This document shows positions 1-64,000 of a stretch of DNA of 64,000 nt, in pieces. Source of the DNA: Ornithinimicrobium sediminis (GTDB lineage Bacteria; Actinomycetota; Actinomycetes; Actinomycetales; Dermatophilaceae); NCBI RefSeq assembly GCF_021272345.1, contig NZ_JAJSDQ010000006.1:62001-126000 (forward strand), read 5' to 3'. Within the stretch, counting starts at the first letter, position 1; each line of letters opens with the position of its first letter. A model generated the notes under the pieces. That model worked only from the letters and a program-made list of their open reading frames with translations, had not been told where the DNA came from and made no database searches. Made by a program: the position numbers and the translations under genes.

Positions 1-815
1 ATCACGTCGGCTCCGGCCTCGGCCATGTCGACCAGCAGCTCGCCGGTGCCGACCCCGAAGTGGATGCGGGGCACGCCGGTCTCCGCCGCCGCGGCCAGCA
101 CCGCCCGGCTGTGCGGCTCGACGTGGCGCAGGTAGTCGGCGCGGGAGAGGAAGCCCGCCCACGAGTCGAAGAGCTGCACCGCGCTCGCCCCCGCCGCGGC
201 CTGCACCTGCAGGAAGGCCGCCGAGATCTGGGCCAGCCGTGCGCAGAGGTCGTGCCAGAGCACCGGGTCGCCGTGCATGAGCGCCTTGGTGCGCTCGTGG
301 TTCTTCGAGGGTCCTCCCTCGACGAGGTAGGACGCCAGCGTGAACGGGGCACCGGCGAAGCCGATGAGCGGCGTGGGGCCGAGCTCGGCGGTCAGCAGGC
401 GCACGGACTCGGTGACGTCGGTGACATGCCCGGGGGTGAGCTCGGGCAGGCGGTCGAGGTCGGCACGGGTGCGGAACGGCTCCGCCACGACCGGCCCCAC
501 GCCCGGCCGGATCTCGATGTCGACCCCCACGGCCTGGACCGGCACCACGATGTCGCTGAAGAAGATCGCCGCGTCCACCCCGTGGCGCCGCACGGGCTGC
601 AGGGTGATCTCCGTGACGAGCTCGGGGGTGCGGCACGCCGTGAGCATCTCGACGCCCTCGCGCAGGGCGCGGTACTCCGGCAGCGACCGCCCGGCCTGGC
701 GCATGAACCACACGGGGGTCCGGTCCACCGGCAGCTGCCGGGCTGCACGGACCAGCAGGCTCTCCCGGGGGGAGACCGCCGCGGGGGGTGTGCTGTCAGG
801 GGTGGGCTCGCTCAC
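1..815 (-). CDS. hemE: Uroporphyrinogen decarboxylase HemE (C-terminus off the window)
   Basis: Decarboxylates the four acetate side chains of uroporphyrinogen III to give coproporphyrinogen III in cytosolic haem synthesis. About 271 codons are visible, read leftwards from a GTG at 815, with GAGGA a few bases upstream; the rest lies beyond base 1. The N-terminal stretch PVWFMRQAGRSLPEYR, the FFSDI motif with its substrate-binding Asp, and the GFAGAPFTLASYLVEGG and QLFDSWAG blocks are diagnostic of the family. The gene is divergent from a DUF3000 gene, the usual actinobacterial arrangement. A second haem gene, ferrochelatase, is at 55734-56945 and not linked to it. Confidence 0.95.
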   Translation of the reverse strand, partial: MSEPTPDSTPPAAVSPRESLLVRAARQLPVDRTPVWFMRQAGRSLPEYRALREGVEMLTACRTPELVTEITLQPVRRHGVDAAIFFSDIVVPVQAVGVDIEIRPGVGPVVAEPFRTRADLDRLPELTPGHVTDVTESVRLLTAELGPTPLIGFAGAPFTLASYLVEGGPSKNHERTKALMHGDPVLWHDLCARLAQISAAFLQVQAAAGASAVQLFDSWAGFLSRADYLRHVEPHSRAVLAAAAETGVPRIHFGVGTGELLVDMAEAGADV

Positions 816-882
816 CGGACGATCCTCGCACGCCACGGCGCACCCCGGCGTTGCGGTCCACGGTCCGGCCCACCCCTCGGCA

Positions 883-888
883 TACTCT
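883..888 (+). promoter_or_regulatory. Candidate -10 element of a leaderless promoter
   Basis: TACTCT fits the actinobacterial TAnnnT -10 pattern and ends 7 nt before the GTG at 896, so transcription should start at or next to the start codon. No clear -35 is visible. It lies in the 80-bp gap between divergent hemE and the DUF3000 gene. The assignment is inferred from spacing. Confidence 0.4.
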
Positions 889-895
889 TACGGGT

Positions 896-1519
896 GTGGT
901 GAGCCGCATCCCCGCCGGGCGCTCCGTGCCTGACGCAGAGTCCTCGCGAGACGCCGCCCTGTTCACCAGGGCACTGGCGGCGCTGCGTGGTGTCACCCTG
1001 CGCCCGGAGCTGGTGCTGGAGGAGGTGCCCGCCCCGACCCGCCTGTCACCGCACGCCGTCGCTCTCTCGGGTGAGGTCGTCACCTCCCGTGACCCCGACG
1101 ACGAGCCCGTCGCCACCGGACGCTTCGTCCTGCTCTTCGACCCCTCCGGCCCGGAGCCGTGGGAAGGGACCTGGCGCGCCGTCACCTACGCCAAGGCCAC
1201 GATGGAGCCGGAGGTCGGGGGTGACCCGATGGCCGGCGAGGTGGGCTGGTCCTGGCTGATGGACGCCCTGGGGTCCCGTGACCTGCGGTGGGCCGCCGAG
1301 GCCGGCACCGTCACCGGCGTCTCCTCCCAGAGCTTCGGCGCCCTCGCCGACCGCGAGCCCACGGTCGAGCTCGAGATCCGCGCCTCGTGGACCCCCCTCC
1401 TCGACGACGTCACCGACGTCGTGGGGCACCTGCAGGCCTGGGGCGACCTCATGTGCACGATCGCCGGACTGCCACCCCTGCCCGACGGTGTGGTCCCCCT
1501 CCCGGGCATCCGCAGGTAG
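896..1519 (+). CDS. DUF3000 family protein
   Basis: A 207-aa protein matching the DUF3000 family of Actinobacteria, whose function is unknown. Recognisable features are the conserved middle region (GRFVLLFDPSGPEPWEGTWR), the EVGWSWLMDAL segment and the C-terminal HLQAWGDLMCTIAGLPPLPDGV block. No signal peptide or membrane segment is visible. It lies between divergent hemE and ribonuclease D, the conserved place for this family. I chose GTG 896 because a -10-like element ends 7 nt upstream; GTG 899 is equally possible, and a longer frame from 788 would run into hemE. The stop is 9 nt before rnd, so the two are probably co-transcribed. Confidence 0.85.
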   Translation: MVSRIPAGRSVPDAESSRDAALFTRALAALRGVTLRPELVLEEVPAPTRLSPHAVALSGEVVTSRDPDDEPVATGRFVLLFDPSGPEPWEGTWRAVTYAKATMEPEVGGDPMAGEVGWSWLMDALGSRDLRWAAEAGTVTGVSSQSFGALADREPTVELEIRASWTPLLDDVTDVVGHLQAWGDLMCTIAGLPPLPDGVVPLPGIRR

Positions 1520-1528
1520 GGCCGGGGG

Positions 1529-2779
1529 ATGCCGGACGAGCACGACGACGAGGAGCTCGACGCCCTCGAACACCCGCGTGACGGCGTGCCCCCCGTGGTC
1601 GACGACCCCGACCTGCTGGAGCGGGCCGTCGACGCGCTCACCTCGGGCACCGGCCCGGTCGCGGTGGACGCCGAACGGGCCTCGGGCTACCGCTACGGGC
1701 AGAGCGCCTACCTCGTGCAGCTGCGCCGCGAGGGCGCGGGCACCTGGCTCGTCGACCCTGTGCCGTTGCCGGACCTGTCCGTGCTGGACGCGGCACTGGC
1801 CGACACCGAGTGGGTGCTCCACGCGGCCACCCAGGACATCCCGTGCCTGGCCGAGCTGGGCCTGCGCCCGCGCCGCCTGTTCGACACCGAGCTCGGCGCC
1901 CGGATCGCCGGGCTGCCGCGGGTCGGGCTGTCCTCGGTGCTCGAGTACTACCTGGGCGTGACCCTGGCCAAGGAGCACTCCGCGGTGGACTGGTCCACCC
2001 GGCCGCTGCCCGAGCCCTGGCTGCGCTACGCCGCCCTCGACGTCGAGCTGCTCGTCGAGCTGCGGCACCGCATGGAGCGGGACCTCGTCGAGCAGGGCAA
2101 GCTCGGGTGGGCCGCGCAGGAGTTCGACGCCCTCACCCGGTTCACCGGCCCCGAGCAACGGCCCGACCCGTGGCGACGCACCTCCGGCATGCACCGGGTG
2201 CGCACCCGGCGCGGGGCGGCGACGGTCCGCGAGCTGTGGCGCACCCGCGACGAGCTGGCCCGCCACCGGGACGTGACCCCGGGGCGCATCCTGCCGGACG
2301 CCACCCTCATCGACCTGGCCATGCGCGCTCCCGAGAGCGAGGCCACGCTGCACCGGGGCGCGACCGAGAAGAGCCAGACCCGGCAGCGCCGTGCCGCGCA
2401 GGGCCTGAAGCGACACGCCGGGGCGTGGGTCGGTGCCATCCGCGCCGCAGCCGAGATCCCCGACCGGGAGCTGCCCGACCTCACGACCGCCTCCGACGCA
2501 CCCCCTCCTCCCCGCGCCTGGGCCGACCGCGACCCCGTCGCCGCGGCCCGCCTCACGCAGGTCAAGGAGGAGCTCGCCGCGCTCTCCGAGCACTACGAGG
2601 TGCCGGTCGAGAACCTGCTGACCCCGGACACCCTGCGGCGCGTGCTGTGGCGCCCGCCGGACCGCGACGACCCGACCGCGGTGGCCGCAGCGCTCACGGC
2701 ATACGGAGCCCGTCCGTGGCAGTGCGAGCTCGTCGCGCCGGTCATCGCGCAGGCCCTGAAGGACCACCCGGCCGACTGA
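1529..2779 (+). CDS. rnd: Ribonuclease D (3'-5' exonuclease with HRDC domain)
   Basis: A DEDD-family 3'-5' exoribonuclease, 416 aa, expected to trim stable-RNA 3' ends in the cytosol. Exo I is AVDAERASGYRY (Asp47 and Glu49), Exo II is around TQDIPCL (Asp103), and Exo III is YAALD (Tyr167 and Asp171, the DEDDy pattern). A helical HRDC-type nucleic-acid-binding domain follows from about residue 210. The ATG at 1529 follows DUF3000 by 9 nt and is preceded by a short G-run. The C-terminal ~130 residues (KEELAALSEHYEVPVENLLTPDTLRR) probably form a second HRDC-like region, as in actinobacterial RNase D. Confidence 0.92.
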   Translation: MPDEHDDEELDALEHPRDGVPPVVDDPDLLERAVDALTSGTGPVAVDAERASGYRYGQSAYLVQLRREGAGTWLVDPVPLPDLSVLDAALADTEWVLHAATQDIPCLAELGLRPRRLFDTELGARIAGLPRVGLSSVLEYYLGVTLAKEHSAVDWSTRPLPEPWLRYAALDVELLVELRHRMERDLVEQGKLGWAAQEFDALTRFTGPEQRPDPWRRTSGMHRVRTRRGAATVRELWRTRDELARHRDVTPGRILPDATLIDLAMRAPESEATLHRGATEKSQTRQRRAAQGLKRHAGAWVGAIRAAAEIPDRELPDLTTASDAPPPPRAWADRDPVAAARLTQVKEELAALSEHYEVPVENLLTPDTLRRVLWRPPDRDDPTAVAAALTAYGARPWQCELVAPVIAQALKDHPAD

Positions 2780-2806
2780 CCAGCGACCCCCGGGGGGCGG
2801 CTGGCC

Positions 2807-2824
2807 ATATCTCATATGTGATCT
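2807..2824. promoter_or_regulatory. Imperfect 18-bp palindrome, probable operator of the XRE-MurA gene
   Basis: ATATCTCATATGTGATCT is an inverted repeat centred on CATATG, with 14 of 18 positions symmetric. It lies just upstream of, and touches, the -10-like TACAGT at 2824-2829, which itself ends 7 nt before the ATG at 2837. A protein bound here would block RNA polymerase. The downstream product carries an XRE DNA-binding domain, so autoregulation is the simple inference. Confidence 0.5.
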
Positions 2825-2829
2825 ACAGT
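2824..2829 (+). promoter_or_regulatory. Candidate -10 element of the XRE-MurA gene (leaderless)
   Basis: TACAGT fits TAnnnT and ends 7 nt before ATG 2837; no Shine-Dalgarno sequence is present in between. Transcription probably begins at the A of the start codon. Confidence 0.5.
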
Positions 2830-2836
2830 TGACGCC

Positions 2837-4366
2837 ATGACCGAGCCCTACCTGTCACGCATCGGTGCCCTCATCCGGGACGCCCGCCGACACAAGGACC
2901 TGACACAGGCCGAGCTGGCCACCCTGCTGGGCACCAGCCAGAGCGCCGTCGCCCGCATCGAGCAGGGCAAGCAGAACCTCTCCCTGGAGATGCTGGCCCG
3001 CATCGGCGAGAGTCTCGACTCCGAGATCGTCTCCGTCGGCAGTGCCGTCCCGCAGAACCTGCGCATCACCGGCGGGGTCAAGCTCTCCGGCGAGATCGAC
3101 GTGCGCACCTCCAAGAACGCAGCGGTCGCCCTGCTGTGTGCCTCCCTGCTCAACAAGGGCCGCACCACGCTGCGCAACCTCGCCCGGATCGAGGAGGTCA
3201 ACCGCATCACCGAGGTGCTCACCAGCATCGGCTACAAGATCCGCTGGCTGCCGGACTCCTCCGACCTGGAGATCGTGCCCCCCGCAAAGATCGACCTCGA
3301 CGCGATGGACCAGGCAGCGGCGCGTCGCACCCGCACGATCATCATGTTCCTCGGCCCCCTCATGCACGAGTTCGACGCCTTCGAGCTGCCCTACGCCGGG
3401 GGCTGCGACCTCGGCACCCGCACCGTCGAGCCGCACATGATCGCGCTGCGGCAGTTCGGCATCGACGTCACCGCCACCACCGGCACCTACCACGTCACCG
3501 TCGACCAGCACCGCCGCCCGACCAAGCCCATCGTGCTCACCGAGCGCGGCGACACCGTCACCGAGAACGTCCTCCTGGCGGCGGCACGCCACCCCGGCAC
3601 GACGGTCATCCGCAACGCCTCGTCCAACTACATGGTCCAGGACCTCTGCGTCTTCCTGAAGGCGCTGGGCGTGCGCATCGAAGGGCTGGGCACGACCACC
3701 CTCGAGGTCACCGGTGTCCAGCACATCGACATGGACATCGAGTACTCCCCCTCCGAGGACCCGATCGAGGCGATGAGCCTGCTGGCTGCGGGGGTCGTGA
3801 CCGGCAGCGAGATCCTCGTCAAGCGGGTGCCCATCGAGTTCATGGAGATCGAGCTCGCGGTCCTCGACACGATGGGCCTGCAGTACGAGATCTCCGAGGA
3901 GTACGTGTCCGCCAACGGCCACACCCGGCTGGTGGACCTGCGCACCATCCCCGGGGCCCTCAAGGCGCCGCTGGACAAGATCCACCCGCTGCCCTTCCCC
4001 GGGCTGAACATCGACAACCTGCCCTTCTTCGCGATCATCGCCGCCTGCGCGGAGGGGTCGACGATGATCCACGACTGGGTCTACGAGAACCGCGCGATCT
4101 ACCTCACGGAGCTCACCACCCTGGGGGCCAAGGTCCACCTGATGGACCCCCACCGGGTGATGATCGAGGGGCCGACGAAGTGGCGTGCCGGGGAGATCAT
4201 GTGTCCGCCGGCACTGCGCCCCGGCGTGGTGATCCTGCTGGCGATGCTGGCCGCACCCGGGGTCTCGGTGCTGCGCAACGTCTACGTCATCCACCGCGGC
4301 TACGAGGACCTCGCGACCCGTCTGAACAACCTCGGCGCCGACATCCAGACCTTCCGCGACATCTGA
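2837..4366 (+). CDS. UDP-GlcNAc 1-carboxyvinyltransferase-like protein with N-terminal XRE helix-turn-helix
   Basis: 509 aa in two parts. Residues ~6-61 are a Cro/C1-type helix-turn-helix (TQAELATLLG then TSQSAVARIEQGK). Residues ~74-509 are a full-length EPT domain like MurA, which transfers enolpyruvate from PEP to UDP-GlcNAc in the first committed step of peptidoglycan synthesis. Key residues are kept: Lys93-Asn94 (TSKNAA), the loop cysteine Cys190 (YAGGCDLGTR, equivalent to E. coli Cys115), the Asp region in NIDNLPFF, and the C-terminal HRGYEDLATRLNNLGA block. The domain therefore looks catalytically competent, though sequence divergence suggests a MurA paralogue rather than the main MurA. 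The fusion could make enzyme and transcriptional sensor one protein; a palindrome overlaps its own promoter. The start is fixed by the leaderless -10. The next gene begins 3 nt after the stop. Confidence 0.88.
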   Translation: MTEPYLSRIGALIRDARRHKDLTQAELATLLGTSQSAVARIEQGKQNLSLEMLARIGESLDSEIVSVGSAVPQNLRITGGVKLSGEIDVRTSKNAAVALLCASLLNKGRTTLRNLARIEEVNRITEVLTSIGYKIRWLPDSSDLEIVPPAKIDLDAMDQAAARRTRTIIMFLGPLMHEFDAFELPYAGGCDLGTRTVEPHMIALRQFGIDVTATTGTYHVTVDQHRRPTKPIVLTERGDTVTENVLLAAARHPGTTVIRNASSNYMVQDLCVFLKALGVRIEGLGTTTLEVTGVQHIDMDIEYSPSEDPIEAMSLLAAGVVTGSEILVKRVPIEFMEIELAVLDTMGLQYEISEEYVSANGHTRLVDLRTIPGALKAPLDKIHPLPFPGLNIDNLPFFAIIAACAEGSTMIHDWVYENRAIYLTELTTLGAKVHLMDPHRVMIEGPTKWRAGEIMCPPALRPGVVILLAMLAAPGVSVLRNVYVIHRGYEDLATRLNNLGADIQTFRDI

Positions 4367-4369
4367 GCG

Positions 4370-5173
4370 GTGTCGCCCGTGGGGGTGGACTTCCGGCACG
4401 ACGAGCGCGGCGGGGTCACCGTGCTGCTGGACGGGCACCCGCAGTCCTACGTCCACCCACAGGACCCGGGGCTGCTGGTCTTCGAGTACGTCCAGCACCT
4501 GGCGCTGGTGCTCGACGCCCTGCCCGGGGGCCGGCTCACCGTCACCCACGTGGGGGGCGCCGGCCTGACCCTGGCGCGCTACGTCGAGCACACCCGGCCG
4601 GGCTCCCCGCAGGTCGTGCTGGAGCCCGACGAGCGGCTGACCGCCGAGGTGCGCCGCGAGCTGCCGCTCCCCCGGCGCCACCGCATCCGGGTCCGCCCGG
4701 TCGACGGCGCGAGCGGCCTGCCCGTGCTGGCGGACGGCTCGGCGGACGTCGTCGTGGTGGACGCCTACGCCGGTGGTCGCGTGCCCGGCGACCTCGTCGG
4801 ACGTGAAGCCATGCGCCAGTACGCCCGGGTGCTGGGCCCCGGCGGGCTCCTCCTGGTCAACCTGTCCGACGAGCCCGGCCTGCGCCACGTCGGCCGGGTG
4901 GTGGCCACGGCGCGCCAGGTGCTCCCGCACAGTGCGGTCCTCGGGATGGCCGAGGTGCTGAAGGGCCGGCGCTTCGGCAACGTCGTCCTGGTGGCCTCCG
5001 ACCGGCCGTTGCCCGAGGCCGACCTTGCCCGGAGGCTGGCGGGCTCCCCCTTCCCCGCGGGCCTGCGCACCAGCGCGCAGACCGCCCGCTGGTCCGCCGG
5101 CTCGGCACCCTTCGGTGACGTCGGCGAGGACTCCCCCGCACCGCCCCTGCCCGGGCAGTGGCGACGGAGGTAG
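4370..5173 (+). CDS. Spermidine synthase-like (SAM-fold) protein
   Basis: 267 aa with the Rossmann-like aminopropyltransferase/methyltransferase fold. VTHVGGAGLTLARYV is the glycine-rich nucleotide-binding motif, VVLEPDERL the acidic strand-2 end, and DVVVVDAYAGGRVPGDL the position of the catalytic Asp in spermidine synthases. Many actinobacterial members lack the full polyamine-binding set, so true spermidine synthase activity is unproven; a methyltransferase-like role is the alternative. The GTG start is 3 nt after the XRE-MurA stop, which suggests translational coupling. No membrane segments are seen, unlike the MFS-fused relatives. Confidence 0.7.
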   Translation: MSPVGVDFRHDERGGVTVLLDGHPQSYVHPQDPGLLVFEYVQHLALVLDALPGGRLTVTHVGGAGLTLARYVEHTRPGSPQVVLEPDERLTAEVRRELPLPRRHRIRVRPVDGASGLPVLADGSADVVVVDAYAGGRVPGDLVGREAMRQYARVLGPGGLLLVNLSDEPGLRHVGRVVATARQVLPHSAVLGMAEVLKGRRFGNVVLVASDRPLPEADLARRLAGSPFPAGLRTSAQTARWSAGSAPFGDVGEDSPAPPLPGQWRRR

Positions 5174-5182
5174 GTTCGGCAG

Positions 5183-5962
5183 GTGCGCACCGCCTACCTC
5201 GACCACGACGGCCCGATCGCGCTGGCTCACCGCGGCTTCTCCCGCGAAGGGCTGGAGAACTCCATGGCCGCGTTCGCCGCTGCGGTCGACCTCGGCCTGC
5301 GCTACGTCGAGACCGACGTCCACGCCACCTCCGACGAGGTCGTGGTGGCCTTCCACGACGAGAGCCTGGACCGGGTGACCGACCGCAGCGGGGCGATCAC
5401 CGCCCTGCCCTGGCGCGAGGTCCGCGAGGCCCGGATCGGCGGGGTCGAGCCCGTGCCGACCCTGGAGGACCTGCTGGGCACCTGGCCGCAGCTGCGGGTC
5501 AACATCGACATCAAGACCCCAGGGGCCATCACCCCGACCGTGCGCGTGATCGAGCGGGCGCGCGCCCACGACCGGGTCTGCATCGCCTCGTTCTCCGACC
5601 GCCGGCGCCGCGAGACGCTCGCGCGTCTCAGCCGCCCCGTGGTCACCTCGGCGGGCAGGACGACCGGGGCGCTCTTCCGGATGGCCGCCGCGCTGCCGGG
5701 TCCGGTCCGGCACGGCGCGGTAGCCCGCGCCCTCCGGGCGGTGGACGGTCTACAGGTCCCCGTGCAGCACTCCGGGATCCCCCTGGTGACCGGTCAGACC
5801 GTCCGGGCCGCCCACCGGGCGGGCGCCTTCGTGCACGTCTGGACCGTCAACGACGCGGCCGAGATGCACCGGCTGCTCGACCTCGGGGTCGACGGGCTGG
5901 TCAGCGACCGCGCCGACCTCCTGCGGGAGGTCCTCGTCGCCCGTGGCCAGTGGCCAGGCTGA
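5183..5962 (+). CDS. Glycerophosphodiester phosphodiesterase family protein
   Basis: 259-aa cytosolic GDPD-family enzyme that would hydrolyse glycerophosphodiesters to glycerol-3-phosphate and an alcohol. The TIM-barrel signatures are present: AHRGFSREGLENS near residue 15 (catalytic His-Arg and metal ligand Glu), ETDVHATSDEVVVAFHDESLDR (metal-binding Glu/Asp and second catalytic His), NIDIK, and the C-terminal VWTVND. There is no signal peptide, so it resembles the UgpQ type. GTG 5183 follows GGAGG at 5166-5170 and the upstream stop by 9 nt. It ends four bases before a convergent glycan-cluster gene. Confidence 0.9.
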   Translation: MRTAYLDHDGPIALAHRGFSREGLENSMAAFAAAVDLGLRYVETDVHATSDEVVVAFHDESLDRVTDRSGAITALPWREVREARIGGVEPVPTLEDLLGTWPQLRVNIDIKTPGAITPTVRVIERARAHDRVCIASFSDRRRRETLARLSRPVVTSAGRTTGALFRMAAALPGPVRHGAVARALRAVDGLQVPVQHSGIPLVTGQTVRAAHRAGAFVHVWTVNDAAEMHRLLDLGVDGLVSDRADLLREVLVARGQWPG

Positions 5963-5965
5963 GCG

Positions 5966-7936
5966 CTACCGGTCGCACCCGGTGAACCGCCAGAGCGAGG
6001 CCTGGCCGCCCTCGTCGACCAGGGCGAAGTCCGGCCCGTCGGTGCGGATGGTGCGCAGGCCGGGGGTGGCCTCCTCCCACTTGGCACCCTCGTCGAAGGT
6101 CAGGTCGTCGGCGTACACGTGGGTCACGCCCAGGGCCCGCACCGCCTCGCACACCGCGGGGGTGCGCTGCCACTCGTCGAAGCGCTCGGCGAGCAGCAGC
6201 CGCTCCGGTGACCCGGCGACAGGCGTGAGCTGGGGGTAGACCACTGCGACGTCGCTACGGTGCAGCAGGTAGGGGGACCCCGCCGTGGGCTCGCCCAGCA
6301 CGACCGCCCCCTCCGGCAGCGTCTCCGCCGCCCGGTCGACCATGGCGATCTCGTCCTCCTCCAGCATGGTGCCCCAGGCGATCGGCCAGGTGGAGTAGGT
6401 CGAGGACATGACCTGGACGTGCATCGACCAGCGCAGCCCGGAGGTCAGCGCCACCACACCGACCACGAGGGCGAGCGCGGCGACGGTGACGCTCACGTCG
6501 CGCCAGCGTGCCAGCCGGTGCGCCACCCAGGCCCCGCCGCCCGCGGCGAGCATCACCGCGGGGACCACCAGCAGCTGGTTGATGCGGGAGGCCTGCGTGT
6601 ACCAGAAGCCCGCCAGCACCCGCAGCGGGTTCTCCGGCGGCCCGGCGGCCAGCAGGGTCAGCACGACGGAGAGGGCGAGCGCGACGACGAGCCAGCGTGC
6701 GTGCCGGCGGCGCAGGGACAGCACGACGCCGGTGACGACCAGCGCGGTGACCGCCAGGTTGACCGACCGGATGTCGTAGACGTAGATGAGCGGGTGGTCG
6801 ATGAGCAGGGCACCGATGCCCGGCCAGTAGGTCGGCTGGCCCCCGCGCTCGTAGCTCACGATCGCCTCCACCGGTGAGGAGGACAGCACGACCACGGAGC
6901 CGGTGACGGCGACCACCGTCCCCACCACCACGGCGGTGCCGACCAGGGCGCGGTGGCCGCGGCGCCAGTAGCGCCGTGCCTGCCGGCCCAGCAGCACCAC
7001 GAGCAGCGGCGCAGCGAGCAGCACCAGCGAGAACAGGCCGGAGCCGTGCGACAGCACGACACCGGCCACCGCCCACGCCAGGGCGATGCCGTAGGCGGTG
7101 TGCAGGCGCCAGCCGAGGTCACGCCGGAAGGTCGAGATCATCAGGGCGAGGGTGCCCGGCAGGCAGGCCACACTGAGCGCGAACGGCCAGACGCCCAGCA
7201 TGGAGACGGCGATCGCCGGGAAGGTCACGTAGGACGCCGCCAGCACCGGGGTGAGCACCACCGGCAGCGCCGTCCTGGGCCACACGACGCGGGCCAGGGC
7301 CACCAGGCCGCCGATCCAGACGACCGAGCCGAGCACGACCGAGGAGGCGTTCGCGGCCTCCGTCACCTGCTCGAACCCCGGGGCCACCGCCACGACCGAG
7401 TGCCAGACCGCGGGGTAGTACGGCGCCACGGTGTCGCCGTACATCGGCGCCAGGCCGCCCAGGCTGGAGCCGTTGCCGGTGTCCCGGATGAACCACAGCG
7501 CGTTGAGGTGGAAGACGGCGTCCCAGGCCTGCGGCGGCTGGTCGGCGTGCCGCATCCCGGTCATCATCGCGGCGCCGAGGACGCCGCCGCCGAGCACCCA
7601 CGCCGCCGCGAGCCACAGACGCTCGGGGCGCACCAGGGCGCGCTGCCCCGCGGGGCGCACGCCGGCCGGGTGGCTCAGGGTGCCGAGCCCGAGCCCGAGC
7701 CCCAGGGCCACCAGCGCTGCCGCGAGCACGGCGAGCAGGAACGTGCCCAGTGACCAGGTGACGCCGAGCAGGCCGTAGGCCACCGCGGCCACGCCGGCAT
7801 ACCCGGAGGTCACGGCCGGCCCCACCCCCCAGGCGACGAGCCCACGCACGCCGAGCAGGCGCACCACGGCATACCCGGGCAGCGTCCACAGCGCGGCCAG
7901 GCCGACCAGGCCCGGCACCACGGAGAGCCAGCTCAT
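5966..7936 (-). CDS. Large polytopic membrane protein, DUF6541-like
   Basis: 656 aa with hydrophobic segments through most of its length, starting with an N-terminal helix pair (SVVPGLVGLAALWTLPGYAVVRLL). It resembles the DUF6541 family of actinobacterial membrane proteins found in polysaccharide loci. A periplasmic-type loop with acidic residues (HADQPPQAWDAVFHLNALWFIRDTGN) follows the first helices, as in GT-C glycosyltransferases, and a soluble C-terminal part of about 140 residues ends the protein. A GT-C transferase or glycan polymerase role is inferred from topology and context. Its ATG overlaps the stop of the UDP-sugar dehydrogenase gene in an ATGA, so it is translationally coupled to it. 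Confidence 0.65.
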   Translation of the reverse strand: MSWLSVVPGLVGLAALWTLPGYAVVRLLGVRGLVAWGVGPAVTSGYAGVAAVAYGLLGVTWSLGTFLLAVLAAALVALGLGLGLGTLSHPAGVRPAGQRALVRPERLWLAAAWVLGGGVLGAAMMTGMRHADQPPQAWDAVFHLNALWFIRDTGNGSSLGGLAPMYGDTVAPYYPAVWHSVVAVAPGFEQVTEAANASSVVLGSVVWIGGLVALARVVWPRTALPVVLTPVLAASYVTFPAIAVSMLGVWPFALSVACLPGTLALMISTFRRDLGWRLHTAYGIALAWAVAGVVLSHGSGLFSLVLLAAPLLVVLLGRQARRYWRRGHRALVGTAVVVGTVVAVTGSVVVLSSSPVEAIVSYERGGQPTYWPGIGALLIDHPLIYVYDIRSVNLAVTALVVTGVVLSLRRRHARWLVVALALSVVLTLLAAGPPENPLRVLAGFWYTQASRINQLLVVPAVMLAAGGGAWVAHRLARWRDVSVTVAALALVVGVVALTSGLRWSMHVQVMSSTYSTWPIAWGTMLEEDEIAMVDRAAETLPEGAVVLGEPTAGSPYLLHRSDVAVVYPQLTPVAGSPERLLLAERFDEWQRTPAVCEAVRALGVTHVYADDLTFDEGAKWEEATPGLRTIRTDGPDFALVDEGGQASLWRFTGCDR

Positions 7937-9255
7937 GCGGTGGGGGTCTCGCCCCCGCCGATCGTCAGTCGGGGCACCCCGGTGAAGCGGGCGGGGTCGG
8001 TGACCCGGCGGCCGTCCAGGAGCAGCCGGAGGCCGGGCAGGTCCTGCGCGCCGACGGCGGCGTACTCGGGGTGGTCGGCCTGCACGATGGCCACGTCGAC
8101 CGGCTCACCCAGGTGGTAGGGCTCCCAGCCGTATGCGGTGAGCTCGGTGTCGTCGTACATCGGGTCGTGCACGAGCACCTCGGCACCACGGGAGGCCAGG
8201 GCCTGCACGGTGGCGAACACCCCGGAGAACGCGGTCTCCTTGACCTTGCCGCGGTAGGAGGCGCCCAGCACGGCCACCCGCAGCCCCTGCAGCGACCCGA
8301 GCACGGCCTCGGCCCGCGCCACGGCATACTCCGGCATCGCGGCGTTGGCCGCCCGGGCCGTCGCCACCACGCTCGCCGCGGGGTCGGTGGACAGGTACAG
8401 CCGCGGGTAGACCGGGATGCAGTGCCCGCCGACGGCGATGCCCGGGTTGTGGATGTGGCTGTAAGGCTGGGAGTTGCACGCCTCGATGACCCGCTGCACG
8501 TCGATGCCGACCGAGTCGGCGAACCGGGCGAACTGGTTGGCCAGCCCGATGTTCACGTCGCGGTAGGTCGTCTCGGCCAGCTTGGCCATCTCGGCCGCCT
8601 CGGCCGAGCCCATGTCCCACACCCCGTTGGGCCGTGGCAGGTCCTCGCGCTCGTCGAAGGTCAGCACCGCATCGTAGAAGGCCACCGCGGCCGCCGTGCC
8701 GGCCTCGCTCAGCCCGCCGACCAGCTTGGGGTAGGCCCGCAGGTCGGCGAAGACCCGCCCGGTGAGCACCCGCTCCGGGGAGAAGACCAGGTGGAAGCCC
8801 GCCGACCCGTCGGCCGGTGACTCGGTCAGGCCGGAGACCTGCTCGATCATCGGCTTCCACCGCCCGCGGGTGGTGCCGACCGGCAGCGTGGTCTCGTAGG
8901 AGACCAGGGTGCCCGGGGTCAGGTGCTGGGCCAGCGACCGGGTCGCCGCGTCCATCCACCCGAAGTCGGGCTGACCGGTCGCCTCGTCGACGAACAGCGG
9001 CACCACCAGCACCACCGCGTCGGCGCCCGGCACCGCCTCGCCGTAGTCGGTCGTCGCCCGCAGCCGCCCCGCCGGCACCAGCTGCGCCAGCTTCTCACCC
9101 AGGTGCGCCTCCCCCGGGAACGGCTCCACCCCGGCGTTGACCTTCTCCACCAGCGCCGCGTTGACGTCCACCCCCACCACCTCGTGACCGGCATCGGCGA
9201 ACTGCACCGCCAGCGGCAGCCCGATCTTGCCCAGCGCGACGACCGCGACCTTCAT
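7933..9255 (-). CDS. Nucleotide sugar dehydrogenase (WecC/WbpA type)
   Basis: 440-aa NAD-dependent UDP-sugar 6-dehydrogenase, which oxidises the C6 hydroxyl of a UDP-HexNAc to a carboxylate in two steps. The N-terminus carries the dinucleotide fold (VALGKIGLPLA), FSPER (residues ~159-163) is in the linker, and the catalytic Cys279 lies in GGHCIPVYP. The VYP variant and length fit the UDP-N-acetylhexosamine dehydrogenases (WecC, WbpA) better than UDP-glucose dehydrogenase. With the epimerase at 11628 it could make UDP-ManNAcA. With that epimerase plus the genes at 25024-27750 it could supply the first step to a diacetamido-mannuronate. A weak AGGGA lies about 8 nt before ATG 9255. Confidence 0.88.
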   Translation of the reverse strand: MKVAVVALGKIGLPLAVQFADAGHEVVGVDVNAALVEKVNAGVEPFPGEAHLGEKLAQLVPAGRLRATTDYGEAVPGADAVVLVVPLFVDEATGQPDFGWMDAATRSLAQHLTPGTLVSYETTLPVGTTRGRWKPMIEQVSGLTESPADGSAGFHLVFSPERVLTGRVFADLRAYPKLVGGLSEAGTAAAVAFYDAVLTFDEREDLPRPNGVWDMGSAEAAEMAKLAETTYRDVNIGLANQFARFADSVGIDVQRVIEACNSQPYSHIHNPGIAVGGHCIPVYPRLYLSTDPAASVVATARAANAAMPEYAVARAEAVLGSLQGLRVAVLGASYRGKVKETAFSGVFATVQALASRGAEVLVHDPMYDDTELTAYGWEPYHLGEPVDVAIVQADHPEYAAVGAQDLPGLRLLLDGRRVTDPARFTGVPRLTIGGGETPTA

Positions 9256-9356
9256 GTGTGATCCCTACCCCTTGTATGCGCGACGGCGATGGCTCGACCG
9301 GTGGTGGCTCGACCGGCGGTGCGTCCGGTGACGACGAGGATACGGTGCCGGGCCGG

Positions 9357-10436
9357 TCAGCGTGACGCCCACCACGACGCGGTCATGAAGCGAGGAGGCG
9401 CCTCGGGGTGGGCCACCTGGCCGAGGCGCTCGGGGATGACCGTCGACGGGGTGCCGTGTCGTCTCCGGGCGCGAGCCAGCGCCACGAGCTCGGTGGCCGG
9501 GGACGAGGGGTCCAGGACCGCCCGAAGCAGGGCGACGTCCGCGCGGGACAGCGGTGCGGCCACGGCGGGGGCGGCCGTGTGCAGCCGCCGCACGACCGCT
9601 GCCAGGTCCGTGCGCTCGGGCGGTGTCCACCACTGCGGGTCCGGTCGGTGGAGGACGGCGCCGAAGACGTGGATGCGCAGCAGCTTGGTGGCGACCGCGG
9701 TGCGCACCGCCTCGGGGTAGGCCCGGTACCACGGCTGGTCGAGGAGGTGGTGCAGGAAGCCGAGCTCGACCTCGACCGAGCGCGGGGCGTAGGTCACCCG
9801 GTCGGTCGCGTCCTCGCCGATGAGGTAGCCCGGGCCCCGGCGGTCCACGACGACCCTCGTCTCGCACCAGAGCCGGGTCACGTAGGCGACGTCACCACCC
9901 ACCGGCATCCCCTCCACCAGCTCGGCACCCAGCCGCTCCCGCGCCGCGGTGGACACCAGCCCGAGGGGTGCGCTGCGGTAGCTGAGCCGGTCGCGCACGA
10001 CGTCGGCGAGCCCGCGCAGGGTGGGACGTGTCGGTGGTGTCGGCACCCGGCGGTCCGGGGTGCCGAGCGCCAGCCGGGTGACGACGGTCTCGGCGCGGTG
10101 GGCTCGCGCGAGGGCGAGCCAGGCGTCCACCGCGCCGGGGCGCAGCGTGTCGTCCGAGCCCATGATCGACACGAACTCACCGCGGGCTGCGCGCATCCCC
10201 GCGTTGAAGGGACCGGAGGCGCTGCGCGTCCCGTCGTGGTGCTCCAGCCAGCTGACCCGGTCGCGGTGCCCCGGGGCGAGCACCGCGGCGATGTCGCTGC
10301 TGGCGACGTTGTGGCAGACCACCGTCAGGCGGGTGTGCCGTGCGTTGCCGTCCAGCACGCTCGCGACCGCCCGGGCGATGGGGCGGTCGGGGGTGTGGAC
10401 GGCGATGACCACGTCGACCTCCGCGGCCCCGCTCAC
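9357..10436 (-). CDS. Glycosyltransferase family 2 protein
   Basis: 359 aa. The N-terminus has the GT-A fold start (VDVVIAVHTPDRPIARAVASVL) and SIMGSDDTLRPGAVDAWL contains the DD metal/nucleotide motif equivalent to DXD. The acceptor-side C-terminal half is unlike any family I can name. No transmembrane segment is visible, so it is probably a cytosolic or membrane-associated transferase adding a sugar to the growing glycan. GTG 10436 overlaps the stop of the upstream GT4 gene (GTGA), fixing this start over a longer upstream frame. Sugar specificity cannot be read from the sequence. Confidence 0.82.
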   Translation of the reverse strand: MSGAAEVDVVIAVHTPDRPIARAVASVLDGNARHTRLTVVCHNVASSDIAAVLAPGHRDRVSWLEHHDGTRSASGPFNAGMRAARGEFVSIMGSDDTLRPGAVDAWLALARAHRAETVVTRLALGTPDRRVPTPPTRPTLRGLADVVRDRLSYRSAPLGLVSTAARERLGAELVEGMPVGGDVAYVTRLWCETRVVVDRRGPGYLIGEDATDRVTYAPRSVEVELGFLHHLLDQPWYRAYPEAVRTAVATKLLRIHVFGAVLHRPDPQWWTPPERTDLAAVVRRLHTAAPAVAAPLSRADVALLRAVLDPSSPATELVALARARRRHGTPSTVIPERLGQVAHPEAPPRFMTASWWASR

Positions 10437-11590
10437 CCTCGCTGCCCCCGGCCGTGGACCTGCCGTGCCGTCCCGTAGGCGGTGGCGTAGGCGTGTGCCA
10501 CCGCCTCCTCGCCGAAGCGGTCCCCGATGGTGTCGCTGATCTCGAGCGCGCTCATCCCTGCGGCCGAGCGCAGCACCTGCTCGACGGCGTCGGCGTAGGC
10601 CGGTGCCTCCTGGACGGCGACGGTGACCCCGACACGGGGGTCCAGGTACTCCCCCTGCCCACCGGTCGCGCCGACGACGACCGGCCGGCCCGACAGCACC
10701 GCCTCCGCGCACGAGACGAAGAAGTTGTCCCCCCGGGTGGGGCCGAGGAAGACGTCGGCGGCCGCCAGCTCGGCCAGCACCCCGGCACGGTCGAGCGTGC
10801 CCACGAGGTCCACCCGGTCAGCGACGCCCAGGGCGGTCGCGCGGGCGATGACGTCGGCCTCCAGGGGGCCCTGCCCCACCATCCGGAGGTGGGCCGGACG
10901 GCCCCGCCCGCACAGCTCGGCGACGACGTCGACCGCGAGCACCGGGTCCTTGCGGGGGATCAGCCCGCCCACGCTCACCAGGCGCAGGCTGTCACCCTCC
11001 GCGCCCTCCGCGCCCTCCGCACCGGCCGCCGGCACCTCGCGCCGCGGGTGCGGGGTGGGCCGGGGGACGATGCAGGGCACGACCGTGGTGGGCCGCTCAC
11101 CCCGCACCTGCCGGACCGGGTCGGCCAGGTAGTCGCAGACGGCCGTCACGACGTCAGGGCGCACCAGCAGCCGTCGGAGCACGGGCAGGGCGCGGCGCCA
11201 GAGCGCCGGCAGGGTCTGCGGTGCGGTCAGGCCCGACCAGTGCTCGGTGTGCACCCAGGGCACGTCCGGGCGCCACCAGGCCATCGGCAGCAGGGTCGAG
11301 AAGGCCATCGAGTGCACCAGGTCCGCCCGCTCGGCCATCGCCCGCAGCAGCGTGCCCGCTGCGCGGATCTGCCGCGGGTCGGTGGTCGACATCGGGATGC
11401 GGGTGACCGGCACACCGTCGAAGGAGGGCTCCTCCGGTGCCGCACGGTCGAGCTGTCCCGGGGGGCACAGGTGCACCAGGGCGACGTCATGGCCCAGCGC
11501 GGCGAGAGCGCGGACGTCCTTGACCACGAAGGCGCCCGTCGAGGGGTGGCTCCGCGTCGGCGCCCAGGTGGTGACGGCGAGGACACGCAT
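10433..11590 (-). CDS. Glycosyltransferase family 4 protein
   Basis: 385 aa with two Rossmann domains of GT-B type. The N-terminal domain begins RVLAVTTWAPTRSHPSTGAFV. The C-terminal domain has SVGGLIPRKDP and the donor-binding PTRGDNFFVSCAEAVLSGRPVV, where the usual E-x7-E is partly altered. A short (GAE)3 repeat from a 9-bp tandem repeat separates the domains. ATG 11590 was preferred to a GTG at 11626 because TAGGTT ends 7 nt upstream, inside the longer frame. It is divergent from the epimerase at 11628. It probably transfers an NDP-sugar to the lipid-linked glycan on the cytoplasmic face. Confidence 0.85.
   Translation of the reverse strand: MRVLAVTTWAPTRSHPSTGAFVVKDVRALAALGHDVALVHLCPPGQLDRAAPEEPSFDGVPVTRIPMSTTDPRQIRAAGTLLRAMAERADLVHSMAFSTLLPMAWWRPDVPWVHTEHWSGLTAPQTLPALWRRALPVLRRLLVRPDVVTAVCDYLADPVRQVRGERPTTVVPCIVPRPTPHPRREVPAAGAEGAEGAEGDSLRLVSVGGLIPRKDPVLAVDVVAELCGRGRPAHLRMVGQGPLEADVIARATALGVADRVDLVGTLDRAGVLAELAAADVFLGPTRGDNFFVSCAEAVLSGRPVVVGATGGQGEYLDPRVGVTVAVQEAPAYADAVEQVLRSAAGMSALEISDTIGDRFGEEAVAHAYATAYGTARQVHGRGQRG
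10995..11020. repeat. Tandem 9-bp repeat (about three copies)
   Basis: About three head-to-tail copies of a 9-mer (GCGCCCTCC on the + strand) encode GAEGAEGAEG in the inter-domain linker of the GT4 gene. In-frame copy-number change would lengthen or shorten the linker without a frameshift. Confidence 0.6.
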
Positions 11591-11597
11591 AGGAGGC

Positions 11598-11619
11598 AAC
11601 CTAGCCCGTGCCCTACCCT
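11598..11619. promoter_or_regulatory. Face-to-face -10 elements of a divergent leaderless promoter pair
   Basis: Reading left, TAGGTT (11603 to 11598) ends 7 nt before ATG 11590 of the GT4 gene. Reading right, TACCCT (11614-11619) ends 8 nt before GTG 11628 of the epimerase. The two start codons are only 37 bp apart, so the promoters overlap and one polymerase should hinder the other. No Shine-Dalgarno sequence serves either gene. Confidence 0.5.
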
Positions 11620-11627
11620 CGGGCACT

Positions 11628-12689
11628 GTGAAGGTCCTGAGCGTGGTCGGTGCCCGTCCTCAGTTCGTCAAGCTGGCCCCCGTGGCAGCGGAGTGTGCCC
11701 GTCGCGGGGTGGAGCACGTGATCGTGCACACCGGCCAGCACTACGACCCGATGCTGTCCGACGTCTTCTTCGACGACCTCGGCATCCCGGACCCCGACGT
11801 GCACCTCGGGGTGGGCAGCGGCACGCACGGGGAGCAGACCGGGGCGATCCTGGCCCGGATGGACGCCGTGCTGGGCGCGCAGGCACCGGACTGGGTGCTC
11901 GTCTACGGCGACACCAACTCCACGCTGGCCGGGGCGCTGTCCGCGGTGAAGCTGCACCTGCCGGTCGCGCACCTGGAGGCCGGCCTGCGCTCGTTCAACC
12001 GCCGGATGCCCGAGGAGCACAACCGGGTGCTGACCGACCACGCAGCCGACCTGCTGCTGGCCCCCACCCTGGTCGCCATGGGGCACCTGGCCGACGAGGG
12101 GCTGGCCGGGCGCGCCGTGCACGTCGGCGACGTCATGGTCGACGTGCTGATGACGGTGCGTGCGGAGCTGGCGGACACCCCTGGGGTGCTGGAGCGGCTC
12201 GGGATGCCGGCCGGCGGCTTCTCGGTGGCGACGGTGCACCGGGCGGAGAACACCGACGACCCGGCCCGCCTGGCGGCGGTCGTCGCCGCGCTGTCACAGG
12301 TCGACCACCCGGTGGTCCTGCTGGCGCACCCGCGGCTGCGGGCGAAGGCTGCGGCGCACGGCATACCGCTGGAGGGCGGCGCGCTCACCGTGCGCGAGCC
12401 GCTGGCCTACCCCGACCTGGTCGCGGCCGTCGCCGCGTCGCGCGGGGTGGTGACCGACTCCGGGGGCCTGCAGAAGGAGGCGTTCGTGCTCCGCGTGCCG
12501 TGCACCACCGTGCGCGCCGAGACCGAGTGGGTCGAGACCGTGCAGCTGGGCTGGAACGTGCTCGTCGAGCCCGGGCCTGAGGTGTCCGCGGCGGCGTCCC
12601 GGCCCGCACCCTCCCCCACCGACGCGGCGCCCTACGGCACCGGCCACGCGGCGGCGGCCGTCCTGGAGGCGCTGGGCGCACCGGGCTGA
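11628..12689 (+). CDS. Non-hydrolysing UDP-GlcNAc 2-epimerase (WecB/WbpI type)
   Basis: 353 aa that would interconvert the C2 epimers of a UDP-HexNAc, normally UDP-GlcNAc and UDP-ManNAc. Family signatures run in order: GARPQFVKLAPV at the N-terminus, HTGQHYD, DTNSTLAG, HLEAGLRSFNRRMPEEHNR with catalytic acidic and His residues, TVHRAENTDDP, and DSGGLQKEAFVLRVPCTTVRAETEW for UDP binding. GTG 11628 is taken as a leaderless start. WecB and WbpI are homologous; the presence of WbpB, WbpE and WbpD homologues at 25024-27750 makes a WbpI role (epimerising UDP-GlcNAc(3NAc)A) as likely as WecB. A DosR-type palindrome starts 10 nt after its stop. Confidence 0.9.
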   Translation: MKVLSVVGARPQFVKLAPVAAECARRGVEHVIVHTGQHYDPMLSDVFFDDLGIPDPDVHLGVGSGTHGEQTGAILARMDAVLGAQAPDWVLVYGDTNSTLAGALSAVKLHLPVAHLEAGLRSFNRRMPEEHNRVLTDHAADLLLAPTLVAMGHLADEGLAGRAVHVGDVMVDVLMTVRAELADTPGVLERLGMPAGGFSVATVHRAENTDDPARLAAVVAALSQVDHPVVLLAHPRLRAKAAAHGIPLEGGALTVREPLAYPDLVAAVAASRGVVTDSGGLQKEAFVLRVPCTTVRAETEWVETVQLGWNVLVEPGPEVSAAASRPAPSPTDAAPYGTGHAAAAVLEALGAPG

Positions 12690-12698
12690 CCGGCGGAC

Positions 12699-12716
12699 CA
12701 GGGACCTCCGTCCCTG
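12699..12716. promoter_or_regulatory. DosR/DevR-type box 1
   Basis: CAGGGACCTCCGTCCCTG is a perfect inverted repeat (7-bp arms, 4-bp spacer) with the GGGAC-N4-GTCCC core of the DevR/DosR hypoxia regulator. It lies ~56 bp before the ATG of the beta-CASP protein; CATGCT further down is a possible -10. The same architecture recurs at 28886 and 61101. It could double as a terminator hairpin for the epimerase gene, but no T-run follows. Confidence 0.6.
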
Positions 12717-12771
12717 TGCCGAGGGTCGCTGTGGGGCCATGCTGGAGGTGCCCACCGCCGAAGGAGCCGCC

Positions 12772-14145
12772 ATGCCCACCACCCTGACCTTCCTCGGAGC
12801 GGCCGGCACGGTCACGGGCAGCAAGTTCGTCCTCGAGCGGGAGGGGCGCCGCACGATGGTCGACTGCGGCCTCTACCAGGGCGAGCGCGAGTGGCGCCGC
12901 CGCAACTGGGACGCGCTGCCGGTGGCTCCGGCGAGCATCAGCGACGTCGTCCTCAGCCACGCCCACCTGGACCACTGCGGCTACCTGCCGGCACTGGTGC
13001 GCAAGGGCTTCCCCGGACCGGTCTGGGCGACCGAGGGCACCGCTGCCCTGGCCGCCATCGTGCTGCGCGACAGCGCCCACCTCATCGAGGAGGAGGCGCG
13101 GTATGCCGCAGCGGGCGGCTGGTCCAAGCACTCCCCTCCGCTGCCGCTCTACACCGTCGCCGACGCCGACCGTGCCGTCGCCGCCTTCCGTGCCCTGCCC
13201 TTCCACGCTCCGCGGGACCTCGGGGACGGCACCCTGGCCACCCTCGTCCCCGCGGGGCACATCCTCGGCTCGGCCAGCGTGCACGTCGCCGCGGGCCAGG
13301 CCTCCGTGCTCTTCTCGGGTGACCTGGGCCGTCCGGACCACCCGCTCCTGCGCCCGCGGGGCCGGCCGCCGGCAGCGCGGACCGTCGTGGTGGAGTCGAC
13401 GTACGGCGACCGCACCCACCCCGCCCCCGACGAGGAGCACGCCGGCCTGGCCGCCGTCGTCCGCCGGACGGTGCGTCGCGGTGGCTCGGTGCTCGTCCCG
13501 GCGTTCGCGGTCGACCGGACCGAGGTGGTGCTGCTGGCCCTCGCCCGCCTCATGGCCTCCCACCAGGTGCCCGAGGTGCCGGTCTTCGTGGACAGCCCCA
13601 TGGCGCTGAAGGTCCTCGACGTCTACCTGCGCCCGGACCTGCGTGCCGAGCTCCGGCCGGGGGTCGTCGCGGAGATCGACAGCATCCCCCGGCTGCACGC
13701 CGCGGCGAGCGCAGAGGAGTCCGAGCGGCTGAACGACCCCACCGAGCCGTGCGTCATCGTGTCGGCCTCCGGCATGGCCACCGGCGGCCGGGTCATCCAC
13801 CACCTGGCCCACATGCTGCCGGACCGGCGCCACACGGTCGTGCTCGCCGGCTACCAGGGGGTGGGCACCCGGGGCCGGGCGCTGCGGGACGGCGCGACCG
13901 AGGTCAAGATCCACGGCCGCTACGTGCGGGTGCGTGCCGAGGTGGTCAGCGAGGAGGAGTTCTCCGTCCACGCGGACGGCCCCGAGCTGCTGGCCTGGCT
14001 GGCGGAGCTGCCCAGTCCTCCGGAGACGGTCTACGTCCTGCACGGCGAGCCGGAGGCGGCCCGCGCGCTCGCGGCACGGGTCCGCGAGCAGCTGGACTGC
14101 GCCGTCGCCGTGCCCTGGCTGGGCGAGAAGGTGGTCGTCGGCTAG
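12772..14145 (+). CDS. MBL-fold/beta-CASP hydrolase (RNA-processing type)
   Basis: 457 aa with an N-terminal metallo-beta-lactamase fold and an inserted beta-CASP domain, the architecture of nucleic-acid hydrolases such as CPSF73-like RNases. Zinc-ligand motif 2 is HAHLDHCG; GHILGSA and SGDLGR follow. Beta-CASP motif A is STYGDRTH, motif B PAFAVDRTE, and motif C is SASGMATGGR with FSVHADGPEL. All metal ligands appear intact, so an active RNase or DNase is expected. AAGGAG at 12761-12766 fixes ATG 12772. The DosR-like box upstream suggests induction by hypoxia or redox stress. Its TAG stop overlaps the TAG of the convergent crcB gene in a shared CTAG. Confidence 0.88.
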   Translation: MPTTLTFLGAAGTVTGSKFVLEREGRRTMVDCGLYQGEREWRRRNWDALPVAPASISDVVLSHAHLDHCGYLPALVRKGFPGPVWATEGTAALAAIVLRDSAHLIEEEARYAAAGGWSKHSPPLPLYTVADADRAVAAFRALPFHAPRDLGDGTLATLVPAGHILGSASVHVAAGQASVLFSGDLGRPDHPLLRPRGRPPAARTVVVESTYGDRTHPAPDEEHAGLAAVVRRTVRRGGSVLVPAFAVDRTEVVLLALARLMASHQVPEVPVFVDSPMALKVLDVYLRPDLRAELRPGVVAEIDSIPRLHAAASAEESERLNDPTEPCVIVSASGMATGGRVIHHLAHMLPDRRHTVVLAGYQGVGTRGRALRDGATEVKIHGRYVRVRAEVVSEEEFSVHADGPELLAWLAELPSPPETVYVLHGEPEAARALAARVREQLDCAVAVPWLGEKVVVG

Positions 14146-14519
14146 AGGGCGTCCAGAGCCGCCATGGCCGCGACCCCGGCCGCGGCGGCCGCCACGGCCA
14201 GCACGAGGGACCCGGTCACGGTGACGACGGCTCGGCGCACGTCGCCACCCTGCGCCAGCCGCACGGTCTCCACCATGGCCGTGGAGAAGGTCGTGTACCC
14301 CCCGCAGAAGCCGACCGCCAGCACGACGTAGGCCGTCTCGTCCAGGCCGTGGAAGAGCCGGGCGCCGGTCAGCAGACCGAGCAGCGCGGACCCCGACACG
14401 TTCACCAGCATCGTCCCTACCGGCAGCCCCGTGCCCGAGCGCTGCGTGACCACGCCGTCAACGACGAACCGGGTCGCGGCTCCCAGCCCCCCGAGGAGCA
14501 CGACCAGCAGCACTGTCAC
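14142..14519 (-). CDS. crcB: CrcB/Fluc fluoride channel, subunit A
   Basis: 125-aa small membrane protein with four hydrophobic helices. The GGLGAATRF motif near the N-terminus, the NVSGSALLG segment (Asn in the pore) and GFCGGYTTFSTAMVE (phenylalanine-rich ion track) are characteristic of fluoride-exporting Fluc channels. GGAGG lies 5 nt before the GTG at 14519, and this GTG overlaps the stop of the second crcB gene (GTGA). Two neighbouring Fluc genes usually make a heterodimeric channel. No fluoride riboswitch is seen upstream. The stop shares CTAG with the convergent beta-CASP gene. Confidence 0.92.
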   Translation of the reverse strand: MTVLLVVLLGGLGAATRFVVDGVVTQRSGTGLPVGTMLVNVSGSALLGLLTGARLFHGLDETAYVVLAVGFCGGYTTFSTAMVETVRLAQGGDVRRAVVTVTGSLVLAVAAAAAGVAAMAALDAL

Positions 14520-14923
14520 GACGACCTCCGGGCACCGACCAGCACACCCACGAGGCAGGCCAGCAGCCCGGCGGCCAGGCTCGTCACGGCATACCCCGCG
14601 GCCAGCGCCCACTGGCCGTCGGCCAGCAGGCGCTCGACCTCGATCGCCAGCGCGCTGAACGTCGTGAACCCGCCCAGGACCCCCGTGCCGAGCCCCAGCC
14701 TCAGCACGGTGCCGCGCCGGGTCTCCCTGCCGCCCCGCACCAGCGCCTCCAGCAGCAGCCCCAGCAGGAACGCCCCCAGCACGTTCTCGACGAGGGTGCC
14801 CACCGGCCAGCCGTCCTGCTGCGGCAGCGCCGTGCTGAGCAGGTAGCGACCTGCGGTGCCCACCATGCCGCCGGCCGCCACCAGGAGGACGAGCCCCCCG
14901 TGGAGGTGGTGCGGACGGCTCAC
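14516..14923 (-). CDS. crcB: CrcB/Fluc fluoride channel, subunit B
   Basis: 135 aa, four hydrophobic helices. GGMVGTAGRYLL, the ENVLGAFLLG pore segment (Asn retained) and GVLGGFTTFSALAIE match the Fluc family. It overlaps the universal stress protein gene by GTGA upstream and the other crcB by GTGA downstream, so the three genes form a tightly coupled operon usp-crcB-crcB. In actinobacteria paired Fluc proteins are usually both required. The start was chosen from the overlap; longer frames would run into usp. Confidence 0.92.
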   Translation of the reverse strand: MSRPHHLHGGLVLLVAAGGMVGTAGRYLLSTALPQQDGWPVGTLVENVLGAFLLGLLLEALVRGGRETRRGTVLRLGLGTGVLGGFTTFSALAIEVERLLADGQWALAAGYAVTSLAAGLLACLVGVLVGARRSS

Positions 14924-15417
14924 CCGGCGTGCCTGGACCGGGGAGGGACGACGAGCACGGGGCGCTCCTGGGTGTGCGCCAGACGGCCCGCCACCGACCC
15001 CCCGATGAGCTCGCCCATCCAGCCGGTCAGCCCGGCGCTGCGCGGTCCCACGGCGATGAGCCGTGCGTCGTACTCGCGGGCGGCGCCGGTCAGGCCGTGG
15101 GTGACCTCGCCGAGGGTGTAGACGAACACCCACGGCACGCCGGTGCCGGCCAGCACCTCCTCGAGGTGGGCCCGCATCTCCTGCTCGGCGACCTGCCGGC
15201 TGTCGTCCTCCTGGTCGGGGTCCAGCGGCGTCGTGTAGACGGTGCCGTCGGGGGCCTCACCCAGGAAGATGCGGCTGCCGTCGACCCACACGCACACCAG
15301 GCCCACGTCCAGCGACCCGGCCAGGTCGGCGGCCTCGGTCAGGACCAGCGGCGACTGGCCCGGCACCACCCCGACAAGGACGGGGCGACCGGGCGGCAGG
15401 TGGCTCGCGCTGGTCAT
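14920..15417 (-). CDS. Universal stress protein (UspA family)
   Basis: 165 aa, one UspA domain. The ATP-binding signature is complete towards the C-terminus: a Gly-rich stretch in GPRSAGLTGWMGELIGG then SVAGRLAHTQERPVLVV. It starts with ATG 15417; a -10-like CACGAT preceded by TGG ends 6 nt upstream, suggesting a leaderless mRNA. Position ahead of two fluoride-channel genes with GTGA overlap implies joint expression, an unusual partnership. Universal stress proteins are common DosR-regulon members in actinobacteria, but I see no DosR box here. Confidence 0.88.
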   Translation of the reverse strand: MTSASHLPPGRPVLVGVVPGQSPLVLTEAADLAGSLDVGLVCVWVDGSRIFLGEAPDGTVYTTPLDPDQEDDSRQVAEQEMRAHLEEVLAGTGVPWVFVYTLGEVTHGLTGAAREYDARLIAVGPRSAGLTGWMGELIGGSVAGRLAHTQERPVLVVPPRSRHAG

Positions 15418-15466
15418 GGAGCCATCGTGCCAGTCCGAGGCCGTCCCGCGCGCGCCCTCCTCGCGC

Positions 15467-16585
15467 TCAGGTCGCCAGTGCGTCCACGGCTCGCGCCCAG
15501 CCCTGCACCTGGACCTCCGCCGAGTAGTGACGCGCCACGGCGTGGCTGGCTGCCTTGAACCGGGCGACGTCGTCGTCCGTGAGCTCGTCCAGAGCCGTGG
15601 CGAGGGACTCCGCGGTGAAGTCGCCGGTCACGACGCCCAGCCCGTGCCGCCGCACCAGGTCGGCCATCTCCGGGCTCGGTCCCACCAGCACGGCCAGCCG
15701 GGCCTGGACGAAGTCGAAGAGCTTGTTGGGCAGGGTGTAGCGGTAGTTGAAGGTGAGCGGTGGCAGGAGGAAGACGCCGACGTCACGGCGCGCCAGCTCG
15801 TCGCCGAGCTGCTCGGGTGGCACCGGGTCGTGGAAGCGCACCTGCGGCAGGTCCCGGGCCTGCCGCCGCAGCTCGGCGAGGTAGGACGGGTCGTTGGGCA
15901 TCAGGTAGAGGTCGAGCGTGACCTCCCGCCGTGCCTGCCTGACCCCGTCGAGCATGACCTCCAGGCTGCGGTTGCGCCGGGCCAGCCCGGAGTGCACCAG
16001 CCTCAGCGGCGACCCCACCGGGGTGGGTGAGCGGTCGGCGTACGGCGCGGCGTTGACGACCACCTCGGCCTCGATCCCCAGCTCGCGCCGGTACTCCGCG
16101 GCGAGGGCCTGGCCGACGGTGCTCACGGAGTCGGCCCGGGTGACCCACCGTCGCAGGATCCAGCGGTTGAACGGCGCGACGAACCACCGCCAGCGCCACG
16201 ACTCCTCGTTCTGCCGGGTGGCGTACTCGTGCAGGTCGACATGGACGCCGCGGGCCCCCAGGCCCATCGCCAGCGGCACCGTCTCGACGTCGTCGGCCAG
16301 GACGACGTCCCACGAGCCCGGGGTCAGCAGGGGGCGCAGGTGCCGGATGACCGGAGCGGTGTCGTAGGCAGCCTGGTAGCGGCGCAGGAGGAGCAGCCTG
16401 CGGTCCTTGTGCCAGGCGACGATGTCGTCCGGGATGCGCACATGGGCGACGACGCCGTCGGGCGCCGGGCCGTAGCCCACGGTCGTGACGGCGTAGCGCT
16501 CGCGGAAGAGCCTCACCTGACGCAGCACCCGGGCGTCACTGCGCAGCGGGCTGAAGGCGATGACGAGCAGCCGGGGACGGCTCAC
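15467..16585 (-). CDS. Glycosyltransferase family 4-like protein
   Basis: 372-aa GT-B enzyme. It begins RPRLLVIAFSPLRSDARVLRQ, a pattern shared with GT4 enzymes whose first loop binds an acceptor. The middle contains HVDLHEYATRQNEE and the C-terminal donor domain ends FNYRYTLPNKLFDFVQARLAVLVG, with the acidic residue replaced by Asp-Phe in the LPNKLF(D/E) motif. It shares this NYRYTLPNKLF signature with its upstream neighbour, so the two are probably paralogues acting in succession. GTG 16585 overlaps the neighbour's stop (GTGA). Substrate cannot be assigned. Confidence 0.82.
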   Translation of the reverse strand: MSRPRLLVIAFSPLRSDARVLRQVRLFRERYAVTTVGYGPAPDGVVAHVRIPDDIVAWHKDRRLLLLRRYQAAYDTAPVIRHLRPLLTPGSWDVVLADDVETVPLAMGLGARGVHVDLHEYATRQNEESWRWRWFVAPFNRWILRRWVTRADSVSTVGQALAAEYRRELGIEAEVVVNAAPYADRSPTPVGSPLRLVHSGLARRNRSLEVMLDGVRQARREVTLDLYLMPNDPSYLAELRRQARDLPQVRFHDPVPPEQLGDELARRDVGVFLLPPLTFNYRYTLPNKLFDFVQARLAVLVGPSPEMADLVRRHGLGVVTGDFTAESLATALDELTDDDVARFKAASHAVARHYSAEVQVQGWARAVDALAT

Positions 16586-18012
16586 CGGCGCAGGACCTTG
16601 CGGTAGAGGCCGAGGAGCTCGGCCTCCTCGTGCTGCCAGGTCAGCACCTCGGCGGCGGCCCGCGAGGCGTCGCGGTAGCGCTGCGGGTCGGCCAGGACCG
16701 TGCTGATGGTGCGGGCCATGTCGGTGGGGCTGTCGGCGTCGAAGATCTCGCCCACCCCGTGCTCGTGCACCACCGCGGCGGTGTCCGGCAGGTCGGCGGC
16801 GGCCACGGGCAGACCGGCGTGGATCGACTCGAACAGCTTGTTGGGCAGGCTGAACTCGTAGGACAGGCAGATCGGCCGCACGTAGACGACCGACAGGTCG
16901 GCGTCGGCCAGCGCGGTGGAGACCTCGGCGGGGGGCACCTTGCCGACGAAGTGCACCCGCTGACCCAGCCCCAGGGCGGCGATCCGGGCGTGCAGCGTCG
17001 CGAGGTAGTCGGGCTCGCCGTATCCCAGCAGCACGAAGTGCACCTGCGGGGGCAGCATGGCGAGCGCCTCGAGGGTCTCCTCGATGCCCCGGGAGGTCGT
17101 GATGCGCCCGCCGTAGGCGATGACCTGGGTGTCGGCCGACAGGCCGGCCAGCTCCCGGAGCCTGCCGTCGGACGGCTCCGCCGGGTCGTCGGCACGTCGG
17201 GGGATGTTGCGCACCAGGGTGGGCAGGACGGGCAGGTCGTATGTCGCCTGCAGCCAGTGCGCGATGGACGGGCTCACCGTGATGATGCCGGCGGCGCGGC
17301 CGACACCGAGGGACTCGACGGCCGCCTCGACGTGGGAGGCCAGCGGGCGGTCCTGCCGCACGTTGCGGTGCCTCCACAGCTCGTGGGCGTCGTAGACGAC
17401 GGACGCGCCGGTCCGCCGGGCGACCCACCACGCGGGTGCGAGGGTGTTGCCGTCGTTGGCGTGCACCACGTCGGGCACCCACGCCACCGCCGCGTGAGCC
17501 GCCTTCAGCCAGTAGAGCCCGAGGCTGACGGTGCGGAAGCCGCGCAGCCAGAGGTCGTTGCCCAGGGCCAGCGCCCGCTGCTGGAGCGTCGGCGGCACCG
17601 AGGCGGCCACCGCAGCGGGCACCTCCGGCGCGGCCTCAGCAGGCACCTCGGGGACGGTGACCACGGTGGCGTCGGCACGAGGGGCCGCGGCGACGGGAGG
17701 GTCGGCGGCCGTCCCGGTAGGGGCCGTGCGACCCAGCACGCGGCGTGCGAGGTCGACCAGCCAGGGCGCGTAGCGCACCAGCTCGAACTCGGGGGCCCGC
17801 TGCACCGGGATGCCCGGCCCGACCGTGTCCTCCCCCTCCGGGTAGCCGGACCGCGCCCGGGCCACGGCGAAGATGCGGACCTCGGCCCCGGCGTCGCGCA
17901 GCGTCGTCGCGGTCTTGATCACCCGGGCGTCGGCGTGGGCGTCGTTGTAGACCAGCAGGGCGACCCGGGGCGCGCGCCCGCGGACCGGCGGCAGGGGCTC
18001 AGGCACGGGCAC
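16582..18012 (-). CDS. Glycosyltransferase family 4-like protein with low-complexity insert
   Basis: 476-aa GT-B enzyme. The N-terminal fold starts RVALLVYNDAHADARVIKTA. A ~50-residue Ala/Val/Pro-rich stretch (about residues 95-145) interrupts the first domain and is absent from the downstream paralogue. YDAHELWRHR and the donor-domain block AYGGRITTSRGIEETLEAL ... YEFSLPNKLFESIHAGLPV, with the E-S-I-H acidic motif, are typical of GT4. The start is GTG 18012 or 18006, both overlapping the ABC gene end. A membrane-associated role adding a sugar to an undecaprenyl-linked glycan is inferred from the adjacent exporter. Confidence 0.82.
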   Translation of the reverse strand: MPVPEPLPPVRGRAPRVALLVYNDAHADARVIKTATTLRDAGAEVRIFAVARARSGYPEGEDTVGPGIPVQRAPEFELVRYAPWLVDLARRVLGRTAPTGTAADPPVAAAPRADATVVTVPEVPAEAAPEVPAAVAASVPPTLQQRALALGNDLWLRGFRTVSLGLYWLKAAHAAVAWVPDVVHANDGNTLAPAWWVARRTGASVVYDAHELWRHRNVRQDRPLASHVEAAVESLGVGRAAGIITVSPSIAHWLQATYDLPVLPTLVRNIPRRADDPAEPSDGRLRELAGLSADTQVIAYGGRITTSRGIEETLEALAMLPPQVHFVLLGYGEPDYLATLHARIAALGLGQRVHFVGKVPPAEVSTALADADLSVVYVRPICLSYEFSLPNKLFESIHAGLPVAAADLPDTAAVVHEHGVGEIFDADSPTDMARTISTVLADPQRYRDASRAAAEVLTWQHEEAELLGLYRKVLRR

Positions 18013-19801
18013 GCCCCTCGGTCAGCCCGGCCAGCGCCGCCTGGGTCGCGAAGTCCGGCTCCGCCGCGATGACCTCCTCGAAGGTCCCCCGGGCCACGAG
18101 GTGACCGTCGCGCATGAAGCACACCTGCTCGCTGTGCCGGATCGTGGCGAGACGGTGGGCGACCACGATGACGCTGACCTCACCGGCCAGCTCGCGGATC
18201 GCGGTCGTGACAGCGGCCTCGGTGCTGGTGTCCAGGGCCGAGGTCGCCTCGTCCATCACCAGCACGAGGGGGTCGGTGTAGAGGGCCCGGGCCACCCCCA
18301 GCCGCTGGCGCTGGCCTCCGGAGAGGCTGAGCCCACGCTCCCCCACCTTGCCATGGATGCCGCCCGGCCGGGCCTCGACGACGTCGAGGAGCTGCGCGCG
18401 TGCCAGTGCGCGGCGCACCCGGTCCTCGTCGACCTCGTCGTCCTTCCAGGTGAGCGCCACGTTGCGAGCCACGGAGGCGTCGAACAGGGACACGTCCTGA
18501 GGCACGTAGCCGACCCGGCGGCGCCACCCCTGCAACACCTCGACCAGCGGGGTCTCGTCCACGAGCACCCGTCCCTCCTGGGGCACCAGCAGACCGAGGA
18601 CGATGTCGACGAGGGTCGACTTGCCCGACCCGGACGCGCCCACGAGCGCCAGGGTCTGCCCGAAGGGCAGCTCGAGGCTGACGTCACGCACCGCCGGGAC
18701 CTCTCCCCCGGGGTAGGTGAAGGTCACCTCCTCCAGCCGCAGGGAGCGGGCTCCCTCGGGCAGCTCGGTGTCGCCGGCCGCCTCCTCTGCCGCGACATAC
18801 GCCTTGCCGCGCTCGATCTCCGCCATGACCTGCTCGGCGAACGGCATGTTCGCGCCGGTCTGCGCCATGATCGTCTGGAAGCGCGTCAACGAGGGGACGA
18901 TGCGGAAGCCCGCCACGCCGAACAGGGCCACGGCCGCGAGGGCGCCGGTGGCACCGTCCTGCAGGTAGCCGATGGTGGCCCCGATGCCCAGCCCCCCGAT
19001 GAGCGCCGCCTCCAGGACGTAGCGCGGGATGGCCCCCAGGAAGGACTGGTCGGCACGTGCCTGGGAGGCCCGCTTGCGCACGCCGAGCACCACCTCGGCG
19101 ACCTCCCCCGCCTTGTTGCGCAGGGTGATCTCCTTGAGGGAGTGGACCATCTCGCTGACCAGCCGCACGGCCTGGGTGGAGTAGGTGCGGTTGTCCTGGC
19201 CTGCCCGCACCGCCTTGCGCAGCACCCAGAGGTAGAGCACCGCCGCGACCAGCCCGAAGTAGACGATCGTGGCCGTCGCCAGCAGCGGCTCGGCCACGAC
19301 CAGCACGACGAGCACGGCGAGGAAGGTGAAGACCTCACCGGAGAGCTGGGCGAACGGGATGAGCACGCCGGCGACGGTCGCCCCGACCCCGACGTCGGTC
19401 GCCCGCACCAGGTCGGTGGAGTTGCGCTGGAGCCGCTCGGTCCACGGCGCCCGGAAGGTGGTCTCCAGCAGGCTGGCGCCCAGGACCTGCTCGAACATCG
19501 CGAAGCGGCGCGTGGCCCACCACTGCAGACCGATGGCGAAGACGCTCTTGCTGATGATCAGCAGCCCCACCGCGATGAGGACGTTGCGGAACTGCTCCGG
19601 CTCACCGATGGTCCCGACCACCGGCAGGGTCACCTCCTGCTCGGTGAGCATCGGCGAGAGCACCACCGCGAGCAGGCCGAGCGCGGCGACGTCCAGGATC
19701 GCCAGTGCGCTCTGCAGCACGGCGAACACGATGATGAACCGGCGGCTGCCCCCGGGGAGCACCGTGAGCAGCTCTCGCACGGTGCGCAGAAGGGCCAGCA
19801 T
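17999..19801 (-). CDS. ABC half-transporter (MsbA/PglK-like lipid-linked glycan flippase)
   Basis: 600 aa: a type IV exporter transmembrane domain (about residues 15-310, six helices) fused to an ATPase. Walker A is GASGSGKST near residue 387, the signature LSLSGGQRQR near 490 and Walker B LVMDEATSALD near 512, followed by the H-loop VVAHRL. The single fused chain implies a homodimer. Its place directly upstream of two GT4 genes, with overlapping ends, suggests it flips the lipid-linked oligosaccharide they build; multidrug or lipid export is the alternative. ATG 19801 has no SD; TAGGCT ends 6 nt before it, so a leaderless transcript is likely. Confidence 0.85.
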   Translation of the reverse strand: MLALLRTVRELLTVLPGGSRRFIIVFAVLQSALAILDVAALGLLAVVLSPMLTEQEVTLPVVGTIGEPEQFRNVLIAVGLLIISKSVFAIGLQWWATRRFAMFEQVLGASLLETTFRAPWTERLQRNSTDLVRATDVGVGATVAGVLIPFAQLSGEVFTFLAVLVVLVVAEPLLATATIVYFGLVAAVLYLWVLRKAVRAGQDNRTYSTQAVRLVSEMVHSLKEITLRNKAGEVAEVVLGVRKRASQARADQSFLGAIPRYVLEAALIGGLGIGATIGYLQDGATGALAAVALFGVAGFRIVPSLTRFQTIMAQTGANMPFAEQVMAEIERGKAYVAAEEAAGDTELPEGARSLRLEEVTFTYPGGEVPAVRDVSLELPFGQTLALVGASGSGKSTLVDIVLGLLVPQEGRVLVDETPLVEVLQGWRRRVGYVPQDVSLFDASVARNVALTWKDDEVDEDRVRRALARAQLLDVVEARPGGIHGKVGERGLSLSGGQRQRLGVARALYTDPLVLVMDEATSALDTSTEAAVTTAIRELAGEVSVIVVAHRLATIRHSEQVCFMRDGHLVARGTFEEVIAAEPDFATQAALAGLTEGRARA

Positions 19802-19807
19802 GGTGCG

Positions 19808-19813
19808 AGCCTA
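19808..19813 (-). promoter_or_regulatory. Candidate -10 element of the ABC/GT4 operon (leaderless)
   Basis: On the minus strand TAGGCT ends 6 nt before ATG 19801. It would drive the ABC transporter and both overlapping glycosyltransferase genes as one leaderless transcript. Confidence 0.45.
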
Positions 19814-19854
19814 ACCGCGAGGCCGCTCGCCACGCGGCAGCCGAGCGGCAACGC

Positions 19855-21216
19855 TCAGACGCCGTCACGGCCAGGGGACCCGGCGAGGTCGTCCTGCGTG
19901 GTCTCGGTGACCGGTGCTGGCTCCTGCGCGCCTGGCCCGGGTGCGGGGGTGGCGAGCAGGACCGCTGTCGCGAACGCACCGTAGAGCAGGAGCCCGCCGA
20001 GCAGCTGGCCCCAGCCGCGACCGGGGACGACCGCCATCACCAGGAGCACCACGACAGCACCGACGACGAGCGAGGAGGTGCGCTGCGCGGCGACCAGGCC
20101 GGGTGCCCGACGGGCCAGGTCACGGGCCGCCTGTGCCAGGCGCGACGGGCCGGTGAGGAGGAGGACCAGTGCGGCCACCAGGCCGGCCACGGCGGCGACG
20201 ACGATCCCCGTCCGCAGGGTTGCGGTGACGGTGTCGTAGGCGCTGCCCACCGCAGGCGCCAAGCCGGTGTCGGCGACGTTGCCCACCAGCGTGTCCCGCA
20301 GGGGCGTCATGGCCAGCCCGACGACCATCAGCAGCAGGGCGGACCCGACCACGACGGCCAGCAGGGTGCGCAGGCGGTGCAGCGCCGTGGCCACGGCCAG
20401 GACGACGAGCAGCAGGGCCAGCACCGGCGCCAGCCAGACCGCCAGGCCGGCCGAGCGGTAGGCCGCCTGTGCGCTCGCGAGGTTCTCGGACTCGAACAGG
20501 ACGACGTGGCCGAAGTCGTCGGGCAGCTCGACGTCCAGCTGGGTCTCCAGGGCCGCGGCTGCGGAGCCCAGGTTGCCGGAGGTCAGCGTGACGGGGTCGA
20601 TGTCCCGCCCGAGCAGGTCGGACAGGAAGCCGGAGCCGCGGGCGACGAGGGTGTTGGCCACGGGTGTCAGGTCCACCACGACCAGGCCCCCCTCGGTGGT
20701 GAGGGTGGCGGTGCTCTCGCCGGCGAGGACGGCGGTCGAGATGCGGTGACCTTCGCGCAGGGCGCTCTCCCACGCCACCTGGAAACGGTCGTCCTCGACC
20801 ACGGTCGTGGCGCCTTGCGCCAGGTAGCCCTCCGCCGCGGTCGCGACCGGGCCCGCAGCCACGCCGAGCTCGTCGGGCAGCCGGGTGCGCAGCCGGTCCT
20901 CCAGCTCCAGGGCCGTCACGACCTCCTCCGCCGCCCGGGCGCCGATGGCCTGGGCCACCTCGGGCTCCTCGACGACGGTGCCGACCCGCTGCACGAAGAG
21001 GTCGCTGTCGGTGAGCGTGCGGAACGTCCAGACCCCCAGCAGGGACACCACCGTGGCCAGGACGGCTGCGACGGTGAGCACCCACGTCGCCGCGGTGCGG
21101 ACCCGGCGCGAGCGCAGCGAACGCTCCCCGGCCAGCCGCGACCGCAACGCGTCGACCTCCGCCTGCAGGCGGCCGACCTCGGCGTCGGGTGGGTCCACGG
21201 CAAGGGTGCCGGACAT
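19855..21216 (-). CDS. Hypothetical membrane protein with large extracytoplasmic domain
   Basis: 453 aa of unknown function. Residues ~12-35 look like a short coiled coil (VGRLQAEVDALRSRLAGE). One hydrophobic helix follows (about 45-66), then a ~190-residue, mostly polar domain likely outside the membrane, then about five helices to residue 430 and a Pro/Ala-rich tail. Such coiled coil-TM-large loop-TM proteins are common in actinobacteria and have no assigned role. GGAGG precedes ATG 21216 by ~7 nt. It is separated from the ABC operon by 53 bp and may be independent of the glycan cluster. Confidence 0.75.
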   Translation of the reverse strand: MSGTLAVDPPDAEVGRLQAEVDALRSRLAGERSLRSRRVRTAATWVLTVAAVLATVVSLLGVWTFRTLTDSDLFVQRVGTVVEEPEVAQAIGARAAEEVVTALELEDRLRTRLPDELGVAAGPVATAAEGYLAQGATTVVEDDRFQVAWESALREGHRISTAVLAGESTATLTTEGGLVVVDLTPVANTLVARGSGFLSDLLGRDIDPVTLTSGNLGSAAAALETQLDVELPDDFGHVVLFESENLASAQAAYRSAGLAVWLAPVLALLLVVLAVATALHRLRTLLAVVVGSALLLMVVGLAMTPLRDTLVGNVADTGLAPAVGSAYDTVTATLRTGIVVAAVAGLVAALVLLLTGPSRLAQAARDLARRAPGLVAAQRTSSLVVGAVVVLLVMAVVPGRGWGQLLGGLLLYGAFATAVLLATPAPGPGAQEPAPVTETTQDDLAGSPGRDGV

Positions 21217-21337
21217 GGGGGGCCTCCGCTCGGGTGATGCCGACCGTCACCGCCGAGCATCCCCGCAGCCGGCCGGCCGGGGCATCACCCGCGACGGGTG
21301 AGCCGGGAGCGCTGCGTCCCCCCGTGAGGGTGGTGGG

Positions 21338-21925
21338 TCAGGCTCCGGGGCCGGGGTCGTGACGCCGGCGTCGACGCCACCACCGGGTCCGCGGCGGGGG
21401 CCGGGCCGGTGGTGGCGTGGTCGACGGGGCTGGGGTGGGCGGTGCCGCACGAGCCCGGAGCTCACGCCATCGCAGCACCATCTCCTCGACGTCGACGCGC
21501 GGCACGACCACCGGCAGCGTCGGACCGAAGCTGGGACGCAGGCGGTCCTCGACCACCCGGGCGTTGAAGTCCTCCAGCACCTCACGGACCTGGCGCTCGT
21601 CACGGATGTCGGCCAGCGCCTCGGGGAAGGTCTCCCGCTCCCGGCGCAGGGCCATCGGCCCCGGCAGCGCCGCCACCGGGTCGATCTGCTCACGCTCCAG
21701 CAGCCCCTTGAGCCACCAGTCGGGGTCGTGCGGCCGCTCGAGGGAGCGCAACGGCTTGCCCGCGCCGCGGAGGTTGTCGAAGTCGCCCCTGCGCTGTGCC
21801 TGCTGGATGGCCTGGTCGACCCAGGTCTGCACGTCCTGCCCCCGCATCCGCCCGGGGACGGGCTCGTGGTCCGGCGTCTCGGCAGGGTCGTCCCCGCCCG
21901 CGGCGGACCTCGGCTCGGAGCTCAT
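21338..21925 (-). CDS. DUF1992 (DnaJ-homologue subfamily C28-like) protein
   Basis: 195 aa. The conserved DUF1992 block is plain: WVDQAIQQAQRRGDFDNLRGAGKPL followed by DPDWWLKGLLEREQ. The family is widespread, related to the DNAJC28 conserved region and functionally uncharacterised. The last ~35 residues are Pro/Arg-rich and very basic (ending in a run of Trp-Trp and five Arg), an extension not typical of the family and possibly able to bind nucleic acid or membrane. ATG 21925 lies next to one arm of a divergent inverted repeat. No signal peptide. Confidence 0.85.
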   Translation of the reverse strand: MSSEPRSAAGGDDPAETPDHEPVPGRMRGQDVQTWVDQAIQQAQRRGDFDNLRGAGKPLRSLERPHDPDWWLKGLLEREQIDPVAALPGPMALRRERETFPEALADIRDERQVREVLEDFNARVVEDRLRPSFGPTLPVVVPRVDVEEMVLRWRELRARAAPPTPAPSTTPPPARPPPRTRWWRRRRRHDPGPGA

Positions 21926-21930
21926 GCCCC

Positions 21931-21979
21931 AGTGTGGCAAACCCCGGCACCGCCGGCACGGCCCGCCCTTTGCCAGACT
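21931..21979. promoter_or_regulatory. Mirror-image divergent promoters in an inverted repeat
   Basis: AGTGTGGCAAA (21931-21941) and TTTGCCAGACT (21969-21979) are inverted copies with one mismatch in 11. Each arm ends in a -10-like hexamer: CACACT 5 nt before the leftward ATG 21925, and CAGACT 6 nt before the rightward ATG 21986. Both genes therefore appear to use the same leaderless promoter sequence facing opposite ways, and one regulator could bind both arms. Confidence 0.5.
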
Positions 21980-21985
21980 GCTCGG

Positions 21986-22480
21986 ATGCACCCGGTCTAC
22001 CGCGCTCCCATGCGCTCGCACCGGCAGGACGTCCCACCCGGGGCCGCCGTCGAGCGTGCCCTCGAGCTCGGCGTCTGCGGTACGGGTGGTCGGCTGTCCC
22101 GCCCACCCGTCAGCCTGGCGCAGGCGCTGGCACTCACCGAGGAGGAGCACGGTCCGCGTGCCGCCCGCCGGCTGGAGCGGTTCGCCGCGGTGCCCGACGG
22201 CGCCTTCGCGTGGACGCGCGACGTGGACGGTGACCTGTACCTCGGCCGCATGGCCGGCCCGTGGCGCTACGACGACGCGCCGGAGGCCTTCGAGCACGAC
22301 CTGGTGCACGTCCGGGCCTGCGACTGGCTCGAGGCGCCGACGTCACCCGACGAGGTGCCGGCGGCGGTGCACCTGACGTTCCGGCGTGGGGGCCGCAGCT
22401 TCCAGCAGACCCACGACGCAGAGGTCGGGCCCCGGTCGGCGGCACTCTGGGAGCGCGCGCACCGGGACCCGACGGGCTGA
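21986..22480 (+). CDS. Conserved hypothetical protein
   Basis: 164 aa, soluble, not a family I can name. Visible features: LGVCGTGGRLS near the N-terminus, then a central TRDVDGDLYLGRMAGPWRYDD strand-rich segment, DLVHVRACDWLE, and a C-terminal RRGGRSFQQTHD. The pattern resembles a small beta-rich domain seen in actinobacterial hypotheticals and may bind a ligand, but no catalytic motif is evident. It is divergent from the DUF1992 gene and shares its mirrored promoter. The gene ends 12 nt before the convergent fdhA. Confidence 0.6.
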   Translation: MHPVYRAPMRSHRQDVPPGAAVERALELGVCGTGGRLSRPPVSLAQALALTEEEHGPRAARRLERFAAVPDGAFAWTRDVDGDLYLGRMAGPWRYDDAPEAFEHDLVHVRACDWLEAPTSPDEVPAAVHLTFRRGGRSFQQTHDAEVGPRSAALWERAHRDPTG

Positions 22481-22492
22481 GCGTGGCGGACC

Positions 22493-23707
22493 TCAGCCGA
22501 CCATGCCGTGCGGGTCGATGACGTACTTCTTGGCGACCCCGGAGTCGAAGTCGGCGTAGGCCTGGGGCGCCTCGTCCAGGCTGACCGTGGTGGCGTTGAC
22601 GGCCTTGGCGATGTCGACCCGGTCGTGCAGGATCGCCATCATCAGCCCGCGGTGGTACTTCATCACCGGGCACTGTCCGGTCATGAAGGAGTGCGACTTC
22701 GCCCAGCCCAGGCCGAGCCGCAGCGACAGCGAGCCCTCCTTGGCCGCGTCGTCGGCCGCACCGGGGTCGCCGGTGACGTACAGGCCGGGGATGCCCAGGC
22801 CACCGCCGGCGCGCGTGATGTCCATCAGCGAGTTGAGCACCGTCGCCGGCGCCTCCTGCGCCGACCCCGCACCGTGGCCACGTGCCTCGAAACCGACCGC
22901 GTCCACACCGCAGTCGACCTCGGGCACACCGAGGATCTGCTCGATCTGGTCCTTCGGGTCACCCTGGGACACGTCGACGGTCTCGCAGCCGAAGCTGCGG
23001 GCCTGGGCCAGCCGCTCCTCGTTGAGGTCACCGACGATGACGACGGCCGCACCCAGCAGCTGGGCGGAGGCGGCCGCGGCCAGACCGACCGGCCCGGCGC
23101 CCGCGACATACACCGTCGAGCCCACCTCGACGCCGCTGGTGACGGCGCCGTGGAAGCCGGTCGGGAAGATGTCGGACAGCATCGTCAGGTCCAGGATCTT
23201 CTCCATGGCCTGGTCCTTGTCGGGGAAGCGCAGGAGGTTCCAGTCGGCGTACGGCACGAGCACGTACTCCGCCTGCCCGCCGACCCAGCCCCCCATGTCC
23301 ACGTAGCCGTAGGCGCTGCCCGGCCGGTCGGGGTTGACGTTGAGGCAGATGCCGGTCCGGCGCTCCTTGCAGTTGCGGCACCGGCCGCAGGCGATGTTGA
23401 AGGGCACCGAGCACAGGTCGCCCTTCTTGACGAACTCCACGCCCGGCCCGGTCTCGACGACCTCACCGGTGATCTCGTGGCCGAGGATGAGCCCCTCGGG
23501 CGCCGTCGTCCGGCCCCGCACCATGTGCTGGTCCGAGCCGCAGATGTTGGTGGTGACCACCTTGAGGATCGCCGCGTGGGGCAGCGACCGCCCGACGTTG
23601 TCCGGGTTGACCCCCGGGCCGTCCTGGAGCTCGAAGGTCGGGTAGTCGATGTCCTGGACCTCCGTCTGACCTGGGCCCATGTACGCAACAGCTCTGTTGG
23701 ATGACAT
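22493..23707 (-). CDS. fdhA: Glutathione-independent formaldehyde dehydrogenase
   Basis: 404-aa zinc-dependent medium-chain dehydrogenase of the Pseudomonas putida FdhA type, which oxidises formaldehyde to formate with tightly bound NAD and without glutathione. Catalytic zinc motifs are NICGSDQH and LGHEITG. The structural-zinc lobe is CGRCRNCKERRTGIC, and GAGPVGLAA is the NAD fold. The DGPGVNPDN insertion near residue 30 and the long KYHRGLMMAILHDRVDIA C-terminus are specific to this subgroup. AGGAAG lies ~14 nt upstream of ATG 23707. It sits alone between glycan genes and is convergent with the hypothetical gene at 21986. Confidence 0.92.
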   Translation of the reverse strand: MSSNRAVAYMGPGQTEVQDIDYPTFELQDGPGVNPDNVGRSLPHAAILKVVTTNICGSDQHMVRGRTTAPEGLILGHEITGEVVETGPGVEFVKKGDLCSVPFNIACGRCRNCKERRTGICLNVNPDRPGSAYGYVDMGGWVGGQAEYVLVPYADWNLLRFPDKDQAMEKILDLTMLSDIFPTGFHGAVTSGVEVGSTVYVAGAGPVGLAAAASAQLLGAAVVIVGDLNEERLAQARSFGCETVDVSQGDPKDQIEQILGVPEVDCGVDAVGFEARGHGAGSAQEAPATVLNSLMDITRAGGGLGIPGLYVTGDPGAADDAAKEGSLSLRLGLGWAKSHSFMTGQCPVMKYHRGLMMAILHDRVDIAKAVNATTVSLDEAPQAYADFDSGVAKKYVIDPHGMVG

Positions 23708-23824
23708 GCGGGACTCGCTTCCTGGGCGGACGCGTCGTCCGGGTCCGGACTGCCGCGTCGCAGCCCTACGGGGTCCTTCGACCGTACGTCCGCAGGGCCG
23801 TGTCCGCGACCGCGGAACGGGCGC

Positions 23825-25027
23825 TCAGCCGGGCCCCGTCGCTGCGCCCAGGACGACCTGCGCGGCAGCCCTGCCGGTGGCCCGCACGGAGCGGTGCTCC
23901 TGCACCCAGGCGACCCTGCGCCGCACGTCCTGCGGCACGCGGGGGGCGCGCAGCACCGCCACCATGGCGTCGGCCACGGCACCGACGTCGTAGGGCACGG
24001 CGTGACCCAGCCCCTGGGTGGTGAGGTCGGCGGCCGCCGGCCCCGGCCCGGCGTAGACCACGGGCGTGCCGCACGCCAGCGCAGCGATGACCTTGGTGGG
24101 GTAGGCGAAGTCGTAGCCGAGGCCCGGCCGGACGCTGACCAGCGCTCCCGCCGCTCCGCGGAGCCAGGCCGCTGCCTCGGTGGGCGGCACGAGCGGGCGC
24201 AGCTCCACGGCCCCGGCGGGGAGGTCGTCCGCCACCCGGCGCAGCGCGGACCAGGCGCTCCCCTGCCCGAGGAACACCAGCCGCGCCTCGGGCTCGTGCT
24301 CGACGACCCGGCGCATCGCCTCGGCGAAGACCTCGGCACCCTGCCACTCCGAGGCGGTGCCCGCATACACCAGGTATGCCGTGGCGCGCGGTGCCTCCTC
24401 GGCGACGGGCCCCTCCGGGGTGAAGGTGTCGGTGTCGATCCCGTTCGGCACCACGTGGACGCGCGTGCCGCCCAGGTCCCGCACCCGCTCGGCGACCCCC
24501 TCGGAGACGGCGACCACCTCGCGTGCCCCGCGGACGGCGAACCGCTCCAACGCCCGCAGCACCGCCACGACCGGTCCCGGCGCGCCGGTGGAGGCGCTGG
24601 CGTCGGACCAGACGTCGGCGGCGTAGTAGACGTACGGGGTGCGGCGCCGGAGGAGGACCCGCTGGGTCGCCAGGACGGCCCGCACCATCGCACCGGTGGT
24701 CGGCGGCGGCTCGACGACGACCACGTCGGCGCGGCGCATGCCCCAGAGGCGCAGCTTCAGGGGCACGTCGAAGCTGGCGTAGGGCAGGTAGCCACGCACG
24801 TAGCCCGTGGCGTCGCGCAGCACGGGCCAGCGACGCACCCGTGTGCCGGGGGCGTCGCGGGTGTCGTCGGCGGTGCTCCCCGGCGGCGGGGTCGTCGTGA
24901 GGACCTCGACCTCCGCGCCGCTGTCGACCAGTGCCCGCACGAGCGCGACCAGCCGGAACGTCGCAGCCGCCGACTCCGGCGCGAAGATGCGGGTGGCCAG
25001 CACCACGCGCCGGGCCGGTGGGCTCAC
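23825..25027 (-). CDS. Glycosyltransferase family 4 protein (WbuB-like)
   Basis: 400-aa GT-B enzyme. The N-terminal RRVVLATRIFAPESAAATFRLVALVRAL fits the WbuB-like group (NAc-fucosaminyl-transferase type). VPNGIDTDTF precedes the donor domain, and GLGYDFAYPTKVIAALACGTPVVYAG replaces the usual E-x7-E with a K-V-I-A-ALACG variant. It comes last in a four-gene operon with the WbpD, WbpE and WbpB homologues, starting at GTG 25027 in a GTGA overlap. It is therefore the best candidate to transfer the diacetamido-uronic sugar. A longer frame to 25141 has no support. Confidence 0.82.
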   Translation of the reverse strand: MSPPARRVVLATRIFAPESAAATFRLVALVRALVDSGAEVEVLTTTPPPGSTADDTRDAPGTRVRRWPVLRDATGYVRGYLPYASFDVPLKLRLWGMRRADVVVVEPPPTTGAMVRAVLATQRVLLRRRTPYVYYAADVWSDASASTGAPGPVVAVLRALERFAVRGAREVVAVSEGVAERVRDLGGTRVHVVPNGIDTDTFTPEGPVAEEAPRATAYLVYAGTASEWQGAEVFAEAMRRVVEHEPEARLVFLGQGSAWSALRRVADDLPAGAVELRPLVPPTEAAAWLRGAAGALVSVRPGLGYDFAYPTKVIAALACGTPVVYAGPGPAAADLTTQGLGHAVPYDVGAVADAMVAVLRAPRVPQDVRRRVAWVQEHRSVRATGRAAAQVVLGAATGPG

Positions 25028-26040
25028 AGGGTGATGGTGCGGTCGGTCCCTGCAGACTCCAGGATGGCCTCGACGACGGTGAGGGTGTGCACGCCCTCGT
25101 CCATGGACACCACCAGACCGGCTGCCTCGGGCCGGCCCCACAGCGCGTCCCGGAAGTTCTCCTGCTCCACCCGCAGCGGCTCGCGCTTGGCGATCGCGTA
25201 CCGCACCGAGTCGCCCTCGGAGACGCCCCGGAACGCCGAGACCCGGTCCCAGTCCGAGGCCACGTCCCCGTTGGCCACGAACGTCAGGTCACCGGTCAGC
25301 GTGTCCGCGATGAACGACCCCTTCTCCCCGGTCGCCACCGTCTCGCGCACCTTGCGCGGCGAGAGCCAGTTCACGACGTGCGACACGATGATCCCGTTCG
25401 CCAGCCGCCCGGAGGCCACCACCATGTCCTCGTGCTCGCGCCCCGAACGGTGCGTCACCTGACCCGACACCACCGCATACGGCGACTGCGCGATCCACGC
25501 CGCCAGGTCGATGTCATGCGTGGCCAGGTCCTTCACCACCCCCACGTCCGCGATCCGCGCCGGGAACGGCCCCTGCCGCGACGTGGTGATCTGGTACACC
25601 TCCCCCAGCTCACCGGCCTCGATCCGCCGCCGCATCTCCAGCAACGCCGGGTTGCACCGCTCCACATACCCCACACACCCGACCAGACCCGCCTCGGCGA
25701 ACGCCGCCGCGACCCGCCGCCCGGACTCCGCGGTCGCCGCGATCGGCTTCTCCACCATCGTGTGCACCCCCGCACCCGCCAACGCCAGCGCCACCTCCTC
25801 GTGCAGGTAGGTCGGCACCGCCACCATCGCCGCGTCGATCCCCGCCTCCACCAGCGCCGCCACGTCCGGCAGCACGTCCAGCCCGCGCGCGACCCCGTGC
25901 CGGTCGCCGTACGGGTCGGCCACCGCCACCAGGTCCAGCCCCTGCGTCTCCCGGATCACCCGCGCATGGTGACGCCCCATCGAGCCCAGCCCGACCAGCC
26001 CCATCCGCACCGGCACGTCCACCGGCAGCACCCCGCCCAT
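25024..26040 (-). CDS. Gfo/Idh/MocA oxidoreductase, WbpB/WlbA-like
   Basis: 338 aa. The N-terminal NAD-binding fold is GLVGLGSMGRHHARVI (residues ~14-29); VEKPIA near residue 95 is the conserved EKP motif; VVKDLATHDIDLAAW carries the catalytic His/Asp. In the WbpB/WlbA pathway the enzyme oxidises C3 of UDP-GlcNAcA to the 3-keto sugar. The flanking aminotransferase and acetyltransferase support that role. ATG 26040 overlaps the aminotransferase stop (TGATG). The distal ~100 codons have ordinary codon use, but from about 25330 upwards the gene is rich in G-ending codons. Confidence 0.85.
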   Translation of the reverse strand: MGGVLPVDVPVRMGLVGLGSMGRHHARVIRETQGLDLVAVADPYGDRHGVARGLDVLPDVAALVEAGIDAAMVAVPTYLHEEVALALAGAGVHTMVEKPIAATAESGRRVAAAFAEAGLVGCVGYVERCNPALLEMRRRIEAGELGEVYQITTSRQGPFPARIADVGVVKDLATHDIDLAAWIAQSPYAVVSGQVTHRSGREHEDMVVASGRLANGIIVSHVVNWLSPRKVRETVATGEKGSFIADTLTGDLTFVANGDVASDWDRVSAFRGVSEGDSVRYAIAKREPLRVEQENFRDALWGRPEAAGLVVSMDEGVHTLTVVEAILESAGTDRTITL

Positions 26041-27155
26041 CAGGCGCCTGCCTTCACGACCGCGTTCACAGCCGCCGCGACCCGCTCCAGGTCCGCCTGC
26101 GACAACGAGGGGTGCACCGGCAGCGAGATCACCTCGTCCGCCGCCCGCCGCGTCTGCGGCAGCTCCCGGTCCGGGGCGAACCTGGCCAACGACACCAGCT
26201 CGTGGTTCGGCACCGGGTAGTACACCCCGCACCCCACCTGGTGCTCCTCACGCAACGCCCGCATCACCTCGTCCCGCTCCGCCCCGCTCGCACCGGCCAC
26301 CCGCACCGTGTACTGGTGGTACACATGCGTGCACCCCGGCCGCACCGGCGGGGTCACCACCCCCTCCAGGTGCGCGTCCAGCCACGCCGCGTTCTCCTGC
26401 CGCTGCCGGGTCCACCCCGCCAGCTTCCTCAGCTGCACCCGCCCGATCGCCGCATGGATGTCGGTCATCCGGTTGTTCAGCCCGATCACCTCGTTGGCGT
26501 ACTGCTTCTCCATCCCCTGGTTCCGCAGCAGCCGCACCCCCCGCGCCAGCTCCTCGTCCGCACACGCCACCATCCCGCCCTCACCCGAGGTCATGTTCTT
26601 CGTCGGGTACAGGCTGAACATCGCAAACGTCCCGAACGACCCCACCGGCGCCCCGTGGTAGGCCGCACCATGCGCCTGCGCCGCGTCCTCGAAGACCTGC
26701 GCCCCCACCCGCTCGGCCACCTGCACCAGACCCTCCATCTCCGCCGGATGACCGTACAGATGCACCGGCATCACCCCCGCCGTACGCTCCGTCACCGCCT
26801 CCGCCACCGACACCGGGTCCAGGCTGAACGTGTCCGCCTCGATATCCGCGAACACCGGCGTCGCGCCCGTCAACGCCACCGAGTTCGCCGTCGCTGCGAA
26901 CGTGAACGACGGCACGATCACCTCGTCCCCCGGACCGATCCCCGCCGCGATCAGCCCCAGGTGCGACCCCGACGTCCCCGAGTTCACCGCCACACACACC
27001 CGGCCCCCCACCAACGCCGCCGAGAACTCCTCCTCGAACGCCGCCACCTCCGGACCCTGCGCGATCATCCCCGACCGCATCACCCGGTCCACCGCCGCCC
27101 GCTCCTCCTCACCGATCACCGGCTTGGCCGCAGGAATCATGGCTCGTTCACTCAC
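26040..27155 (-). CDS. DegT/DnrJ/EryC1 aminotransferase, WbpE-like
   Basis: 371-aa PLP-dependent sugar aminotransferase. Lys186 in SLYPTKNMTSGEGG is the Schiff-base lysine, FEDAAQAHG carries the PLP-binding Asp157, and NSGTSGSHLGLIA starts the cofactor site. It would convert the 3-keto product of WbpB to the 3-amino sugar with glutamate as donor. GTG 27155 overlaps the acetyltransferase gene by 8 nt. Coding-strand codons end in G (GTG, GCG, ACG, CCG) far more than in neighbours, and CAT and GGT appear, a mark of possible transfer from another high-GC genome. Downstream it overlaps the WbpB homologue. Confidence 0.9.
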   Translation of the reverse strand: MSERAMIPAAKPVIGEEERAAVDRVMRSGMIAQGPEVAAFEEEFSAALVGGRVCVAVNSGTSGSHLGLIAAGIGPGDEVIVPSFTFAATANSVALTGATPVFADIEADTFSLDPVSVAEAVTERTAGVMPVHLYGHPAEMEGLVQVAERVGAQVFEDAAQAHGAAYHGAPVGSFGTFAMFSLYPTKNMTSGEGGMVACADEELARGVRLLRNQGMEKQYANEVIGLNNRMTDIHAAIGRVQLRKLAGWTRQRQENAAWLDAHLEGVVTPPVRPGCTHVYHQYTVRVAGASGAERDEVMRALREEHQVGCGVYYPVPNHELVSLARFAPDRELPQTRRAADEVISLPVHPSLSQADLERVAAAVNAVVKAGA

Positions 27156-27750
27156 TGGGTGCCACCTGTCTGATCGTGTCGCCGTGGGGTTCGTATGTCG
27201 CGCCCGTCACCGGGCAGGTCCAGCCGCCGTCACCGGTCGCCTGCAGCGGGGTGCCGGCCTGTCCGACCCAGCCGACCTGGCGGGCCGGGACCCCGACGAC
27301 CAGGGCGTGGTCGGGCACGTCGCGGGTCACGACCGCTCCGGCGGCCACCGTCGCCCAGGCCCCGATGCGCACCGGGGCGACGCAGACGGCCCGCGCGCCG
27401 ACGGAGGCCCCGTGGCCGATCGTCACGCCCACCGCCTCCCAGTCGTCGGCCGACTTCAGGGAGCCGTCCGGGTTGATGGCCCGGGGGAAGGTGTCGTTGG
27501 TGAGGACGGCTGCCGGGCCGACGAAGACACCGTCGGCGAGCCGGGCGGGCTCGTACACGAGGGCGTAGTTCTGCACCTTGCAGTGGTCTCCCAGGTGCAC
27601 ACCGGTGCCCACGTAGGCGCCGCGTCCGATGACGCAGCCCTCCCCCAGCACCGCCCCCTCGCGCACCTGGGCCAGGTGCCACACCGAGCTGCCGTCGCCG
27701 ACCTGGGCGTCCTCCGCCACGTCGGCGCTGTCCGCGATGCGTGTCGCCAC
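27148..27750 (-). CDS. Left-handed beta-helix N-acetyltransferase, WbpD/WlbB-like
   Basis: 200 aa of hexapeptide repeats ([LIV]GxxxxI-like, e.g. VIGRGAYVGTGVHLGDHCKVQ, VFVGPAAVLTNDTFPRA, VTIGHGASVGARAV). The inserted loop TNDTFPRAINPDG is characteristic of WbpD/WlbB and QdtC-type 3-amino-sugar acetyltransferases. It would acetylate the 3-amino group using acetyl-CoA, giving UDP-GlcNAc(3NAc)A. AAGGAG a few bases upstream fixes GTG 27750. First gene of the four-gene operon WbpD-WbpE-WbpB-GT4. It is divergent from a GT2 gene 38 bp away. Confidence 0.88.
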   Translation of the reverse strand: MATRIADSADVAEDAQVGDGSSVWHLAQVREGAVLGEGCVIGRGAYVGTGVHLGDHCKVQNYALVYEPARLADGVFVGPAAVLTNDTFPRAINPDGSLKSADDWEAVGVTIGHGASVGARAVCVAPVRIGAWATVAAGAVVTRDVPDHALVVGVPARQVGWVGQAGTPLQATGDGGWTCPVTGATYEPHGDTIRQVAPSE

Positions 27751-27776
27751 TGCTCTCCTTCGGTGGTCGGGTGCGC

Positions 27777-27782
27777 CAGAAT
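27777..27782 (+). promoter_or_regulatory. Candidate -10 element of the GT2/DUF2304 genes (leaderless)
   Basis: CAGAAT ends 6 nt before ATG 27789. No Shine-Dalgarno sequence lies between. The 38-bp gap also carries the ribosome site of the divergent acetyltransferase gene. Confidence 0.4.
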
Positions 27783-27788
27783 GCACCC

Positions 27789-28472
27789 ATGACTGTATCG
27801 CCCCGGGCCGACGACGCCTGGTTGGTGATCCCCCTCTTCAACGAGGCCACGGTCATCAGGGAGGTCCTGGCCGGGGCGCTGCCCCACTTCCCGCACATCG
27901 TGTGCGTCGACGACGCCTCGACCGACGGCAGCGCCGAGGCGGCCGAGGAGGCCGGCGCCGTCGTCGTGCGGCATCCGTTCAACCTGGGCCAGGGCGCCGC
28001 GCTGCAGACGGGGGTGCGCTACGTCCTCGAGGCGACCGACGCGACCTACCTCGTCACGTTCGACGCCGACGGGCAGCACCGGGTCGAGGACGCGCTGGCC
28101 ATGGTGGAGCGCGCCCGGCAGGATGACCTGGCCGTCGTCTTCGGCTCCCGGTTCCTGGACGAGCGCACCCGGCCCGGGCTGCTGAAGAAGGTGGTCCTCA
28201 AGACGGCCGTCTGGATCACCAACCAGCAGACCGGGATGCGCCTGTCCGACGCGCACAACGGCCTCAGGGTGGTCCGTCGCGACGCCGCCGAGGGCCTGGA
28301 CCTCAGCCAGAACCGGATGGCGCACGCCACCGAGATCGTGCTGCAGCTCGGCCGGACCCGCCTGCCGTGGGCCGAGCACCCGGTGCACGTGCTCTACACC
28401 GACTACTCTCGGGCCAAGGGCCAGTCACTGATCAACTCGGTCAACATCCTGATCGACTCGATCCTGAAGTGA
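27789..28472 (+). CDS. Glycosyltransferase family 2 (polyprenyl-phosphate glycosyltransferase-like)
   Basis: 227-aa GT-A enzyme of the dolichyl-phosphate-mannose/glucose synthase group. WLVIPLFNEATVIREVL is the N-terminal nucleotide-binding strand, CVDDASTDGSAEAA the first Asp motif, and TFDADGQHRVEDAL the DXD metal motif. LPNK-like and membrane helices are absent, so it is a soluble-type synthase that would load a sugar onto polyprenyl phosphate. The companion DUF2304 membrane protein 12 nt downstream commonly pairs with such GT2 proteins and may anchor it. It starts at ATG 27789, probably leaderless. Confidence 0.88.
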   Translation: MTVSPRADDAWLVIPLFNEATVIREVLAGALPHFPHIVCVDDASTDGSAEAAEEAGAVVVRHPFNLGQGAALQTGVRYVLEATDATYLVTFDADGQHRVEDALAMVERARQDDLAVVFGSRFLDERTRPGLLKKVVLKTAVWITNQQTGMRLSDAHNGLRVVRRDAAEGLDLSQNRMAHATEIVLQLGRTRLPWAEHPVHVLYTDYSRAKGQSLINSVNILIDSILK

Positions 28473-28484
28473 GGCGGTGAGCGC

Positions 28485-28862
28485 GTGCTGGACCAGCCCC
28501 TGATCAAGGTCATCCTGATCGCCGCCATCGTCGTCGTCACGGCGATGCTCACCCGCTCCACCACCGGGGCCCGGCACCAGGCGGTGCGCCGGCTGCTGCT
28601 CATCGGGTTCGTCGGCCTGGCGGTGGTGGCCGTGCTCTTCCCGGGCTTCCTGACCCGCGTCGCCCAGTTCGTGGGAGTGGGCCGCGGCGCCGACCTGCTC
28701 CTCTACACGCTCACCGTGACCTTCCTCGGCTACGTGGCCGCGAGCTACCGACGGCTGCGCCACATGGAGCAGCAGGTCACCACGCTGGCCCGCGAGCTCG
28801 CCCTGCGCTCGGCCGTGCACGCCCAAAGGGACCACCCACCGGGCGGCGACCTGGAGCCCTGA
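28485..28862 (+). CDS. DUF2304 small membrane protein
   Basis: 125 aa with three predicted helices (VILIAAIVVVTAML, LLLIGFVGLAVVAVLFPGF, LLLYTLTVTFLGYVAASY) and a charged C-terminal tail containing a short amphipathic segment (RRLRHMEQQVTTLARELALR). DUF2304 proteins are usually encoded next to GT2 glycosyltransferases, as here, and are thought to act in membrane recruitment. The GTG at 28485 follows the GT2 stop by 12 nt with GAGG nearby, so the two are co-expressed. Confidence 0.85.
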   Translation: MLDQPLIKVILIAAIVVVTAMLTRSTTGARHQAVRRLLLIGFVGLAVVAVLFPGFLTRVAQFVGVGRGADLLLYTLTVTFLGYVAASYRRLRHMEQQVTTLARELALRSAVHAQRDHPPGGDLEP

Positions 28863-28885
28863 GCCTGCCTGACCTGGGAGGGGCC

Positions 28886-28901
28886 GGGACCTTCGGCCCT
28901 G
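28886..28901. promoter_or_regulatory. DosR/DevR-type box 2
   Basis: GGGACCTTCGGCCCTG carries the GGGAC-N4-GNCCC core. About 44 bp further on lies GGAGGTG, as at boxes 1 and 3 (43 bp each). TAGCGT at about 28924 is a possible -10 element. It precedes the alcohol dehydrogenase gene by ~75 bp. Confidence 0.6.
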
Positions 28902-28976
28902 TCCGCCGGGCGCCGCTGCTCCTAGCGTCGGAGGTGCACGTGGCCGACCGGCCGCCGCAGCATCAGGAGGACAACC

Positions 28977-30023
28977 ATGAAGGCACTCGTCTACCACGGT
29001 CCCGGCCGCAAGAGCTGGGAGGAGGCTCCCGACCCGGAGCTGCAGGACCCCACCGACGCGATCGTCCGCATCGACACCACCACGATCTGCGGGACCGACC
29101 TGCACATCCTCAAGGGCGACGTGCCGGCGGTCACCCCCGGACGCATCCTCGGCCACGAGGCCGTGGGCACCGTCACCGCGCTCGGCGCCGAGGTCCAGGG
29201 GCTCGAGGTCGGTGACCGGGTCGTGATCCCGGCCATCACCAACTGCGGGACGTGTGACTACTGCACGCACGGTATGCCGGCGCACTGCCAGAGCGTCGGC
29301 GGCATCGGCTGGATCTTCGGCCACCTCATCAACGGTCTCCAGGCCGAGCAGGCACGCGTCCCCTTCGCCGGGACCAGCCTGGTCAAGGTGCCCGAGGGCA
29401 TGACCGACGAGCAGGTGCTCTTCCTCACCGACATCCTGCCGACCGGTTACGAGATCGGGGTGCTCAACGGCGACGTCTCCGAGGGCGACATGGTCGCGGT
29501 CATCGGCGCCGGCCCGGTGGGGCTGGCGGCCATCATGACGGCGCGGCTGCAGGGCGCGGAGCGCATCGTGGCGGTCGACGGCGACCCCTTCCGGCTGGAG
29601 ACGGCCCAGGCCTTCGGCGCCACCGACATCCTCTCCCCGGAGGGTGACGTGGCGGCCGAGCTGCTCGCCATGTCCGACGACGGTCTCGGGGTCGACGTCG
29701 CGATCGAGGCGGTCGGCATCCCGGCGACCCTGGAGACCTGCTTCCGGGCGATCCGGCCCGGTGGCACCATCGCCAACGTCGGGGTGCACGGCGCCGAGGT
29801 CACCCTGCCCATCCAGGACCTGTGGATCCAGAACATCACGCTGCGCACCGGCCTGGTCAACGGGACCACGATCACCGAGCTGCTGGAGGGGATCTCCTCC
29901 GGCCGGATCGCACCGGAGAAGTTCGCGACCCACCGCTTCGCGCTCGGCGACATCATGGAGGCCTACGAGGTGTTCGGCCACGCGGCCGACCACCAGGCCC
30001 TCAAGGTCGTCCTCAGCGCCTGA
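28977..30023 (+). CDS. Zinc-dependent alcohol dehydrogenase
   Basis: 348-aa medium-chain dehydrogenase. TICGTDLHILKGD and LGHEAVGTV hold the catalytic zinc Cys/His/Glu; NCGTCDYCTHGMPAHC is the structural zinc lobe; GAGPVGLAAIM is the NAD(P) motif followed by acidic VAVDGD, which favours NAD. It would oxidise or reduce small alcohols or aldehydes in the cytosol. A DosR-type box ~75 bp upstream suggests it is switched on at low oxygen, where regenerating NAD by alcohol formation is useful. Strong AGGAGG precedes ATG 28977. Its 3' end overlaps the convergent phosphatase gene by 11 nt. Confidence 0.9.
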   Translation: MKALVYHGPGRKSWEEAPDPELQDPTDAIVRIDTTTICGTDLHILKGDVPAVTPGRILGHEAVGTVTALGAEVQGLEVGDRVVIPAITNCGTCDYCTHGMPAHCQSVGGIGWIFGHLINGLQAEQARVPFAGTSLVKVPEGMTDEQVLFLTDILPTGYEIGVLNGDVSEGDMVAVIGAGPVGLAAIMTARLQGAERIVAVDGDPFRLETAQAFGATDILSPEGDVAAELLAMSDDGLGVDVAIEAVGIPATLETCFRAIRPGGTIANVGVHGAEVTLPIQDLWIQNITLRTGLVNGTTITELLEGISSGRIAPEKFATHRFALGDIMEAYEVFGHAADHQALKVVLSA

Positions 30024-30816
30024 GCGACGGGGCGTCGTCGAGGTCGGCGAGTGCCTCGAGGACGCTCCGGTAGGTGTCCTCGTCGGCGGCGGCCACCAGA
30101 CCGCGGGCGGGGACCTGCGGCGCATAGGCCGCGCCGTCGAAGGTGCCCAGGAAGCCCCCCGCCTCGGTGAGCAGCAGACCCCCCGGGGCGTGGTCCCACG
30201 GGTGGGTCCCGCCGTAGAGCACGGCGTCGGCGGCCCCCTCCACCACCTTGGGGTAGTCCACACCGCAGCAGACCCAGGTGAGCTCCAGCGGGCCGAGGCC
30301 CCCGGGGGCGCGGCCCAGCCACGCCCGCCGCGACGTCCGCACCCGCAGGTCCGCCACGACCCGGCCCGCCGGCTCGCGGGTGAGCGGGAGGCCGTTGCGC
30401 CGCACGCCGGCGCCTCGCTCGGCGACGTAGGCGGCCTCGTGCTGCGGCTGCCACACCCAGGCGCGGACCGTGCTGCCGGCGCGCACCTCCGCCACCATGA
30501 CGGCGTGGTCGGGAGAGCCGTGGACGAAGTTCTTGGTGCCGTCGACCGGGTCGATCGTGAAGGCGTGGTCCGCGCGGCGGAACGCCGCGAGCAGCCCGGG
30601 GTCGGAGGCGTGCGCCTCCTCGCCCAGCATCACCGCGTCGGGGTAGGCCGCACGCAGGGCCTGGGTGAGCAGCACCTCCGCCTCGTGGTCGGCCACGGTG
30701 ACGAGGTCGCCGGGGTTCTTCTCCGCGACCTGACCGGCGGTCAGGTCGCGGAAGCGCGGGGTGATGACGCGGTCGGCGACGTCCTGGATGAGGCTGAGCA
30801 CGGCGAGGGTGTCCAC
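30013..30816 (-). CDS. Inositol monophosphatase family protein (histidinol-phosphatase-like)
   Basis: 267 aa. The metal-binding motifs of the Mg-dependent phosphatase superfamily are present: GDLVTVADHEAE, GEEAH, IDPVDGTKNFVHG and WDHAPGGLLLTEAGG. Actinobacterial members of this length often act as histidinol-phosphate phosphatase (HisN), but inositol or sugar phosphatase activity is also possible and the sequence does not decide. GTG 30816 gives a good N-terminus (DTLAVLSLIQDVADRVI); GTG 30831 with an adjacent GGAGG is an alternative five codons longer. Convergent with the alcohol dehydrogenase. Confidence 0.85.
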   Translation of the reverse strand: MDTLAVLSLIQDVADRVITPRFRDLTAGQVAEKNPGDLVTVADHEAEVLLTQALRAAYPDAVMLGEEAHASDPGLLAAFRRADHAFTIDPVDGTKNFVHGSPDHAVMVAEVRAGSTVRAWVWQPQHEAAYVAERGAGVRRNGLPLTREPAGRVVADLRVRTSRRAWLGRAPGGLGPLELTWVCCGVDYPKVVEGAADAVLYGGTHPWDHAPGGLLLTEAGGFLGTFDGAAYAPQVPARGLVAAADEDTYRSVLEALADLDDAPSLRR

Positions 30817-30865
30817 GGCACCAGCCAACACCCTCCGTGGTGCCCCGGCCGAGCCGGGGCGGCCG

Positions 30866-31336
30866 TCAGCCCCAGACCGACTCCGCGCCGCTGTGCCCGG
30901 CCAGCACCGTGAGCACCAGGGTGGCCGCCGCCGCGGCCAGGGCCAGGACGACGACGACGACCCGCAGGGCCCTGCCCCGCAGCCACGGCCACCGCTGCGT
31001 CGTGACCGGCGCATACACGGCATACAGCAGGATGCTGGCTGCTCCGAGGACGAGGGAGGCGACCGCGGCGTAGAGCCCCCACGACCCGTGGGTCTCGACC
31101 GCGTCGCTGAGCAGCCCCGACTCCTCGTAGGTGGTGTAGAGGTCACCTCCCGACAGCCGGGCCGTCCAGCCGGTCAGCGCCGAGGCGACCCCCAGCACCG
31201 GCAGACCCCAGGCCAGCCAGGAGCGGAAGCGAGGCAGCAGCACGGCCGCAACGACCGCCAGCGCGTTGACGACCAGCAGGACGACCGCCCCGTGGACGAC
31301 CAGCGGGTGCAGCGGCAGACCCAGCACATCAGGCAT
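30866..31336 (-). CDS. DUF2231 domain membrane protein
   Basis: 156 aa with four hydrophobic helices. The N-terminal LGLPLHPLVVHGAVVLL with paired His residues is the DUF2231 signature; related proteins include haem-handling or redox-associated membrane proteins, but the family has no settled function. ATG 31336 is preceded by GGGAGGA at proper spacing. It lies 49 bp upstream of the phosphatase gene, in the same direction. Confidence 0.8.
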   Translation of the reverse strand: MPDVLGLPLHPLVVHGAVVLLVVNALAVVAAVLLPRFRSWLAWGLPVLGVASALTGWTARLSGGDLYTTYEESGLLSDAVETHGSWGLYAAVASLVLGAASILLYAVYAPVTTQRWPWLRGRALRVVVVVLALAAAAATLVLTVLAGHSGAESVWG

Positions 31337-31469
31337 GGCAGTCCTCCCTGGGACGACGTGGACCGACCACGGTAGCCCTCCCACCTGGGAGGTCTCGGCC
31401 GGCCGCGAGCAGCCGGCGGAGCGCACGAGCCCCCGGATAGGCTGCTGCCCGACGACCACGGAGGTGCTC

Positions 31470-32450
31470 ATGGCCCAGCCCCTGACCCGCAGACCGCTGG
31501 GCGACACCGGCCTGTCGGTGACCGCCGTCGGCATCGGCACGGCGGCACTGGGCCGCCCTGGCTACCTCAACCTGGGCCACGCCCGTGACCTGCCGGACCT
31601 CAGCCCCGACGGCATGCGGGAGCACACCTGGAGCGTGCTCGACGTGGCCTACGCCGCCGGGGTACGGCACGTGGACGCGGCCCGCTCCTACGGCCGGGCC
31701 GAGGAGTTCGTCGCCGGCTGGCTGGACGCCAGGGGTCACGCCGACGTGGTGGTGACCTCGAAGTGGGGGTACACCTACGTCGCCGGCTGGCGCACGGACG
31801 TGGAGGTCCACGAGGTGAAGGACCACACCGCGGCGACCCTGCGCCGGCAGCTGGCCGAGACCCGGGCGCTCCTCGGCGGCCGGCTCGCGGCATACCAGGT
31901 CCACTCCGCGACGCTGGAGTCCGGTGTGCTGGAGGACACCGAGGTGCTGGCGGCGCTGACCGCGCTCGCGGACGAGGGTGTGGTCGTGGGTCTGTCCACG
32001 TCCGGGCCCGCGCAGGGCGAGGTGGTCCACCGCGCGCTGGACCTCGCTGCCGACGGCAGCGCCCCGTTCCGCACCGTGCAGGCGACGTGGAACCCGCTGG
32101 AGCCCTCGGCCGGGCCGGCCCTGCAGCGGGCCGCCGACGCCGGCTGGGGCGTGATGGTCAAGGAGGGCGTCGCCAACGGCAGGCTCACCGACCGCGGGGA
32201 CGCGCCGGCCCCGCTGCGCGCGCTGGCCGGTGCCCTCGGCACCGGCCTGGACGCGCTGGCCCTGGCCGTCGCGCTGGCACAGCCGTTCACCTCCGTGGTG
32301 CTCTCCGGGGCCGGCACGGTGGAGCAGCTCCGGGACAACCTGCGCGCCCTCGAGCTGGAGCTCGACGGTGCGACCGTGGCTGCCGCCCTCGCGCACGCCG
32401 AGGATCCTGCGGCGTACTGGTCGACACGCTCAGAACTGCCGTGGACCTGA
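31470..32450 (+). CDS. Aldo/keto reductase family oxidoreductase
   Basis: 326-aa TIM-barrel NADPH-dependent oxidoreductase. The catalytic tetrad is visible: Asp and Tyr in DAARSYGRAEEF, Lys in VVTSKWGYTYV, and His in YQVHSAT. The C-terminal SGAGTVEQLRDNLRALEL is a cofactor-binding loop variant. Probable substrates are aldehydes or ketones; none can be named. GGAGG lies ~8 nt before ATG 31470, and TAGGCT at about 31438 is a possible -10. It is divergent from the DUF2231 gene. Confidence 0.9.
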   Translation: MAQPLTRRPLGDTGLSVTAVGIGTAALGRPGYLNLGHARDLPDLSPDGMREHTWSVLDVAYAAGVRHVDAARSYGRAEEFVAGWLDARGHADVVVTSKWGYTYVAGWRTDVEVHEVKDHTAATLRRQLAETRALLGGRLAAYQVHSATLESGVLEDTEVLAALTALADEGVVVGLSTSGPAQGEVVHRALDLAADGSAPFRTVQATWNPLEPSAGPALQRAADAGWGVMVKEGVANGRLTDRGDAPAPLRALAGALGTGLDALALAVALAQPFTSVVLSGAGTVEQLRDNLRALELELDGATVAAALAHAEDPAAYWSTRSELPWT

Positions 32451-32511
32451 CGGGTCCCACGGGAGGAGCCACGGACTTTGTGCAGATCCTGCCGTTCCAG
32501 GCCTGATTCGT

Positions 32512-32541
32512 TTGCTTGCGCCGAGGATCCTTCGCTACTGT
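32512..32541 (+). promoter_or_regulatory. Candidate promoter of the sulfur operon
   Basis: TTGCTT (32512-32517) and TACTGT (32536-32541) are 18 bp apart. Transcription would start near 32548, giving a short 5' region before the leader peptide at 32593 and a total leader of about 260 nt before ssuB. Confidence 0.45.
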
Positions 32542-32592
32542 TGCGCGCATCGCACCGCCCGGCAGACGACACGGAAAGGGGTGGCAGCAGCG

Positions 32593-32670
32593 ATGAGCAC
32601 CGCACTCCCCCTCCGTGCCCTGCCCGGGCCCGGGTCCTCCTGCATGTGTATGCCGGGCGCTGGCGCCTGA
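32593..32670 (+). CDS. Cys/Met-rich leader peptide of the sulfur operon
   Basis: A 25-codon ORF with AAAGGGG upstream (spacing about 12 nt). It contains SSCMCMPGAGA at its C-terminus, with Cys codons TGC at 32641 and TGT at 32647 each followed by Met. It lies 136 nt before an importer and MetY operon for sulfur assimilation. Cysteine-rich upstream peptides that sense Cys-tRNA are known before mycobacterial sulfur genes; the CMCM arrangement fits the same idea. Stem-loops begin 3 nt after the stop. Its function is inferred from position and composition. Confidence 0.6.
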   Translation: MSTALPLRALPGPGSSCMCMPGAGA

Positions 32671-32745
32671 CGGGTCACGACCAGCCCTCGTGACCGTGCC
32701 CCGACCGGGGCCGCGGGCAGCCAGCGCCGAGATCCGCACCGGATC
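32656..32745 (+). promoter_or_regulatory. Attenuator-like RNA fold downstream of the leader peptide
   Basis: Several pairings are visible. GGTCACGA (32673-32680) pairs with TCGTGACC (32688-32695) over a 7-nt loop, three bases after the leader stop. A small CCCC/GGGG stem follows (32699-32710). GATCCG (32731-32736) pairs with CGGATC (32740-32745). The leader's last codons, GGCGCTGGC (32656-32664), are perfectly complementary to GCCAGCGCC (32720-32728), forming a long-range stem that encloses the first two hairpins. Ribosomes at the Cys codons would cover 32656-32664 and prevent that stem. No U-tract is seen, so Rho or translational coupling may be involved. Confidence 0.5.
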
Positions 32746-32805
32746 TGCCCCCGGCCACCGCCGACTGCACACCCAGCTGCGGCCGACACCCCGCGAGGAC
32801 GTCAC

Positions 32806-33618
32806 ATGGCACTGCCCATCACCGCCACCCGGCTCGCCGCCCCGGCGCCGGTGCACCTGAGGTCCGTCAGCCGGTCCTTCCCCACCCCCGCCGGTGAGCA
32901 CCCCGTGCTCACCGGGGTCGACCTCGAGATCGCCGCCGGCGAGATCCTCGCCCTGATCGGAGCCTCCGGCTGCGGCAAGTCGACCTTGCTGCGCCAGATC
33001 TGCGGTCTGGACAGCGCCGACTCAGGAGAGATCGTGATCGCCGACGCCCCGGTGCGCGGCATCGACCCGCGCTGCGCCGTCGCCTTCCAGGAGCCGCGGC
33101 TGCTGCCCTGGCGCACGGTCCGCGACAACGTCCGGCTCGGGCTGCCGCGCGGCACCACCGGGCAGGACGGGGACGAGCGCGTCACCGAGCTGCTGCGCCT
33201 GGTCGGTCTCTCCGAGTCCGCGGACCACCGCCCGCGCCAGGTCTCCGGCGGGATGGCCCAGCGGGTCTCGCTCGCCCGGGCCCTGGCCCGCAACCCCGCC
33301 GTCCTCCTGCTCGACGAGCCGTTCGGCGCGCTGGACGCCCTCACCCGGCTGCGGATGCAGGACCTCCTGCTGGAGGTCCACGCCGCCGAGCCGACGACGG
33401 TGGTCCTGGTGACCCACGACGTCGAGGAGTCGCTCTACCTGGCCGACCGGGTGGCGCTGCTCGGAGCCCGGCAGGACCGCCCCGGAGCCCACGTGCAGTC
33501 CCTCATCACCGTCCCCGGGCAGCGGCCCCGCGACCGTGGCGACGCCGAGCTCGCCGCGCTGCGCGCCGACCTGCTCGAGGGTCTCGGCGTCCCGAGCCAC
33601 CACCCCTCCTCCCGCTGA
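32806..33618 (+). CDS. ssuB: Sulfonate/nitrate-type ABC transporter ATPase (SsuB-like)
   Basis: 270-aa ATPase of the nitrate/sulfonate/taurine importer group. Walker A is GASGCGKST (about residues 52-60), the Q-loop is AFQEPRLLPW, the signature VSGGMAQR near 143, Walker B LLLDEPFGALD near 163, and the H-loop VTHDVEES. The QEPRLLPWRTVRDN wording is typical of SsuB. It energises uptake with the lipoprotein and permease encoded downstream. GAGGA lies ~8 nt before ATG 32806. First structural gene of the operon behind the Cys leader. Confidence 0.88.
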   Translation: MALPITATRLAAPAPVHLRSVSRSFPTPAGEHPVLTGVDLEIAAGEILALIGASGCGKSTLLRQICGLDSADSGEIVIADAPVRGIDPRCAVAFQEPRLLPWRTVRDNVRLGLPRGTTGQDGDERVTELLRLVGLSESADHRPRQVSGGMAQRVSLARALARNPAVLLLDEPFGALDALTRLRMQDLLLEVHAAEPTTVVLVTHDVEESLYLADRVALLGARQDRPGAHVQSLITVPGQRPRDRGDAELAALRADLLEGLGVPSHHPSSR

Positions 33619-33707
33619 GCCGCGGCTCAGCCGCACGCCCACGGAGCCGCACCACACCGTCCACGTCCACCACGCTTCCCCACCACGTCACCCACGAAGG
33701 AACACCC

Positions 33708-34736
33708 ATGTCTCTGCGCACCCTGACCACCGTCCTGGCCCCCACGCTGAGCCTCGCCCTGCTCGCCGGCTGCGTCCAGGGCGAGGACGCCACCCCCGAG
33801 GCAGCTGCCGCCGAGGGCGGCTGGAGCGACTCCGAGCTCAACGTCGACTTCGCCACCTACAACCCGCTGTCCCTCATCGTCAGGGAGCAGGGCTGGCTCG
33901 AGGCCGAGCTGGGCGACGACGTGTCGGTCACCTGGGTCCAGTCGGCCGGCTCCAACAAGGCCAACGAGGCGCTGCGCGCCGGAGCGGTCGACGTGGGGTC
34001 CACCGCCGGCTCGGCGGCCCTGCTCGCCCGGGCCAACGGCGCCCCCATCAAGACCGTGCTGCTCTACTCCCAGCCCGAGTGGTCGGCCCTCGTGGCGCCG
34101 GAGGGCTCGGGGATCGACGAGGTCGCCGACCTGGAGGGCCGGTCGGTCGCCGCCACCAAGGGCACCGACCCCTACTTCTTCCTGCTGCAGTCCCTCGCCA
34201 CCGCCGGGCTGACCCTCGAGGACATCGAGGTGCAGAACCTGCAGCACGCCGACGGCAAGACGGCGCTGGAGAACGGCAGCGTGGACGCGTGGGCGGGGCT
34301 CGACCCGCTCATGGCCTCCAGCGAGCAGGACAACGGCTCGGTCCTCTTCTACCGCAACATCGACTTCAACACCTACGGCTTCCTCAACGCCACCGAGCAG
34401 TTCCTCACCGAGAGCCCTGACCTGGCCCAGCTGGTCGTCGACGCCTACGAGAAGGCCCGCGTGTGGGCGGCGGAGAACCCCGAGGAGACGGTGCAGATCC
34501 TCGCCGACGTCTCGGGCATCGAGCCCTCCATCGCCGAGGCGGTGCTGCTGGAGCGCACGGTGCTGGACCTCGACCCCGCACCGGGGCAGCAGCAGGCCGA
34601 CGTGCTCGAGGTGGTCGGCCCGATCTTCGTCGAGTCCGGCGACGTGAGCAGCCAGGACCAGGTCGACGAGGCGCTGGAGGGCCTGTTCGACACCACCCTC
34701 GTCGAGGCCGCCGACCCCGAGCGGCTCGCCCGCTGA
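33708..34736 (+). CDS. ssuA: Sulfonate-type ABC substrate-binding lipoprotein (SsuA-like)
   Basis: 342 aa. The N-terminal signal LAPTLSLALLAGC ends in a lipobox with lipid-modified Cys at about residue 23, so the protein is anchored outside the membrane. The mature part is a type II periplasmic-binding fold: NPLSLIVREQGWLEAEL, SNKANEALRAGAVDVGSTAG and ATKGTDPYFFLLQSL match the SsuA/TauA group. Ligand is probably an alkanesulfonate or related organosulfur compound. It is preceded by AAGGA and lies 89 bp after ssuB in the same operon. Confidence 0.88.
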   Translation: MSLRTLTTVLAPTLSLALLAGCVQGEDATPEAAAAEGGWSDSELNVDFATYNPLSLIVREQGWLEAELGDDVSVTWVQSAGSNKANEALRAGAVDVGSTAGSAALLARANGAPIKTVLLYSQPEWSALVAPEGSGIDEVADLEGRSVAATKGTDPYFFLLQSLATAGLTLEDIEVQNLQHADGKTALENGSVDAWAGLDPLMASSEQDNGSVLFYRNIDFNTYGFLNATEQFLTESPDLAQLVVDAYEKARVWAAENPEETVQILADVSGIEPSIAEAVLLERTVLDLDPAPGQQQADVLEVVGPIFVESGDVSSQDQVDEALEGLFDTTLVEAADPERLAR

Positions 34737-34775
34737 CCCCACTGCCCCGTCGACCGCCACGTCCGAGGAGCCACC

Positions 34776-35654
34776 ATGACCGCACCGACCAGGACCCGGC
34801 ACCTGTCCGCCGAGACCGACACCCCGTCCGTCGACGGGCCGTCCGCACCACCGGGTGCCGGCGGGGCCGGCGCGCCCCGCCGGCGGCCACCGGCGCTGAG
34901 CCGCACCTGGGTGGTGGCCCTGCTCGGGCTCCTCGTCCCCGCGGCGCTGCTGGCGGCCTGGCAGTGGGCCAGCACGGTCGGTGGGGTCTTCGAGGTCTAC
35001 GAGCTGCCACCACCAGGCTGGGTCTGGGCGGCCGGGCTCGAGCTCGTGGAGCGGGGCGAGCTGTGGACGCACGTCGCCATCAGCACCCAGCGGGTGCTGC
35101 TGGGCTTCGCGGCCGGGGCCCTGCTCGGTCTGGCCCTCGGCGCCGTCGTGGGGCTGTCCCGCCTGTCCTCGGTGCTGCTCTCCCCCACCGTGGGGGCCAT
35201 CCGGGCCGTGCCCTCCCTGGCGTGGATCCCGCTGCTGCTGGTGTGGCTCAAGATCGGCGAGGACTCCAAGGTCACCCTCATCGCCATCGGCGCCTTCTTC
35301 CCCGTCTACACCACCGTGTCGGCGGCCCTGCGCCACGTCGACCCCCACCTGGTCGAGGCCGGCCGTGCCTTCGGCCTGCGGTGCGCCGAGCTGTTCCGCA
35401 CGGTGCAGCTGCCCGCGGTGCTGCCCTCGGTCGTCTCCGGGCTGCGCCTCGCGCTGGCGCAGTCGTGGCTGTTCCTGGTCGCGGCCGAGCTGGCCGGGGC
35501 CTCGATGGGTCTGGGCTTCCTGCTGACAGACTCCCAGAACAACGGTCGCATCGACCGGGTCGTCCTGGCCATCGTCCTGCTGGCGGTGCTGGGCAAGCTG
35601 ACCGACGCGTTGATCGGGCTGGCCGAGAAGCACCTGCTGAGGAGGTGGGCGTAA
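34776..35654 (+). CDS. ssuC: Sulfonate-type ABC permease (SsuC-like)
   Basis: 292 aa with about six helices after a ~45-residue Pro/Gly-rich cytoplasmic N-terminus. The EAA-loop EAGRAFGLRCAELFRTVQLPAVLPSVVSGLRLAL near residue 190 docks the ATPase, and LAQSWLFLVAAELAGASMGLGFLL is typical of SsuC/TauC. GAGGAG precedes ATG 34776. Its stop (35652-35654) is three bases before metY. The importer is thus complete: ATPase, lipoprotein and one permease assumed to work as a homodimer. Confidence 0.88.
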   Translation: MTAPTRTRHLSAETDTPSVDGPSAPPGAGGAGAPRRRPPALSRTWVVALLGLLVPAALLAAWQWASTVGGVFEVYELPPPGWVWAAGLELVERGELWTHVAISTQRVLLGFAAGALLGLALGAVVGLSRLSSVLLSPTVGAIRAVPSLAWIPLLLVWLKIGEDSKVTLIAIGAFFPVYTTVSAALRHVDPHLVEAGRAFGLRCAELFRTVQLPAVLPSVVSGLRLALAQSWLFLVAAELAGASMGLGFLLTDSQNNGRIDRVVLAIVLLAVLGKLTDALIGLAEKHLLRRWA

Positions 35655-35656
35655 CC

Positions 35657-36967
35657 GTGACCGAACGAGCCTTCGGCTTCCGCACCCGTGCCCTGCACGC
35701 CGGCGGTGTGCCCGACCCGACCACCGGCGCGCGGGCGGTGCCCGTCTACCAGACGACGAGCTTCGTCTTCTCCGACACCACCGACGCGGCCAACCTCTTC
35801 GCCCTGCAGAAGTACGGCAACATCTACTCCCGCATCGGCAACCCGACCGTGGCCGCGCTCGAGGAGCGCCTCGCCTCGCTCGAGGGCGGCCTGGGCGCCG
35901 TCGCGACGGCCTCCGGCATGTCGGCGGAGTTCGTCACCTTCGCCGCGCTGGCCGGTGCCGGCGACCACATCGTGGCCGCCGCCTCGCTCTACGGGGGCAC
36001 CGTCACCCAGCTCGACGTCACCCTGCGCCGGTTCGGGGTCGAGACGACGTTCGTGCCCGGCACCGAGCCGGCCGACTACGCCGCAGCCGTCACCGACCGC
36101 ACCAAGGCGGTCTACGCGGAGGTCGTCGCCAACCCCTCCGGGGAGGTCACCGACATCGCCGCGCTGGCCGAGGTCGCGCACGCCCACGGCATACCGCTGG
36201 TCATCGACGCGACCCTCGCCACGCCCTACCTCGTCCGTCCGATCGAGCACGGCGCCGACATCGTGATCCACTCGCTCACCAAGTTCATCGGCGGGCACGG
36301 CACCACCCTCGGGGGCGTCGTCGTCGAGTCCGGCCGGTTCGACTGGGGCAGCGGACGCTTCCCGACCATGACCGAGCCGGTCCCGTCCTACGGGGGCGTC
36401 TCCTGGTGGGAGAACTTCGGCGAGTACGGCTTCCTCACCAAGCTGCGCACCGAGCAGCTGCGGGACATCGGCCCGGCCCTGTCCCCCACGGCGGCGTTCC
36501 AGCTGCTGCAGGGTGTCGAGACGCTGCCGCAGCGGATGGACGCCCACGTGGCCAACGCCCGTGAGGTCGCAGCCTGGCTGGAGGCCGACCCGCGCATCGG
36601 CTACGTCACCTACGCCGGCCTGCCCTCCCACCCGCACCACGACCGGGCCCGGCGCTACCTGCCGCTGGGCCCCGGGGCCGTCTTCGCCTTCGGCGTGGGT
36701 GCCGCCGCCGGGCAGGACGGCCGGGACGCGGGACGGCGCTTCATCGAGTCCGTGCAGCTCGCGAGCCACCTGGCGAACGTCGGCGACGCCCGCACCCTGG
36801 TGATCCACCCGGCCTCGACCACCCACCAGCAGCTCTCCGACGACCAGCTCGCCGCGGCCGGCGTGGCGGAGGACCTGGTGCGCATCTCGGTCGGCCTCGA
36901 GGACGTGGCCGACATCATCTGGGACCTGGACCAGGCCCTGACCGCAGCGACAGGAGCCACCCGATGA
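35657..36967 (+). CDS. metY: O-acetylhomoserine aminocarboxypropyltransferase (sulfhydrylase, MetY)
   Basis: 436-aa PLP enzyme of the Cys/Met metabolism family. HSLTKFIGGHGTTLGG carries the PLP lysine (Lys209); YSRIGNPTVAALEERLASLEGG and ASGMSAEF form the cofactor site; the C-terminal SVGLEDVADIIWDLDQAL is typical. It makes homocysteine from O-acetylhomoserine and sulfide, joining sulfur released from imported sulfonates to methionine synthesis. GTG 35657 lies three bases after the permease stop, with GGAGG upstream in the permease gene. Its stop overlaps the next ATG (ATGA). Being on the Cys/Met-leader mRNA, it is probably under the same control. Confidence 0.92.
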   Translation: MTERAFGFRTRALHAGGVPDPTTGARAVPVYQTTSFVFSDTTDAANLFALQKYGNIYSRIGNPTVAALEERLASLEGGLGAVATASGMSAEFVTFAALAGAGDHIVAAASLYGGTVTQLDVTLRRFGVETTFVPGTEPADYAAAVTDRTKAVYAEVVANPSGEVTDIAALAEVAHAHGIPLVIDATLATPYLVRPIEHGADIVIHSLTKFIGGHGTTLGGVVVESGRFDWGSGRFPTMTEPVPSYGGVSWWENFGEYGFLTKLRTEQLRDIGPALSPTAAFQLLQGVETLPQRMDAHVANAREVAAWLEADPRIGYVTYAGLPSHPHHDRARRYLPLGPGAVFAFGVGAAAGQDGRDAGRRFIESVQLASHLANVGDARTLVIHPASTTHQQLSDDQLAAAGVAEDLVRISVGLEDVADIIWDLDQALTAATGATR

Positions 36968-37467
36968 GCGCACCGCCCCGCAGCTGGACCGGCCCGGGTG
37001 CGCAGGAGCGGCTGGCGATCCTGCGACGCACCCGGTCGGTCGCCGTCGTCGGCGCCTCGGCCAACGCCTCCCGGGCGAGCTACTTCGTCACCACCTACCT
37101 GCTGTCGAGCTCGGACTACCGGGTCTACCTCGTCAACCCGCGTGCCTCCGAGATCCTCGGGCAGCCGGTCTACCCGAGCCTGGACGCGCTGCCCGAGAAG
37201 CCCGACCTCGTGGACGTCTTCCGCCGGCACGACGACCTGCCCGAGGTGCTGGAGGAGACCCTCGACGTCGGTGCCGCGACGCTGTGGCTCCAGCTCGGCT
37301 CGTGGCACGAGGACGTCGCCAGGCGAGGTGAGGAGCAGGGACTGTCCGTGGTCATGGACCGCTGCGTCAAGATCGAGCACGCACGCTTCGACGGGGGCCT
37401 GCACCTGGCCGGCTTCGACACCGGGGTGATCACCTCGCGCCGCGACTCCGGGGTCCGTCCCCGCTGA
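36964..37467 (+). CDS. CoA-binding (YccU-like) protein
   Basis: 167 aa. A Rossmann-like CoA-binding domain: TRSVAVVGASANASRASYFVTTYLL at the N-terminus and VYLVNPRASEILGQPVYPSLDALPEKPDLVDVF in the middle, ending VVMDRCVKIEHAR with a conserved Cys. Such proteins often accompany MetY in actinobacteria and proteobacteria; the reason is not known. ATG 36964 overlaps the metY stop by ATGA, so it is the last gene of the sulfur operon. A GCGAGG/CCTCGC stem-loop follows the stop (about 37471-37488), but without a T-run. Confidence 0.85.
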   Translation: MSAPPRSWTGPGAQERLAILRRTRSVAVVGASANASRASYFVTTYLLSSSDYRVYLVNPRASEILGQPVYPSLDALPEKPDLVDVFRRHDDLPEVLEETLDVGAATLWLQLGSWHEDVARRGEEQGLSVVMDRCVKIEHARFDGGLHLAGFDTGVITSRRDSGVRPR

Positions 37468-37656
37468 CGGCGAGGTCCCTGCCTCGCGCGGGCATGGCCC
37501 AGTGCCTAGACCTGCACCGGCCCCGGGCGTCGGGGGTGACACCTCCACGCACGCGGCGGTGCGTGCCACCGGGGCCGTGCACGCAGCGTGGCGGGGAGTC
37601 CGGGCTCCCGGCCCGGCGGCGGGAATCCGGCCCAGGCCTGCTGTGTTGTGCGTCAC

Positions 37657-38436
37657 ATGACAACGACCCCGGTCCTGGCGCGCATCCTTCTCGACCTGCA
37701 CCGCGCGCCCGAGCTGCTCACCCTGGTCAACGTCTGGGACGCGGTGAGCGCCAGGGTCGTGGCGGACACCCCGGGCACGACGGCCCTGGCCACCGCCAGC
37801 CACTCCGTCGCCGCCACCCTGGGCTATCCGGACGGCGAGCAGATCCCGCTCGACCTCATGCTGGATATGGTCCGGCGCGTCGTCGCCGCCACCGACCTGC
37901 CTGTCACCGCCGACCTCGAGGGCGGGTACGGGAACGCCGCGGAGACCGTGCGCCGGGCCATCGACGTCGGGGTCGTCGGTGCCAACGTCGAGGACCAGAT
38001 GAAGCCGGTCGCCGCGGCGGCGGCCCAGGTGGAGGCCGTCATGCGCGCCGCCGGCGACGCCGGTCTTCCCGACTTCGTGCTCAACGCCCGCACCGATGTG
38101 GTCCTGCGCGCCGGGGACCGGCCGGCAGCCGCGGTGCTGGCCGACGCCGTGGAACGCGGACGTGCCTACCTCGACGCCGGCGCTCCCGTGGTGTTCGTGC
38201 CCGGACCGCTCACCGAGGAGCAGATCGGGACGCTGGTCGAGGCACTCGGACCTCAGCGGCTGTCGGTCATCGGCTTTCCGACCGTGCCACCCCCCGCTCG
38301 GCTGCAGGCGCTCGGTGTGGCCCGTATCTCCTACGGCCCCGTCCCGCAGCGGGCGGCGCTCACGGCCCTCCAGCGGTTCGCCGCGGACGTGCTGGCGGGC
38401 GGGACTCCGCCCACCGACCTGCGATCCCTCAACTGA
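37657..38436 (+). CDS. Isocitrate lyase/PEP mutase family protein
   Basis: 259-aa TIM-barrel enzyme. VNVWDAVSARVVADTPGTTALATASHSVAATLGYPDG carries the substrate-binding segment, VTADLEGGYGNA the metal-binding Asp/Glu, and NARTDVVL the conserved Arg/Asp. The lyase-type KKCGH loop is absent, so isocitrate cleavage is unlikely; a C-C or P-C bond lyase such as a PEP-phosphonomutase-like or carboxyphosphonoenolpyruvate-like enzyme is possible. ATG 37657 was chosen by homology; no clear SD. The 189-bp gap upstream shows a small hairpin but no gene. Confidence 0.82.
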   Translation: MTTTPVLARILLDLHRAPELLTLVNVWDAVSARVVADTPGTTALATASHSVAATLGYPDGEQIPLDLMLDMVRRVVAATDLPVTADLEGGYGNAAETVRRAIDVGVVGANVEDQMKPVAAAAAQVEAVMRAAGDAGLPDFVLNARTDVVLRAGDRPAAAVLADAVERGRAYLDAGAPVVFVPGPLTEEQIGTLVEALGPQRLSVIGFPTVPPPARLQALGVARISYGPVPQRAALTALQRFAADVLAGGTPPTDLRSLN

Positions 38437-38595
38437 GCCTGCCGCTGCCACCACAGCGGGCACGGCGGGGCAGGCCCAGGAGGCGGAAAACCCGTTGCAT
38501 ACCCGCCGCGGCACGCGCCACCCTGGGGCGAGCAGCGGCACACGGCCGGTGCAGGAGCGGCCGGCAGGCTGCCCGGAGCGGAAGGAGGACGTGCG

Positions 38596-38685
38596 ATGGA
38601 CGCGACCGACAGCGGTATGACGCCACTCCTTCCCTTCTCCTCCAGGAGCACCTCCGTTGACCCAGCACCCCACCGGCGCGGCTGA
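38596..38685 (+). CDS. Small ORF with strong ribosome site overlapping the RIO kinase start
   Basis: 29 codons, ATG 38596 preceded by AAGGAGGAC at ideal distance, ending TGA at 38683-38685. It overlaps the RIO kinase gene (TTG 38657) in another frame. The peptide (DATDSGMTPLLPFSS...) has no recognisable motif. It could be a coupling leader that delivers ribosomes to the TTG, or the SD could belong to something I cannot see. The rest of the 220-bp gap (38437-38595) contains no other gene; TTGCAT at 38495 is the only -35-like element seen. Confidence 0.35.
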   Translation: MDATDSGMTPLLPFSSRSTSVDPAPHRRG

Positions 38686-39517
38686 CCTCGACCCGCGCTT
38701 CGTCTTCGACTACACACCGCTCGACCTCCCCGAGGCCGGCACCCCCGACCGGCGACCGACGACCTACTGGGAGGTCGTGCGCGGCAACCGCGGCCCCGCC
38801 CCCGTCCCCGACTGGGTCGTGACCGACGCCGGCGCCGTCGACACCGACCTCGGTGTCCTCAAGACCGGCAAGGAGGCCGACGTCGTCCTCGTGGAGCGAG
38901 CGGCCACCGACGGCAGCGGTCACACCGCCCTCATGGCCGCCAAGCGCTACCGCAGCGAGCAGCACCGCAGCTTCCACCGGGCGGCCGTCTACACCGAGGG
39001 GCGCCGCACCCGGCGCAGCCGCGACGCCCGGGCGCTGGAGCGCAAGTCGGCCTACGGCCGCCGGGTCGCGACCGGGCAGTGGGCCCACGCCGAGTGGGAC
39101 GCCCTCAAGCGCTACTGGTCGCTGGGGCTACCGGTGCCCTACCCGGTGCAGCTGCGGGGCAGCGAGATCCTCATGGAGTTCGTCGGCGAGGCCTCGGGGG
39201 CCGCGGCCCCCCGCCTGGCCGAGATGCGGCCGGGACCTGAGCGCCTCGAGGGCTACTACACCCAGCTGGCCCGGGTGGTGGTGACCCTCGCCGGGCACGG
39301 TGTCGCGCACGGCGACCTCTCGGCCTACAACGTGCTGGCCGAGGGCGACGACATCGTCGTCATCGACCTGCCCCAGGTCGTCGACCTGGTCGCCAACCCC
39401 CAGGGCCTGGCCTTCCTGCACCGCGACTGCGTCAACGTGTGCGCCTGGTTCCGCAGCCGGGGGCTCGACGTCGATGGGGAGGCGCTGTTCGCCGAGGCCG
39501 TCGCCGAGCTCACCTGA
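38657..39517 (+). CDS. RIO1-family serine kinase/ATPase
   Basis: 286 aa. The RIO fold is clear: LGVLKTGKEADVVLVE is the flexible P-loop with the STGKEA-like motif, MAAKRYR carries the catalytic Lys, HGDLSAYNVL the catalytic loop with Asp and Asn, and VIDLPQVVDLVANP the metal-binding D-x-P-Q segment. Bacterial RIO kinases are found in several phyla; targets are unknown. The start is TTG 38657 with AGGAG ~8 nt upstream; ATP-grasp-like alternatives are excluded by the motifs. It overlaps a small ORF upstream and, at its 3' end, the convergent lipid-kinase gene by 8 nt. Confidence 0.9.
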   Translation: MTQHPTGAADLDPRFVFDYTPLDLPEAGTPDRRPTTYWEVVRGNRGPAPVPDWVVTDAGAVDTDLGVLKTGKEADVVLVERAATDGSGHTALMAAKRYRSEQHRSFHRAAVYTEGRRTRRSRDARALERKSAYGRRVATGQWAHAEWDALKRYWSLGLPVPYPVQLRGSEILMEFVGEASGAAAPRLAEMRPGPERLEGYYTQLARVVVTLAGHGVAHGDLSAYNVLAEGDDIVVIDLPQVVDLVANPQGLAFLHRDCVNVCAWFRSRGLDVDGEALFAEAVAELT

Positions 39518-40418
39518 GGGTGCGCACGACCAGGGCGGCCGGCCGCACGACCGCATCGAGCGCCGTCACGCCGGCGAACGGGTCGCCGTCGACCTGAGCC
39601 GTGAGCGGCACCGCGCTGGTGACCCTCACCCGGACGGCCGTGCGCGAGGTGTGCCCCGGCACGTCCCGGCGCAGGCCGAGCACCGCCTTGAGGACGACCG
39701 GTGCCCACTGCCCGACGTGCCGTGGCGCCAGGAGTGCGACGTCCAGGCGGCCGTCGTCGGGGCGTGCCCCCGGGAGCACCTGGATGCCGAGCGGGATGCG
39801 GGCACAGCTGCCGACCAGCACCGACCAGACGTCGTGCGCCCGCAGCGGCCCGCCGTCGAGGCTCACCTGCACCGGCACGAGCGGCTCACCCAGGCGCCAC
39901 AGGCCCGGCACGAGATAGGCCGGCCAGCCCACCGTCCGCTTCAGGCCCGGACACACGGCCGCCACCGTCGCGCCGTCCTGGCCCAGACCCGCGACGACCA
40001 GGGACGTGGTGCTCACCTCGCCGGCACCGGCACGGGTGAGCCGCACCGCGACGAGGTCCAGCGGGCGGTCGGCACCGGTCAGCGCGGCGGAGACCGCTGC
40101 GTCCACCGAGCGCAGCGGGATCCGCAGGTTGCGGGCCAGCAGGTTGGCGGTGCCCAGCGGCACCACCGCCAGGGGCACCCCGGTGTCCGCCAGCGCCTCG
40201 GCCGCCTCCCGCACCGTGCCGTCCCCACCGACGGCCACGACCACGTCGGCGCCTGCGGCCAGGGCCTGCCGCGTCTGGGCCCTGCCCGGCTCGGCCGGTG
40301 TCGTCGACCAGGCGAGCGGCTCGTCCCAGCCGTGCTCACGGCATACGGCACGGACCCGGCGCAGCGCCCGCCGCCGAGGGTCACGGACCGGGTTGGTGAC
40401 GACCGCGACCCGCGTCAC
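39510..40418 (-). CDS. Diacylglycerol/lipid kinase family protein
   Basis: 302 aa of the DagK/YegS-type lipid kinase fold. VAVVTNPVRDPRRR starts the N-domain, ADVVVAVGGDGTVREAAEAL carries the GGDGT nucleotide motif, and PLAVVPLGTANLLARNL the substrate-binding GTxN. The C-terminal beta-sandwich contains the usual LVVAGLGQDG and QVDGDP motifs. It would phosphorylate a membrane lipid such as diacylglycerol. GTG 40418 lies 10 nt after the dxs stop, so it is the distal gene of a dxs operon. Confidence 0.88.
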   Translation of the reverse strand: MTRVAVVTNPVRDPRRRALRRVRAVCREHGWDEPLAWSTTPAEPGRAQTRQALAAGADVVVAVGGDGTVREAAEALADTGVPLAVVPLGTANLLARNLRIPLRSVDAAVSAALTGADRPLDLVAVRLTRAGAGEVSTTSLVVAGLGQDGATVAAVCPGLKRTVGWPAYLVPGLWRLGEPLVPVQVSLDGGPLRAHDVWSVLVGSCARIPLGIQVLPGARPDDGRLDVALLAPRHVGQWAPVVLKAVLGLRRDVPGHTSRTAVRVRVTSAVPLTAQVDGDPFAGVTALDAVVRPAALVVRTLR

Positions 40419-40428
40419 GGACCGGCCG

Positions 40429-42300
40429 TCAGCCGCGCAGGCGCTCGATGAGCGAGGTCGCGACCTGGTCGGGGGTGAGGCCGACCTGCTCGAGGATCTG
40501 GCTGCGCGAGGCATGGTCCAGGAACTGCTGGGGTATGCCGTAGCACCAGAGGGGACGCAGCGGGCCCCCGGCGTCGGCGACCGCCCGGGAGAGGGCGCTG
40601 CCGATGCCGCCGCCGACGATGTTGTCCTCGATGACGGCGACCGCCCCGGCACGACCGGCCACACGGACGAGGTCGTCGCTCACCGGCAGGACCCACCGCG
40701 GGTCGACCACCCGGACGGTGCGCCCCTCGGCGGCGAGCTTGTCAGCGACCTGCAGCGCCAGCGGCGCCATCGCGCCCACCGAGACGAGGAGCAGGTCGGG
40801 GTCCCCCTCGCACTCGCGCAGCACGTCGAGGTCCCCGTCGGTCGCCACGGCCTCGATCGGCTCGCTGACCGTGCCCTTGGGGAAGCGCACCACGCTCGGC
40901 GCGTCGTCGATGGTGACGGCCTCGCGCAGCGCCCGGCGGATCTGCGCGCCGTCGCGCGGGGCCGCCAGGTGCAGCCCCGGCACGATGCCGACGACGGTCA
41001 TGTCCCACATGCCGTTGTGGCTCGCGCCGTCGGTGCCGGTGATGCCGGCGCGGTCCAGCACGAACGTCACCCCCTGCCGGTGCAGGGCGCAGTCCATGAG
41101 CAGCTGGTCGAAGGCGCGGTTGAGGAAGGTCGCGTAGATCGCCACGACCGGGTGCAGCCCGGCGAAGGACAGCCCGGCCGCCATGGTGACCGCGTGCTGC
41201 TCGGCGATGCCGACGTCGAAGACCCGGTCGGGGAAGCGCTCGGCGAACGGCGCCAGGCCCACCGGGATGAGCATCGAGGCGGTGAGGGCGACGATGTCGC
41301 TGCGCTCGCGGCCCAGCTGCACGAGCTCGTCGCTGAACTCGTCGGTCCAGGACCGGCCGGACAGCTCCAGCGGCAGCCCGGTCTCGGGGTTGATGGCGCC
41401 GACGGCGTGGAAGCGGTCGGCCTCGTGCTCGGTGGCCGGCTCGTAGCCGTGACCCTTCTCGGTGATCACGTGCACGAGCACGACGCCGCGGAAGTCCCGG
41501 GCGCGGCGCAGTGCGCTCTCGAGGGCGTCCAGGTCGTGGCCGTCGACGGGGCCGAGGTACTTCAGGCCCAGGTCCTCGAACATCCCCTGCGGGCTGACGA
41601 TGTCCTTGATGCCCTTCTTGACCCCGTGCACCGTGGCGTACATCTGCCGGCCGACCACCGGCGTCCGGTTGAGCTGCCGCTTGCCCCAGGACAGCACGTT
41701 CTCGTAGCCCCGCGTCGCGCGCAGGGAGGCCAGGTAGTCGGCCATGCCGCCCGTGGTCGGCGCGTAGGAGCGGGTGTTGTCGTTGATGACGATGACCAGG
41801 GGGAGGTCGGGGTTGTGCGCGATGTTGTTGAGGGCCTCCCAGGCCATGCCGCCGGTCAGGGCACCGTCCCCGATCACCGCCACCGTGTGCCGGTGGCCCT
41901 CACCGCGCAGCTTGCGCCCCGTCGCGATGCCGATGGCCCAGGACAGCGAGGTCGAGGCGTGCGAGTTCTCCACGACGTCGTGCTCGGACTCGGAGCGGGA
42001 GGGGTATCCGGACAGTCCCCCCTGCTTGCGCAGCCGGGAGAAGTCGTGGCGGCCGGTGAGCAGCTTGTGCACGTAGGACTGGTGCCCGGTGTCGAAGACG
42101 ACGGTGTCCCGCGGGGAGGAGAAGACCCGGTGGATGGCCATGGTGAGCTCCACGACGCCGAGGTTGGGGCCCAGGTGGCCCCCGGTGCGGGACACCGAGT
42201 CGACGAGGTAGGCACGGACCTCGGCCGCGAGGTCGTCCAGCTGCGGCCGGGACAGCGCCTTGAGGTCGGCCGGGCCGGAGATGGAGCGCAGGAGTCCCAC
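40429..42300 (-). CDS. dxs: 1-deoxy-D-xylulose-5-phosphate synthase
   Basis: 623-aa thiamine-diphosphate enzyme that condenses pyruvate and glyceraldehyde-3-phosphate, the first step of MEP isoprenoid synthesis. [28 protein letters not shown] (ThDP/Mg motif) and [18 protein letters not shown] (catalytic Glu in the pyrimidine domain) are conserved, as is [19 protein letters not shown]. Length matches the family. The start is GTG 42300 with AGAAAGG ~14 nt upstream; TAGACT at 42337-42342 is a likely -10, giving a ~30-nt leader. Followed by the lipid kinase gene 10 nt downstream. The pathway supplies polyprenyl carriers used by the glycan genes. Confidence 0.95.
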
Positions 42301-42336
42301 GGAGCGAGAGCCTTTCTGCCTGGTGCGGTTCGGTCG

Positions 42337-42342
42337 AGTCTA
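42337..42342 (-). promoter_or_regulatory. Candidate -10 element of dxs
   Basis: Minus-strand TAGACT lies about 37 nt before GTG 42300, so dxs should have a short leader with an SD-like AGAAAGG, unlike the leaderless genes around it. Confidence 0.4.
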
Positions 42343-42376
42343 CGCCGCCCGACCTGTCCCCAACCTGACAGCCCCG

Positions 42377-42742
42377 TCAACGGGGGCTGAGGGGAGCCCG
42401 CACCCGCAGGGCCTCCAGGAGCAGCTCCGCGCTGCGCAGGGCCGACCTCAGCCGCAGGCCCTCCTGGGTCAGCGAACCGAGCACGTCGCCCAGGCTGCCG
42501 GGGGGCAGCACGGGCCCCAGCTCGGGGCGCACGTCCCGCCAGGCGCCGCGCATCGCCGCCAGCTCCGCCTGGAGGTGGCGGACGGTCACCCAGGCCAGAG
42601 CGACCGGGTGACGCCGCCATGCGGCATACGCCCGGTAGTCGGCGGGGCACTGGTCGAGCAGCCAGGAGACCGCAGCCTGCTCCCAGCCGGAGACCCCGGC
42701 CGGGGGGACCCGGTCGGGCCACCCAGGCGGTCCACTCGACAT
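42377..42742 (-). CDS. Conserved hypothetical protein under a probable SOS box
   Basis: 121 aa, helical and soluble, with no family I can name. Visible segments: WEQAAVSWLLDQCPADYRAYAAWRRHPVALAWVTVRHLQAELAAMRGAW, then an Arg/Leu-rich C-terminus. Proteins of this wording occur next to dxs in related actinobacteria. The -10-like TACACT ends 7 nt before ATG 42742, so it is probably leaderless, and this -10 lies inside a 13-of-14 match to the LexA box. It is therefore a candidate DNA-damage-induced gene of unknown function. dxs follows 76 bp downstream. Confidence 0.7.
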   Translation of the reverse strand: MSSGPPGWPDRVPPAGVSGWEQAAVSWLLDQCPADYRAYAAWRRHPVALAWVTVRHLQAELAAMRGAWRDVRPELGPVLPPGSLGDVLGSLTQEGLRLRSALRSAELLLEALRVRAPLSPR

Positions 42743-42743
42743 A

Positions 42744-42757
42744 CGAACAAGTGTACG
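42744..42757. promoter_or_regulatory. Near-consensus LexA (SOS) box overlapping a -10 element
   Basis: CGAACAAGTGTACG matches the actinobacterial/Gram-positive LexA consensus CGAACRNRYGTTYG at 13 of 14 positions (A for T at position 12). It starts 2 bp upstream of the ATG at 42742 and covers the -10 TACACT (42755 to 42750), an ideal place for repression. Confidence 0.6.
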
Positions 42758-42807
42758 ACGCTCTGGCTGTCTCGGTCACCCGCCGTGCGCCCGCGGGGAC
42801 GGCGCCC

Positions 42808-42987
42808 TCAGGCCCGCGCAGCCACCGCGGCCGCGCGGGTCTGCGTCGCATCCGCAGCGAGGAGCGCGGCCTCACCGGCCTGCCGGCACTGCGCGAGGGT
42901 GAGCTGCGCCAGGCGTGCTCCCACGGCCGGGATCGCGCTCGTGGCCATCGACAACGAGCTCACCCCCAGGCCCGTCAGCACACAGGC
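42808..42987 (-). pseudogene. ptsI: C-terminal remnant of PTS enzyme I (ptsI)
   Basis: About 59 codons, ending at the TGA 42808-42810, read ACVLTGLGVSSLSMATSAIP followed by AVGARLAQLTLAQCRQAGEA. This is the C-terminus of phosphoenolpyruvate-protein phosphotransferase (GLGVxSLSM ... IPxVRxxLxxLTxxxCRxLA). The remaining ~500 residues, including the active-site His and PEP-binding Cys, are absent. The similarity stops next to a cluster of inverted repeats at 42997-43068, which suggests a deletion end-point. The frame can be extended to a GTG at 43038, but the extra residues run into the hairpin DNA and match nothing. A freestanding small gene is the less likely alternative. Confidence 0.55.
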
Positions 42988-42996
42988 CTTGCTAGC

Positions 42997-43021
42997 GAGT
43001 TTCCCGGCACCGGACGAACTC
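42997..43021. repeat. Inverted repeat next to the ptsI remnant
   Basis: GAGTT (42997-43001) and AACTC (43017-43021) flank CCGG-CA-CCGG, forming an interrupted stem-loop directly beside the large hairpin at 43019. Confidence 0.4.
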
Positions 43022-43068
43022 TGCCAGGGATCGTGCACCCCGTATGGGGTACAGGATCCCTGGCAGAG
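43019..43068. terminator. Long perfect hairpin downstream of acnA
   Basis: CTCTGCCAGGGATC (43019-43032) and GATCCCTGGCAGAG (43055-43068) are perfect 14-bp inverted copies. The 22 bases between contain a further ACCCC/GGGGT stem. The combined stem would be ~20 bp, strong enough to stop transcription from acnA (stop 67 nt away); no T-tract is present. It may instead be a mobile palindromic element. Confidence 0.5.
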
Positions 43069-43087
43069 CCACGTTCACCCGGGGAGT

Positions 43088-43125
43088 CTCCCTGGCAACG
43101 CGGGAAGGGAGGGTGCAATCTCCCT
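43088..43125. repeat. Three-segment alternating repeat able to form two exclusive hairpins
   Basis: CTCCCT (43088-43093), AGGGAG (43106-43111) and CTCCCT (43120-43125) lie in a row just after the acnA stop codon. The middle segment can pair with either outer one but not both. It is immediately downstream of acnA, on whose mRNA the alternatives would form. Confidence 0.4.
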
Positions 43126-43134
43126 CGCAAGGCG

Positions 43135-45957
<2,823 letters not shown>

Positions 45958-45996
45958 CGCGCCGTCCCTTCCTCGATGACCAGGTCCTCAGACCAC

Positions 45997-46016
45997 TTAT
46001 CTTGACGTCAAGATAA
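45997..46016. promoter_or_regulatory. Perfect 20-bp palindromic operator upstream of acnA
   Basis: TTATCTTGACGTCAAGATAA is perfectly symmetric. Reading towards acnA it follows TAGAAT (46021 to 46016), a good -10, and contains TTGACG; either way it overlaps the promoter. It also overlaps the last codons and stop (46008-46010) of the RumA-like gene. The shape fits a dimeric regulator of MarR or TetR type; which one is not shown. Confidence 0.7.
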
Positions 46017-47330
46017 TTCTACCCTTCCACGGCGCCCACCGGCACCCCGGGGTCTCTCCCCAGTCTTGCGCACGGGCTCGAAGAGGGCCACACACTCCAT
46101 GTGGTGCGTCATCGGGAAGGCGTCCAGCACCCGCAGCCGGGTCAGCTGCCACCCCACCGCCGCAAGGTATGCCGTGTCGCGCGCCAGCGCCGCCGGGTCG
46201 CACGCCACGTAGGCCACCGCCCTGGCCCGCAGCCGGGCGACGTCGCGCACGACCGCCTTGCCGGCCCCGGAGCGGGGCGGGTCGAGGACCACGACGTCGT
46301 AGCGCTCCCGGGCGTTGACCAGGCCACGCACGGCACGGTCGACCCGGTCGCGCCGCACCCGGGCGTGTCTCCAGGGGCGCAGGTTGTCCCTGGCGTGCTC
46401 CGCCCCGCCACGGTCGCCCTCGACCGCCAGCACCCGACCCCGGCCACCCACGGCCTGGGCCAGCCCGGCGGCGAAGAGCCCCACCCCGGCATACAGGTCG
46501 AGGGCCCGCTCCCCCGGCCGGGCGTCGAGCCAGCCGAGCACGGTGTCGGCGAAGGTCTGCGCCGCACCCGGGTGCACCTGCCAGAAGCCGCGGGCACCGA
46601 CGCCGAGCTCCACCTCACCCCCGGGGAGCGTGACGGCCTCGACCACGTCGGGCACGCGACCGCTGGTGGGCACCGGCACCTGCACCGCCGGGCCGCGGGA
46701 GGGAGCCACGACGTCGACCGCCTCCGCACCCGGGTGGGCCGTGGCCAGCACGCCGGTCGCGGTCACCTCCCGGACGGCGATGAGGCAGTCGTCGACCGGC
46801 ACGACCTCGTGGGACCGGTGCCGCCGCAGGCCGGCGCGGCCGCTGCCGTCGACGGCGAACTCCACCCGGGTGCGCCAGCCCAGACCGTCGTGGTCGCCGG
46901 GCACCGGCTCGCAGACGACCTCGCCCCCGAGGGCCTCGGCGAGGTCCACGCCCGCGAGCCGCTGGAACTGCTCCGCGACGACCGCGGCCTTCAGCCGGCG
47001 CTGCGCCGCGAGGTCGACGTGCTGGAAGTCGCAGCCTCCGCACCGTCCCGGGCCCGACCACGGGCAGGGGGGCAGCACCCGGTCGGCGGAGGGCTGCAGC
47101 ACCCGCACCGCGTCGGCGCGCAGGAAGCGCCCCCCGTGGCCCGAGCCGGTGACCTCCGCGACCACCCGCTCGCCCGGCAGGGTGTGCCGCACGAACACCA
47201 CGCGGCCCTCGTGCCGGGCCACGCAGTGCCCACCGTGCGCCACGGGGCCGACGACCAGCTCGACGCGGTCCCCGGGCGCGAGGTCCTCCGGTGCAGCGTC
47301 CGTCTGCGGTGCGGCCGGCTCAGTCGGCAC
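46008..47330 (-). CDS. TRAM-domain RNA (uracil-5-)-methyltransferase, RumA/TrmA-like
   Basis: 440 aa. An N-terminal TRAM domain (about residues 15-75) precedes CPWSGPGRCGGCDFQHVDL, whose cysteines probably bind an Fe-S cluster as in RlmD. The SAM domain has ALDLYAGVGLFAAGLA (motif I), VVLDPPRSGAGKAVV (motif IV with the DPPR) and ACDPAALARDTAYL with the catalytic Cys. It methylates a uridine in rRNA or tRNA. GTG 47330 overlaps the transporter gene by 11 nt. Its last residues Leu-Ser are encoded by TTA-TCT within the acnA palindrome; TTA is the rarest codon here. Confidence 0.9.
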   Translation of the reverse strand: MPTEPAAPQTDAAPEDLAPGDRVELVVGPVAHGGHCVARHEGRVVFVRHTLPGERVVAEVTGSGHGGRFLRADAVRVLQPSADRVLPPCPWSGPGRCGGCDFQHVDLAAQRRLKAAVVAEQFQRLAGVDLAEALGGEVVCEPVPGDHDGLGWRTRVEFAVDGSGRAGLRRHRSHEVVPVDDCLIAVREVTATGVLATAHPGAEAVDVVAPSRGPAVQVPVPTSGRVPDVVEAVTLPGGEVELGVGARGFWQVHPGAAQTFADTVLGWLDARPGERALDLYAGVGLFAAGLAQAVGGRGRVLAVEGDRGGAEHARDNLRPWRHARVRRDRVDRAVRGLVNARERYDVVVLDPPRSGAGKAVVRDVARLRARAVAYVACDPAALARDTAYLAAVGWQLTRLRVLDAFPMTHHMECVALFEPVRKTGERPRGAGGRRGRVELS

Positions 47331-49368
47331 GCGTGGGCTCCGTCCGGTGCTCCTGGTGCTCCCGCTCGGCGTCGGCCGGCTCGGCAGGTGGGGCGTCCGG
47401 CTCGGGGTTCTCGTCGTCCAGGGAGGAGCCCTGCCAGGGCACGGAGGCGACCACGACCCCGGGAGTGCGCATCAGGGCGTCGCGCAGCTGGTCCTGGGCG
47501 CGGTCGCGGAACCACCGCACCATGCGCCCGCTCGAGACGTACTCCGGCAGGTAGACGACCACCATGTCGCGCGGGCGGTCCCGGTGCAGCCGGCGCACGT
47601 AGTCGACGACGGGCCGGCCGGTCTCCCGGTAGGGCGACTCCAGGAAGCGCAGGGTGACCGGGATGTCACGCGCCTCCCAGGCGGCCCGCAGCGCCTGGGT
47701 CCGCTCCGGGGCGACGTCGACCGTGACGGCCTCCAGCACCTGCGGGCGGGTAGCCCGGGCGTAGGCCAGCGCCCGCATCGTGGGCCGGTCGACCCGCTCG
47801 ACGTGCACGAGCGCGTAGACGCGCGAGGGCACCGCCTCCTGCTCCACGGAGTCGTCGTCGGGCAGGGCCGTCTCGTCCGCGATCTCACGGTGCAAGCGGT
47901 AGACCATGGTCATCACCATCCAGAGCAGAGCGATTGCGAGCAGGGACAGGCCGGCCCCCTCGGTGAAGCGGGTGAGGATCACCACGACCAGCACGGTCAG
48001 CGAGACCGTCGCCCCCACCACGTTGATGGTGCGGCTGCGCTGCATCGCGCGACGGCGTGCCAGGCCGACCTCGAGGCGCAGCTGCCGGTTCCAGTGCCGC
48101 ACCATCCCGGCCTGGCTGAGCGTGAAGGAGATGAAGACCCCGACGATGTACATCTGGATCAGCTCGGTCACCGTCGCCTGGTAGACCAGCACCAGCGCCA
48201 GGGCCCCGGCGGCCAGCAGCAGGATGCCGTTGGAGTAGGTCAGGCGCAGGCCCCTGCTGAGCAGGCTGCTCGGCAGGAAGCCGTCCGTGGCCAGCCGCGA
48301 CGTGAGCTGGGGGAACCCGTTGAACGCGGTGTTGGCCGCGACGACGAGCATCACGCCGGTGGTCACCGCGACGACCAGCACGCCCAACGTCTCGGGCCCG
48401 TAGACGACCTGTGAGAGCTGGCCCAGCACGGTGTCCTGGACGAACTCGGGCCCGACGGTCTGTCCCTCGACCCGCAGCTGCTGCTCGGGCTCGACGGCGA
48501 TCTGGATGCCGGTCTCGCGCACCAGCAGGATGACCGAGAGCAGGATCGTGATCGACGTGGTGGCCATGATGAGCAGGATGCGAGCCGCGTTGGCGCTCTT
48601 GGGACGCTGCAGCGCGGGGACGCCGTTGGCCACCCCCTGCACGCCCGTCAGCGCCACCGTGCCGGAGGCGAAGGCCCGCAGCAGCAGGATGCCCAGGCCG
48701 ACCGCGGTGAGGGCCTCGTAGCCGGGCGCGGGGAGCATCGTGTAGGCCGCGCTCTCCGCGCGGTCCAGCGTGCCGGTGGCCCACTGCACCATGGCCACCC
48801 CGATCATCAGCGCCATGGAGCCCAGGAACGCGTAGACGGGCACGGCCAGCGCGCGCCCGGACTCCCGGACGCCGCGCAGGTTGATGAGCGTCAGCAGCCC
48901 CACCAGCGCCCCCGCGGCCACCGGCTCGTAGCCGCGCAGGAACACCAGGGCCGCCGCCGCGTTCTGCACCCCCGCCGAGACGGACACCGCCACGGTGAGG
49001 ACGTAGTCGACCATCAGCGCAGCCCCGACCCCCAGCCCGGCGGTCGGGCCGAGGTTGCGGGTCACCACCTCGTAGTCGCCGCCGCCGCTGGGGTAGGCGT
49101 GCACGTTCTGCCGGTAGGAGGCGACGATCACCGCCATGACGGCACAGACCGCCAGCGTGATCTCCCAGGAGTGCAGGAAGACCGCGACACCACCGGCGAG
49201 CGCCAGGGTGAGGACGATCTCGTCGGGGGCGTAGGCCACCGACGACAGGGCGTCGCTGGCGAAGACCGGCATACCGAGCCGCTTGGGCAGCAGGGTGTCG
49301 CTGAGGCGTTCGGTGCGCAGCGCGCGCCCGATGAACACGCGCTCCAGGACCTGCCGCGGACCACCCAT
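47320..49368 (-). CDS. APC-superfamily transporter, KimA-like potassium importer
   Basis: 682 aa: about 12 helices to residue ~440, then a cytosolic C-terminal domain of ~230 residues. DALSSVAYAPDEIVLTLAL and YPSGGGDYEVVTRNLGPTAGL are the substrate-site helices TM1 and TM3 of the KimA group of APC transporters. The VDYVRRLHRDRPRDMVVVYLPEYV part of the tail resembles a nucleotide-binding (USP-like) fold. Being divergent from two TrkA/RCK proteins supports a K+ role rather than amino acids. ATG 49368 was preferred over GTG 49392 because TAGACT ends 8 nt upstream. It ends inside the RumA-like gene. Confidence 0.85.
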   Translation of the reverse strand: MGGPRQVLERVFIGRALRTERLSDTLLPKRLGMPVFASDALSSVAYAPDEIVLTLALAGGVAVFLHSWEITLAVCAVMAVIVASYRQNVHAYPSGGGDYEVVTRNLGPTAGLGVGAALMVDYVLTVAVSVSAGVQNAAAALVFLRGYEPVAAGALVGLLTLINLRGVRESGRALAVPVYAFLGSMALMIGVAMVQWATGTLDRAESAAYTMLPAPGYEALTAVGLGILLLRAFASGTVALTGVQGVANGVPALQRPKSANAARILLIMATTSITILLSVILLVRETGIQIAVEPEQQLRVEGQTVGPEFVQDTVLGQLSQVVYGPETLGVLVVAVTTGVMLVVAANTAFNGFPQLTSRLATDGFLPSSLLSRGLRLTYSNGILLLAAGALALVLVYQATVTELIQMYIVGVFISFTLSQAGMVRHWNRQLRLEVGLARRRAMQRSRTINVVGATVSLTVLVVVILTRFTEGAGLSLLAIALLWMVMTMVYRLHREIADETALPDDDSVEQEAVPSRVYALVHVERVDRPTMRALAYARATRPQVLEAVTVDVAPERTQALRAAWEARDIPVTLRFLESPYRETGRPVVDYVRRLHRDRPRDMVVVYLPEYVSSGRMVRWFRDRAQDQLRDALMRTPGVVVASVPWQGSSLDDENPEPDAPPAEPADAEREHQEHRTEPTRAD

Positions 49369-49376
49369 GGATACCG

Positions 49377-49400
49377 AGTCTAGGAGCGGCACGCTAGCGT
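49377..49400. promoter_or_regulatory. Divergent leaderless promoters of kimA-like and trkA genes
   Basis: Leftwards, TAGACT (49382 to 49377) ends 8 nt before ATG 49368. Rightwards, TAGCGT (49395-49400) ends 6 nt before GTG 49407. The whole divergent region is 38 bp, so the K+ transporter and its TrkA partners should be switched together or in competition. Confidence 0.5.
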
Positions 49401-49406
49401 CGGCAC

Positions 49407-50069
49407 GTGCACTTCGTGATCATGGGCTGCGGACGCGTCGGCGCCACCCTGGCGACGAGCCTGGAACGGCGCGGCCACGAGGTCGCCGTCATCGACCAGG
49501 ACGAGCTCGCGTTCCGCCGGCTGGCGCCCGAGTTCCAGGGCCACCGGGTCAAGGGGGTCGGCTTCGACCGTGACGTCATGCGGCGCGCCGGGGTCGAGAA
49601 GGCCTACGCGTTCGCGGCGGTGAGCAGCGGCGACAACTCGAACATCATCGCGGCCAGGGTCGCCCGGGAGACCTTCGGCGTCCAGCGCGTGGTCGCCCGC
49701 ATCTACGACCCCGGCCGGGCCGAGATCTTCGAGCGCCTCGGCATACCGACGGTGGCCACGGTCCGCTGGGCCGCCGACCAGACCCTGCACCACCTGCTGC
49801 CCCAGGGGGCGACGCCGGACTACTTCGACCCGACCGGCCGGCTGGTGCTCGCCCAGATCCACCTCGACGACGGGTGGATCGGCCACCGGCTGACCGAGAT
49901 CGAGGCGTTCGCGCAGGGCCGGGTCGCCTTCGTGACCCGGCTCGGCGACGCGCAGATCCCCACCGAGCAGAGCGTCTACCAGGAGGGCGACGAGGTGCAC
50001 CTGGTCGTCCCCCGGGACCGGCTCCCCGAGCTGGAGCACCGTCTCGACGCTCCCCCGCCGCAGGACTGA
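49407..50069 (+). CDS. trkA: TrkA/RCK potassium regulatory protein (CeoB-like)
   Basis: 220 aa: an RCK-N domain with the NAD(H) motif HFVIMGCGRVGATLATSLERRG and acidic VIDQDE, followed by an RCK-C domain (about residues 140-210) that binds a ligand. It is the cytosolic gating subunit of a K+ uptake system. GTG 49407 is probably leaderless. A partner TrkA gene follows 12 nt downstream. A Trk-type membrane subunit is not in the window; the KimA-like transporter may be the partner, or an unlinked TrkH. Confidence 0.9.
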   Translation: MHFVIMGCGRVGATLATSLERRGHEVAVIDQDELAFRRLAPEFQGHRVKGVGFDRDVMRRAGVEKAYAFAAVSSGDNSNIIAARVARETFGVQRVVARIYDPGRAEIFERLGIPTVATVRWAADQTLHHLLPQGATPDYFDPTGRLVLAQIHLDDGWIGHRLTEIEAFAQGRVAFVTRLGDAQIPTEQSVYQEGDEVHLVVPRDRLPELEHRLDAPPPQD

Positions 50070-50081
50070 GGAGGAGGCACC

Positions 50082-50771
50082 GTGCGCATCGCCGTCATCG
50101 GGGCAGGGAGCGTGGGGCGCTCCATCGCCCGGGAGCTCATCCACAACAACCACGACGTCCTGATCATCGACCAGGAGCCCGACCCGGAGCGCACCGCCCG
50201 GGTGCCGGCCGCCGACTGGCTGCTCGGCGACGCCTGCGAGCTGAGCACGCTGGTGCAGGCTCGGCTCAACACCTACGACCACGTCGTCTGCGCCACCGGG
50301 GACGACAAGGTGAACCTCGTGGTGTCCTTCCTGGCCAAGACGGAGTTCGCGGTGGCCAGGACGGTTGCGCGGGTCAACAACCCGCGCAACGAGTGGCTCT
50401 TCAACGACTCGTGGGGGGTCGACGTGGCCGTCTCCACCCCGCGCCTGATGACCGCGCTGGTCGAGGAGGCCGTGGCCGTCGGTGACCTGGTGCGGCTCTT
50501 CGAGTTCCAGCAGGGGAACGTGCACATGGTCGAGCTGACCATGCCCGACTCCAGCCCGTATGTCGGCCGGCGCGTCGGTGAGCTCCCGCTGCCGGAGGAC
50601 ACGGCCATGATCACGATCCTGCGCGACGGCCGCGCCCTCACCCCGGTGCCCGACGAGATGCTCGAGGTCGGTGACGAGGTGCTCTTCCTGTGTCCGCCGG
50701 AGGCCGAGTCGGCCCTGGCGCTGACCCTCAACCCGGACGCCCAGCCGAGAACCCCCGACGACGAGGACTGA
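50082..50771 (+). CDS. trkA: TrkA/RCK potassium regulatory protein (CeoC-like)
   Basis: 229 aa, second of the pair. RIAVIGAGSVGRSIARELIHNNHDVLIIDQEPD is the RCK-N NAD site, DHVVCATGDDKVNLVVSFLAKTEF and RVNNPRNEWLF are typical, and a C-terminal RCK-C domain starts near residue 140. GGAGGAGG lies just before GTG 50082. Paired single-RCK genes of this type occur together in most actinobacteria, and the two proteins probably form a hetero-octamer. Confidence 0.9.
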   Translation: MRIAVIGAGSVGRSIARELIHNNHDVLIIDQEPDPERTARVPAADWLLGDACELSTLVQARLNTYDHVVCATGDDKVNLVVSFLAKTEFAVARTVARVNNPRNEWLFNDSWGVDVAVSTPRLMTALVEEAVAVGDLVRLFEFQQGNVHMVELTMPDSSPYVGRRVGELPLPEDTAMITILRDGRALTPVPDEMLEVGDEVLFLCPPEAESALALTLNPDAQPRTPDDED

Positions 50772-50803
50772 GCTCCTCGGCGGTGCGGGAGCCCCCGCCG
50801 GCC

Positions 50804-51490
50804 CTAGGTGCGGGGGGTCTCCTGCTGCAGGGGGGTGCGGCCGGTGGTCAGCATTACGCCCATGACGAGGATCGCCGCCAGGTAGGCCGGCCATCCGAGG
50901 GCGATCTTGGCCACGCCGAGCCAGGCGACCTCGCCGGCGAGGTAGAGCGGCACCATCACGGCCAGCCGCACGACGAACAGGGCCACGAGCACCCAGGTCA
51001 GCCGGCTGCAGACGCGCACGAGGGGCCGGTCACGCCGCCAGGCGCGAGGGTCGTCGGCGAACTTCGGGTCGGCCGCTGCCACCAGGAAGCCGATGAGCGG
51101 CCACCGGGCGAGGATCGAGACCAGCGCCCCGATGCCGTAGGCGGCGCTGACCAGCATGCCCGGCAGGAAGGCGTCCTCGGCGTTGCCGCTGCGCAGCGCG
51201 AAGAAGGCGGCGATGCCGATGCCGAACAGGGAGGACAGCACGTAGCGGTAGGACCCGCCGATCGCCATCCGCACGCCGACCATGAGCAGGGTCGCCGCGA
51301 CCGCGGCGACCACCGCGGGGCGGACCTCCTCGCGTACCAGCCACACCACGACGAAGACGACCGTCGGCAGGGCCGTCTCCACGGAGCCGTACCAGCCGCC
51401 CAGCACCTCCGAGAGCCGGCCACGGATGACCATCTCCACGGTCTCCTCCGCCCGGGCCTCGGCCAGGGGCTCGCGCTGGGGCTCAGCCAC
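50804..51490 (-). CDS. DUF3159 membrane protein
   Basis: 228 aa with about six helices (ALPTVVFVVVWLV, AVVAAVAATLLMVGVRM, LSSLFGIGIAAFFAL, LPGMLVSAAYGIGALVSIL, LTWVLVALFVVRLAVM, ILVMGVMLTTGRT). It matches DUF3159, a family of actinobacterial membrane proteins of unknown function, always near dut and an OB-fold gene. The start at GTG 51490 overlaps the OB-fold gene by 8 nt. It converges with the trkA pair. Confidence 0.85.
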   Translation of the reverse strand: MAEPQREPLAEARAEETVEMVIRGRLSEVLGGWYGSVETALPTVVFVVVWLVREEVRPAVVAAVAATLLMVGVRMAIGGSYRYVLSSLFGIGIAAFFALRSGNAEDAFLPGMLVSAAYGIGALVSILARWPLIGFLVAAADPKFADDPRAWRRDRPLVRVCSRLTWVLVALFVVRLAVMVPLYLAGEVAWLGVAKIALGWPAYLAAILVMGVMLTTGRTPLQQETPRT

Positions 51491-51848
51491 GGGAGGGCAG
51501 CAGGTCGTAGCCGGGGTTGTACATGACCAGCCGGTCGTCCTCGCAGGCCACGCGGCCACGCACCGTGAGGTAGGTGCCCGGCTGGATGCCCGCGATGGCG
51601 CGGCGCCCGAGCCAGATGAGCTCCAGCACACCGGTGCCGTCGTAGAGCTCGACGCGCACCTCGGGCCGGCGACCGTGCGGCGGCACCGCCAGGCTGTGGA
51701 CCACCCCGGTCACCTGCGCGACCTCGCGCTCGACCAGGCTCTCCACGGACTGGCACCCGGGGCGGGCGCACTCGCGCGCCACCTCGTCGGCCTCCAGCTG
51801 TGCCTGGTCGCGCCCCAGCCGGTCCATCATGCGGGTCAGTGCGCTCAC
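51483..51848 (-). CDS. OB-fold nucleic-acid-binding protein
   Basis: 121 aa. After a helical N-terminus, VAQVTGVVHSLAVPP ... VRVELYDGTGVLELIWLGRRAIAGIQPGTYLTVRGRVA is a clear OB-fold strand pattern. The family is restricted to actinobacteria and uncharacterised. A CARPGC cysteine pair precedes the fold. GTG 51848 overlaps the DUF3710 stop (GTGA), and its own stop is inside the DUF3159 gene, so DUF3710, OB-fold and DUF3159 are translated as a coupled unit. Confidence 0.85.
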   Translation of the reverse strand: MSALTRMMDRLGRDQAQLEADEVARECARPGCQSVESLVEREVAQVTGVVHSLAVPPHGRRPEVRVELYDGTGVLELIWLGRRAIAGIQPGTYLTVRGRVACEDDRLVMYNPGYDLLPSRG

Positions 51849-52621
51849 GGCCGGCCCTCGCTTCCGCTCTGCTCGGTGGGGTCCTGCTGCTGTCCCGCGG
51901 GAGGCTGCCTCTGGGGCTGGTCGCCCTGAGGCTCGTCGCCCTGGGCGGCGCGTGCGCGCCGGGCGGCGGCGTCCACGACGTTCTGCGGGGCACGCAGCTC
52001 CAGCAGCTCGCGCGGCGGGCGTGGCTCGTCGCCACGGTCCACGACGACGCCGCGCACGAAGGTGAGCACCTCGCGCAGGGCCTCCTCGTCCGTCGCGGCG
52101 GGGCCGTTCACGACGACCCGGAGGAACCAGCGCGGCCCGTCCACCCCCATGAAGCGGGCCGGCTGGTAGGCGACCCGGCCGTCGGCGGCCCGCCCCGGCA
52201 TCCGCGCGCGCAGCTCGTCCCCGAAGACGCCGTCGGCGGTCTGTGCGGAGCCGCCGGCCTGCACGATGCCCTCGGACAGGGCGGAGCGGATCTCGGTCCA
52301 GATGCCCGAGGAGCGAGGCGCGGCGAAGGCCTGCAGCTGCACCTTGTTGTCCCCCACGCCGCAGGTCACCCCCACCATGCGCTGGGTGCCCTGCTCGATC
52401 TCCAGCCGCAGCTCCATGCCGGGCCGCGGGGGGACGCGCAGCGCACCGAGGTCCAGGTAGCCCTCGGCGTCGGGACGCTCGGAGACGTCGAACGGGCCGT
52501 CCACGGCGCGCTCCCAGTCACGGTCGACGCCGGGCTCGCCCTCGGGGACGTCGACCTCGGCCTCGGCGCTGTCGTCGCCGAGGTCGGGTGTGATCTGCTT
52601 GCGCTTGCCGAAGATGCCCAC
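51845..52621 (-). CDS. DUF3710 domain protein
   Basis: 258 aa. The core VSERPDAEGYLDLGALRVPPRPGMELRLEIEQ ... VQLQAFAAPRSSGIWTEIRSAL ... RFMGVDGPRWFLRVVVNG is diagnostic of DUF3710. The first ~45 residues are acidic and the last ~35 Gln/Pro/Gly-rich and probably disordered. Function unknown; it lies next to dut in most actinobacteria. ATG 52621 lies 9 nt after the dut stop. The next gene overlaps by GTGA. Confidence 0.88.
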   Translation of the reverse strand: MGIFGKRKQITPDLGDDSAEAEVDVPEGEPGVDRDWERAVDGPFDVSERPDAEGYLDLGALRVPPRPGMELRLEIEQGTQRMVGVTCGVGDNKVQLQAFAAPRSSGIWTEIRSALSEGIVQAGGSAQTADGVFGDELRARMPGRAADGRVAYQPARFMGVDGPRWFLRVVVNGPAATDEEALREVLTFVRGVVVDRGDEPRPPRELLELRAPQNVVDAAARRARAAQGDEPQGDQPQRQPPAGQQQDPTEQSGSEGRP

Positions 52622-52630
52622 GTGTCTGCG

Positions 52631-53119
52631 TCAGTCCTTGGTGTCGGTGGTGATGAGGTCGGGTGCGGCGCCGAAGCCGCCGGAGTCGCCGTGACCGCTG
52701 TCGCCGCGGGCGCTGCCGGGCAGGCGCGCCACCTCGGTGAAGGCGACCGTGCTCACGGGCTGCACGACGAGCTGGGCGATGCGGTCGCCCCGGTGCACGG
52801 TGAAGGCCTGGGTCCGGTCGGTGTTGAGCAGGCAGACCTTGATCTCCCCGCGGTAGCCGGCGTCCACGGTGCCAGGGGCGTTGACGACGGTGACCCCGTG
52901 CCGGGCCGCCAGCCCGGACCGGGGGTGCACGAACCCCGCGTAGCCTGCCGGCAGCGCCAGGGCCACCCCGGTCGGCACCAGCGCCCGCTCCCCCGGCGCC
53001 AGTACGACGCCCTCGCGGGCACACAGGTCCAGCCCGGCATCACCGGGATGGGCCTGCACCGGCACGGGCAGGTCCTCGTCCAGGCGGTGCAGCAGCACCG
53101 GCACGCTGTCAGTGGTCAC
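52631..53119 (-). CDS. dut: dUTP diphosphatase
   Basis: 162-aa trimeric dUTPase that splits dUTP to dUMP and pyrophosphate, keeping uracil out of DNA and supplying dUMP. All five motifs are present: DAGLDLCA (1), [10 protein letters not shown] (2), [16 protein letters not shown] (3, with catalytic Asp), [12 protein letters not shown] (4) and GDSGGFG (5) near the end, here preceded by an extra RGDSGHGD copy. The GTG at 53119 follows TACCCT by 8 nt, indicating a leaderless mRNA. Confidence 0.95.
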
Positions 53120-53127
53120 GTCGTCCG

Positions 53128-53133
53128 AGGGTA
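53128..53133 (-). promoter_or_regulatory. Candidate -10 element of the dut operon (leaderless)
   Basis: Minus-strand TACCCT ends 8 nt before GTG 53119. Same hexamer and spacing as for the epimerase gene at 11628. Confidence 0.4.
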
Positions 53134-53158
53134 GTCGCTCAGCGCCCCGGCGCAGCGC

Positions 53159-53458
53159 TCAGGCCGCGCACTCGGTGCAGACCGGCAGCCCGCCGACCTC
53201 CTTCGCCAGCTGGCTGCGGTGGTGCACCAGGAAGCACTTCGAGCAGGTGAACTCGTCGGCCTGCCGCGGCATCACCCGGACGGACAGCTCCTCCCCCGAC
53301 AGGTCGGCGCCCGGCAGCTCGAAGCCTTCGGCGTGCTCGGTCTCGTCGACGTCGACGCTGCCGGTGTTCTTGTCGGCCCGTCGCGCCTTCAGCTCCTCGA
53401 TGGAGTCCTCGTTGACGTCGTCCTCGGTCTTGCGAGGGGCGTCGTAGTCAGTCGCCAT
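53159..53458 (-). CDS. DUF4193 family protein
   Basis: 99-aa acidic protein with MATDYDAPRKTEDDVNEDSIEELKARR at the N-terminus and a C-terminal zinc-ribbon-like pair, FTCSKCFLVHHRSQLA ... PVCTECAA. This is the actinobacterial DUF4193 family; no function is established, but the four cysteines imply zinc binding. ATG 53458. It is 39 bp upstream of dut in the same direction. The 207-bp gap to the MFS gene shows no further gene. Confidence 0.88.
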   Translation of the reverse strand: MATDYDAPRKTEDDVNEDSIEELKARRADKNTGSVDVDETEHAEGFELPGADLSGEELSVRVMPRQADEFTCSKCFLVHHRSQLAKEVGGLPVCTECAA

Positions 53459-53652
53459 GCCCTGTGTCCCTGTCCTCACTGCGATGGTCGGTGTGCGGTG
53501 GCCGATGCCGACCGCAGGTCGCTGGCCTGTGAACGTCAGGGAGCCGGTTTTTGTGCCCGGCCACGGGATCCCCGCTGTTCGTAGGTTGCGCCGGGATTGT
53601 GCCCTATCTCTGCGCTCTGCGCGACCAGGGACCGCCGCGGGCCCTGCAGTGC

Positions 53653-53658
53653 CATCAT
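53653..53658 (+). promoter_or_regulatory. Candidate -10 element of the MFS gene
   Basis: CATCAT ends 7 nt before GTG 53666, preceded by TGC (extended -10-like). Weak evidence; used mainly to choose the start. Confidence 0.3.
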
Positions 53659-53665
53659 CGGACAG

Positions 53666-54868
53666 GTGTCCGTCCCCTCTGCGCGCCCGTTCCGGCTGCG
53701 CTCCGTCGCGCTCACCGCCTACGGCCCCACGGTGGTCGCCTCCACCGGTCACGGGGCCGTGATGCCGGTGCTGGCGCTGCGGGCGCGCGACCTGGGTGCC
53801 GACGTCGGCACCGCCGCCTTCGTGGTGGCGCTGCTGGGCGTCGGGATGCTGCTCGCCTCCCTGCCGGCAGGAGCCTTGGTGGCCCGGGTCGGCGAGCGGC
53901 GCACCCTGCTGCTGGGCGGCCTGGTCGACGGCGCGGCCCTGCTCGCTGCGGCACTCACCACCAGCCTGGCGGTGCTCGGTGGCGCGGTGGTCGTGAGCGG
54001 CATGGCCTGGACGGCCTTCCTGATCGCCCGCCAGGGCTACATGATCGACGCCGTGCCCACGGCCTACCGCGCCCGGGCGATGAGCGTGCTCGGGGGCAGC
54101 CACCGCGTCGGGCTGCTGCTCGGGCCGTTGCTGGGTGCAGCGCTGATCGGGCTGACCGACCTGCGGGCGGCCTTCGTGCTCGCGGCCACCCTGACGGTGG
54201 CAGCCGGGCTGCTCGCCCTGGTCATGCCCGACCTCGGCACCACCGAGCGCGCCGCAGCCCGCGCCGGCGGCCACGCCTCCGTGCTGTCCGTGCTGCGGGA
54301 GCACCGCCGCACCCTGCTGACCCTGGGCACTGCGGTCGTCGTGATCGGCGCCTCCCGCTCGGTGCGCACGGTCCTGCTCCCGCTGTGGGCCGAGCAGGTC
54401 GGGCTGTCGGCCGCCACGACGTCGCTGGTCCTGGCCGTTGCGGCGGCGGTGGACATCGCCTTCTTCCTGCCCGGCGGGTGGCTCATGGACACCCGCGGGC
54501 GCACGGTGGTGGCCGTCCCGGTGGTGCTGGCCGTCGCGCTGGGCTGCCTGCTGCTGCCGACCACCAGCGGGGTGGCCGGTCTGACGGCCGTGGCCTGCCT
54601 CATGGCGCTGGGCAACGGGCTCGGCTCGGGGATCGTGATGACCCTCGGCGCCGACGCGGCGCCAGTGGCCGGGCGGGCACAGTTCCTCGGGGGCTGGCGC
54701 CTGTGCGGTGACATCGGCAGCACCGGCGGCCCGGTGCTGGTCGGCGTGGTCGCCTCCGTCGCCCCGCTGGCGACCGCGGCGGTCGTCGTCGGCGTGCTGG
54801 GCCTGGCCGGCACCGCGTGGGTGGCCCGGTGGACCCGACGGGTGGACCGCGGCACGCTCGCCGGCTGA
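53666..54868 (+). CDS. MFS transporter
   Basis: 400 aa with about 12 helices. A motif-A-like loop follows the first helix pair (GALVARVGERRTLLLGG), and the second half repeats it (GGWLMDTRGRTVVAVPV). No specific signature allows a substrate; drug or metabolite efflux is the common role. GTG 53666 gives a start just before the first helix; ATG 53597 would add 23 unconvincing residues. It ends 4 nt before the convergent phosphatase gene. Confidence 0.82.
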   Translation: MSVPSARPFRLRSVALTAYGPTVVASTGHGAVMPVLALRARDLGADVGTAAFVVALLGVGMLLASLPAGALVARVGERRTLLLGGLVDGAALLAAALTTSLAVLGGAVVVSGMAWTAFLIARQGYMIDAVPTAYRARAMSVLGGSHRVGLLLGPLLGAALIGLTDLRAAFVLAATLTVAAGLLALVMPDLGTTERAAARAGGHASVLSVLREHRRTLLTLGTAVVVIGASRSVRTVLLPLWAEQVGLSAATTSLVLAVAAAVDIAFFLPGGWLMDTRGRTVVAVPVVLAVALGCLLLPTTSGVAGLTAVACLMALGNGLGSGIVMTLGADAAPVAGRAQFLGGWRLCGDIGSTGGPVLVGVVASVAPLATAAVVVGVLGLAGTAWVARWTRRVDRGTLAG

Positions 54869-54872
54869 CCCC

Positions 54873-55733
54873 TCAGCCGTGCAGCTCGACGAGCAGGGGG
54901 TGCAGGGTGGCGTGCAGACCGGGGGCCGCGGCGACGACCATGTCCCGCGAGGCAGGCCCGGCCAGCCCGGAGACCACGCCTCCCGCCTCGGTCACGACGA
55001 GCACGCCGGCCGCCATGTCCCAGGGCTGCAGCCCCCGCTCGTAGTAGGCGTCGACCCGGCCCGCGGCCACGTGGCACAGGTCGAGCGAGGCCGCCCCCAT
55101 CCGACGCAGGTCGCGCACCTGCGTGAGCATGCTGACGGCGATGTCACCCTGGGCCCGGCGGTCGTCCACGTCGTAGCTGAAGCCGGTGGCCAGCAGAGCC
55201 TTGGACGCCGACTCGGGCTCCCGCACGCGCAGCGCGTGACCCCGGATGTATGCCGTGCCGCCCGGCTCGTCGGGCCGGTCCAGCCGGGCGCCGCCACCGG
55301 CGCGGGCGTGGAAGACCTCGTCGACCCGCGGGTTGCACACCGCCCCGGCCACCGGCGTCCAGCCCCCGGGCACGGTGGGGTCACCGACGACGACGGCGAC
55401 GGACACGGCATACGCGGGCAGGTCGTAGAGGTAGTTGACCGTGCCGTCGATCGGGTCCAGCACCCAGGTGAGCCCCGAGGTGCCGGCCGACCACCCGTCC
55501 TCCTCGCCGAGGATGCCGTCGTCGGGGCGGGCGCTCGCGATGCGCTCCCGCAGCAGCGCCTCGCAGCGGGTGTCCATCACGGTCACGACGTCCAGGTCGG
55601 TGGCCTTGGTCTCCGCGACCGCGACCTGGTCGGGTCGCTCGTCGCGCACGAAGCGCCCGGCCGCCGTCGCCAGGTCCACGGCCAGCTGCTCGAGCGCGAC
55701 CCGCTCGGACTCGGCGGGAAGGTCGACCGGCAC
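54873..55733 (-). CDS. suhB: Inositol monophosphatase family protein
   Basis: 286 aa. Motifs of Mg-dependent inositol phosphatases: LGEEDGW (metal Glu), WVLDPIDGTVNYLYDLP (DPIDGT) and QPWDMAAGVLVVTEAGG. The ATKATDLDVVTVMD segment carries the first Asp. It should hydrolyse inositol-1-phosphate or a related sugar phosphate in the cytosol; SuhB is the closest name. GTG 55733 begins immediately after the ferrochelatase TGA, implying coupled translation. Confidence 0.88.
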   Translation of the reverse strand: MPVDLPAESERVALEQLAVDLATAAGRFVRDERPDQVAVAETKATDLDVVTVMDTRCEALLRERIASARPDDGILGEEDGWSAGTSGLTWVLDPIDGTVNYLYDLPAYAVSVAVVVGDPTVPGGWTPVAGAVCNPRVDEVFHARAGGGARLDRPDEPGGTAYIRGHALRVREPESASKALLATGFSYDVDDRRAQGDIAVSMLTQVRDLRRMGAASLDLCHVAAGRVDAYYERGLQPWDMAAGVLVVTEAGGVVSGLAGPASRDMVVAAAPGLHATLHPLLVELHG

Positions 55734-56945
55734 TCAGTCGCTCCCGCAGCAGGCCGGCTTCGCGGTGCGCAGGTTGGGGCAGCAGCCGGGACGGCACACG
55801 GAGGGCCGCGGCACCGGCACCGGCCACGCCGGGCGGTCGACGTCGTCGCCGCGCGCCTCACCGGCCCGCTCGAGCACGAGGTCGACCAGACCGCTGACGA
55901 ACTCCGGGTCCACCCCGACCGTGGGCACCCGCACCATGTCCAGGCCGAGCTCGTCGGCCGTCTCACGGGCCTCGGTGTCCAGGTCGAACACGACCTCCAT
56001 GTGGTCGGACACGAAGCCGATGGGCGCCACAACGACATGCCGCACCCCCTGCCCGTGCAGGGCGGTGAGGTGGTCGTTGACGTCGGGTTCCAGCCACGGC
56101 TGGGTGGGCGGGCCGGAGCGGGAGCAGTAGGCCAGGTCGGCGGTGACCTCCTGGCCCAGGGTGGCCGAGACCTCCTGGCCGATGGCCTCGGTGAGGGCCT
56201 GGTGCTGGGCGCTGTAGAGGTTGCCGTCCTCGTCCCCGGGGCCGGACGTGTCGTCCATGGCGTCGGGGATGGAGTGGGTCACGCAGACGACCCGAGGCAC
56301 CTCGCCGGTGCGCTCGTGCAGGTCGCGGACGGCCTCGGTGACCAGGCGCACGTTCACCGCGGAGAAGCCGGGGTGGTTCCAGTACTGCCGCACCTTGTCC
56401 ACCTGCAGCGTGCGCCCCTCGGCCGTCAGCGTGTCGAGGGCCTCGGCGAGGTCCTCGCGGTACTGCCTGCAGGAGCTGTAGCACGAGTAGGCGCTGGTGG
56501 TGACGACCACGAACGAGTGCATCCCCCGCTCGTGGGCGTCCCGCAGGGTGTCGGTGAGGAAGGGCTCGGAGTTGCGGTTGCCCCACACCAGCGGGGTGTC
56601 CACGCCGCGACGGTCGAGCTCGGCGCGCAGGGCCGCCATGAGGGCACGGTTCTGGTCGTTGATGGGGCTGCGCCCACCGAAGTGGTGGTAGTGCTCGGCC
56701 ACCTCGGCCAGCCGCTCGTCGGGGATGCCCCGGCCCCGGGTGACCCGCCGCAGGAACGGCATGACCTCGTCGGGACCCTCGGGGCCGCCGAAGGACACCA
56801 GCACGACCGCGTCGTAGGGGGCTGTCTCGTCGGTGCGTTCCTGCTGCGTCGCCTCCTGCAGGACCTCGTCGGTGGACTCCTCGCTCGGGGGCGCCTCGGC
56901 AGCGGCGCGGTCCGGGTCGGCGGGCTCGGCGAGCGGTGAGGTCAT
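55734..56945 (-). CDS. hemH: Ferrochelatase (coproporphyrin type)
   Basis: 403 aa. YDAVVLVSFGGPEGPDEVMPFL starts the first lobe, ALMAALRAEL and NRNSEPFLTDTL follow, and THSIPDAMDD carries the active-site His. The C-terminal tail contains five cysteines (CRPGCC ... ACC), like the [2Fe-2S] cluster of actinobacterial enzymes. In Actinobacteria this enzyme inserts iron into coproporphyrin III. An acidic ~40-residue N-terminal extension is unusual. ATG 56945 overlaps the TRIC stop (ATGA). Confidence 0.92.
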   Translation of the reverse strand: MTSPLAEPADPDRAAAEAPPSEESTDEVLQEATQQERTDETAPYDAVVLVSFGGPEGPDEVMPFLRRVTRGRGIPDERLAEVAEHYHHFGGRSPINDQNRALMAALRAELDRRGVDTPLVWGNRNSEPFLTDTLRDAHERGMHSFVVVTTSAYSCYSSCRQYREDLAEALDTLTAEGRTLQVDKVRQYWNHPGFSAVNVRLVTEAVRDLHERTGEVPRVVCVTHSIPDAMDDTSGPGDEDGNLYSAQHQALTEAIGQEVSATLGQEVTADLAYCSRSGPPTQPWLEPDVNDHLTALHGQGVRHVVVAPIGFVSDHMEVVFDLDTEARETADELGLDMVRVPTVGVDPEFVSGLVDLVLERAGEARGDDVDRPAWPVPVPRPSVCRPGCCPNLRTAKPACCGSD

Positions 56946-57613
56946 CGCGGGTCTCCTGTGCGCAGGGCGGTCGGGGCGTTGAGGTCGAGGATCACCGCGA
57001 CCATGCGGATCACGAACACCAGCATGACGGATGCCCACACGACCCATTCACTGAGGTGGCCGAGCTCGAAGGACACGACCACGATCGTGGAGCCGATGAG
57101 GGCCGGCACGGCATACAGCTCGCGTCTGAGCAGCTCGGGCACCTGCCCCGCCAGCACGTCGCGCAGGACACCTCCCCCGCAGGCGGTGATCACCCCGATG
57201 AGGACGCAGGCCAGCGGGTCGGCACCAAAGGCGACCGCCTTCAGCGCGCCGCCGACGCTGAAGATCGCCAGTCCGGCGGCGTCCAGGGTGCGCACCGACT
57301 GGGACATGATCTCGCGGCGCACGCGCGGCATGTCCGAGACGGCGGCCATGACCTGGTGGTGGGTCGCGAAGACGAACAGCCCGGCGGTCAGGGCGGTGAC
57401 GAGCAGCCGCCAGTCGCTGATCCCCACCGGCGGCACGTCGCCGAGGAAGACGTCGCGAAGCATGCCGCCGCCGAGCCCCGCGATCCACGCCAGCACCGCG
57501 ATGCCGATCATGTCCAGCCCTTTGCGCACCCCCACGAGCGCGCCCGACAGGGCGAACACGAACACCCCGATGATGTCGAGAAAGAGTTGCAGTCCTTCGT
57601 TCGAGGCGACCAT
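56942..57613 (-). CDS. TRIC cation channel family protein (YicG-like)
   Basis: 223 aa with seven helices in two three-helix repeats. ALSGALVGVRKGLDMIG ... GGGMLRDVFLGD in the first half and AGLAIFSVGGALKA ... TACGGGVLRDVLAGQVP in the second are the twin GGG(x)LRD motifs of bacterial TRIC/UPF0126 channels. It would form a homotrimeric cation channel in the membrane. ATG 57613 was chosen; longer frames add a low-complexity stretch. TACCTT ends 10 nt before it. It heads the hemH-suhB gene run. Confidence 0.88.
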   Translation of the reverse strand: MVASNEGLQLFLDIIGVFVFALSGALVGVRKGLDMIGIAVLAWIAGLGGGMLRDVFLGDVPPVGISDWRLLVTALTAGLFVFATHHQVMAAVSDMPRVRREIMSQSVRTLDAAGLAIFSVGGALKAVAFGADPLACVLIGVITACGGGVLRDVLAGQVPELLRRELYAVPALIGSTIVVVSFELGHLSEWVVWASVMLVFVIRMVAVILDLNAPTALRTGDPR

Positions 57614-57725
57614 GGTGGGAGCAAAGGTACCCGGGCGGCACGGCTCCGGCGTGGCCTGCGCGACGAGCACGGCCCCAGGTGGCACAGTCGACCCTGGAGG
57701 CATGTCGGCACAAGGGAGAGGCAGC

Positions 57726-58979
57726 ATGGATCAGTTGCGGTTCACCGGGCTGCACGAGGACGGCGCCCACCTCGTGGTCACCGCCGGCGACGGCACGGAC
57801 TACGTCGTGCCGGTCGACGACCGGCTGCGCGCGGCCGTCCGCGAACGGCCCCGTCCGGCGTCGACGGTGCCGGTCACACCGCGCGAGGTCCAGTCCATGA
57901 TCCGGGCCGGCCACACCCCCGAGGAGATCGCCGGCCGTACCGGCTGGGATCCCGAGCGGGTGCAGCGCTACGAGACCCCGATCCTGGCGGAGCGCGAGCA
58001 CGTGGCGCGACGGGCCCGTGCCTCGCACGTGCGCACCCACGACCGGGCCGGGAGCCCGCCCACCCTGGAGTCGCGGGCCTCGGAGCGTCTGGAGGCCCGG
58101 GGGGTGCCGGCCGACAAGGTGGCCTGGGACGCCACCCGCCCCGAGGGCGGCCGCTGGACCGTGGTCGTGACCTTCGTGGCCGGGCAGCGGGACCGGCAGG
58201 CGTCGTGGACCTTCGACCCCGCCACCGGCTCGCTGGACGCTCTGGACGACGAGGCACGCTGGCTCAGCGAGGACGAGGTGACCCTGCCGCGTGAGGCGGC
58301 GGCCGCCACGATCTTCGGCGGCGCGCTCGACGGACCCGACGACCTGATGTCCTCGATGCGCGAGCGGTCCCGCAAGCGCGGCCGCACCCGCCGGCCCCGA
58401 CCGGGGGCCGCTGCGGTGGAGCCCCCGCCGGAGCCGCCGACCATCGAGTCCGACGACACCAGCGAGATCACCTCCGACCCGGGGTCGGTGCCCGGCCGCA
58501 GGGACGTGCCCGAGGAGGCGCTGCCCCTCGAGGACTTTCCCTACGACCCGGACACCATGGGTCTGCCGCCATCGGCCCACGGGCACACCGACGAGGAGGA
58601 GTCCGAGGAGGTGCACGAGGCAACCCTCGCCGACTTCTTCGACCAGTTCGACGGCGAGGACGACGACGAGGGTCAGGACGACGACCTGCCTCAGGACGAG
58701 GCGGGACCGCTCGAGGAGCCCTACGACGAGGCGGGACCGGCCGAGGGGGCCTACGAGGAGGCGCTGCCGGAGGGCGAGGACGTCTGGGACGACGAGGGCG
58801 GCGCTGCCGAGGAGGGCCTGCCGGAGGGTGTGCCGTCCCGCCGCGGTGACACAGGTCCGGCACCCACCCCCGAGTCCGAGGACGCCGGGGTGGTCGACCC
58901 CGCGGCCCGCAGGCGTGGCCGGCCGAGCGTCCCCAGCTGGGACGACATCATGTTCGGGGCGCGCGACCGGCGTCGCTGA
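57726..58979 (+). CDS. sepH: Septation protein SepH
   Basis: 417 aa. The N-terminal DUF3071 region contains a helix-turn-helix (MIRAGHTPEEIAGRTGWDPERVQRYE, about residues 58-84) and the C-terminus ends in the conserved SVPSWDDIMFG motif. SepH stimulates FtsZ assembly in actinobacterial cell division. Between them lies an acidic, probably disordered segment of ~150 residues with repeats such as DEAGP. AGGGAG lies ~8 nt before ATG 57726. It overlaps the convergent MFS gene by 32 nt. Confidence 0.92.
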   Translation: MDQLRFTGLHEDGAHLVVTAGDGTDYVVPVDDRLRAAVRERPRPASTVPVTPREVQSMIRAGHTPEEIAGRTGWDPERVQRYETPILAEREHVARRARASHVRTHDRAGSPPTLESRASERLEARGVPADKVAWDATRPEGGRWTVVVTFVAGQRDRQASWTFDPATGSLDALDDEARWLSEDEVTLPREAAAATIFGGALDGPDDLMSSMRERSRKRGRTRRPRPGAAAVEPPPEPPTIESDDTSEITSDPGSVPGRRDVPEEALPLEDFPYDPDTMGLPPSAHGHTDEEESEEVHEATLADFFDQFDGEDDDEGQDDDLPQDEAGPLEEPYDEAGPAEGAYEEALPEGEDVWDDEGGAAEEGLPEGVPSRRGDTGPAPTPESEDAGVVDPAARRRGRPSVPSWDDIMFGARDRRR

Positions 58980-60357
58980 CCGCGGCACCGCCCCGGGCGC
59001 CGTTGAGGACGACGACCAGCCAGACGGTCAGCAGCCCGGCGACGACACCCATGCCCACCGTCGCGTCGATGGGCAGCAGCACCCCCAGGCCGCCACCGAC
59101 CACCCAGGACACCTGGATGAGGGTCTCGGAGCGGCCGAACACGCTGGTGCGACGTCGCTCGTGCACCTTCTCCTGGATGGTCGCGTCGAGGGCGAACTTG
59201 CCCAGCTGCTGGCAGGTGCCGACCACGACGCTGAGCAGCAGCAGGGTGACCATGCCGAAGCTGAGGGCGGTGACGAGCGCGAAGAGCACGTCGACGATGA
59301 GAGCGACCTTCACCATCGTCATCGGCGGGACCGACCGGGTGCGGGCCCCCAGGAAGGTGCCCAGTGCCGAGCCGAAGCCGGCAGCGGCCGCGACCAGGCC
59401 GATCAGCACCGTGTAGCTGCTCTCCCAGCCGGCCGGCGGCTGCTCGCGCAGCAGGAACGCCATGTAGATCGTCAGGAAGCCGGAGAGCATGCGCAGGCCG
59501 GCGTTGGCCCGCAGGGCGATGACCACCTCACGCGGGATCCTGCGCCGCTGGTGCATGTCGGTGAACTCCGAGATCGGCACCTCCTCCTCGCCCCTGGTGG
59601 AGTCGACCCTGGCCGGCAGCCGCACCGCCAGCAGGCCCCCGAACAGGAAGACCAGCACACCGAGGCCCAGCGCCCACTGCGGCCCCACCGTCGACAGCAG
59701 GGCTGCCACGGGGACGGCCACCGCCGCACCGACGACACCCGCCATCGACATGCGGCCGTTGGCCGAGGTCAGGCTCATCTCCTCGGGCAGCAGCCGGGGC
59801 GTGGCCGCCGACCGGGTCACGTTGTAGGCCTTGGAGGCGATGAGGATGAGCAGCGCCGCGGGGAACTGCCACCACGACGCCTCGTCCAGCGACAGCGCGA
59901 GCAGGACGCACAGCACTGCACGCAGGCCCATCGTGGTGCCGATGGCCCAGCGCCTGCCGTGCCGGTAGCGGTCCAGGAACGGCCCCACCAAGGGCGCGAG
60001 CACGCTGAAGGGCAGCAGGGTGAGCAGCAGGAACAGGGCCACCTGGCCGCGGGCCTCGCCGGTGGGCAGGGTGAAGAACAGCGACCCCGCCAGGGCCACC
60101 GCGACGACCGCGTCGCCGGCGTTGTGCAGGGCGTGCACCTCGATGAGGCGGGAGAGCCCGGTGCGACCGGCGCCCCCGGAGTGCGTGGCGCGGCGCGCTG
60201 CCGCCACGGCGGCCAGGCCCGCTCCTGCGGTGCTGTGGCCGGCGCTGCGGACGCCCGCACCGGCCCTGGCCCGGCTGCCGAGGCGCGGGCGGGCCGGGGC
60301 GCCGGTGATCGGCGTGGGGTGGACGGGGTCCGGGCTGTCGCGGTGGTGCTCGGTCAC
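58948..60357 (-). CDS. MFS transporter
   Basis: 469 aa with 12 probable helices after a ~70-residue Ala/Arg-rich cytoplasmic N-terminus. PLVGPFLDRYRHGRRWAIG is the motif-A-like loop. Such MFS genes sit next to sepH in many actinobacteria and have unknown substrates. GTG 60357 lies 4 nt after the thymidine kinase stop. The 3' end runs 32 nt into sepH on the other strand, a longer tail-to-tail overlap than elsewhere in the window. Confidence 0.82.
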   Translation of the reverse strand: MTEHHRDSPDPVHPTPITGAPARPRLGSRARAGAGVRSAGHSTAGAGLAAVAAARRATHSGGAGRTGLSRLIEVHALHNAGDAVVAVALAGSLFFTLPTGEARGQVALFLLLTLLPFSVLAPLVGPFLDRYRHGRRWAIGTTMGLRAVLCVLLALSLDEASWWQFPAALLILIASKAYNVTRSAATPRLLPEEMSLTSANGRMSMAGVVGAAVAVPVAALLSTVGPQWALGLGVLVFLFGGLLAVRLPARVDSTRGEEEVPISEFTDMHQRRRIPREVVIALRANAGLRMLSGFLTIYMAFLLREQPPAGWESSYTVLIGLVAAAAGFGSALGTFLGARTRSVPPMTMVKVALIVDVLFALVTALSFGMVTLLLLSVVVGTCQQLGKFALDATIQEKVHERRRTSVFGRSETLIQVSWVVGGGLGVLLPIDATVGMGVVAGLLTVWLVVVLNGARGGAAVSDAGRAPRT

Positions 60358-60361
60358 GGGC

Positions 60362-61042
60362 TCACCGGGGCTGCGGGAGCGGGCACAGGTCGAGGTCGAA
60401 AGGGAGCACGTCGGGCGAGAGGGCCTGGGCGCGGGCGGCGTGGGCCGTCATCCGGCGCATGTAGTGCCGCCGGCAGAGCACCTCGTACTCCACCGTCTCG
60501 TGCGGCTCGCCGTCGCCGACGTCGCCGACGACCACCTGCTCACCCTCCACGACCATCACCCCACCGACGGTGCGGGCGTTGTGCGTCGCGGTGCGGCCGC
60601 ACCAGCACAGCGCCTCGACCTGCAGCAGCTGGGTGCGGTCGGCCAGCTCGATCAGCCGCTGCGACCCGGGGAAGAGCTGGGCGCGGAAGTCGGCCGTGAT
60701 GCCGAACGTGTAGACGTCGATGCCGAGCTCGTCCACCAGCCGCGCCAGCTGCTCCACCTGCACGGGGGCGTAGAACTGCGCCTCGTCGCAGATGAGGTAG
60801 TCGACCTTGCGGCCGTTGGTGATCTGCTCGACCACCAGCTCCCAGAAGTCCGTGTGCTCCAGGACCTCCAGCGCCTGCCGGGAGAGGCCCAGCCGGGACG
60901 AGAGCCGCGAGGTCCCGGCCCGGTCGAGCCGGGAGAAGATCAGCCCGCTGCGCCCGCGCGCGGCGTGGTTGTGGTCCATCTGCAGCGCGAGGGTGGACTT
61001 GCCGCAGTCCATGGTCCCGGTGAAGAAGACGAGTTCGGCCAC
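60362..61042 (-). CDS. tdk: Thymidine kinase
   Basis: 226-aa type II thymidine kinase, phosphorylating thymidine for the salvage pathway. P-loop FTGTMDCGKST (about residues 7-17), the ICDEAQFYAP catalytic Glu segment, the C-terminal zinc cysteines in CWCGRTA and VLCRRHY, and TDFWELV are typical. The GTG at 61042 is preceded by TAGACT (61055 to 61050) ending 7 nt before it, so the mRNA is leaderless. Divergent from the small membrane gene at 61168. Confidence 0.95.
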   Translation of the reverse strand: MAELVFFTGTMDCGKSTLALQMDHNHAARGRSGLIFSRLDRAGTSRLSSRLGLSRQALEVLEHTDFWELVVEQITNGRKVDYLICDEAQFYAPVQVEQLARLVDELGIDVYTFGITADFRAQLFPGSQRLIELADRTQLLQVEALCWCGRTATHNARTVGGVMVVEGEQVVVGDVGDGEPHETVEYEVLCRRHYMRRMTAHAARAQALSPDVLPFDLDLCPLPQPR

Positions 61043-61049
61043 GGCGTGC

Positions 61050-61055
61050 AGTCTA
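61050..61055 (-). promoter_or_regulatory. Candidate -10 element of tdk (leaderless)
   Basis: Minus-strand TAGACT ends 7 nt before GTG 61042; the same hexamer as for the KimA-like gene. Confidence 0.45.
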
Positions 61056-61100
61056 CGGAGCACGGGTGACACTCCGCTGCCTGTCGCGCAGCGTGCCGGG

Positions 61101-61117
61101 GGGACCTTCGGCCCTGG
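61101..61117. promoter_or_regulatory. DosR/DevR-type box 3
   Basis: GGGACCTTCGGCCCTGG is the same 16-mer as box 2, extended by one G. GGAGGTG follows 43 bp downstream of the box start, as in box 1. It precedes the ATG at 61168 by ~50 bp and lies ~60 bp from the divergent tdk start. Confidence 0.6.
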
Positions 61118-61167
61118 CACCGTGCGGCCGACCGCGGTCCACTGGAGGTGGCGGAAGGAGCAGGCCG

Positions 61168-61479
61168 ATGAGCACGCCCGCCACGGGCAGCCGGTCTCAC
61201 CACGCCCTGCCGACGACGCGGTCCGGGTGGTGGTCGGTCGGTCTGTGCTCCGTGATGCTGGTGAGCGGGGTGCTGTCGTGGTGGCTGGTGGAGGTGGCCG
61301 CGCAGGCCGGTGACTTCCTGCCGGTGCTGATGGCGGGGCTCACCTCGACCGTCGCCCTGGTCGGCACCGTCGTCTGTGGGCTGTATGCCGTCGCTCGTCT
61401 CCACGACCGGTCGACGCTGGTCGTCCTCGCCCTGGCGGGCGCACTCCTGACGATGGTCGTGACCCCGCTCCTGGTGTGA
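61168..61479 (+). CDS. Small membrane protein downstream of a DosR box
   Basis: 103 aa with three hydrophobic helices (WWSVGLCSVMLVSGVLSWWLV, FLPVLMAGLTSTVALVGTVVCGLYAVA, LVVLALAGALLTMVVTPLLV) after a polar N-terminus. No family is recognised. GGAAGGAG fixes ATG 61168. The DosR-type box upstream suggests expression at low oxygen alongside the beta-CASP protein and the alcohol dehydrogenase. It ends 16 nt before the convergent phosphatase-like gene. Confidence 0.7.
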   Translation: MSTPATGSRSHHALPTTRSGWWSVGLCSVMLVSGVLSWWLVEVAAQAGDFLPVLMAGLTSTVALVGTVVCGLYAVARLHDRSTLVVLALAGALLTMVVTPLLV

Positions 61480-61495
61480 CCGCGACCGAGGTGGC

Positions 61496-62647
61496 TCAGG
61501 CGGGCCGGTGCAGCAGGGGGACGAGCGTCTCCTCGTCGGTCAGTGAGCCGTGGTGGCCGCGCAGGGCCAGCACCTGGGGTCGCAGCAGGCGCGAGTCCAG
61601 GAGGGTCCACTGTCCTCGCATGGCGACGACGACGTCGCCGATGCGCTCCAGCACCTCGGGCCGCACGGGTCCGAACCAGCCGTCGGCCACCGCCTCCTCG
61701 CGCGTGCGGACGAGCGCGTCGTCCCCGAGCACCTCCCGCCAGGTGCCGGCGACCTCGTCGGCAGCCCCCGGCCGGCAGTAGACGTACGGCGCCCGCGGCT
61801 CACCGCCGAGGAGCTCGACCCCCTCCCCCAGCTCGGGCGAGAAGGCGAGGTCGTGCCGCTGCCACTCGGGGGCCTCCACCATGCCGTGGTCGGCCGTCAC
61901 CGTCAGCGACGTGCCGCCGGGCAGCCGGGCAGCCAGGGTGCGCAGCCCGCTGTCCAGCTCCTCCACGGCCTCGCCCCACTGCCACGAGTCCGGGCCGTGC
62001 ACGTGGCCGACCTTGTCCACCTCCGGCCAGTAGAGGTAGACCAGCGCCGGTCCCTCGCCGGCGAGGGCCTGCAGGGTCTGCTCGATCCGCTCGTCGACCT
62101 CTCTGGCGGCCAGGAACCGCCCGCCCGCCAGCGCTGCGCGGGTCAGGCCGGACCCGGCGAACTCGCCACGGGACACCGTGCAGACCCGCACGCCCGCGCG
62201 CTCGGCCCGCTGCAGCAGGGTCGGATGGGGCTGGTAGCTCGCAGGGTCCGGACCGTCCTTCCACGACAGGTGGTTGAGCAGCCGGTCGGTGGTGCCCGGC
62301 AGCCGGACCTGCCACCCGACCAGCCCGTGCTGACCGGCGAGCAGCCCCGTGCCGAAGGACGTCAGGCTGGTCGTGGTCGTCGAGGGGAACCCGCTGCGCA
62401 CCTGCGGCGCCGCAGGCTCCAGGGTGCGCAGGAAGGGCGCGTGGCCGAGCCGCCTCGCCAGCTGCCGTGCTCCCAGACCGTCGGCCAGCACGACGACCGC
62501 CGAACGGGCGGGGGGCAGCGCGACCACGGGCTGTGCCCAGGCGTCCCCCTCGGCCGGGGCCACCCGCAACGAGGCGACCACCGAGGGCAGCACGTCGGCC
62601 AGGCTCACGGCATACGGCGGCTCCGCCCAGCCGAGGTGCGGGCTCAC
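61496..62647 (-). CDS. Alkaline phosphatase/nucleotide pyrophosphatase family protein
   Basis: 383-aa cytosolic member of the alkaline phosphatase superfamily. VVVLADGLGARQL carries the first metal Asp, GFPSTTTTSLTSFGTG the catalytic Thr, YLYWPEVDKVGHVHG Asp/His ligands and VTADHGMV the D-H-G metal motif. The arrangement matches type I phosphodiesterase/nucleotide pyrophosphatases. Without a signal peptide it likely acts inside. GTG 62647 overlaps the DUF5998 stop (GTGA). Confidence 0.88.
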   Translation of the reverse strand: MSPHLGWAEPPYAVSLADVLPSVVASLRVAPAEGDAWAQPVVALPPARSAVVVLADGLGARQLARRLGHAPFLRTLEPAAPQVRSGFPSTTTTSLTSFGTGLLAGQHGLVGWQVRLPGTTDRLLNHLSWKDGPDPASYQPHPTLLQRAERAGVRVCTVSRGEFAGSGLTRAALAGGRFLAAREVDERIEQTLQALAGEGPALVYLYWPEVDKVGHVHGPDSWQWGEAVEELDSGLRTLAARLPGGTSLTVTADHGMVEAPEWQRHDLAFSPELGEGVELLGGEPRAPYVYCRPGAADEVAGTWREVLGDDALVRTREEAVADGWFGPVRPEVLERIGDVVVAMRGQWTLLDSRLLRPQVLALRGHHGSLTDEETLVPLLHRPA

Positions 62648-63243
62648 CTGCCCAGGCGCGACGAGAGGTGCTGGGCGAAGTGCAGCGCCCGCTCGAGCGC
62701 GGCCTCCCCGTCGGTGTCGGAGGCGATGCGCAGCGAGATGTCGTCACCGGCCACGGTCCCCTCGTAGCCGTGGTCGCCCTCGCAGGTGGGGTCGGCACAC
62801 ACGGCGGGGATGAGGTCGAGACGGGACACCGCGCCCCAGCCGAGCGTGAGGGTGACCGACCGTCCGGCCAGGCCGCCCCGGAAGCTCTCGGGGTCGGGGA
62901 CGACGTGGGTGAGCATGACCCCGCGCACGGCCCGCAGCGGGACGACCTCGGTGGTGGCGGTGGCCAGGTGCTGGCGCTCGGGCTCGGCCGACTCGTGGTC
63001 GTCGGCGTGGGCGATGATGAGCCGGTGCTCGGTGAGCACCAGCACGGTGAGGTGACGCCGCACGGCCTCCTCGTCGAAGGTCATCTCCTGGTGGACCAGG
63101 TGCGTCACCACCGCGTCGGGGCCGACCGCCGTGGCGACGATGTCGTGGACGACGGCGGGCAGGTAGCCCGCGGTGGCGATGTCACGGCGCAGGCCCTCGG
63201 GGAGCACGGCGGCGGCGGAGTGGCGGCGAGGCATATGCGTCAT
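62644..63243 (-). CDS. DUF5998 family protein
   Basis: 199 aa. LTVLVLTEHRLIIAHADDH, VVPLRAVRGVMLTHVV and LIPAVCADPTCEGDHGYEG are typical of DUF5998, an actinobacterial family next to the alkaline-phosphatase-like gene. Beta-rich, PH-like fold is possible; no function is known. ATG 63243 is taken; ATG 63234 three codons on is an alternative. It is 9 nt downstream of the ATP-grasp gene. Confidence 0.8.
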   Translation of the reverse strand: MTHMPRRHSAAAVLPEGLRRDIATAGYLPAVVHDIVATAVGPDAVVTHLVHQEMTFDEEAVRRHLTVLVLTEHRLIIAHADDHESAEPERQHLATATTEVVPLRAVRGVMLTHVVPDPESFRGGLAGRSVTLTLGWGAVSRLDLIPAVCADPTCEGDHGYEGTVAGDDISLRIASDTDGEAALERALHFAQHLSSRLGR

Positions 63244-63252
63244 CTTCCCACG

Positions 63253-64000
63253 TCACGTGCTGAGAGCACGGCGACCGGTGTCGGCCCGCGTCGGAGCAGG
63301 TGCGAGACGCACCTGGGCGCCCAGCACCGCCATGCCCTCCTCGTGGGCCTGCACCGGGTTGAGACGCAGCGTGGCGATCTCCGGCAGGTCGTCCGCGAAC
63401 ACCGAGACCCGGGCCACGAGGTCGTGCAGGGCACCGTGGTCGACCGGCATCGTGCCTCGGTAGCCGTCCAGCAGGGGCGCGGCCTTGACCGAGGCCACCA
63501 TCTCGGTGATGTCGAGGTCGGTCAGCGGCGGGAAGCGGTGCGCCACGTCGCCGAGCAGGTCGGTGGGCAGGCCCGCGACGCCGAAGCCGACAACCGGGCC
63601 GAAGAGCGGGTCCTCCGAGGAGGTGATCTCGACGGCCACCCCGGGAGGTGCCTGCTTCTGCAGGGCGATGCCGTCCAGGCCCAACGGCCTCATCGCCTCG
63701 GCGAGCTCGGTGTAGGCGGTGGCCGCCGACTTGGGGTGGCTGACCCGGGTGTAGACCCACTGCTGGCCCGGCTGGTGCCGGACCAGCTCGGAGGTCGCCT
63801 TGACGACCACCGGCAGCCCGATCTGCTCGGCGACCGCAGCCGCCTGCTTGGCCGAGTGGACGTGCTGCACCGGCCAGACGTCGATGCCGTAGGCCGCGAG
63901 CAGCTCCAGAGCCTGCTCGGAGCCCAGGTCTCCGCCCTGGGGGTGCTCGCCGAGGAAGGACTCGATCACGTCGTGCGCCACCCGGCGGTTCACCCCCTCG
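63253..64000 (-). CDS. ATP-grasp acyl-CoA ligase subunit/domain (N-terminus off the window)
   Basis: About 249 codons of the C-terminal part, open to the window edge. GSEQALELLAAYGIDVWPVQHV and GLPVVVKATSELVRHQPGQQ are the ATP-grasp start of ADP-forming acetyl-CoA synthetases; ITSSEDPLFGPVVGFGVAG and LDGYRGTMPVDHGALHDLVARVSVFADDLPEIATLRLNPV follow. In actinobacteria this domain is usually at the C-terminus of a protein acetyltransferase (GNAT) fusion. The visible part cannot show whether that domain is present; frame continues upstream through 64000. Confidence 0.85.
   Translation of the reverse strand, partial: EGVNRRVAHDVIESFLGEHPQGGDLGSEQALELLAAYGIDVWPVQHVHSAKQAAAVAEQIGLPVVVKATSELVRHQPGQQWVYTRVSHPKSAATAYTELAEAMRPLGLDGIALQKQAPPGVAVEITSSEDPLFGPVVGFGVAGLPTDLLGDVAHRFPPLTDLDITEMVASVKAAPLLDGYRGTMPVDHGALHDLVARVSVFADDLPEIATLRLNPVQAHEEGMAVLGAQVRLAPAPTRADTGRRALST

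What the first reader, a model, noticed from the sequence alone, without database searches (positions are those of the whole stretch)
879..62615. A GGCATAC/GTATGCC heptamer recurs across the window and dictates rare codons
By eye I count about 27 copies. GGCATAC starts at 879, 2698, 7796, 7868, 8323, 12360, 14588, 31019, 31889, 36188, 40340, 42623, 43546, 46488, 49268, 49740, 55407, 57110 and 62609. GTATGCC starts at 13101, 24374, 29272, 40533, 45355, 46167, 55248 and 61383. With base composition near 72% GC about six would be expected by chance. Inside genes the motif is reached by codons otherwise almost absent: ATA in Gly-Ile-Pro (12360, 36188, 40533, 49740), TAT in Tyr-Ala (7796, 7868, 8323, 13101, 43546, 46488, 55407, 57110), GCA in Ala-Tyr (2698, 31889, 45355, 46167, 55248), and GTA at 40340. 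The motif, not the amino acid, seems to be kept, as for a chromosome-wide signal (recombination, segregation, nucleoid protein or methylase) or a motif-directed mutation bias.
Basis: partly seen in the sequence, partly recalled or inferred. Interest (0 to 1): 0.75.

Follow-up and report, generated by a model that had tools for sequence, protein, structure and literature searches.

The report
Possible DNA-uptake tag in actinobacteria
A short DNA word is repeated over a thousand times around this bacterium's chromosome, bending codon choice to keep it, and it looks like the 'self' tags that some unrelated bacteria use to choose which free DNA they take up.

Summary
The window has 28 GGCATAC (shuffles: mean 2, maximum 8), all inside CGGCATAC. 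The genome has 1,102 CGGCATAC against 130 of the reversed control word. Codons are bent to fit: all 4 ATA codons of the window's gene models lie in the motif (0 of 545 Ile codons outside), as do 13 of 24 TAT codons. Synonymous-codon shuffles give 3.2 copies against 26.

The motif is non-palindromic and strand-balanced, without leading/lagging bias in a complete congener. It is enriched in one actinobacterial family only, patchily, with lineage variants. It is nearly absent from a conjugative-type island and from two prophages of near-host GC inside the competence gene comEC of congeners. This is the anatomy of the DNA uptake sequences of Neisseriaceae and Pasteurellaceae. KOPS, Chi, codon bias and restriction sites fit worse.

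Best reading (0.65): a convergent DNA-uptake-sequence system in Gram-positive bacteria. No receptor was found, competence genes do not separate carriers from non-carriers, and no uptake was tested. Ten literature searches (open-licence library) found no such report for Actinobacteria.

The parts
879..885 (+). GGCATAC copy, between gene models
2698..2704 (+). GGCATAC copy, codons ACG GCA TAC
7796..7802 (+). GGCATAC copy, antisense to gene, TAT codon
7868..7874 (+). GGCATAC copy, antisense to gene, TAT codon
8323..8329 (+). GGCATAC copy, antisense to gene, TAT codon
12360..12366 (+). GGCATAC copy, ATA codon (Gly-Ile-Pro)
13101..13107 (-). GGCATAC copy, antisense to gene, TAT codon
14588..14594 (+). 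GGCATAC copy, antisense to gene, TAT codon
24374..24380 (-). GGCATAC copy, GCA codon
29272..29278 (-). GGCATAC copy, antisense, Gly-Met-Pro, no rare codon
31019..31025 (+). GGCATAC copy, antisense to gene, TAT codon
31889..31895 (+). GGCATAC copy, GCA codon
32648..32654 (-).
36188..36194 (+). GGCATAC copy, ATA codon (Gly-Ile-Pro)
40340..40346 (+). GGCATAC copy, antisense to gene, GTA codon
40533..40539 (-). GGCATAC copy, ATA codon (Gly-Ile-Pro); kept in L028, not in L026
42623..42629 (+). GGCATAC copy, antisense to gene, TAT codon
43546..43552 (+). GGCATAC copy in aconitase gene, antisense, TAT codon; not kept in 6 congener loci
45355..45361 (-). GGCATAC copy in aconitase gene, GCA codon; not kept in 6 congener loci
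46167..46173 (-). GGCATAC copy in TrmA-like gene, GCA codon; not kept in 6 congener loci
46488..46494 (+). GGCATAC copy in TrmA-like gene, antisense, TAT codon; kept in 1 of 6 congener loci
49268..49274 (+). GGCATAC copy, antisense, Gly-Met-Pro, no rare codon
49740..49746 (+). GGCATAC copy, ATA codon (Gly-Ile-Pro)
55248..55254 (-). GGCATAC copy, GCA codon
55407..55413 (+). GGCATAC copy, antisense, TAT codon; kept in 3 of 5 congener loci
57110..57116 (+). GGCATAC copy, antisense, TAT codon; kept in 6 of 6 congener loci
61383..61389 (-). GGCATAC copy, antisense, TAT codon
62609..62615 (+). GGCATAC copy, antisense, TAT codon

Best explanation
(C)GGCATAC is most likely a DNA uptake sequence: a short non-palindromic tag, scattered on both strands, that a surface DNA receptor of the natural-transformation machinery prefers, so that cells preferentially take up kin DNA. 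Fragments with the tag enter and recombine more often; chance gains of the tag therefore spread and losses are repaired, until it sits in genes even where it needs rare codons (ATA, TAT). Drift of the receptor's specificity would give the lineage variants. Mobile elements, which arrive by other routes, lack the tag. SHOWN: excess, strand balance, codon bending, partial site conservation, lineage variants, restriction to one family, depletion in mobile elements, presence of ComEC, ComEA-like and Tad-pilus genes. INFERRED: that these bacteria are transformable, that the Tad/Flp pilus (as in Micrococcus luteus) carries the receptor, and that the motif raises uptake.
For: Excess genome-wide and over a synonymous-codon null. 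Strand balance: 553/549 in the own genome, 101/92 CGGCATAC in 20 places of the G007 chromosome, 136 leading/136 lagging GGCATACC there. Enriched (over 100 per Mb) in 29 of 30 same-genus relatives, 21 of 40 genomes of other genera of the family, 0 of 46 genomes of other families of the order (read). Lineage variants: own CACGGCATAC, G007 GGCATACC, G037 CGGCATACG, G053 and G070 CGGCGTAC, G054 GGCGTACG. Conservation of TAT in the motif 23 of 42 against 0 of 9. Depletion: own conjugative-type island 2 seen, 38.9 expected at host density; prophages in comEC of G002 and G017 3 seen/13.0 and 2 seen/17.5 expected, with GC 0.71 against flanks 0.73-0.74. Competence parts: ComEC, ComEA-like gene, Tad genes. 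The family resemblance to uptake sequences rests on passages of PMC3630211 and PMC5031613.
Against: No sequence-specific receptor was found, and none of the genes in the comEC and tad loci compared is peculiar to carriers. ComEC (109 of 117), TIGR03816 (113 of 117) and TIGR03819 (117 of 117, 98 over cut-off) occur in carriers and non-carriers alike. Two congeners with comEC split by a prophage (G002, G017) and one with only part of the domain matched (G015) still carry the motif; this needs recent loss. Natural competence of the genus was not found in print. Spacing is not more even than random, inverted-pair terminators are scarce, GCA in the motif was kept in 0 of 10 comparisons against 18 of 142 outside, and the exact heptamer is kept at only 19 of 71 aligned sites. 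Depletion in mobile DNA would also follow from the rival mechanisms.
Confidence: 0.65

Rival explanations
1. Binding site of a resident chromosomal protein (nucleoid, repair or recombination factor, Chi-like), kept by selection in the host chromosome.
For: Chromosome-wide, conserved at some sites, missing from newly arrived DNA; lineage variants could follow a changing DNA-binding domain.
Against: No strand polarity (136/136), unlike KOPS and most Chi sites (recalled); copies mostly in genes (113 of 131) and spaced at random; whole genera of the family, and G022 within the genus, do without it.
Confidence: 0.15
2. A non-palindromic DNA modification site whose modification or repair biases mutation towards the motif (motif-directed mutation bias).
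Against: Restriction-modification sites are usually neutral or avoided rather than enriched (recalled); prophages of near-host GC hold it at a small fraction of host density; some sites are kept in several congeners although the surrounding proteins are only about 55-65% identical (57110 in 6 of 6), which a pure mutation bias with turnover does not predict. No methylome was available.
Confidence: 0.12
3. Polarity signal for FtsK/SpoIIIE (KOPS/SRS) or another replichore marker.
For: Chromosome-wide octamer with many copies.
Against: Leading/lagging 136/136 in G007; balanced within 21-kb loci of many species; not enriched at one end of the G007 chromosome.
Confidence: 0.02
4. Codon or amino-acid bias, composition, or sequencing-adapter contamination.
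For: An Illumina adapter quoted in a paper listed contains ACGGCATAC.
Against: 26 coding copies against 3.2 in synonymous-codon shuffles; several frames, both orientations, different amino acids; present in a single-contig congener chromosome and many separate assemblies; near-host-GC prophages hold few.
Confidence: 0.01

Closest known systems
DNA uptake sequence (DUS) of Neisseriaceae and its dialects (PMC3630211, passages read)
   Same: Thousands of copies of a short non-palindromic word, both strands, often in genes; lineage dialects with a constant core; some genera of the family without it; depleted in integrative conjugative elements (PMC7371117, abstract).
   Different: Different sequence and phylum; no type IVa pilus markers in most of the family (PilM in 4 of 70 family relatives); no known ComP-like receptor; few inverted-pair terminators; function untested.
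Uptake signal sequence (USS) of Pasteurellaceae (PMC5031613 and PMC2346458, passages read)
   Same: Short over-represented tag, intragenic, with one orientation commoner in reading frames.
   Different: Different sequence; Gram-negative host; uptake bias shown there, not here.
Flp-pilus-dependent transformation of Micrococcus luteus (PMC4322843, title and abstract start; term search)
   Same: Same order of actinobacteria, with ComEC/ComEA and Tad/Flp genes as the uptake machine.
   Different: The terms 'uptake sequence' and 'uptake signal' do not occur in that paper's main text; no tag is known to me for M. luteus.
HIP1 octamer of cyanobacteria (recalled, no call)
   Same: Over-represented octamer genome-wide, largely in coding DNA.
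   Different: HIP1 is palindromic; this motif is not and has a lineage-specific flank.
KOPS/SRS and Chi (recalled, no call)
   Same: Short chromosome-wide non-palindromic words.
   Different: Those are strand-polar; this one is not.

Membership tests
DNA uptake sequence (DUS/USS) | Hundreds to thousands of copies of a short word, far above chance | tested here: met
   1,102 CGGCATAC against 130 of the reversed control; 26 coding copies in the window against 3.2 in the codon null
DNA uptake sequence (DUS/USS) | Both orientations, all round the chromosome, no replichore polarity | tested here: met
   553/549; 136/136 leading/lagging in G007, 20 stretches of 20 kb
DNA uptake sequence (DUS/USS) | Lineage dialects sharing a core | tested here: met
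   the CGGCGTAC/GGCGTACG variant is a weaker excess (5-8 fold over order-2 chance) and G049 did not bear it out
DNA uptake sequence (DUS/USS) | Under-represented in mobile and accessory DNA | tested here: met
   One island and two prophages; no wider accessory-genome test
DNA uptake sequence (DUS/USS) | Host has a DNA uptake machine | tested here: met
   ComEC, ComEA-like, Tad genes; genes only, competence not shown
DNA uptake sequence (DUS/USS) | Inverted pairs forming terminators (as in Neisseria) | tested here: inconclusive
   0 inverted pairs within 50 bp among 135 own copies, 5 among 380 in G007; 12 of 52 noncoding copies in G037
DNA uptake sequence (DUS/USS) | Sequence-specific receptor (ComP-type pilin) | tested here: inconclusive
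   No carrier-specific gene seen in 9 comEC loci and 8 tad loci; rest of the genome not compared
DNA uptake sequence (DUS/USS) | Motif raises DNA uptake and transformation | not testable with these tools
   needs an uptake assay
KOPS/SRS or Chi | Strand polarity with replication | tested here: not met
   136/136
HIP1-type palindromic octamer | Palindrome | tested here: not met
   CGGCATAC is not its own reverse complement
Restriction-modification recognition site | Modified base at the site | not testable with these tools
   needs long-read methylome

The most novel reading that the evidence does not exclude
A third, independently evolved system of DNA uptake sequences and the first in Gram-positive bacteria: a family of actinobacteria tags its own DNA with (C)GGCATAC, reads the tag with a receptor on a Tad/Flp-type uptake machine, and has split the tag into dialects (a core A-to-G change and different flanks) that act as barriers to exchange between genera, while prophages insert into comEC and would switch the exchange off.
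Probability: 0.55. Interest if true: 0.9.

Novelty: new variant of a known kind. Interest (0 to 1): 0.8.

Why it matters
A 2016 review names two families, Neisseriaceae and Pasteurellaceae, as having uptake tags and treats them as convergent (PMC5031613, passages). A third lineage, with a single membrane and a different pilus type, would let one test whether such tags arise by molecular drive from a biased receptor, and would give a handle for finding the DNA receptor of actinobacterial competence. Whatever the mechanism, an 8-base word that overrides codon usage about a thousand times per genome across much of a family is a strong genomic signal for which I found no explanation in print, and its gaps mark mobile elements.

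Tried and rejected
Chance and composition: rejected by dinucleotide shuffles, Markov models of order 1 to 4 and synonymous-codon shuffles. KOPS/Chi: disfavoured by strand balance.

Type IVa pilus as the uptake machine: PilM matches in 23 of 117 genomes, but in only 4 of the 70 family relatives, two of these weakly. Competence-gene presence as a discriminator: it does not discriminate (TIGR03819 hits below cut-off are other secretion ATPases, 13 of 14 control genomes ring).

'The one congener without the motif, G022, has a broken comEC': its frame closes at 407 aa, 95 bases before the end of an 8.5-kb contig, so it is a hint only. No comparable word was found in 165 kb of G022.

A gene of the com or tad loci present only in carriers: none in 9 and 8 loci. 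Even spacing: CV 0.87, p 0.13. G049 as a CGGCGTAC carrier: 752 copies but not a leading word in 100 kb (16 against 6-7), dropped. An outgroup, G092, also has a mild CGGCGTAC excess (900 genome-wide; 28 against 11-12 in 100 kb), so counts alone do not define that variant; in G053, G070 and G054 the word or its one-base shift is the leading octamer. CGAAGGGG of Janibacter and G067: strand-balanced, 45 and 47 in 7 loci; 84 coding, 50 noncoding and 8 close inverted pairs in 9 loci; left open.

Literature: ten searches. 'DNA uptake sequence' with Actinobacteria and overrepresented, with natural transformation and Micrococcales, and with Actinomycetota gave 0, 0 and 0 papers; 'uptake signal sequence' with Actinobacteria gave 2 (listing only: a review on M. 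tuberculosis gene transfer and one on pathogen genome dynamics); the word GGCATAC gave 5,972 papers, 20 listed, none listed on this. The library holds open-licence papers only.
Full report
WHAT WAS CLAIMED AND WHAT IS THERE. Shuffles that keep dinucleotides give a mean of 2.07 and never more than 8. Every copy is preceded by C, and 17 of 28 read ACGGCATAC. With my own gene models (63 genes, 95% of the window) 26 copies are inside genes, in several frames and both orientations. All 4 ATA codons of these genes are inside the motif (0 of 545 Ile codons outside), and 13 of 24 TAT codons are. Reshuffling synonymous codons leaves 3.24 copies on average, 8 at most in 300 trials, against 26. A codon-pair null was not run.

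GENOME AND FAMILY. The window lies in a 3.53-Mb, 16-contig genome with 1,178 GGCATAC (590 and 588 by strand) against 294 of the reversed control, and 1,102 CGGCATAC against 130. Over 100 CGGCATAC per Mb are found in 29 of 30 same-genus relatives (G022 has 50 copies in all), in 21 of 40 genomes of other genera of the family (most in G037, 4,724 in 4.2 Mb), and in 0 of 46 genomes of other families of the order (my reading of the table). Of 394 genomes drawn over the class, eight of them of this family with the own one, no genome outside the family exceeds about 52 per Mb (read by eye). Names come from the loci, counted (33 of 34 handles held). Among the carriers are Ornithinimicrobium, Serinicoccus, Knoellia, Intrasporangium, Terrabacter, Humibacillus xanthopallidus, Flexivirga, Nostocoides jenkinsii, Phycicoccus elongatus and Arsenicicoccus cauae. 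Without it are two Janibacter, Phycicoccus jejuensis, P. endophyticus, Phycicoccus sp. CSK15P-2, Mobilicoccus caccae and Arsenicicoccus piscis. Identical counts show that the window's genus is that of Ornithinimicrobium sp. F0845 and O. pekingense. A one-gene tree of 34 rows needs 6 changes of the label carrier/non-carrier (shuffled mean 10.1, 0 of 500 shuffles as low): clustered, but lost or gained several times.

LINEAGE VARIANTS. The surroundings differ. The own genome prefers CACGGCATAC (47 seen, 0.5 expected in 464 kb). The single-contig congener G007 has GGCATACC (272 against 9 to 15 in 400 kb), with C or G before it. G037 has CGGCATACG (132 against 3.8 in 171 kb). Some genomes counted as non-carriers have a one-letter variant as their leading octamer: CGGCGTAC in G053 (62 against 8 to 10 in 80 kb) and G070 (66 against 11 to 14 in 100 kb), and its shift GGCGTACG in G054 (72 against 9 in 100 kb); an Allobranchiibius locus shows 24 CGGCGTAC against 2.8. 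Genome-wide these are 2,216, 3,903 and 1,359 CGGCGTAC, against 33 to 590 in most other family genomes (G049 752); but genomes of other families reach 900, so the count alone is not diagnostic, and an outgroup sample has a mild excess too. In G037 and G007 most one-letter departures from the core lie near chance; in the own genome some are raised, which may mean a looser or decaying signal.

POSITION. There is no polarity: 101 plus and 92 minus CGGCATAC in 20 stretches round G007, and GGCATACC 136 leading and 136 lagging by the sign of local GC skew. In 364 kb of own DNA (island left out) 113 of 131 copies are coding, where 87.5% of the DNA is coding; 41 run with the gene and 72 against it. Unequal orientation in reading frames is also reported for neisserial and pasteurellacean uptake sequences (PMC2346458, passages). 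Noncoding DNA holds somewhat more than its share in G037 (52 of 201, 16% of DNA). Spacing is near random.

CONSERVATION. Own genes of the window and four fetched loci were aligned with 15 congener loci; pairs under 45% identity were dropped. Of 71 aligned sites 19 keep the exact heptamer, and 13 of the 22 where the amino acids are the same. Where Tyr is conserved, TAT is kept in 23 of 42 comparisons inside the motif and 0 of 9 outside (p 0.0025). GCA goes the other way: 0 of 10 inside, 18 of 142 outside; ATA is 1 of 2. These are sequence pairs, not independent events.

MOBILE DNA LACKS IT. A stretch of own contig C7 (215-318 kb, GC 0.66) has 2 copies where host density predicts 38.9; it carries a TrwC relaxase and a TraG/TrwB-type coupling protein. 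Because its GC differs, a cleaner test is in congeners G002 and G017, where a roughly 40-kb prophage (serine recombinase, terminase) splits comEC at the same point of the competence domain. The prophages have GC 0.71 (flanks 0.73-0.74) and 3 and 2 CGGCATAC where host density predicts 13.0 and 17.5. Both are above what their own composition gives (0.5 and 0.2). This argues against a compositional cause, and against a mutational one unless it is slow. In Neisseriaceae atypical DUS distribution has been used to find integrative conjugative elements (PMC7371117, abstract).

HOW IT MOST LIKELY WORKS. Short, non-palindromic, a thousand copies or more, both strands, codon-bending, variants with a constant core, some genera without it, mobile elements nearly empty: this is the description of DNA uptake sequences in PMC3630211 (passages) and PMC5031613 (passages). 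The family has genes for a Gram-positive uptake machine: ComEC (own gene at C7:77317-79692), a neighbouring ComEA-like gene (a congener's has SLBB and helix-hairpin-helix domains) and Tad/Flp genes. Transformation of Micrococcus luteus depends on Flp-pilus biogenesis (PMC4322843, title and abstract start). Inferred chain: a receptor on that machine prefers the motif; tagged kin DNA enters and recombines more often; the tag accumulates; receptor drift makes variants. Prophage insertion into comEC would then cut the host off from exchange; I recall a comparable insertion in comK of Listeria.

WHAT SPEAKS AGAINST. No receptor was found; com and tad genes are as common in genera without the motif; competence of the genus is undocumented in what I could search; inverted-pair terminators are scarce; two congeners with split comEC still carry the motif. 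A resident DNA-binding protein or a modification-linked mutation bias stays possible (together about 0.27).

VERDICT. Observation confirmed and enlarged.

Noticed in passing
L174-L176 (G002:C1:1155001-1215000) and L177-L179 (G017:C46:60001-120000): In two congeners a roughly 40-kb prophage with a serine recombinase sits inside comEC at the same point of the competence domain; the two share sequence in places.
   Followed up: partly
own genome C7 about 215-318 kb (L099-L104): Low-GC (0.66) element with TrwC relaxase and TraG/TrwB-type coupling protein, 2 motif copies in 103 kb.
   Followed up: partly
L156-L159, L186 (G067), L030 and L044 (Janibacter): Another strand-balanced enriched word, CGAAGGGG/CCCCTTCG (55 against 9 in 80 kb of G067), partly in terminator-like stems, mostly coding.
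   Followed up: partly
own genome C7:683-696 kb (L181, L210): The own tad locus looks split: pilin and TadE-like genes and the ATPase gene are about 11 kb apart with unrelated genes between, while in G007 they are about 2 kb apart.
   Followed up: partly
L167 (G022:C11), L194-L207: The one congener without the motif (50 copies) has a comEC frame that closes early near a contig end; assembly error not excluded.
   Followed up: partly
window 24374-24400 and 31010-31025: Partial copies (GTATGCG, GCATACAC) lie within about 20 bases of full copies (contexts).
   Followed up: no
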